23,690 nt of DNA from a virus. The notes below the pieces were generated by a model, which saw only the letters and a list, made by a program, of their open reading frames with translations, was not told the origin of the DNA and searched no databases. The number at the start of each line of letters is the position of its first letter. Positions within the stretch are counted from its first letter, which is position 1. The DNA is taken from positions 1 through 23,690 of the IMG/VR virus record IMGVR_UViG_3300032334_001428; one strand, 5' to 3'. This document shows, in pieces, positions 1 through 23,690 of this stretch. The position numbers were made by a program, and so were the translations under genes.

Positions 1-1
1 A

Positions 2-403
2 ACCTCAGCAACAACATATAATACACATGCTGAAGGTATTGGTACACTTGCTAGTGGTACTGGTTCACACGCTGAAGGTTATGGTACCAAAGCAACTGGA
101 ATTAATTCACATTCACAAAACTTATATACAACAGCATCTGGGTTTTATTCACATGCGGGTGGTTCAGGTTCAACCGCAACTGGTGTTTCATCATTCATTC
201 ATTCATCCAATTCAACAGTAAGTGGTGATAGAAGTGCTGTTATTGGTGGTCAAAATATAGTTGGGTCAACTGCTGATACAGTTTATATGCCTAAAGTTGA
301 ATTAGATGAAGTCGCAGCTTCAATTATAATGAAAAGTCCAGATGGAACTAGATATAAATTAACAATTGCAAATGGTGGTACAATTAGTATTGTAACTGCT
401 TAA
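2..403 (+). CDS. Tail fibre-like protein with YadA-head-like repeats, C-terminal part (5' end outside window)
   Basis: The frame is open from base 2 to the TAA at 401-403, giving 133 residues of the C-terminus; the start lies outside the window. Residues 1-90 consist of degenerate repeats of about 14 residues built on SHAEGxGTxASG (examples: THAEGIGTLASG, SHAEGYGTKATG, TTASGFYSHAGG, STVSGDRSAVIGG). This is the pattern of the left-handed beta-roll of trimeric autotransporter heads (YadA-like), which is also common in phage tail fibres. The last 40 residues contain KSPDGTRYKLTIANGG, a C-terminal beta motif I associate with receptor-binding fibres of flavobacterial phages and prophages. The likely role is a trimeric fibre that contacts the host surface. 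Its position directly before the sheath and tube genes fits a tail protein. A terminator follows 22 bases after the stop. The family and fold call is good; which fibre it is and its receptor are unknown. Confidence 0.75.
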   Translation, partial: TSATTYNTHAEGIGTLASGTGSHAEGYGTKATGINSHSQNLYTTASGFYSHAGGSGSTATGVSSFIHSSNSTVSGDRSAVIGGQNIVGSTADTVYMPKVELDEVAASIIMKSPDGTRYKLTIANGGTISIVTA

Positions 404-424
404 AAAATATTAACAATAAAAAAC

Positions 425-449
425 AAGCTGGAATTTCCAGCTTTTTTTT
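425..449 (+). terminator. Intrinsic terminator after the tail-fibre gene
   Basis: The inverted repeat AAGCTGGAA / TTCCAGCTT (425-433 / 435-443) is followed by a run of T. It sits 22 bases after the fibre stop codon. The T run overlaps the last codon of the opposing minus-strand gene, which therefore converges on it. Confidence 0.85.
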
Positions 450-597
450 ATTCACCATATAAGTCTTTTGGTTTAACACACCTTTCTTTTATTATCTTTT
501 CAACAAAAGAAAACATTTTTAAACCATTTTCTTCGCAATACTCTTTTAATATTTGGTGAGTATTTGGGGTGATTTTAAGGTTTTTTGTTCTTTTCAT
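448..597 (-). CDS. Small ribbon-helix-helix DNA-binding protein (predicted)
   Basis: On the minus strand an ATG at 597-595 opens a 49-codon frame ending with TAA at 450-448. The protein has a basic first strand (KRTKNLKIT), then a helix (PNTHQILKEYCEENG), then a second helix (FSFVEKIIKERC). This is the beta-alpha-alpha layout of ribbon-helix-helix (Arc/MetJ/CopG type) repressors, and the length is typical of that fold. Members of the family dimerise and bind short operators through the strand pair. It is the only minus-strand gene in the window and converges on the fibre gene. Its upstream DNA (598-669) contains two palindromes that could be its operator, and a TATTTATT box 20 bases before the ATG (610-617 on the plus strand). 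No Shine-Dalgarno is visible. The fold is inferred by pattern only, and the regulated promoter is a guess. Confidence 0.6.
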   Translation of the reverse strand: MKRTKNLKITPNTHQILKEYCEENGLKMFSFVEKIIKERCVKPKDLYGE

Positions 598-615
598 AAG
601 TCTTTATTTAATAAA

Positions 616-642
616 TATGACAAAAGTAATACATTTGTCATA
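616..642. promoter_or_regulatory. Perfect 9-bp inverted repeat, candidate operator
   Basis: TATGACAAA (616-624) and TTTGTCATA (634-642) are exact reverse complements separated by 9 bp. Each strand also carries a TAnnTTTG box (the Bacteroidota -7 consensus) across this site: TACATTTG on plus, TACTTTTG on minus. The site lies between the divergent ribbon-helix-helix gene and the sheath gene, so a role in controlling either is plausible. No clear -33 TTG element was found at the right distance. Confidence 0.45.
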
Positions 643-646
643 CTAT

Positions 647-669
647 TTTTTGTTGTAAAACAACAAAAA
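647..669. promoter_or_regulatory. Second inverted repeat (hairpin or operator)
   Basis: TTTTTGTTGT (647-656) pairs with ACAACAAAAA (660-669) across a 3-base spacer. It is AU-rich, so it would be a weak terminator in either direction. It stands next to the 616-642 palindrome, so it may be a second operator half-site pair. Confidence 0.35.
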
Positions 670-690
670 GAATTTTTTCGATTTTTACTA

Positions 691-706
691 TATATTTATT
701 ATAAAA
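691..706 (+). promoter_or_regulatory. Putative phage late promoter element before the sheath gene
   Basis: TATTTATTATAAAA starts at 693, 50 nt before the sheath ATG. It matches elements before the tube, the 4366, 5279, 6687, 10936 and 23185 genes. The family TATTTATA is the reverse complement of the T4 late promoter core TATAAATA. Whether it works in this orientation is not known. Confidence 0.5.
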
Positions 707-742
707 TGAATCAAGATAATAATAAATTAAAAAAAGTAAATA

Positions 743-3577
743 ATGGCAGATAAAGTATTCGTCAGTCCAGGTGTGTACACATCCGAGAAAGATTTAACCT
801 TTGTTACACGTCAGGTTGGTGTAACAACATTAGGGTTAGTTGGTGAGACAACTCAAGGACCAGCTTTCCAACCTATTTTCGTTTCTAACTATGATGAATT
901 TAGGTCATTCTTTGGTGGTTTAAATGCTACTAGAGTTAAAGACACTGGTGCACCTAAGTATGAATTACCATACATTGCAAAATCATATTTATCACAATCA
1001 AACCAATTATTCGTAACTAGAGTATTAGGTTTTTCTGGATATGATGCTGGTTTAGCATGGGGTATCACATTAAGTGCTGCATTGGACCCAGCAACAATCG
1101 GTGAAGTTTCTACTTCATCTTATGACCCATTAATATCATTTGTAGCAAATTCTGGTGGTACGATTACAAGTTTAGTATCTGCTGACCCAGTTGTTCAAGA
1201 CTTATGGGATAATGGTTATTTAAATTTAGATTATTTAGCGTCTTCTTCAGTTGGACCGCTTACATCAATACCAGTGGTATTTGAAAAAGTTGGTACAGCA
1301 TTCCAAGGAGCTGAGATTGATAACTTCTATTTAGTTTCAACTACATCTGATGCTAATGGTGTTACGGGTTCTACATCTGGTGATACTATTGTTTATTCAG
1401 GTACTGGTTATGCTGGTGTTGAAAATAAAGTAGTTGCTTTATTACGTTCTAGAGGTAGATACAATGGTTCTGAGCAATTAGTATTTGAAGTTTCTGCAAA
1501 CACTCAAGTTACATTTGGTTCAACACCAACTACTGCTGAATTCAGCCCTTATGGTGATTTCTCAATTACTGGTTCATCAAATATTTCTGGTGCATTTAGT
1601 TATGTCTTATCATTTGATAAAACTAAGAAAAATTATATTACAAATGTATTAGGTAGAGACCCACAAGATGGTAAGACAGCATTGTTTGTTGAAGAAATCT
1701 ATGAAAATATGTTTAGTGATTATATTACTAATGATGAGGTGTTAGGTATTAACATTACAAACTTAGTTGAATATAACAGAGCATTCGATGATTATAAAAA
1801 AGAATTCCAACCAGCTGTAACTCCATGGGTTGTATCTGAACTTCGTGGTACAAACTTAATGAGATTATTCAGACTTTGGACAATTTCTGATGGTAATTCT
1901 GCTAATAAACAATTTAAAATTTCAATTAGAAACATCCAACCAGATGCTAAAGAATTTGATTTGATAGTTAGAAGTTACTATGATACTGATGCTAGACCAA
2001 ATATTTTGGAAGCTTATAGTAGATGTTCAATGAACCCAGCTTCAAACAATTACATTGCTAAAAGAATTGGTTCATTAGATGGTGAATTCCCTTCAATGTC
2101 AAACTATATTTTAGTTGAGATGGAAAGTGATTCTAATACATCTGATGCTTTCCCAGCTGGATTTATTGGTTACCCACAGAGAGATTATACTGAAAATAAT
2201 AATACAACTGTTCAAGCTCCAAATATTGAATATAAAAGAACATATGGTGCATTTGAGAACAAACGTAAATATTATTTAGGTTTAACTGATACATTAGGAA
2301 TCGACCAAGATTTCTTTGATTACAAAGGTGCACCAGATAGTACAACAACAGATATTTGGACTGGTATGACTTATGGTTTCCATATGGATGTTCATGCTAG
2401 TGCTGCAACAATTGATAATGTTCATATTGTTATTAATTCAACTGGTGGTACATATAGCCCAGTTTATAAATTTGAAACTGGATGTTGTTCATTCCAAAAT
2501 GATTTCCAATTACAAGGAACTGATTACGAAAAATTATACTCTCGTAAATTTACATTCGTACCTTTCGGTGGATTTGATGGTTGGGACCCATATAGAACTA
2601 GAAGAACAAATACTGACCCTTATTTAATTAACGGTACAAAAGGTTCTGCTGGTTTAAATAATGGTACATTCGCTAATAGAACATTATCTAACGGTGACCC
2701 AGGTATTACATCTGATTACTATGCATACTTAGAGGCTATTTGGACATTCAAAAACCCAGAAGCAACAAATATTAACGTATTCGCAACTCCAGGTATCGAT
2801 ACATTTAGTAACACTAACTTAATTGAGGAATCAATTGAAATGGTTGAACAAGATAGAGCTGACTCTTTATACATTGTTACAACACCTGACACAGATGCTG
2901 CTGGTGATGTATTAACTGTAGAAGATGTAACTGACCAATTATACGGACAATTTGATAGTAACTACACTTGTACATACTGGCCATGGATTCAAATTAATGA
3001 TGCTGAAAATAATGTATACATTTACGTTCCACCAACAAGAGATGTTGTTAGAAACATTGCATTAACTGATAATATTGCATTCCCTTGGTTCGCCGTTGCT
3101 GGTGTTCAAAGAGGTGATGTTGATGCTATCAAAGCAAGAGTTAAATTAACATTAGGTGAAAGAGACGTATTATACGAAAACAGAATTAACCCAATTGCAA
3201 CATTTGCATCTGAAGGTATTAAAATTTGGGGTAACAAAACATTACAAGTTAAAGAGAGTGCTCTTGACAGAATCAATGTTAGAAGATTGTTACTACAAGC
3301 TAGAAAACTTATCTCTGCTGTTGCAATTAGATTACTATTCGAACAAAATGATGATATAGTTAGAAATCAATTCTTAAGTTTGGTTAACCCAATCTTAGAT
3401 AACATTAGAAGTGAAAGAGGTTTAACAGACTTTAGAGTAGTTCTTGATGTAACTCCAGAATCTATTGATAGAAATGAGTTATGTGGTAGAATATTCTTGA
3501 AACCAACTAGAGCTTTAGAATTTATCTGTGTTGAGTTCAACATTGTACCAACTGGTGCTTCATTTGATGATATCTAA
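743..3577 (+). CDS. Contractile tail sheath protein (T4 gp18-like)
   Basis: A 944-residue protein that polymerises around the tail tube and contracts to drive the tube through the host envelope. The N-terminus FVSPGVYTSEKD followed by a TLGLVGETTQGPAFQPIFV stretch is the classic sheath start. The last 130 residues (about 815-944) hold the conserved C-terminal domain: RINPIATF, EGIKIWGNKTL, LDRINVRRLL, LFEQND, and a final FLKPTRALEFI with VPTGASF. T4 gp18 is about 660 residues, so roughly 280 extra residues are present. Low-complexity Ser/Thr/Gly segments at about 130-330 suggest insertion domains exposed on the sheath surface. The ATG at 743 was chosen because MADKVFVSPG begins right at the family's conserved start. 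The leader is A-rich without a Shine-Dalgarno. A terminator follows, then the tube gene, which is the usual sheath-tube order. Confidence 0.95.
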   Translation: MADKVFVSPGVYTSEKDLTFVTRQVGVTTLGLVGETTQGPAFQPIFVSNYDEFRSFFGGLNATRVKDTGAPKYELPYIAKSYLSQSNQLFVTRVLGFSGYDAGLAWGITLSAALDPATIGEVSTSSYDPLISFVANSGGTITSLVSADPVVQDLWDNGYLNLDYLASSSVGPLTSIPVVFEKVGTAFQGAEIDNFYLVSTTSDANGVTGSTSGDTIVYSGTGYAGVENKVVALLRSRGRYNGSEQLVFEVSANTQVTFGSTPTTAEFSPYGDFSITGSSNISGAFSYVLSFDKTKKNYITNVLGRDPQDGKTALFVEEIYENMFSDYITNDEVLGINITNLVEYNRAFDDYKKEFQPAVTPWVVSELRGTNLMRLFRLWTISDGNSANKQFKISIRNIQPDAKEFDLIVRSYYDTDARPNILEAYSRCSMNPASNNYIAKRIGSLDGEFPSMSNYILVEMESDSNTSDAFPAGFIGYPQRDYTENNNTTVQAPNIEYKRTYGAFENKRKYYLGLTDTLGIDQDFFDYKGAPDSTTTDIWTGMTYGFHMDVHASAATIDNVHIVINSTGGTYSPVYKFETGCCSFQNDFQLQGTDYEKLYSRKFTFVPFGGFDGWDPYRTRRTNTDPYLINGTKGSAGLNNGTFANRTLSNGDPGITSDYYAYLEAIWTFKNPEATNINVFATPGIDTFSNTNLIEESIEMVEQDRADSLYIVTTPDTDAAGDVLTVEDVTDQLYGQFDSNYTCTYWPWIQINDAENNVYIYVPPTRDVVRNIALTDNIAFPWFAVAGVQRGDVDAIKARVKLTLGERDVLYENRINPIATFASEGIKIWGNKTLQVKESALDRINVRRLLLQARKLISAVAIRLLFEQNDDIVRNQFLSLVNPILDNIRSERGLTDFRVVLDVTPESIDRNELCGRIFLKPTRALEFICVEFNIVPTGASFDDI

Positions 3578-3586
3578 AAAAATAAT

Positions 3587-3616
3587 AAAAGGGGGTTATT
3601 AATTAACCCCTTTTTT
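3587..3616 (+). terminator. Intrinsic terminator after the sheath gene
   Basis: GGGGTTA (3592-3598) pairs with TAACCCC (3604-3610), extended by A/T pairs and followed by TTTTTT. It lies 10 bases after the sheath stop. Confidence 0.92.
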
Positions 3617-3636
3617 AAAAAAAATAGAATTATCAA

Positions 3637-3650
3637 TATTTATAATAAAA
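3637..3650 (+). promoter_or_regulatory. Putative phage late promoter element before the tube gene
   Basis: TATTTATAATAAAA starts 45 nt before the tube ATG and just after the sheath terminator. It is identical over 14 bases to the element at 4320-4333. Confidence 0.55.
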
Positions 3651-3681
3651 GATAACAAAAAAAAATTAAAAATAAAAGAAC

Positions 3682-4170
3682 ATGGCTGATTTATTAATGA
3701 AAATGCCCGTACCTTATGAGCCTAAAAAGAAGAATAGATGGCTTTTAAGATTTCCAGCTGATTTGGGTATACAAGAATGGTGGTTAGCGTCTGCATCAAG
3801 ACCATCAATTACACAGAATGAAGTTGAAATTCCTTTCTTAAATACATCTACTTGGGTAATCGGTAGATTTACTTGGGAATCTATTAGTGTAACTTTTAGA
3901 GACCCGATTGGTCCATCTGCTGCACAAGCTATCATGGAGTGGGTTCGTTTACAATCAGAATCTATTACTGGTAGACAAGGTTATGCTGCTGGTTACAAAA
4001 AAGATATTGAATTAGAAATGCTTGACCCAACGGGTGTTGTTATTGAGAAATGGCAATTACAAGGGACAATGTTAACTAACGTTAACTTTGGTGACTTATC
4101 AATGGATGATGATGGTATCGCAGATATCACAGCTGACTTGAGATTTGACAGAGCTATACTTTTGTTCTGA
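3682..4170 (+). CDS. Tail tube protein (T4 gp19-like)
   Basis: A 162-residue protein, the same size as T4 gp19 (163). It forms stacked hexameric rings of the inner tail tube that conduct DNA. Diagnostic stretches are PKKKNRWLLRFP near residue 15, the strands around SITQNEVEIPFLN, the segment WESISVTFRDPIGPSAAQ, GYAAGYKKDIELEMLDPTG near residue 105, and the GDLSMDDDGIADITADLRFD end typical of the T4-type tube fold. The ATG at 3682 gives the family's MADLLMKMPVPYEP start; a second in-frame ATG (codon 6) is less likely. It lies directly downstream of the sheath gene but behind its own terminator and promoter-like element, so tube and sheath dosage could be set independently. The stop is TGA, one of only two non-TAA stops here. 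Confidence 0.94.
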   Translation: MADLLMKMPVPYEPKKKNRWLLRFPADLGIQEWWLASASRPSITQNEVEIPFLNTSTWVIGRFTWESISVTFRDPIGPSAAQAIMEWVRLQSESITGRQGYAAGYKKDIELEMLDPTGVVIEKWQLQGTMLTNVNFGDLSMDDDGIADITADLRFDRAILLF

Positions 4171-4183
4171 TATATTGATAATC

Positions 4184-4203
4184 AAGTACTTATGTACTTT
4201 TTT
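4184..4203 (+). terminator. Hairpin-T terminator after the tube gene (first of two)
   Basis: AAGTAC (4184-4189) and GTACTT (4194-4199) form a short stem with a TTAT loop followed by T residues, 13 bases past the tube stop. The stem is short and AT-rich, so it is probably leaky. A stronger terminator follows at 4281. Confidence 0.55.
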
Positions 4204-4280
4204 AAAATTAATAGGAAAAACCTAAGTAAGAGAATTAAAATGATTAATGAAAATCAAAAAATAATTAAACAATTAAAAGA

Positions 4281-4307
4281 AAACCTATAGAAATATAGGT
4301 TTTTTTT
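4281..4307 (+). terminator. Intrinsic terminator before the 4366 gene (second of two)
   Basis: AAACCTATA (4281-4289) pairs perfectly with TATAGGTTT (4294-4302) around a GAAA tetraloop, with a run of T after it. It sits just before the promoter-like element at 4320. Confidence 0.88.
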
Positions 4308-4319
4308 ATTTTAATCAAA

Positions 4320-4333
4320 TATTTATAATAAAA
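4320..4333 (+). promoter_or_regulatory. Putative phage late promoter element before the 4366 gene
   Basis: TATTTATAATAAAA, the same 14 bases as at 3637. It lies 46 nt before the ATG at 4366 but only 19 nt before the upstream in-frame ATG at 4339. The usual 42-50 nt spacing argues for the 4366 start. Confidence 0.55.
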
Positions 4334-4365
4334 TTGAAATGAGAAAAGGTGATAAAAAACATAAT

Positions 4366-5169
4366 ATGTCTAAAGTTAATTTATTAGCTGAACAGAGGTA
4401 TTTGGAATCAAAAGGTTTAATAAATGAAAACCCAATTGGTGGTGGTTATCTTGGTGATATTGGTCACGTAGATGGAAAAAATGAATTAGCTATGGTTAAA
4501 AGACAAGTTGAGGATTTAAAACCAAATTTTACAATCAATTATGGTGCTTTAAAAGTTATGGATTTAGATTTAGAAATAACTTATGATTTAAATAGTAAAC
4601 TTTATAAAGTTAGAAATAATATTAATGGTAAATTTTATGTTAATAATATATTGTATACTCAATGTGTTGATTGTGAATTTAGAACTGCTGATGAAGTTGT
4701 TAAATTTATAAGACGTAAAGCTGAAGGTGGTGATATTAAATTTATGCCCCAACAAAATGAAGGTGTTGAAGAAGGTGATTTAAACACATATAGAAGTAAT
4801 TTACAAAATACTGGTAACTATCCATGGACAACTTATTTAGGTAATAGAGAAAAGGGTGAATCTGACGAAAAACAAAATATTAAAGATAAGGAAGGATTCG
4901 AAAATGAATTCAAAAAAAGTTATGTTGGACAAACAATTCAAACAACTAACGGGATATATACTTTTTTTGATATAAAATATAAAAATAATTATGGTAATTA
5001 TGATTTGATATTTACAAAACCTAAAGGTGAAAATGATTGGAGTGATACTAATCTTTGGATAACATATGACCCAACACAAGGTTATTATATTGATGAGTAC
5101 AAAGGTATAAAATTAACTGATGCTGACTCAGAAGAGAAAGTAATAGAAATGCTAAGTTATAATAAATAA
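4366..5169 (+). CDS. Unrecognised protein in the tail gene cluster
   Basis: A 267-residue hydrophilic protein with no family I recognise. An in-frame ATG at 4339 would add 9 residues. I prefer 4366 because the product then begins MSKVNLLAEQRYLESKGL and the promoter-like element is 46 nt away, as for its neighbours. Residues 65-130 look like a beta-rich module (FYVNNILYTQCVDCEF with a C-x-x-C pair). The segment at about 130-180 is polar and probably disordered. The last 90 residues (YVGQTIQTTNGIYTFFDIK, then WSDTNLWITYDPTQGYYID) look like another small beta domain. There is no signal peptide or membrane segment. It has its own terminator on each side and sits between the tube and the gp26-like gene, so a virion or tail-assembly role is likely by position only. 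The N-terminal LLAE resembles T4 prohead protease sites (L/I-x-E); see findings. Confidence 0.85.
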   Translation: MSKVNLLAEQRYLESKGLINENPIGGGYLGDIGHVDGKNELAMVKRQVEDLKPNFTINYGALKVMDLDLEITYDLNSKLYKVRNNINGKFYVNNILYTQCVDCEFRTADEVVKFIRRKAEGGDIKFMPQQNEGVEEGDLNTYRSNLQNTGNYPWTTYLGNREKGESDEKQNIKDKEGFENEFKKSYVGQTIQTTNGIYTFFDIKYKNNYGNYDLIFTKPKGENDWSDTNLWITYDPTQGYYIDEYKGIKLTDADSEEKVIEMLSYNK

Positions 5170-5172
5170 CAG

Positions 5173-5198
5173 AAAACCACTTGAGATAGTGGTTTTTT
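5173..5198 (+). terminator. Intrinsic terminator after the 4366 gene
   Basis: AAAACCACT (5173-5181) pairs with AGTGGTTTT (5188-5196) around a 6-base loop, followed by T residues. It lies 4 bases past the stop codon. Confidence 0.9.
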
Positions 5199-5234
5199 AT
5201 TTTTATATTATTTACAAAAAAACTTATTAAACTA

Positions 5235-5249
5235 TATTTATTTTTGAAG
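5235..5249 (+). promoter_or_regulatory. Putative phage late promoter element before the gp26-like gene
   Basis: TATTTATTTTTGAAG begins 44 nt before the ATG at 5279. A TATAAATA (the exact T4 late core) also lies at 5251-5258 on the plus strand, so either or both could be the active element. Confidence 0.5.
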
Positions 5250-5278
5250 TTATAAATAATAGTAAATAAGTTTTAATT

Positions 5279-6373
5279 ATGAGCGATAAACCAAAAGTTT
5301 TCCCAACGGCAGAACAAATTGCTGCTGCAAATCAAACTGGTGCAGAAATTGCACAAGAACAAGAACAAACAATAACATCTGGTCAAGTTTCAGAAGGTGA
5401 AGCTTCAGCTGCTGCTGAAATGGCTAGAAGAACTCAAGAACAATTGAGATTAAGAGAAGAAGCGCTAAGAAATTCTGAAAGGTTAAAAGAAGAAGAATTA
5501 ATTAACCAAGATGTTGCTGGAGCTGCATTAAATCCTAAAACGGTTGTTCAACCACATGTAATGAAAAGTCCTATGGAAAATTTAAAAAAAGAAGTAAGAG
5601 TTGATAATAGTTTAGCTATTTCAGAATTGAGTCAACCACAAATGAATCAACCTTATGATATAATCCCTTTACCAAGTGAAGGTAAATTATATAGAAATAA
5701 AAAAGGTAGAGTTAAAGTATCATTTTTAACTGCTGCTGATGAGAATATTTTAACATCACCAAATTTATTGGAAAGTGGTGATTTCTTGGAGATATTACTA
5801 AACAGAAAGGTATTGGAACCAGAATTAAGATATAGAGATTTATTACCTGGTGATAGAGATGCTATTATGATTTGGCTTAGAGCTACTGGTTATGGTGAAA
5901 TGTATCCAGTAACAATTTTAGATGAAAATGATAAACCATTTGAAACTGAAGTTGATTTAACTAAATTAAAGGTTAAGCAATTACCAATTGAGCCAGATGC
6001 TGATGGTTTATTTTCATTTACATTACCAGTTTCAAAATCAACTGTTAAGTTTAAATTATTAACAATTGGTGAAATTGATGAACTTGAAAAATTAGCGCAG
6101 TTCTTAAAAGAAGAAAATAATTTAATTAATACTGAAGCAACATTATTACTTGAATCTCAAATTATTGATATCGATGGTATTAGAGAAAAAAGTTATATTT
6201 CTGATTTTATTGAGAATATGAGAATAATGGATAGTAAAAAACTAAAAGCATATATGGCTGACATTAATTGTGGAATTGACATGAACATTACGTTCGGGAC
6301 TCCTGGGGGAGGGTCCGTTACTCGATTTCTTCCCTTTACACTCAAGTTTTTTTGGCCTGACTTTGAGCTATAA
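5279..6373 (+). CDS. gp26 / T4_baseplate-like hub or tail assembly protein
   Basis: A 364-residue protein. Residues 1-100 are Ala/Glu/Gln-rich with heptad-like helices (AAAEMARRTQEQLRLREEAL) and are probably an extended coiled coil. From about residue 129 comes the conserved core: LPSEGKLYRNKKGRVKVSFL, TAADENILTSPNLLESGD, LLPGDRDAIMIWLRATGYGEMY, and a terminal LPFTLKFFWPDFEL. This matches the pattern of the T4 base plate family (gp26-like), whose members assist baseplate hub or tail initiator assembly and are usually followed by a small partner ORF. Here a small ORF overlaps the last codons in the +1 frame. Codons about 335-364 (6281-6370) are strongly atypical: GGG, CGA, CTC, CCC and TCC codons, and about two thirds G+C at 6291-6320 against roughly 30% around it. 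That stretch is also open in the +1 frame. The family call is by motif memory; the exact assembly step is unknown. Confidence 0.75.
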   Translation: MSDKPKVFPTAEQIAAANQTGAEIAQEQEQTITSGQVSEGEASAAAEMARRTQEQLRLREEALRNSERLKEEELINQDVAGAALNPKTVVQPHVMKSPMENLKKEVRVDNSLAISELSQPQMNQPYDIIPLPSEGKLYRNKKGRVKVSFLTAADENILTSPNLLESGDFLEILLNRKVLEPELRYRDLLPGDRDAIMIWLRATGYGEMYPVTILDENDKPFETEVDLTKLKVKQLPIEPDADGLFSFTLPVSKSTVKFKLLTIGEIDELEKLAQFLKEENNLINTEATLLLESQIIDIDGIREKSYISDFIENMRIMDSKKLKAYMADINCGIDMNITFGTPGGGSVTRFLPFTLKFFWPDFEL

Positions 6374-6629
6374 GACTTATCTATTAGAAGAAATATATTA
6401 TTGTGTAAAACATATAGGGTTCACTTACAGTGATGTTATGAATATGTCAGTGTATGAAAGAAGACAATATTTATCACATTTGATTAATGAAAATCAGAAA
6501 AAAACTGAAGCATTTGAAGAACAAAAAGAAGCTATAAATAATAAAGGTGCCAAAGGTAGTAGAACAACTAGAGTAACTGGTGACCAATTAAAAGCTAAAA
6601 TGAAATCAGGAGAAATACCCAACGAGTAA
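6363..6629 (+). CDS. Small partner of the gp26-like protein (second tail/hub assembly ORF)
   Basis: 88 residues if started at the TTG at 6363. This frame has no ATG before codon 22, and the ATGs there would remove the conserved part. The frame is +1 relative to the gp26-like gene and is open back to 6285, so the product could also be made as a frameshift extension, for example at the TTT TTT TGG stretch (6347-6355). The segment YYCVKHIGFTYSDVMNMSVYERRQYL resembles the short helical ORFs (gp51/DUF6760-like) that follow T4_baseplate family genes in phages and contractile injection systems; W or Y, then D, then an ER-x-x-Y/W-L pattern is typical. The tail from about residue 45 is charged and low in complexity. 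A terminator begins inside the last codons. It probably acts with its upstream neighbour in hub or tail assembly. Start and mode of expression are uncertain. Confidence 0.65.
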   Translation: MSYKTYLLEEIYYCVKHIGFTYSDVMNMSVYERRQYLSHLINENQKKTEAFEEQKEAINNKGAKGSRTTRVTGDQLKAKMKSGEIPNE

Positions 6630-6646
6630 ATAAGTTGGGTATTTTT
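6613..6646 (+). terminator. Intrinsic terminator overlapping the end of the small partner gene
   Basis: AAATACCCAAC (6613-6623) pairs over 11 bp with GTTGGGTATTT (6634-6644) and continues into T residues. The stop codon (6627-6629) lies in the loop, so the stem's left arm is coding. Confidence 0.9.
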
Positions 6647-6658
6647 CTTTGGTTTAGA

Positions 6659-6674
6659 TATTTATTAATAGTAA
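6659..6674 (+). promoter_or_regulatory. Putative phage late promoter element before the 6687 operon
   Basis: TATTTATTAATAGTAA lies immediately after the terminator and 28 nt before the ATG at 6687, closer than the 42-50 nt seen at most other sites. Confidence 0.45.
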
Positions 6675-6686
6675 CTATTTTTAATA

Positions 6687-8093
6687 ATGAAGATAATAAT
6701 TAACGAATGGCAATTTTTGATATCTGAAGGTCTTATAACTGAAGAAAAATATCAGGATGCCATAAAAAAACTTAAGACGGGTGATAAATTAGAATATACT
6801 GATGATAAGGGTGGTAAACTTACATTTGAAGTAATATTTAATGATAGTGGTCAAGTATATTTAAAAAACCTAGATAGCGGTGTTTATAAAAATAATTACT
6901 TTTTTATAACTGTTTCTGATTTAGCAAAAAATAATTTAACATTTAAAACCATTAATGTTCCTAAAAATTTACCAGATAATTTAAAGAATGAGAAAAAAGA
7001 TTCTATTAAATTAGCAGAAATATTAAAAACATTCCCAACCAGTTCTTGGAAAAAATCAACATTTAAAAATATTTCAAAACTCAATATGGGTGGTGAAGAT
7101 ATCGATATTGAAAAACCAGATGTTGAAGATGAAAAATTTAAAAATTATGTAAAGGTAAAAGATATTAACCCATTTTTAGATGAATTAAAAGGAATGAAAT
7201 CAGGTAATCTATATAGATTAACATTATCAAATGGTGGTATAATAGATTTAAATTTAATAGATAATAAAAACGATAGTTTATTCTTTGAATATTCTGATGC
7301 TAAAGGACCAGCAAAAGCATACGATGAATTACTCAATGCTGAATTAATGTTAGATGTTAATTCTAGTTCAGTTCAACAAATGGTATCATCACTTACTGAT
7401 GAAGATAATGTTGAATCAGTTTACAATATAACATTCAAAAAAATTATATCTGGTCAAGGTGATGATAATAATAGAGCCTATAAAAAAATATTAATAAAAA
7501 ATATTATTGATATTGATTTGGTTTCATCATCTGATAAAAAAGAAGATAAAAAAGAGGAACCTACTGATGAAAAACATATTGAGGACATGTCTGATGAAGA
7601 AATAGATGATATGACACCTGAAGATATAACTAGTATGGTTTTAAGTAATCCAACATTTAAAGCAGCATTCTTATCTAAGCCAGGTTTTTGGAAAAGACTT
7701 GTTGGTGGTAAACCAAAAGGTATATTAGCTGCTAAATCAATATTAAAGAAATTTAATTTCTATGATAATACTGGTGGAGATAAAAAAGAAAAGGACTTGG
7801 TTGTTGATTTCTTCAAAAATAATGAAGAATACTTTATACAATTACTTGATAAAAGTTTTAATAGAGGTGATATAACTTTAGATATTACTAAAAAATATAA
7901 AGTTAAAGCAAAGAAAAGAACAAATGTAAAAGGTGGTATTACAGTTTTCCTTTATGGAAATGGGTTTATGTTTAAAATAAACACAATCTATGGTGATACT
8001 AGAGATGAGTTTAGAGCAACTTTAATAATAGATTATAACACTGAAGATGAATATCGTGAGAATAGAACGATAAGAGTTACTGACGCTTACTAA
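6687..8093 (+). CDS. Unrecognised 468-residue protein translated just ahead of the tape measure
   Basis: A 468-residue protein of unknown family. It starts MKIIINEWQFLISEGLITEE at the first ATG, after an A/T-rich leader with no Shine-Dalgarno. Residues 25-85 and 150-250 look like small beta-rich modules (for example KTGDKLEYTDDKGGKLTFEV and SGNLYRLTLSNGGIIDLNL). Residues about 285-320 are a highly acidic and lysine-rich linker (KKEDKKEEPTDEKHIEDMSD, then EEIDDMTPEDI). Residues 325-468 form a basic C-terminal module with FWKRLVGGKPKG and a final beta-rich part. No signal peptide or membrane helix is seen. The stop is 2 bases before the tape measure ATG, so the two are likely translationally coupled. 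In T4-like phages this slot holds hub or tape-measure-associated proteins, so a chaperone or structural partner of the tape measure is a reasonable but unproven guess. Confidence 0.85.
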   Translation: MKIIINEWQFLISEGLITEEKYQDAIKKLKTGDKLEYTDDKGGKLTFEVIFNDSGQVYLKNLDSGVYKNNYFFITVSDLAKNNLTFKTINVPKNLPDNLKNEKKDSIKLAEILKTFPTSSWKKSTFKNISKLNMGGEDIDIEKPDVEDEKFKNYVKVKDINPFLDELKGMKSGNLYRLTLSNGGIIDLNLIDNKNDSLFFEYSDAKGPAKAYDELLNAELMLDVNSSSVQQMVSSLTDEDNVESVYNITFKKIISGQGDDNNRAYKKILIKNIIDIDLVSSSDKKEDKKEEPTDEKHIEDMSDEEIDDMTPEDITSMVLSNPTFKAAFLSKPGFWKRLVGGKPKGILAAKSILKKFNFYDNTGGDKKEKDLVVDFFKNNEEYFIQLLDKSFNRGDITLDITKKYKVKAKKRTNVKGGITVFLYGNGFMFKINTIYGDTRDEFRATLIIDYNTEDEYRENRTIRVTDAY

Positions 8094-8095
8094 TT

Positions 8096-10681
8096 ATGGC
8101 AAAATACGAATTTGATAAGGAAAAATTTGAAGAGTGGAAAAGAGCTCAAAAAGAATCTGCTGAACTTCAGGAAAAGATGAACAGCAGTATTGGTGGCTAT
8201 TTAGAATCTGTTAAAAAAATTAAGGAATTACAAAAAAATATTCAATTTATTGAGCAAAAAGTTACTCAATTAAAAGAAGAACAACTTAAAGCTGAAAAAG
8301 ATTTAGTAAAAAATACTGAAAAACTTAATAAAGCAACTGCTGACGGTGATGCTGATGAAATTAAAGCTCTTAAAGAAAAAGAAAAAGAGTTAAAGAAAAT
8401 ATTAGCAGCAAAGAAAGAAGGTGTTGCTATAACTGAAAAAGAATTAGGTTTACTTAAACAACAAAATGATGCTTTAGTTGAGTCGGCTAAACAAACTAGT
8501 TTAATAAGTGCTGGTTTAGGTTCAGCTATTGGGTTTTTAGGTAAGGTACCAGGATTGATTGGTAAAGGTTTCGGTATGCTTAAAGGTACTGGTATCTTTG
8601 AGATGGACAAAGAAATCCGTAATGCTGTTCGTAGTATGGCTGGTGGTCAAAAACAGTACGATAATATGTACAATACGATTACTAAAGCCGCAGAAACTAC
8701 AACAATGTGGGGTGTTGGTGTTAAAGATTTAGCGGTAATGCAACGTGGTTATAGTGAAGCTATTGGTAAATCAGTAATGTTAACTGAAGATGGTTATAAA
8801 GCTATGGCTAAGTTAGCTGAAGGTACTGGTTTAGGTAAAGAATTTGCTGTTCAGATTGCTGGTGAAATGGATAAATTTAACATTTCAGCCGAAAGAACAA
8901 GTACAATTGTTGAGTCTACAATGAATAAAGCTGCTAAAATTGGTGTTAATGGTGCCGCAGCTTTAAAATCATTTCAAAATAATTTAAAATTAGCTCAAAG
9001 ATTTAATTTTAAAGGTGGTATTGCTGGATTAGCTAAATTTTCAGCTGAAGCTACTAAACTTAGATTAGACATGGAAGGTATTGCTGGTATGGCTGAAAGG
9101 GTTTTCAGACCAGAAGGTGCTATTGAAATGGCCGCTCAATTAACCACAATGGGTGGTAAGTTTTCTGCACTTGGTGACCCAATGCAATTAATGTTTAAAG
9201 CTAGAAATGACTTTGAAGGTTTTGCTAAAGACATTGGTAAAGCATCGGCTGAATTTGTTGAATTCAATAAGGAAACTGGTGAGTTTAACATTAAAAATGG
9301 TCTTGCTGCTGATAGGATGCGTGAGATATCACAAATAACTGGTATATCGGTTGAGAAGTTGCAAGAGATGGCTGAAGCTGAACAAAGAATACAAGAAGTT
9401 AGAAAAGGTCTTAAAGGTGGTATTTTTAATCAAGAAGATACTGAATTGATAAGTTCATTTGCTAAATTTAAAGATGGTAAATGGAAAATTGAAGCTGGTA
9501 GTTTTAGTAAAGATTTAAAAGATTTAAGTAAAAGTGATATTGCAAGAATTAAATCTGAATCAGAAGCATTGGATAAAAGAGCTGAAGATGCTAGAACATT
9601 TGATGAAACTTTACAAGATTTAATTTTAATGTTTAAACAACAATTATTACCTTTTGCTCAAAAATTAAAAGAAGGTTTGGGTGGTCCAATTCAAGAAATG
9701 GTTAAGAAATGGAGTCAAGAAGGTTTCTTTAAAACATTGAGAGAGTTTGTTAAAGGTGCTGCTGATATGGTTGCTTCATTAGGTAAATGGATTCTTAATA
9801 TTGTTGAATTTTTAGGACCAAAAGGTACAGTAATAGCTGGACTTACACTTGCACTTGCTGGTAAAGCAATTACTTGGATTACTAATGGTATGTATTTAGC
9901 TCAAGGATTCAAAATGGGCGGTGGTGGAATGGGTGGTGGAATGCCTGGTATGCCAGGTGGTGGTGGTGCTTTTGGTGTTCCTGGTGGTCAAATAGGTCCA
10001 GCACTACCAATGAGTGGTATGCAAAAAGCACTTGGTGGAAATATTGCTGGTGGTAAATTTGCTGCTGGAACAATGGGTTCAATGGGTCTTGGGTTAGGTT
10101 TAGGTGTTCTTGGTACTGGTATGCAATACGGTAGAAGTCAAATGGATAATCCAGAAAGTACTGGTGGTAAGATGTTGGGTATTGGTGGTACGGCAGCGCA
10201 ATATGCTGGTATGGGTGCAATGCTTGGACCATGGGGTGCAGCGATTGGTGGTTTAATTGGTGCTGGTGTTGGTACGTATGATGAGTATTTTACTAAAGCT
10301 AAACAAAATATGGGTGGATATGATTCAAGTAGTACATTATATAAATCAAATGATTCAGTAATGTATAACCCACAAGATAAATTCCTAAAGGTTAATGATG
10401 CTGTTCAAATAGCTGGTACAAGTGTTAATGGTAACGCTAAATTAGCACAAGAATTATCTAAAAATAATTCATCTGCACCAAGTGAAATGACACATAAATT
10501 TGAAAATTTAAAAATTACAATTGATGTAAATATACCTGGAAATGAAAAATTAGGTACTCAATTTGCAAATGAACCTGAATTCATGAGAAGAATTAGTGAA
10601 GCTGTAAATAAATCGATTTCACTGGCCGCTGGTGGTGGTAAATTATCAGGTAGTGGTACTAAAAAGTCAGGTAAAGAATAA
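8096..10681 (+). CDS. Tail tape measure protein
   Basis: 861 residues. It fills the tail tube and sets its length, and is normally ejected with the DNA. Residues 1-135 are a long charged coiled coil (EFDKEKFEEWKRAQKESAEL, then repeated K/E-rich heptads). Hydrophobic Gly-rich segments follow at about 137-165 (LISAGLGSAIGFLGKVPGLI), at 565-603 (WILNIVEFLGPKGTVIAGL and beyond) and near 710-725 (GPWGAAIGGLIGAGVG), the kind of membrane-active helices common in tape measures. A Gly/Met/Pro-rich low-complexity stretch begins at residue 607. The C-terminus ends in Gly/Ser/Lys. The middle (170-440) has the Ala-rich, helical tape-measure pattern with AVRSMAGGQKQYDN and IAGEMDKFNISAERTST. At the commonly used ~1.5 angstrom per residue, 861 residues would imply a tail of about 130 nm. 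Its position between assembly factors and baseplate genes fits. The start follows the previous stop by 2 bases. Confidence 0.9.
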   Translation: MAKYEFDKEKFEEWKRAQKESAELQEKMNSSIGGYLESVKKIKELQKNIQFIEQKVTQLKEEQLKAEKDLVKNTEKLNKATADGDADEIKALKEKEKELKKILAAKKEGVAITEKELGLLKQQNDALVESAKQTSLISAGLGSAIGFLGKVPGLIGKGFGMLKGTGIFEMDKEIRNAVRSMAGGQKQYDNMYNTITKAAETTTMWGVGVKDLAVMQRGYSEAIGKSVMLTEDGYKAMAKLAEGTGLGKEFAVQIAGEMDKFNISAERTSTIVESTMNKAAKIGVNGAAALKSFQNNLKLAQRFNFKGGIAGLAKFSAEATKLRLDMEGIAGMAERVFRPEGAIEMAAQLTTMGGKFSALGDPMQLMFKARNDFEGFAKDIGKASAEFVEFNKETGEFNIKNGLAADRMREISQITGISVEKLQEMAEAEQRIQEVRKGLKGGIFNQEDTELISSFAKFKDGKWKIEAGSFSKDLKDLSKSDIARIKSESEALDKRAEDARTFDETLQDLILMFKQQLLPFAQKLKEGLGGPIQEMVKKWSQEGFFKTLREFVKGAADMVASLGKWILNIVEFLGPKGTVIAGLTLALAGKAITWITNGMYLAQGFKMGGGGMGGGMPGMPGGGGAFGVPGGQIGPALPMSGMQKALGGNIAGGKFAAGTMGSMGLGLGLGVLGTGMQYGRSQMDNPESTGGKMLGIGGTAAQYAGMGAMLGPWGAAIGGLIGAGVGTYDEYFTKAKQNMGGYDSSSTLYKSNDSVMYNPQDKFLKVNDAVQIAGTSVNGNAKLAQELSKNNSSAPSEMTHKFENLKITIDVNIPGNEKLGTQFANEPEFMRRISEAVNKSISLAAGGGKLSGSGTKKSGKE

Positions 10682-10736
10682 ATGTTAATTTTTTGTTAAA
10701 ATTCATTTTTTTGTTGTCGAATAAGAAAAAATTTAC

Positions 10737-10878
10737 TATTATTTATATATAATAATTATAATATTAATAATAATATATTAAATATAATAATATATTATAA
10801 TAATAATAATTAAATATAGTATAATAATAATATATTAATTAATATAATATTATTATATAATATATATTATTTAAAAAT
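10737..10878. other. 142-bp nearly pure A+T tract in the gap between tape measure and baseplate genes
   Basis: Between 10737 and 10878 there is a single G (10819) and no C. The tract is built of TAA/ATA/TTA triplets with many overlapping AT palindromes. The gap 10682-10935 has no convincing ORF and no clear GC hairpin terminator. The tract could be an easily melted region (origin-like), a protein-binding spacer, or a recombination scar. Confidence 0.6.
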
Positions 10879-10910
10879 CATTTATTTTTTCAAAATTTTA
10901 AGTAACATAG

Positions 10911-10926
10911 TATTTATATATAAAGA
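10911..10926 (+). promoter_or_regulatory. Putative phage late promoter element before the baseplate operon
   Basis: TATTTATATATAAAGA begins 25 nt before the ATG at 10936, after the A+T tract. This is the only such element between the tape measure and the three baseplate genes, which are closely packed and probably co-transcribed. Confidence 0.45.
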
Positions 10927-10935
10927 ATTAACACT

Positions 10936-13900
10936 ATGTCAAATTCAATAAATTCACTATCTCCAACGTTTAGAGATTATCTATTATTAAAGAATTTAGT
11001 TACCGATACGGTAGTTGATAATGGTTTACAATCATTATTAGCTGGTATTGGTTATCCAGTAGCCACTGAAACATTACCAAATGCGGTTCAACCGTCTAAT
11101 AGTATTAATGATACTGGTCAATTATATCAAGAATTAAATACAATTTTAAATACATACCAAGGTGGTGCTGGTGATTATTCTCAAGTTGAGATTATATTAA
11201 ATCAATCAACAAACAATACAATAGGTAATCAAGGTCCATATGCTAATTCAAATGAATTATTAAATGGTCAATTTGTTTATAATGGTAGTTTAACAAATAG
11301 TGATTCAATTAGACAAAGTTTAACAACTAAAAATATTTATGTTGATGTACCAAAACAAAGTGTAATTAATTTAAATACACAAGCTGTACCTACTTTTCAA
11401 AATTTAACTTCTTATATTGATGAAAATAATAATTTAGCTATAGGTGGTCCTGGTAAACAAGCTGTGGATGTTTTAGCTGGTTTAGTTAGTGGCCAAGGTG
11501 TTGGTTTAAACGTTACCAATGGTAGTTTAATTGCTAATGAAGATATTAGGTCAACATTGTTAGGTAGAACATTGGGTGCAACTGGTGTTATAAATGATAC
11601 TCAATTAGGTAATATTGGTGGTCAACAATTATTAGCACATGTTGGTTACAATGCTGCATTTGGTTTACAACAAGAAACATTAGGTAAATTAAATTTAAAT
11701 CCATTAACATTACTTCAAGGAAAACCTTTGGTTACTTTGAACTATAGCATTACAGTACCTAAAGGTAAAGTTGGTAAAATTCTTAATTTTGCTGCAAACG
11801 TATTAGGTGCTCAATCACCAGTTAGTTTATTAGAACAATCATCAAGTATTTTTACATTTGGTAATAAATTAGAATATATAGGTCAAGGTAACATTCAAAG
11901 AGCTAATGAAATGATTGCAAATTCTGGTATGGGTCAAGTTCAATCACTTATGAACCATATGAGAGCCAATTTAATGATTTCAAATGACCCCGAAGGTACT
12001 TCATTAAGACAAGGATATGCACCAGGTTATAAAGATGGTAGAAAATCAAAAGGTGAAGAAACTGGTGATGGAACCAATTCTAATTTATATGCTAGAGCTG
12101 ATGGTGATGGTGGTATTATTGATTTTTTAAATGGTAAAGCAAATAGTCCAATATCCTCAGGTAATTATGATAGAAGTGGTCAAATTAGTGATGATGGTTG
12201 GAATGAAGAATATCGTGGATTTACTAATCGTAGTGATTTACCCGTATCTGAAAGTGATTCTGAACTAATAAGGGTAGGTGAAACACTTGTTGAAGAATAT
12301 AAAGACGCTTTTGGTTGGGAAGATACTAATAATAATATACCAGAAAATGAAAAACAATTTACACCGAATAGTACATTTAAAAATCCAAAAACATTATTAT
12401 ATAAAACAAAGAAATTGTTTGAAAGTAATAATATGAAAACATTAATAACTGGACATGGTGTTAAAGATGATAATCAATCACAAATACAAACTGCTGTATC
12501 AAGGATTAATAGATTTGTACCAAAAGGTAGTGGTGTATTATCATATAATTCATTAATTAAAGGTGAAACTGATGACCCATCAAAAGTATTTTGTAGAACA
12601 TGGACAGTCTTTGATAGGTATGATAATGTATTTGATTTACAAAAAAGTAGAGGATTATATGGTAGTGGTAATAAAAATATTTTTAGAAGAAATGTTGAAT
12701 TTTCAGTTTTAGATGATAATGGTTTTGTTAAAGTATCACCGTTAACATCTACTAATGATAGTGGTGGTATAGTAGATGATGTTAAAAAATACATGTTTTC
12801 AATAGAGAATTTAGCTTGGAATGATAACTTGGTTAATTTATTACCATGTGAAGTTGGACCTGGTGATTCATTAAGTGGACACAAAGGTAGAATTATGTGG
12901 TTCCCACCATATGATATTAATTTTAGTGAATCAACTTCAGCAAGTTGGGATAAACACAATTTTATAGGTAGAGGTGAGCCAATGTATACATACAATAATA
13001 CTGAAAGAACTGGTAATTTAAGTTGGAAAATTATTATTGACCATCCAAATTATTTAAATTTCATTAGTGGAGCCGATGGTATAGATTCTAAAAACTTTGA
13101 TGATTATGTTGCTTCATTTTTTGCTGGATGTATACCATTAGAAGAAACTAAACTACAACAAATAATGACTACTGAAGAAAAGGATAAAACTGAAGTAGTT
13201 AATGCACAAGAAAAACCAGTTGAAAAATTAGAACCAGAATTACCACCACCATCATTTAACGTATATTTTCCAAATGATGTTTATGATTTGGATAAGTATC
13301 CGTTATATGAAAATGGATTACAAAATCCTGGAACAGACCCAATTTTATATAAAGATAATGTAACTGGTGCTAATTTTGGATTATCAGCTTACACTGAAAT
13401 GTGTTATCAATTTAATGTAAACGGTAGAAAAACTTGGTCATCAGTTCAGTGTTCAGAAACTGCTGGAGTTACTCAAGGTAGTGATGGTAGATTAGAACCA
13501 GATAGAACTAATTTTGGTTTAAATGCAACGGGGACTACACCATCATATACTGGAACTAGACTTGGTGATAAAAAATATCCAAGTTTTAGAGACCAACAAT
13601 ATGCTAAAGATTTACAAGATTATTTATTAACTAAATGTAAACATTGTAAAGTTGAGGTTGTTGGTTATGCTAGTACTGTTGGTACTTTTGGTGATAATAG
13701 AAATGATGAATTATCTAAACTTAGAAGTGAAAGCGTTAAAGATTGGTTAGTTAAAAACGTTATTACTGAACCACCATTTACTGAAAGAGTATCAATTGTT
13801 GCTGAAGGTAAGGGAGCGACTGAAGGTGGTGGTGGCTCATGCCCAACACCAAATGTGATTGCTAGAAAGAAAAATTATTTAAAATCTAAAAATGATGTTT

Positions 13901-15150
13901 ATGGTTGTAAAGCTAATAGATATGTTACTGTTAGATTTGTTGTTGACCCTAATTTAAAACCATTAGAAGACCCAAAAGGTGAAAAAACACCTGAAACTGT
14001 TATTCCACCAAAAATTAGAGTGCCACAAATTCCAACTTCTAGATTTTATAGTGAATGTGATTATTTTGAAAAATTAGCATTAAGTGACTCAATTGCGTAT
14101 AAATCAATTAAATCAAAAATAAAATATTTTCAACCAGCATTCCATTCAACAACACCTGAAGGGTTTAATGCTAGATTAAATTTCTTACAACAATGTATGA
14201 GACAAGGACCAACATTAGGTGCTGTTGATAATAATAACCCAAATAATTTAGCATTTGGTAGACCACCAGTGTGTATATTAAGAGTTGGTGATTTTTATAA
14301 TACTAAAATTATTATAGAAAACTTAAACTTTACATTTGAACCACTTGTTTGGGATTTAAATCCAGAAGGTGTTGGTGTACAACCTATGATTTGTAATGTT
14401 GATTTATCGTTTTCATTTATTGGTGGTTCAAGTCTTAGGGGTCCAATTAATAGATTACAAAATGCTGTATCGTTTAATTATTTTGCTAATACTGAAATTT
14501 ATGACCCACGAGCTGATACTATTGAAATTAATCAAGATGGTGGTAAAGTTGTAAATGGTGTAAGTGGTATTACAACACAATATAATATTTTACCGAACGC
14601 ATCTGATATCACTGGTTTAAGTCCAAATACAACTCGTGATGTAAATCAAGTTGCACAAAATGCTAATGCAAATAGTGGTTCACAACCATTAAGTGAAACA
14701 ACAAACGGTCCTAAAATAACTGGTTTTGCATATTTAACTATAGAAAATACATATGGTAATGTTGGTTTAATAATTAGAACAAAATTAAAAAGTGAGGGTA
14801 TTTATAAAATAATTAATGGTATAAATAATTTATTATTAAGTGATGATGAATACAAAACATTTATTAATAAAGGTATAAAATTAAGTATTCAAACAAAAAA
14901 TGGTGAAATATTAACTGAAGAAGTTGTAGTTTGGGATTCAAAAAATATATCAAAAGACCAAGGTGCAATACTTATTTCTGGTTTCTTTTTTGGTGAACCA
15001 ACAAATTCTTTTGGTACTGGGGTATATGATAAACATAATATTGTTCAAGGTAATGATTATATTATAATTGCATATTATGGTGGTACTAAAATAGCAGCTT
15101 TAGATTTTAAACTTAATAATCAGAATGGTTTTGAATATTTTAGTAATTAA
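10936..15150 (+). CDS. Large baseplate protein with CIS-tube-like halves and an OmpA-like peptidoglycan-binding domain
   Basis: A 1404-residue protein. Residues 1-500 are Asn/Gly/Ser/Leu-rich without a family I recognise (GYAPGYKDGRKSKG near 360). Residues 654-703 (MWFPPYDINFSESTSASWDK, ending SWKIIIDHP) and 1109-1175 (PPVCILRVGDFYNTKIIIEN to PMICNVDLSFSFIGG) resemble the two halves of the tube-like fold in contractile-system tube-initiator/LysM proteins (CIS_tube; gp48/gp54-like role). Between them, at about 880-1000, lies an OmpA-C-like module: VEVVGYASTVG (906-916), N923, L926-S927, R930, then NRYVTVRFVV (from 994). The Arg that binds diaminopimelate is present (R930), but the usual Asp of the TD pair is Ser913. 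It carries extra cysteines, including C901-x-x-C904. The likely place is the top of the baseplate, contacting tube and possibly cell wall. OmpA-like is fairly sure; the baseplate role is inferred from context. Confidence 0.75.
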   Translation: MSNSINSLSPTFRDYLLLKNLVTDTVVDNGLQSLLAGIGYPVATETLPNAVQPSNSINDTGQLYQELNTILNTYQGGAGDYSQVEIILNQSTNNTIGNQGPYANSNELLNGQFVYNGSLTNSDSIRQSLTTKNIYVDVPKQSVINLNTQAVPTFQNLTSYIDENNNLAIGGPGKQAVDVLAGLVSGQGVGLNVTNGSLIANEDIRSTLLGRTLGATGVINDTQLGNIGGQQLLAHVGYNAAFGLQQETLGKLNLNPLTLLQGKPLVTLNYSITVPKGKVGKILNFAANVLGAQSPVSLLEQSSSIFTFGNKLEYIGQGNIQRANEMIANSGMGQVQSLMNHMRANLMISNDPEGTSLRQGYAPGYKDGRKSKGEETGDGTNSNLYARADGDGGIIDFLNGKANSPISSGNYDRSGQISDDGWNEEYRGFTNRSDLPVSESDSELIRVGETLVEEYKDAFGWEDTNNNIPENEKQFTPNSTFKNPKTLLYKTKKLFESNNMKTLITGHGVKDDNQSQIQTAVSRINRFVPKGSGVLSYNSLIKGETDDPSKVFCRTWTVFDRYDNVFDLQKSRGLYGSGNKNIFRRNVEFSVLDDNGFVKVSPLTSTNDSGGIVDDVKKYMFSIENLAWNDNLVNLLPCEVGPGDSLSGHKGRIMWFPPYDINFSESTSASWDKHNFIGRGEPMYTYNNTERTGNLSWKIIIDHPNYLNFISGADGIDSKNFDDYVASFFAGCIPLEETKLQQIMTTEEKDKTEVVNAQEKPVEKLEPELPPPSFNVYFPNDVYDLDKYPLYENGLQNPGTDPILYKDNVTGANFGLSAYTEMCYQFNVNGRKTWSSVQCSETAGVTQGSDGRLEPDRTNFGLNATGTTPSYTGTRLGDKKYPSFRDQQYAKDLQDYLLTKCKHCKVEVVGYASTVGTFGDNRNDELSKLRSESVKDWLVKNVITEPPFTERVSIVAEGKGATEGGGGSCPTPNVIARKKNYLKSKNDVYGCKANRYVTVRFVVDPNLKPLEDPKGEKTPETVIPPKIRVPQIPTSRFYSECDYFEKLALSDSIAYKSIKSKIKYFQPAFHSTTPEGFNARLNFLQQCMRQGPTLGAVDNNNPNNLAFGRPPVCILRVGDFYNTKIIIENLNFTFEPLVWDLNPEGVGVQPMICNVDLSFSFIGGSSLRGPINRLQNAVSFNYFANTEIYDPRADTIEINQDGGKVVNGVSGITTQYNILPNASDITGLSPNTTRDVNQVAQNANANSGSQPLSETTNGPKITGFAYLTIENTYGNVGLIIRTKLKSEGIYKIINGINNLLLSDDEYKTFINKGIKLSIQTKNGEILTEEVVVWDSKNISKDQGAILISGFFFGEPTNSFGTGVYDKHNIVQGNDYIIIAYYGGTKIAALDFKLNNQNGFEYFSN

Positions 15151-15165
15151 AAAAAATAACACATT

Positions 15166-15483
15166 ATGGCAAAATATTTTGATAGATACGAAAAATTCAA
15201 ATTTAGAGGTACGACTACACCAGTACCCTACATAAACATACCCGTTTCCACAACTGATAAAAATGTTGTTTATAAATTAACTAAAACTAGACTTGACAAA
15301 TTAAGTCAAAGTTATTATAATAATCCATATCATGGATTTTTAATAATGTTGGCAAATCCACAATATGGTGGTTTAGAATTTAATATAAAAGACGGTGATG
15401 TTATAAGAATACCATATCCGTTTGATTCAGCATTAGAAAGATATATAAACCAAGTTAATAGATATAAAGAATTATATGGCTGA
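15166..15483 (+). CDS. gp53-like baseplate wedge protein
   Basis: A 105-residue protein. After a short basic N-terminus (MAKYFDRYEKFKFRG) it contains VVYKLTKTRLDKLSQSYY, then a hydrophobic LIMLANPQYGG, then FNIKDGDVIRIPYPFD. This arrangement (y-x-v-t..R.D.LS..YY..p....li..aN.......i..Gd.irIP) is the LysM-like pattern seen in T4 gp53 family baseplate wedge proteins. It is about half the length of T4 gp53, so only the core is present. The start follows the preceding gene by 15 bases and its TGA stop overlaps the ATG of the hub gene by 8 bases (ATGGCTGA), so hub translation is probably coupled to it. Role: part of the wedge that links the hub to the sheath-baseplate ring. The alternative is a stand-alone LysM-like adaptor. 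Confidence 0.75.
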   Translation: MAKYFDRYEKFKFRGTTTPVPYINIPVSTTDKNVVYKLTKTRLDKLSQSYYNNPYHGFLIMLANPQYGGLEFNIKDGDVIRIPYPFDSALERYINQVNRYKELYG

Positions 15484-18400
15484 TTTAGAGGAAGAAAAAG
15501 ATAATAGTAAATCAAGTACTGGTAGAGTAATTTGGGTTGACCCAAATCTGTCAAACAATACAATGGTTAATCCTGAGGATTTATGTATTAAAGTTGATTT
15601 TTCAGCAACTAGAAAGGATAGAAGTATTATTTATTCTGGTAAAGAAAGTATTAATACTATTGGTAATTCTGGCTCTGTTAGATTTATTGAAGGTAGTAAA
15701 GTAAATGAAGAATCATCACAACCATCTTTAACTACTAGATATACTGAAGTTATTGCTTTAGATATTATGAACATGGGTAATACTCAATCTTTTGATGATT
15801 ATGAAAGTTTAGGTATAGAAAGTATCAATATAGAATTTAATACAGCATATGCACCAATGATTAATATCAAATTTATTGATGTTAGAGGTAATGCTATATT
15901 ATCACAAGGTAATATGTCTAAATATAGAATGTTCTTTGAGTTACCATATCCAATATTTAGTTTAAAGGTTAAAGGTTTTTATGGTAAAACAGTTAATTAC
16001 TGTTTGCATATGCAAAGATGGAATGCTGCATTTAATTCAGATACTGGTAATTTTGAAATCCAAGCTGAATTTATTGGTTATACTTATGCATTATTAACCG
16101 ATATGTTAATGGGATTAATTAGAGCATCAGTTAGAACAAAAAGAGGTCAAAAAAAATTAGCAGAAAAACAAGTAGCATATGGTGAAAATTCTAATTTAAT
16201 TATTAGTATTGATGATATGTTAAAAAGGTTGAATGAACTTAATTTTGTATACGATAAAACTAATGAAAATGATGATTCAGTACAACAAGTAAATGCTTAT
16301 GATAGTATATCTGATGATATTGCTAATGTTAAAGGTTTAATCGATACAGCAAGTACTACAATATATGATGGTCAAAATCCACCAAACAATTATTTTAGGT
16401 CAACCACTGGTAGTGTATTAGGTATACCAAATAATGCTGATAATATTAAAAAAGCTGATGATGCTATAAAAACATATAAAGAAAGTATCACAAGTACATT
16501 AACAACAATCAACCCTAATATAATAGATAATAATTTAAAATTAAGTGAAGAAACATTAAATTCAGTTATTATTATTAGTGATATAAAATATAGTGAAATT
16601 AGTAATGAAGATATAAATAATTGTGTTCCATTTATTATACAAAAATCAGCTGGTAAATATTCAGATACTGAAGAAGATAAGAAAAAAATTATTATTTTAT
16701 TAAAAGAAATTAGAGCAGCAATTACAACACCAATTGATAATAATGCTAGTATAAATATATATAGTTTTCTTAGACCTTATTACGAAATTGATGTAAAATC
16801 AGCAGCATTACAAACTAATAGAAATGATACGGTTCAAAGAATAGGTGAACAAGCGGCAAACCAAGCTCAAGAAACGGTTGGTTTTGAACCAACAATTAGA
16901 AACATATTTAGAGTATTATCAGTAAACTGTGAAATATTTCTAGAAGTATTAAGAGAAGTTTCAGTTGAAGCTCAAACAGATAAAGATGGTAAAAGAGCTG
17001 TTGAATTTAATAAGATTTCTGGTAAAATAAATGTTAACCAAAAAGAAATTCAAAGTAATAATATATATCCATGGCCAGAATATAGACAGAAAAAAGGTAG
17101 TGAGGGATATGAAGAAACTTGGTTAGGTTCAGCACCTGGTATTGTACCAATGAATATTCAAGAAGTCGTATTTACTGAAGAATTACATAAAGAATTATTG
17201 AATGTAGCTAAATTTGATAAAGAATTAGATGCCGAACAAGCTGAACAAGGTGCAGATATAGATTCATTACCAGAACAAATAAAAGACCCTTGGTTTCCAA
17301 TATCAGTTGTTGATACACCACCGTCTGGTATGGAACAAAATCCATACATTGCAGCATGTGAAACTGGAAAAAGTGATGAAGTACTTAGATTGTTACTAAT
17401 GAGAGGTTTTTTATTATTAGGTACATCATCAGTAAATTCAAAAATTGAAACAGATTTAGTAAAAATTTATGGTGAATTAGAAGCTGCAAATTTATATGAA
17501 GCTGCTAAAAAAACTGAAAATGGTTTAAATATAATTAAAGAATTACAAAATTTAGGTGGAAATACTGACCCAGTTAAACAAACTAACCATGTATTATTTT
17601 ATAATGGATTAGAAGGTAAAGATACAATTAAAAACCCAGGTGTTAATGAAGGTGAGAAAAAACCAATAATGGAAAAGATTACTGGAACAACTACCTATTA
17701 TAAGTACACGTATATTATAGATAATAAAGATAATAGGTCATATATACCAGTAAATAAAAACTATGATGGTTCTGTATTTTATAGTGGTAATAAATTAAAA
17801 TCACAAAAATCTATAAAAAATTTATCACCAGATACAATATATGTAAGTAAACCTAAAAATTTATGGGAATTTGGTGCTGGAAAAAATGGTTCGAATTATA
17901 AAAAATCAGAATCAGATGGTTCTTATTTATTTAAAATAATCGATAAAAATACATATACCGCTAAAGCTATGACACCAGGTTTTGGTACTGATATAATTGA
18001 TAAATATAAAACAAAGTTTGCTGAAAAAACCATTATGCCATCGACATTTAAAAATGCGTATATATCAAATCCAAGTAATAGCGCCGTAGTTTTAGGTATA
18101 TTAAACCCTTTAGGTGGTAATTATGCTGCTTTAGAAGTAAATAATTTAGATTATAATGGATTTGGAACATCAACATATCAGAATTGGGTTGGTGAAGGTC
18201 CATCAATACCTGACCAACCTATTTCATCATCAATATCAGCATTTTATAGTCAAAATATACAAGAAACAGAATACCCATTTGGGTCTTATTTATGTAATAA
18301 AAATACTAAAGAAGAATACTATACTGATAGAATGCCAAGTGAAGAAGATAAAACTTTTAAAATACAACCATATGATAAAGCAATAAGTATTTATGGGGCT

Positions 18401-21400
18401 AATAAACAAAACTTGAATAGACGTTTTCCAGACTTTGGAAAACAAAAATATTTAATTGATAAATTTTTAGTTAGTGAATCTAAACCATATGTACCATTTA
18501 TTGAATTTGGGTTTGCTGAAAGTTTAACTTTTTCTTTATTCGGTAGTAAATTTTATAATTACCAATGGAGTACTAGAGTAAAAGCATTATTATTTTTACA
18601 TACATTTCCATGGCAAGGTGTTATTACACCTGGTGATGATTCATCTGAATTTGCAATGTTTGACACTAGAAAAGAAGCTGGATTAACAGAAAGTGACCCA
18701 TATGGTTTAACACAAATATTATCAATAAAATCAATGTTTAAATTAAATGGCGCATTTGTTAATGCACCAAAAGCATGGGTATTATTTATTGGTGGTATTC
18801 TTTGGAGAAATCAATATGGGTATTCAGAAGGTAAAGACCCAATGGTTTTTGACAACGCTGGTAGTAATACCTCTGTATTCAGTAGATTAATACCAAGATA
18901 TACGGGTAGAAAACCAACAATAAGAGAATATTTATATTATTCTGAAAATAGTTTTGAACCTTGGGGTATGTATTTTAATAGTGACCCTGATAAAGAATAT
19001 ACTCAAACTGATTGTTATACACCTATTGATAGAACATTATTGGGATTACCATCTGATATTAAAGATTATTTGATTAAATATTTTGAAAATTGGGTTAATG
19101 ATGAAGTTTCTGGATTTAAATACTTTCAAAAAGAATTAGAAATTTGGTACGGTAGAGATAGTGATAAATCAAATGAGGATAAGAGTATTATAAAATATGA
19201 AAATAAATGGAAATTAATTAAGCAAGCTATTGACGCACCAGGTGATACAAATACCTCTAAAATTACAAAGTATCTAAATGATAACTCAAATATATTGAAA
19301 AATTATAATATGGTTACTACAGCATTATTTAATCAAGATAATGATGAAGAATCAAATGGTAATTTTCAATTCAATTTAGAATTAAGACCTGATACTGAAG
19401 TAATGAACAATATAGTTGGTTTATTAACTGAAACTGTTTATATACAAAATTGTGTACCAAGTTCATTAATACCGTCAACAATTACATATACAACTATCAA
19501 TACTAATATCACTACAAATTTAAATTTAAATTTAAGTTATGCTCCCGATAATTTAGATTATCTCACTAAAAGTGTTTCAAGTTATCACGATTCAATACTA
19601 GCAACTGGTTATTTATTTAGAGGTTTTCTAGAAACATTTTTTACTAAATTAAATAGTACAGAACCAAGTAAAGAAAAAACAGAAGATGACCAAGCTGAAC
19701 AAGAAATATTTGGTACAAGTGATGATAAAACTATTAATTTATTAATATACAGAACATTATCATCAATTAATGATAAATGGATTAATGGAACCTCAGACAA
19801 TTCAATTTTTGGTCAATGTTCAGGTTCTAACAAAAATCCAAAAGATGTTGCATTAGGTGCTAAATATAGAAGTGGTGCAACAACAGCTGAACTTATTGAT
19901 ACATTTAGATTTGTTGATAGAGCATTTTGGGATATAGGTGATAAATTTTATTTAAATATTAATGCAATATCCGATATGATTAAACATCATTACAATGATA
20001 GCTTTTTTGATATTGTAAATAAAATATTAACGGATAATAACTTTAACTTTATACCATTACCAACGTTTGTTAATTTTAATAATGTTGATGAATTAAAAAC
20101 TGTATTTACACCATATTCGTATAACGATGAGGTTGGTTTTAGTGGTACTGGTCCATCATTTGTTTGTGTATTCGTTGGTCAATCATCAACTAATTTAGAT
20201 TTAGGACCTGAATCTGTTTATCCAGATGATGGGTTATCAATAAGTATGGATGAATCTGGTGCTGGACTTGATTTGATTGATGAGAAAGAAGACTTTGCAA
20301 AAGAAGTTGGAGTTGGTGAATTTAATGTACCAGTATTTGCGGTAAATTACGGACAACAAAATCAAAATTATTTTAGAAGTGTAAAACTTGACCAAAGAGA
20401 ATTTACTGAAACAATGGAATCATTACAAATCATTGAAGATATATCACAAAATGGTGATAAAAGTAAACCAACGTATGCTGGTAATAACTTATTTAATGTT
20501 TATCAAACTAGGTCATATAGTGCTGAAATTGAAATGATGGGTTCAGCAATGATTCAACCAATGATGTATTTCCAATTAAATAATATACCGATGTTTAGAG
20601 GTGCTTATTTGATTTATAAAGTAAATCACTCAATTAAACCACACTCAATGACGACAACAATTAAAGGTAATAGGGTTAAAAAATCAAAAACACCTTTAAT
20701 TGATAAATATACAATGTATATGAATCTAGTTGGTGGTGGTAGTAATGGAGGTACCGCTGGCATTAGAGATGGTGGCGGTAACGGTGGATATAATTCAACA
20801 CCTGGTGCTAAATTTATTGATACAAATATTGAATTCTACTGGTTAACACAAGATGGTAAAATACCAACGGGTAAAGATACACTTGGTTTAACCAATTCAA
20901 ATAAACAATTTACTGGTATGAAAAAACAATCTGGCGCTAGAAGTTACGCATTAAGAGAAGTTGTTGAAGTATTACAAAAAGTTTCACTTGAATTTTATAA
21001 AAAATATAAAGATAATTCAGCAGCACCAGATACTGTTTATTATAATGATGCATCTAAATTATGGGGTGGAACATTATCACCACATAAAAGTCATACTAAA
21101 GGTATTGATATTGATGTTAGACAATTATTTTATGGTAAATCAACTGCTGCTGGTGCAAATTGTAGTGATAATGGTTCTAGTAACTATTCAAAAAAATATA
21201 CAAAAGAATGGGTTACTGGATTATTAAAAACACCATTTAGAAAATATACATTAACTGGTGATAAAGAAATAAAATATACAAGTACTGATGGTTCAGTTAA
21301 AACTGCAAAAAAAGGTGACACAATATCAGACCAAAGGTCTATTGAAATTATTTGGTTTAACGATACTAGTTTACAAAGTGAATTAAATTCTGAATTTAAA

Positions 21401-22117
21401 CCTAGTCCTGGATATAATAAAATAATGGCAACACTTGATGGTCACTGTAATCACTTACACGTTAGATTCAATACACCTATAAGAGTTACTGAAGAAACAG
21501 AAAAAGGTGAAAATAGTAGACCAGCAACACAAGGTAATCCAGATGATAATGGTTCAAACCCACCAGCTGGATGCTCAAAAGTAATTACTGCACCAAAAGT
21601 ACAAATAGATACTAAAACAGTATATAATAGTTTAAAGAAAATAACAAAATTAAGTGATAGTGCAATATCAGGTATTATGGGTAATATGTATGCTGAATCA
21701 AGGTTTATACCAGAGTCATATAATACAGGTGGTGGAGGTTGTGGAGCATATGGTTTAGTTCAATGGAGAAGTGATAGACAAAAAGGGTTATTTAAATATT
21801 CAACAGATAAATCATTAGCGGTAAATTCAATAGATGCCCAAGTCGGATATTTAAACTCAGAATTAATTGATTTATTTAAATTTACTCTTGCAGCATTGAA
21901 ATCACACGCTGGAACACCTGAAAATGCTGCAAAAATATTCCATCAAACATGTGAATTAACAACTTATGGTACCATAGACTTTTCCGTTAGCAAAGTATTA
22001 AACGGACAATTAACTGTTGATGATAAAGTAATAACAACACCTAAAATTAGAATCGATAGGGCTAATGAGTTTTATAAAATGATAAAAAGTGGTGATTTTA
22101 AATTACCAAGTGCATAA
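15476..22117 (+). CDS. Giant baseplate hub/puncturing protein with MepA-like peptidase and phage tail lysozyme domains
   Basis: A 2213-residue protein. Hub-like parts: residues about 95-215 (IESINIEFNTAYAPMINIKF, then FFELPYPIFSLKVKGFYGKT and ADMLMG-like helices) and about 1610-1745, ending MFRGAYLIYKVNHSIKPHSM and TTTIKGNRVKK, a pattern of gp27/gpD-type hub proteins. After a Gly-rich linker (about 1755-1772) comes a LAS-type metallopeptidase (about 1776-2005). H1870 and H1873 lie in PHKSHTKGIDIDVR, where H1873 and D1880 match SHQSGLDVD of MepA (M74), and H1993-L-H1995 in HCNHLHVRF supplies the last zinc ligand. The last domain (about 2035-2190) matches phage tail lysozyme (Phage_lysozyme2): SGIMGNMYAESRF with E2074 as the likely catalytic acid, then GGGGCGAYGLVQWRSDRQ. 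Predicted job: pierce the outer membrane and cut both peptide and glycan bonds of murein. It overlaps the gp53-like gene. Much of residues 220-1600 is unrecognised. Confidence 0.88.
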   Translation: MADLEEEKDNSKSSTGRVIWVDPNLSNNTMVNPEDLCIKVDFSATRKDRSIIYSGKESINTIGNSGSVRFIEGSKVNEESSQPSLTTRYTEVIALDIMNMGNTQSFDDYESLGIESINIEFNTAYAPMINIKFIDVRGNAILSQGNMSKYRMFFELPYPIFSLKVKGFYGKTVNYCLHMQRWNAAFNSDTGNFEIQAEFIGYTYALLTDMLMGLIRASVRTKRGQKKLAEKQVAYGENSNLIISIDDMLKRLNELNFVYDKTNENDDSVQQVNAYDSISDDIANVKGLIDTASTTIYDGQNPPNNYFRSTTGSVLGIPNNADNIKKADDAIKTYKESITSTLTTINPNIIDNNLKLSEETLNSVIIISDIKYSEISNEDINNCVPFIIQKSAGKYSDTEEDKKKIIILLKEIRAAITTPIDNNASINIYSFLRPYYEIDVKSAALQTNRNDTVQRIGEQAANQAQETVGFEPTIRNIFRVLSVNCEIFLEVLREVSVEAQTDKDGKRAVEFNKISGKINVNQKEIQSNNIYPWPEYRQKKGSEGYEETWLGSAPGIVPMNIQEVVFTEELHKELLNVAKFDKELDAEQAEQGADIDSLPEQIKDPWFPISVVDTPPSGMEQNPYIAACETGKSDEVLRLLLMRGFLLLGTSSVNSKIETDLVKIYGELEAANLYEAAKKTENGLNIIKELQNLGGNTDPVKQTNHVLFYNGLEGKDTIKNPGVNEGEKKPIMEKITGTTTYYKYTYIIDNKDNRSYIPVNKNYDGSVFYSGNKLKSQKSIKNLSPDTIYVSKPKNLWEFGAGKNGSNYKKSESDGSYLFKIIDKNTYTAKAMTPGFGTDIIDKYKTKFAEKTIMPSTFKNAYISNPSNSAVVLGILNPLGGNYAALEVNNLDYNGFGTSTYQNWVGEGPSIPDQPISSSISAFYSQNIQETEYPFGSYLCNKNTKEEYYTDRMPSEEDKTFKIQPYDKAISIYGANKQNLNRRFPDFGKQKYLIDKFLVSESKPYVPFIEFGFAESLTFSLFGSKFYNYQWSTRVKALLFLHTFPWQGVITPGDDSSEFAMFDTRKEAGLTESDPYGLTQILSIKSMFKLNGAFVNAPKAWVLFIGGILWRNQYGYSEGKDPMVFDNAGSNTSVFSRLIPRYTGRKPTIREYLYYSENSFEPWGMYFNSDPDKEYTQTDCYTPIDRTLLGLPSDIKDYLIKYFENWVNDEVSGFKYFQKELEIWYGRDSDKSNEDKSIIKYENKWKLIKQAIDAPGDTNTSKITKYLNDNSNILKNYNMVTTALFNQDNDEESNGNFQFNLELRPDTEVMNNIVGLLTETVYIQNCVPSSLIPSTITYTTINTNITTNLNLNLSYAPDNLDYLTKSVSSYHDSILATGYLFRGFLETFFTKLNSTEPSKEKTEDDQAEQEIFGTSDDKTINLLIYRTLSSINDKWINGTSDNSIFGQCSGSNKNPKDVALGAKYRSGATTAELIDTFRFVDRAFWDIGDKFYLNINAISDMIKHHYNDSFFDIVNKILTDNNFNFIPLPTFVNFNNVDELKTVFTPYSYNDEVGFSGTGPSFVCVFVGQSSTNLDLGPESVYPDDGLSISMDESGAGLDLIDEKEDFAKEVGVGEFNVPVFAVNYGQQNQNYFRSVKLDQREFTETMESLQIIEDISQNGDKSKPTYAGNNLFNVYQTRSYSAEIEMMGSAMIQPMMYFQLNNIPMFRGAYLIYKVNHSIKPHSMTTTIKGNRVKKSKTPLIDKYTMYMNLVGGGSNGGTAGIRDGGGNGGYNSTPGAKFIDTNIEFYWLTQDGKIPTGKDTLGLTNSNKQFTGMKKQSGARSYALREVVEVLQKVSLEFYKKYKDNSAAPDTVYYNDASKLWGGTLSPHKSHTKGIDIDVRQLFYGKSTAAGANCSDNGSSNYSKKYTKEWVTGLLKTPFRKYTLTGDKEIKYTSTDGSVKTAKKGDTISDQRSIEIIWFNDTSLQSELNSEFKPSPGYNKIMATLDGHCNHLHVRFNTPIRVTEETEKGENSRPATQGNPDDNGSNPPAGCSKVITAPKVQIDTKTVYNSLKKITKLSDSAISGIMGNMYAESRFIPESYNTGGGGCGAYGLVQWRSDRQKGLFKYSTDKSLAVNSIDAQVGYLNSELIDLFKFTLAALKSHAGTPENAAKIFHQTCELTTYGTIDFSVSKVLNGQLTVDDKVITTPKIRIDRANEFYKMIKSGDFKLPSA

Positions 22118-22144
22118 TTAATAAATTATTACTATATTTGCAAT

Positions 22145-22741
22145 ATGTTTGTTGGAAATATAATAACACATAGTAATATTAATGTTGATAAGTACTTTAA
22201 AGTAGTTAACTCATTGGATGATGTTATTGATGGTTTACCAACTTTAATCGTAGGTTGGGATATAGTTAAGACAATAAATCCAAATGCGGACTTTATTGAT
22301 AAAAAATTATCAGAAAATATTTTTTGGACTTTCAAAAAGAGTGAACGTAGAGATATTTTTGAAGATGATTTTTATAATTTTACTGAATATTGTTATGGTT
22401 TATTAATTAAAGACATTGAATACAAATTTATTGATTTGATACAACTAAATGAAACTGAATTAAAAAACACATTTAGATTCATTAAAAAAAATGAAAATGT
22501 TGTTGGGTATTTATACAATAAAATGTTATACATTTTTGTTGAAAAAACCATATATGGTCTTGATTTAACCCTATTAAAATATATGGATTATAATACTGAT
22601 GATGTATTATGTAAAATAAAATCATATTGTTCAGTATTTTTGGATAATAAAGAAATACTTATAGAATACAAGGATGTAATTGACATGTTAAACAACGAGG
22701 TCAAGTACATCCCATTTTTGTACTCTATAGAGCATGGATAA
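22145..22741 (+). CDS. Unrecognised 198-residue protein
   Basis: A 198-residue soluble protein with many aromatic residues that I cannot assign to a family. Notable stretches are GLPTLIVGWDIVKTINPNAD (residues about 30-50), FWTFKKSERRDIFEDDFYNF (about 60-80), and a helical C-terminus ending FLYSIEHG. There is no signal peptide or membrane segment. It starts 27 bases after the hub stop; the leader contains TATATTTG (22133-22140), a match to the Bacteroidota -7 box, but no -33 partner. Its last 8 bases (ATGGATAA) are shared with the start of the next gene, so the two are translationally coupled and may work together. Their place between the baseplate genes and possible head genes is the only clue to role. 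Confidence 0.85.
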   Translation: MFVGNIITHSNINVDKYFKVVNSLDDVIDGLPTLIVGWDIVKTINPNADFIDKKLSENIFWTFKKSERRDIFEDDFYNFTEYCYGLLIKDIEYKFIDLIQLNETELKNTFRFIKKNENVVGYLYNKMLYIFVEKTIYGLDLTLLKYMDYNTDDVLCKIKSYCSVFLDNKEILIEYKDVIDMLNNEVKYIPFLYSIEHG

Positions 22742-23132
22742 AACAGTATTATTAGCATCTTTCATTTTTAAGGATAGGTTAGATTGGTTTCTAAATTATT
22801 TAGAGTCTGATTTTTCTATACCTAAAAACACTGTTTTTATTTATGAAACAGATGATGAATCTAAACACATGGTCACATTTAAGTTTTTAATTAAATTTGG
22901 TGAAAAAGTAAACTTCAAAGAAATCTTCCCGAATGCCACATTAGTACATAAAAAAGGTAATGCTATTTACAGTATTAATGGGTTAAATAAGTTAATAGAA
23001 ACTTATAATACTGAAAACGTTGGAAACATCAACTATAAGAGTGTAAAAATAGATTGGTCATTATATCAGGATAAATTATTGTTAATTAGGAATAATAATT
23101 TAGTAATAACCGATATTAAGCGAATTTTATAA
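22734..23132 (+). CDS. Unrecognised 132-residue protein coupled to the 22145 gene
   Basis: A 132-residue protein without a family I recognise. It starts MDKTVLLASFIFKDRLDWFL, and contains KNTVFIYETDDESKHMVTFK, FPNATLVHKKGNAIYSINGL and a C-terminal KVDW-like element (KSVKIDWSLYQDK). It could be a small alpha/beta fold. The N-terminal LLASFIF is a hydrophobic beta strand rather than a signal peptide, because charged residues follow at once. The ATG overlaps the previous stop in an ATGGATAA arrangement. No terminator was found after it. The pair may be a phage morphogenesis or packaging accessory set, but nothing in the sequence shows that directly. Confidence 0.83.
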   Translation: MDKTVLLASFIFKDRLDWFLNYLESDFSIPKNTVFIYETDDESKHMVTFKFLIKFGEKVNFKEIFPNATLVHKKGNAIYSINGLNKLIETYNTENVGNINYKSVKIDWSLYQDKLLLIRNNNLVITDIKRIL

Positions 23133-23142
23133 GATTATTAGA

Positions 23143-23156
23143 TATTTATATACAAA
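23143..23156 (+). promoter_or_regulatory. Putative phage late promoter element before the 58-residue gene
   Basis: TATTTATATACAAA begins 42 nt before the ATG at 23185, the same spacing as for the sheath, tube and gp26-like genes. Confidence 0.5.
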
Positions 23157-23184
23157 TAGATAATTAAAATTTAAAACAATAGTC

Positions 23185-23361
23185 ATGGAAGATAATAATA
23201 AAAAACAAAATTTGGAAAATAAACTTGATGAGTTTTTAACTACTGAAAATAAAAACATGGAATGTAACGATGAAGGTTGCATCATTAAAAACGATAAAAG
23301 TTTAGTTGAGAGAATCAACAAAAAAATAATAACTGAAGACGGAAGACAATTATTATTTTAA
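23185..23361 (+). CDS. Small unrecognised 58-residue protein
   Basis: A 58-codon ORF from ATG 23185 to TAA 23359-23361. The N-terminus is polar and Asn/Lys/Glu-rich (MEDNNKKQNLENKLDEFL). A short Cys pair follows (MECNDEGC), and the C-terminus is KSLVERINKKIITEDGRQLL with a final F. The ending ITEDGRQLL looks like a conserved C-terminal tag; I have the impression of similar endings in other phage small proteins but cannot name the family. A promoter-like element lies 42 nt upstream and the next gene starts 35 bases downstream, so the two are probably co-transcribed. It is too short for function to be inferred; placement before an acidic protein could fit a prohead core or other morphogenesis set. 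Confidence 0.7.
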   Translation: MEDNNKKQNLENKLDEFLTTENKNMECNDEGCIIKNDKSLVERINKKIITEDGRQLLF

Positions 23362-23396
23362 TATTACAATATTTTACAGTTAATTAATCAACTAAA

Positions 23397-23690
23397 ATGA
23401 GAAGTAAAAAAATAAATAAAGCATTATTAAGTGAAGAACTTAAAAGATTTAAGTCACTTACTGATTACAATTATTACGATGATAGAAAACCAATATCTGA
23501 AAATTTCCCAATCGTAGCAATGGAAGATGATAGAGCACCAGAACCAAATGTTATTTTAGGTATGGCCGAAGCTGAAGAAGACGAGGCAAATGTACCAGCT
23601 GAAGATAATGTTGATGCTGATGTTGAAGATATCACAGCTGACATTGAAGCTAAAACTGATACACCAGAAGCACCAGTTGATGATGCAAAC
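23397..23690 (+). CDS. Acidic protein, N-terminal part (3' end outside window)
   Basis: An ATG at 23397 opens a frame that runs to the window edge (98 codons, no stop). The N-terminus is basic and helical (MRSKKINKALLSEELKRFKS), then YNYYDDRKPISENFP. From about residue 45 it becomes extremely acidic and Ala/Pro/Val-rich (ILGMAEAEEDEANVPAEDN, then more D/E/A repeats). Acidic low-complexity chains are typical of prohead core or scaffold proteins (as in T4 gp67/gp22) and of linkers. The LLSE near the start resembles L-x-E sites of T4-type prohead proteases. With only the first part visible, a core/scaffold role is a possibility and not a call. No Shine-Dalgarno; the leader is A/T-rich. Confidence 0.75.
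   Translation, partial: MRSKKINKALLSEELKRFKSLTDYNYYDDRKPISENFPIVAMEDDRAPEPNVILGMAEAEEDEANVPAEDNVDADVEDITADIEAKTDTPEAPVDDAN

Follow-up and report, generated by a model that had tools for sequence, protein, structure and literature searches.

Why should a stretch of phage DNA lack every copy of a four-base word that its composition and codon use predict some fifty times, and is that word the only one to have gone? The question is raised by a 23.7-kb virus fragment, referred to here as the window (the whole stretch of DNA that was analysed, 23,690 bp, 29.3% GC), which covers part of the virion genes of a large T4-like phage (myovirus). The following genes could be assigned.

743..3577, + strand: tail sheath gene, 944 aa (Pfam Phage_sheath_1C, E 7e-7)
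3682..4170, + strand: tail tube gene, 162 aa (assigned by position and order, after the tube annotation in a Microcystis phage relative)
5279..6373, + strand: T4-like baseplate hub-type protein (match to Pfam T4_baseplate at E 3e-5, narrowly under the cut-off)
8096..10681, + strand: 861-aa protein, likely the tape measure by position and composition (no Pfam match)
15476..22117, + strand: 2213-aa baseplate/tail protein with a C-terminal phage tail lysozyme domain (Phage_lysozyme2, E 2e-20)

Relatives of the window reach 158–163 kb. Sheath and tube lie at the end of one such contig, G001, and at the start of another, G003, so complete genomes may be about 300 kb. A view of G001 and G003 as having unrelated gene contents was dropped; few genes are common to the two, which for the most part probably represent complementary portions of such genomes.

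GATC, which is self-complementary, occurs nowhere in the window on either strand. A maximal-order Markov model built from trinucleotide counts predicts 57.5 sites per strand, and 20 shuffles in which synonymous codons were exchanged among sites within the window's genes yielded 52 on average and 43 at minimum. The preliminary description, which was read from the letters by eye and proposed a comparison with Markov and codon-shuffled models, had put the count at zero over 23.7 kb with about 50 expected, and the machine count agrees on both points. It had also named the outcome that would undermine it, namely an equal depletion of other four-base words through composition. Most other palindromes instead lie near the codon-shuffle expectation (AGCT, GTAC, CTAG, TGCA, CATG and GANTC), which makes the avoidance word-specific. 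CATG does fall below its Markov expectation throughout, but this was rejected as avoidance because the codon shuffle attributes the shortfall to codon use. CGCG is absent too, although with merely 1–3 expected its zero is uninformative in the window. CCGG is a second purged word, which had been missed: the window holds none, against 9 expected from the Markov model and 7 from the codon shuffle (minimum 3 in 20 shuffles).

The cost of losing GATC is legible in codon choice. Asp is encoded by GAC in all 33 cases where the next base is C, whereas elsewhere GAT outnumbers GAC by 405 to 40 (Fisher p = 6e-31); Asp-Pro in the tail sheath gene is always GAC-CC. Before TC, Arg is AGG six times and never AGA, compared with an AGA:AGG ratio of 197:14 elsewhere (p = 3e-7). 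The six sites, obtained by codon count, are these.

902..906, with further sites at 11548, 16397, 17735, 20510 and 21335, + strand: AGG-TC, Arg moved off its usual AGA, avoiding AGATC

The glycine codon GGA is likewise never followed by TC (0/23), and ATC is used after G in 0/40 cases as against 41/482 elsewhere (p = 0.06). The switch from GAT to GAC in Asp-Pro, Asp-Gln and Asp-His, and that from AGA to AGG at six places, had both been picked out from the letters; each survives counting, and the six Arg sites fall no more than three bases from where they had first been placed.

The tail sheath gene was used as query for a survey of the clade. Among 80 IMG/VR loci with a sheath 65–95% identical, CCGG is zero in all 80 (437 expected) and GATC in 72, and together with a later total of about 250 related loci this rules out a sampling accident of a single window. 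In 15 long related contigs (1.27 Mb), a set that leaves out one contig from the exceptional subclade described below, there are 0 GATC against 3330 expected and 1 CCGG against 674 expected under the Markov model; by parts, 11 contigs totalling 1,015,977 bp give 0/2555 and 1/498, and four further contigs (254 kb) 0/775 and 0/176. With 0/2555 GATC in the 1.02 Mb subset, a simple mutation-selection model gives a scaled selection of at least about 6.7 (2Nes) per GATC site. The sole CCGG sits inside an HNH homing-endonuclease-like ORF on contig G002, probably a recent arrival. As a control of the method, staphylococcal phage K was counted at 0/78 GATC in 30 kb, matching the published value (PMC5618024). 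The window's clade makes up 97 of the 229 tips of a sheath tree. Across these 97, GATC is zero bar one nested 13-tip clade and the locus L159, and CCGG is zero bar L175 and L159. In the next clade on the tree, which is related to a contig in a Prochlorococcus single-cell genome, GATC stands at roughly half of expectation and CCGG is zero or normal by lineage.

The nested 13-tip clade shows that the two words come apart. Here GATC has returned at about 10–20% of expectation, and on a 56-kb contig of this subclade, G015, 36 sites stand against 207 expected (~17%), scattered along the entire contig, with CCGG still at 0/74. The GATC sites are common to relatives within the subclade and are thus inherited, not products of sequencing noise. 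Because GATC alone was regained, separate activities stand behind the two absences: the pattern calls for two or more recognition activities, and GATC and CCGG answer to different agents. An acquired GATC methyltransferase was considered as an explanation for the subclade and rejected, since no Dam-type, N6/N4 or C5 methyltransferase is present on G015, which is a partial genome; nor was QueC found on this 56-kb part.

The hosts are probably Bacteroidota (flavobacteria-like), both marine and freshwater, as suggested by distant relatives and by start regions that match the pattern of flavobacterial phages. In the clade, 4% of starts have a Shine-Dalgarno sequence, 68% have A at -3, and positions -14 to -11 are A-rich; the same signature is found in the phages immuto, pT24, FCL-2 and phi4:1, and differs from that of Microcystis phage Mel-JY01 (32% Shine-Dalgarno). 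One ORF of G001 matches Peptidase_M43, and its N-terminus looks like that of a Bacteroidota secreted protein. One sheath-family locus (55% identical, clade C) occurs in a cellular assembly, a Prochlorococcus single-cell genome, and may reflect contamination or a wider host range. Tenacibaculum phage pT24, which did not turn up in the lists of sheath or terminase relatives, lacks both words (GATC 0/159, CCGG 0/14 in 50 kb), a convergence that counts in favour of host restriction. CCGG is absent or depleted in the flavobacterial phages P12002L, phi4:1, phi14:2, FCL-2 and P12024L, and neither absent nor depleted in phi13:2, phi18:1 and phiST. In F. psychrophilum an HpaII-like CCGG restriction-modification (R-M) system is one of the two most prevalent systems, and a CGCG system and a prevalent GATC C5-methyltransferase also occur (PMC11837570). 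Flavobacterial CCGG and GATC systems adjoin in a cassette transferred to a protist mitochondrion (PMC8099122).

Our results support a model, to which we assign a probability of about 0.78, in which the clade has been under long-standing host restriction at GATC and CCGG and single sites are selected against. Host restriction is most likely the agent of avoidance. The hosts would have a distinct sequence-specific restriction activity for each of the two words, such that a single unprotected site would expose an incoming phage genome to a considerable risk of cleavage. Site-creating mutants would be removed, and synonymous codons and spacers would drift to forms unable to make sites, in a clade that would be without the 7-deazaguanine or the DNA methyltransferases by which other phages of similar hosts protect their DNA chemically. 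The earlier proposal of strong selection against a GATC-recognising activity stands to this extent, given that the absence is complete, clade-wide, word-specific, missing from the clade with the modification gene dpdA and relaxed in one subclade; it was incomplete in naming GATC alone, as CCGG has been lost too and the words are separable. Restriction of the MboI/DpnII type, the Sau3AI/MutH type, DpnI-like methyl-directed restriction and phosphorothioation-linked restriction are all compatible with GATC avoidance. Turnover of R-M repertoires is usually quicker than the divergence of a clade 65–95% identical in sheath, and a lasting zero for two words therefore requires unusually constant host systems or broad host mixing, which weighs against host restriction. 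Published flavobacterial data point to a GATC C5-methyltransferase system rather than MboI/Dam (PMC11837570, PMC8099122).

The behaviour of phages with related virion genes is consistent with this model of host restriction. Flavobacterium phage immuto, which is T4-like, 160 kb in length and has a related sheath and terminase, encodes DpdA and the Que pathway, and DpdA-dependent 7-deazaguanine guards the DNA of phages against restriction (PMC6884629). Relatives of dpdA occur in 9/9 long contigs of the immuto clade, in 0/12 contigs of the window's clade and in 0/9 of a third clade. Unlike the window's clade, the immuto clade, with its dpdA and Que genes, avoids neither word (GATC 2733/3034, CCGG 1270/1062). 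Phages with related virion genes have either the modification gene or lost sites, and avoidance is relaxed in the clade whose DNA would be chemically protected, as a single clade-level contrast and not as many independent events. Protection through the phage's own methyltransferase was rejected for the window's clade, as Dam-type, N6/N4 and C5 DNA methyltransferase genes are absent from its searched contigs save G002, which has two adjacent C5 methyltransferase ORFs.

Among the alternatives, the one that fares best, though it is unlikely, holds that GATC is lost to a methyl-directed (Type IV or DpnI-like) or phosphorothioation-linked host defence and not to classical restriction. In F. psychrophilum no nuclease is recognised as the partner of the GATC C5-methyltransferase (PMC11837570), an observation that speaks against classical host restriction and would fit such a defence. 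HF1-like haloviruses, whose hosts show restriction of methyl-GATC and phosphorothioation at GATC, also avoid the word (PMC7230728). Loss of the sites deletes the target whichever state gets cut. Sequence cannot separate this defence from classical restriction, and CCGG is left over unless a second such system exists.

It is quite improbable that the phage purges itself, attacking host or competitor DNA with a GATC- and CCGG-cutting nuclease of its own and having to lack the sites in its own genome. Such a nuclease would account for the constancy of both absences through the clade whatever the host and for the intolerability of each site, and many ORFs of G001 and G003 show no Pfam match, leaving room for unknown nucleases. 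An uncharacterised enzyme cutting both words, with the purged genome as its price and one specificity lost in the GATC-tolerant subclade, is a very unlikely form of the idea. The clade's searched contigs contain no member of DpnII (PF04556), HpaII (PF09561) or MutH/Sau3AI (PF02976); endonuclease genes of these known families are missing from the 13–20 records searched, and a PADLOC scan returned one marginal REase_II match (E 6e-4). That flavobacterial phages from outside the clade share the avoidance of these words suggests a host cause rather than a phage nuclease.

Dam/MutHLS repair is gammaproteobacterial, whereas the start signals here are of Bacteroidota type and suggest a host signature that is not. 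This makes it barely credible that GATC is shunned here to escape nicking by MutH-type mismatch repair, a cause put forward for enterobacterial phages, and such an escape would leave the equally purged CCGG unaccounted for. Repair components are discussed as a source of GATC counter-selection in coliphages (PMC5014478). An artefact of composition or codon usage in an AT-rich genome can be dismissed as next to impossible: at 29% GC, CG-rich words are scarce by composition, but synonymous shuffling rejects it with at least 43 GATC in each of 20 trials and 7 CCGG on average, and the immuto clade is AT-rich too (immuto 34% GC) yet has normal counts.

Restriction-site avoidance is already known as a strategy, since HF1-like haloviruses and staphylococcal Twort-like phages are precedents, and the window's clade is an extreme, clean, large and well-resolved case of it. 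In HF1-like haloviruses GATC and CTAG are wholly absent throughout the virus group (PMC7230728). As in the window's clade, two four-base palindromes are missing group-wide, there attributed to host R-M and methyl-directed restriction; the hosts differ in being archaeal and the second word is CTAG, not CCGG. The window's clade further differs in that avoidance of GATC was lost in one subclade, and in having a related clade with a base-modification gene instead. Large myoviruses with zero GATC, credited to host restriction, are also known among the staphylococcal Twort-like phages, in phage K and fRuSau02 (PMC5618024), although their host is a Firmicute and their CCGG is normal (19/17). Microcystis phage Mel-JY01 has a related sheath (34%) and GATC at 0/90 in 42 kb, and is unlike the window's clade in lacking CTAG (0/36), in its normal CCGG (226/191) and in having several DNA methyltransferases. 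More generally, GATC is under-represented in 46/46 phages with hosts encoding a GATC endonuclease, with CB < 0.8 in 45/46 (PMC6286503). That general avoidance is under-representation, whereas in the window's clade GATC is totally absent over 1.27 Mb.

With two words at or near zero over more than 1 Mb of one clade, a GATC-only return in one subclade and an unpurged related clade that has a modification gene, these phages offer an exceptionally clear natural experiment in how restriction exerts pressure. The pattern predicts the restriction specificities of the hosts, GATC and CCGG, and so would aid in naming the hosts of uncultured phages. It also opens the question of how quickly sites return once a restriction system vanishes.

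Among the searched contigs of the clade, the sheath-tree relatives of the window, DNA methyltransferases are confined to one long contig, G002, which carries two adjoining ORFs of the C5 cytosine type and also holds the sole CCGG of the long clade contigs, inside an HNH endonuclease-like ORF at ~145.2-145.9 kb.

G002 C1 137618-139732 (= L096:17618-19732): adjoining pair of ORFs, 351 and 306 aa long, each for a C5 cytosine methyltransferase

In a subclade of fetched sheath loci, GATC has returned to 10-20% of expectation while CCGG is still zero; GC is higher there, at 35-41%.

L060, L062, L063, L072, L074, L076, L077, L079, L154-L156, L161, L177, L178: GATC-regaining subclade

In Microcystis phage Mel-JY01, GATC (0 observed, 90 expected) and CTAG (0 observed, 36 expected) are absent from its locus, yet CCGG is normal. 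Several phage-encoded DNA methyltransferases lie elsewhere in its genome.

L139, 11977-54403: locus of Mel-JY01

Two other features concern gene content. One member protein of G003, a GATC-free clade phage, is TnpB-like, matching OrfB_IS605 and Cas12f-like models, and judging by its N-terminus the 393-aa ORF is probably this protein. The protein end that opens the window matched nothing in Pfam and probably belongs to a tail fibre or adhesin.

L104:14689-15870 (G003): 393-aa ORF
Window 2-403: last part of a protein, containing YadA-head-like repeats (SHAEGYGTKATG...)

A further relative comes from a Prochlorococcus single-cell genome; its sheath is 55% identical. As start signals in its clade are Bacteroidota-like (2% Shine-Dalgarno), contamination by virus particles and an unexpected host are both possible origins.

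L140: 51-kb phage contig QCKH01000012.1 of Prochlorococcus sp. AG-409-L21

Many members (G002, G004, G006, G008, G010, G011 and the window) likewise lack CGCG or have far fewer copies than expected, with 65 observed against 260 expected in the long contigs, and GRCGYC occurs once in G002 against 16 expected. These shortfalls probably reflect additional, less universal restriction specificities.
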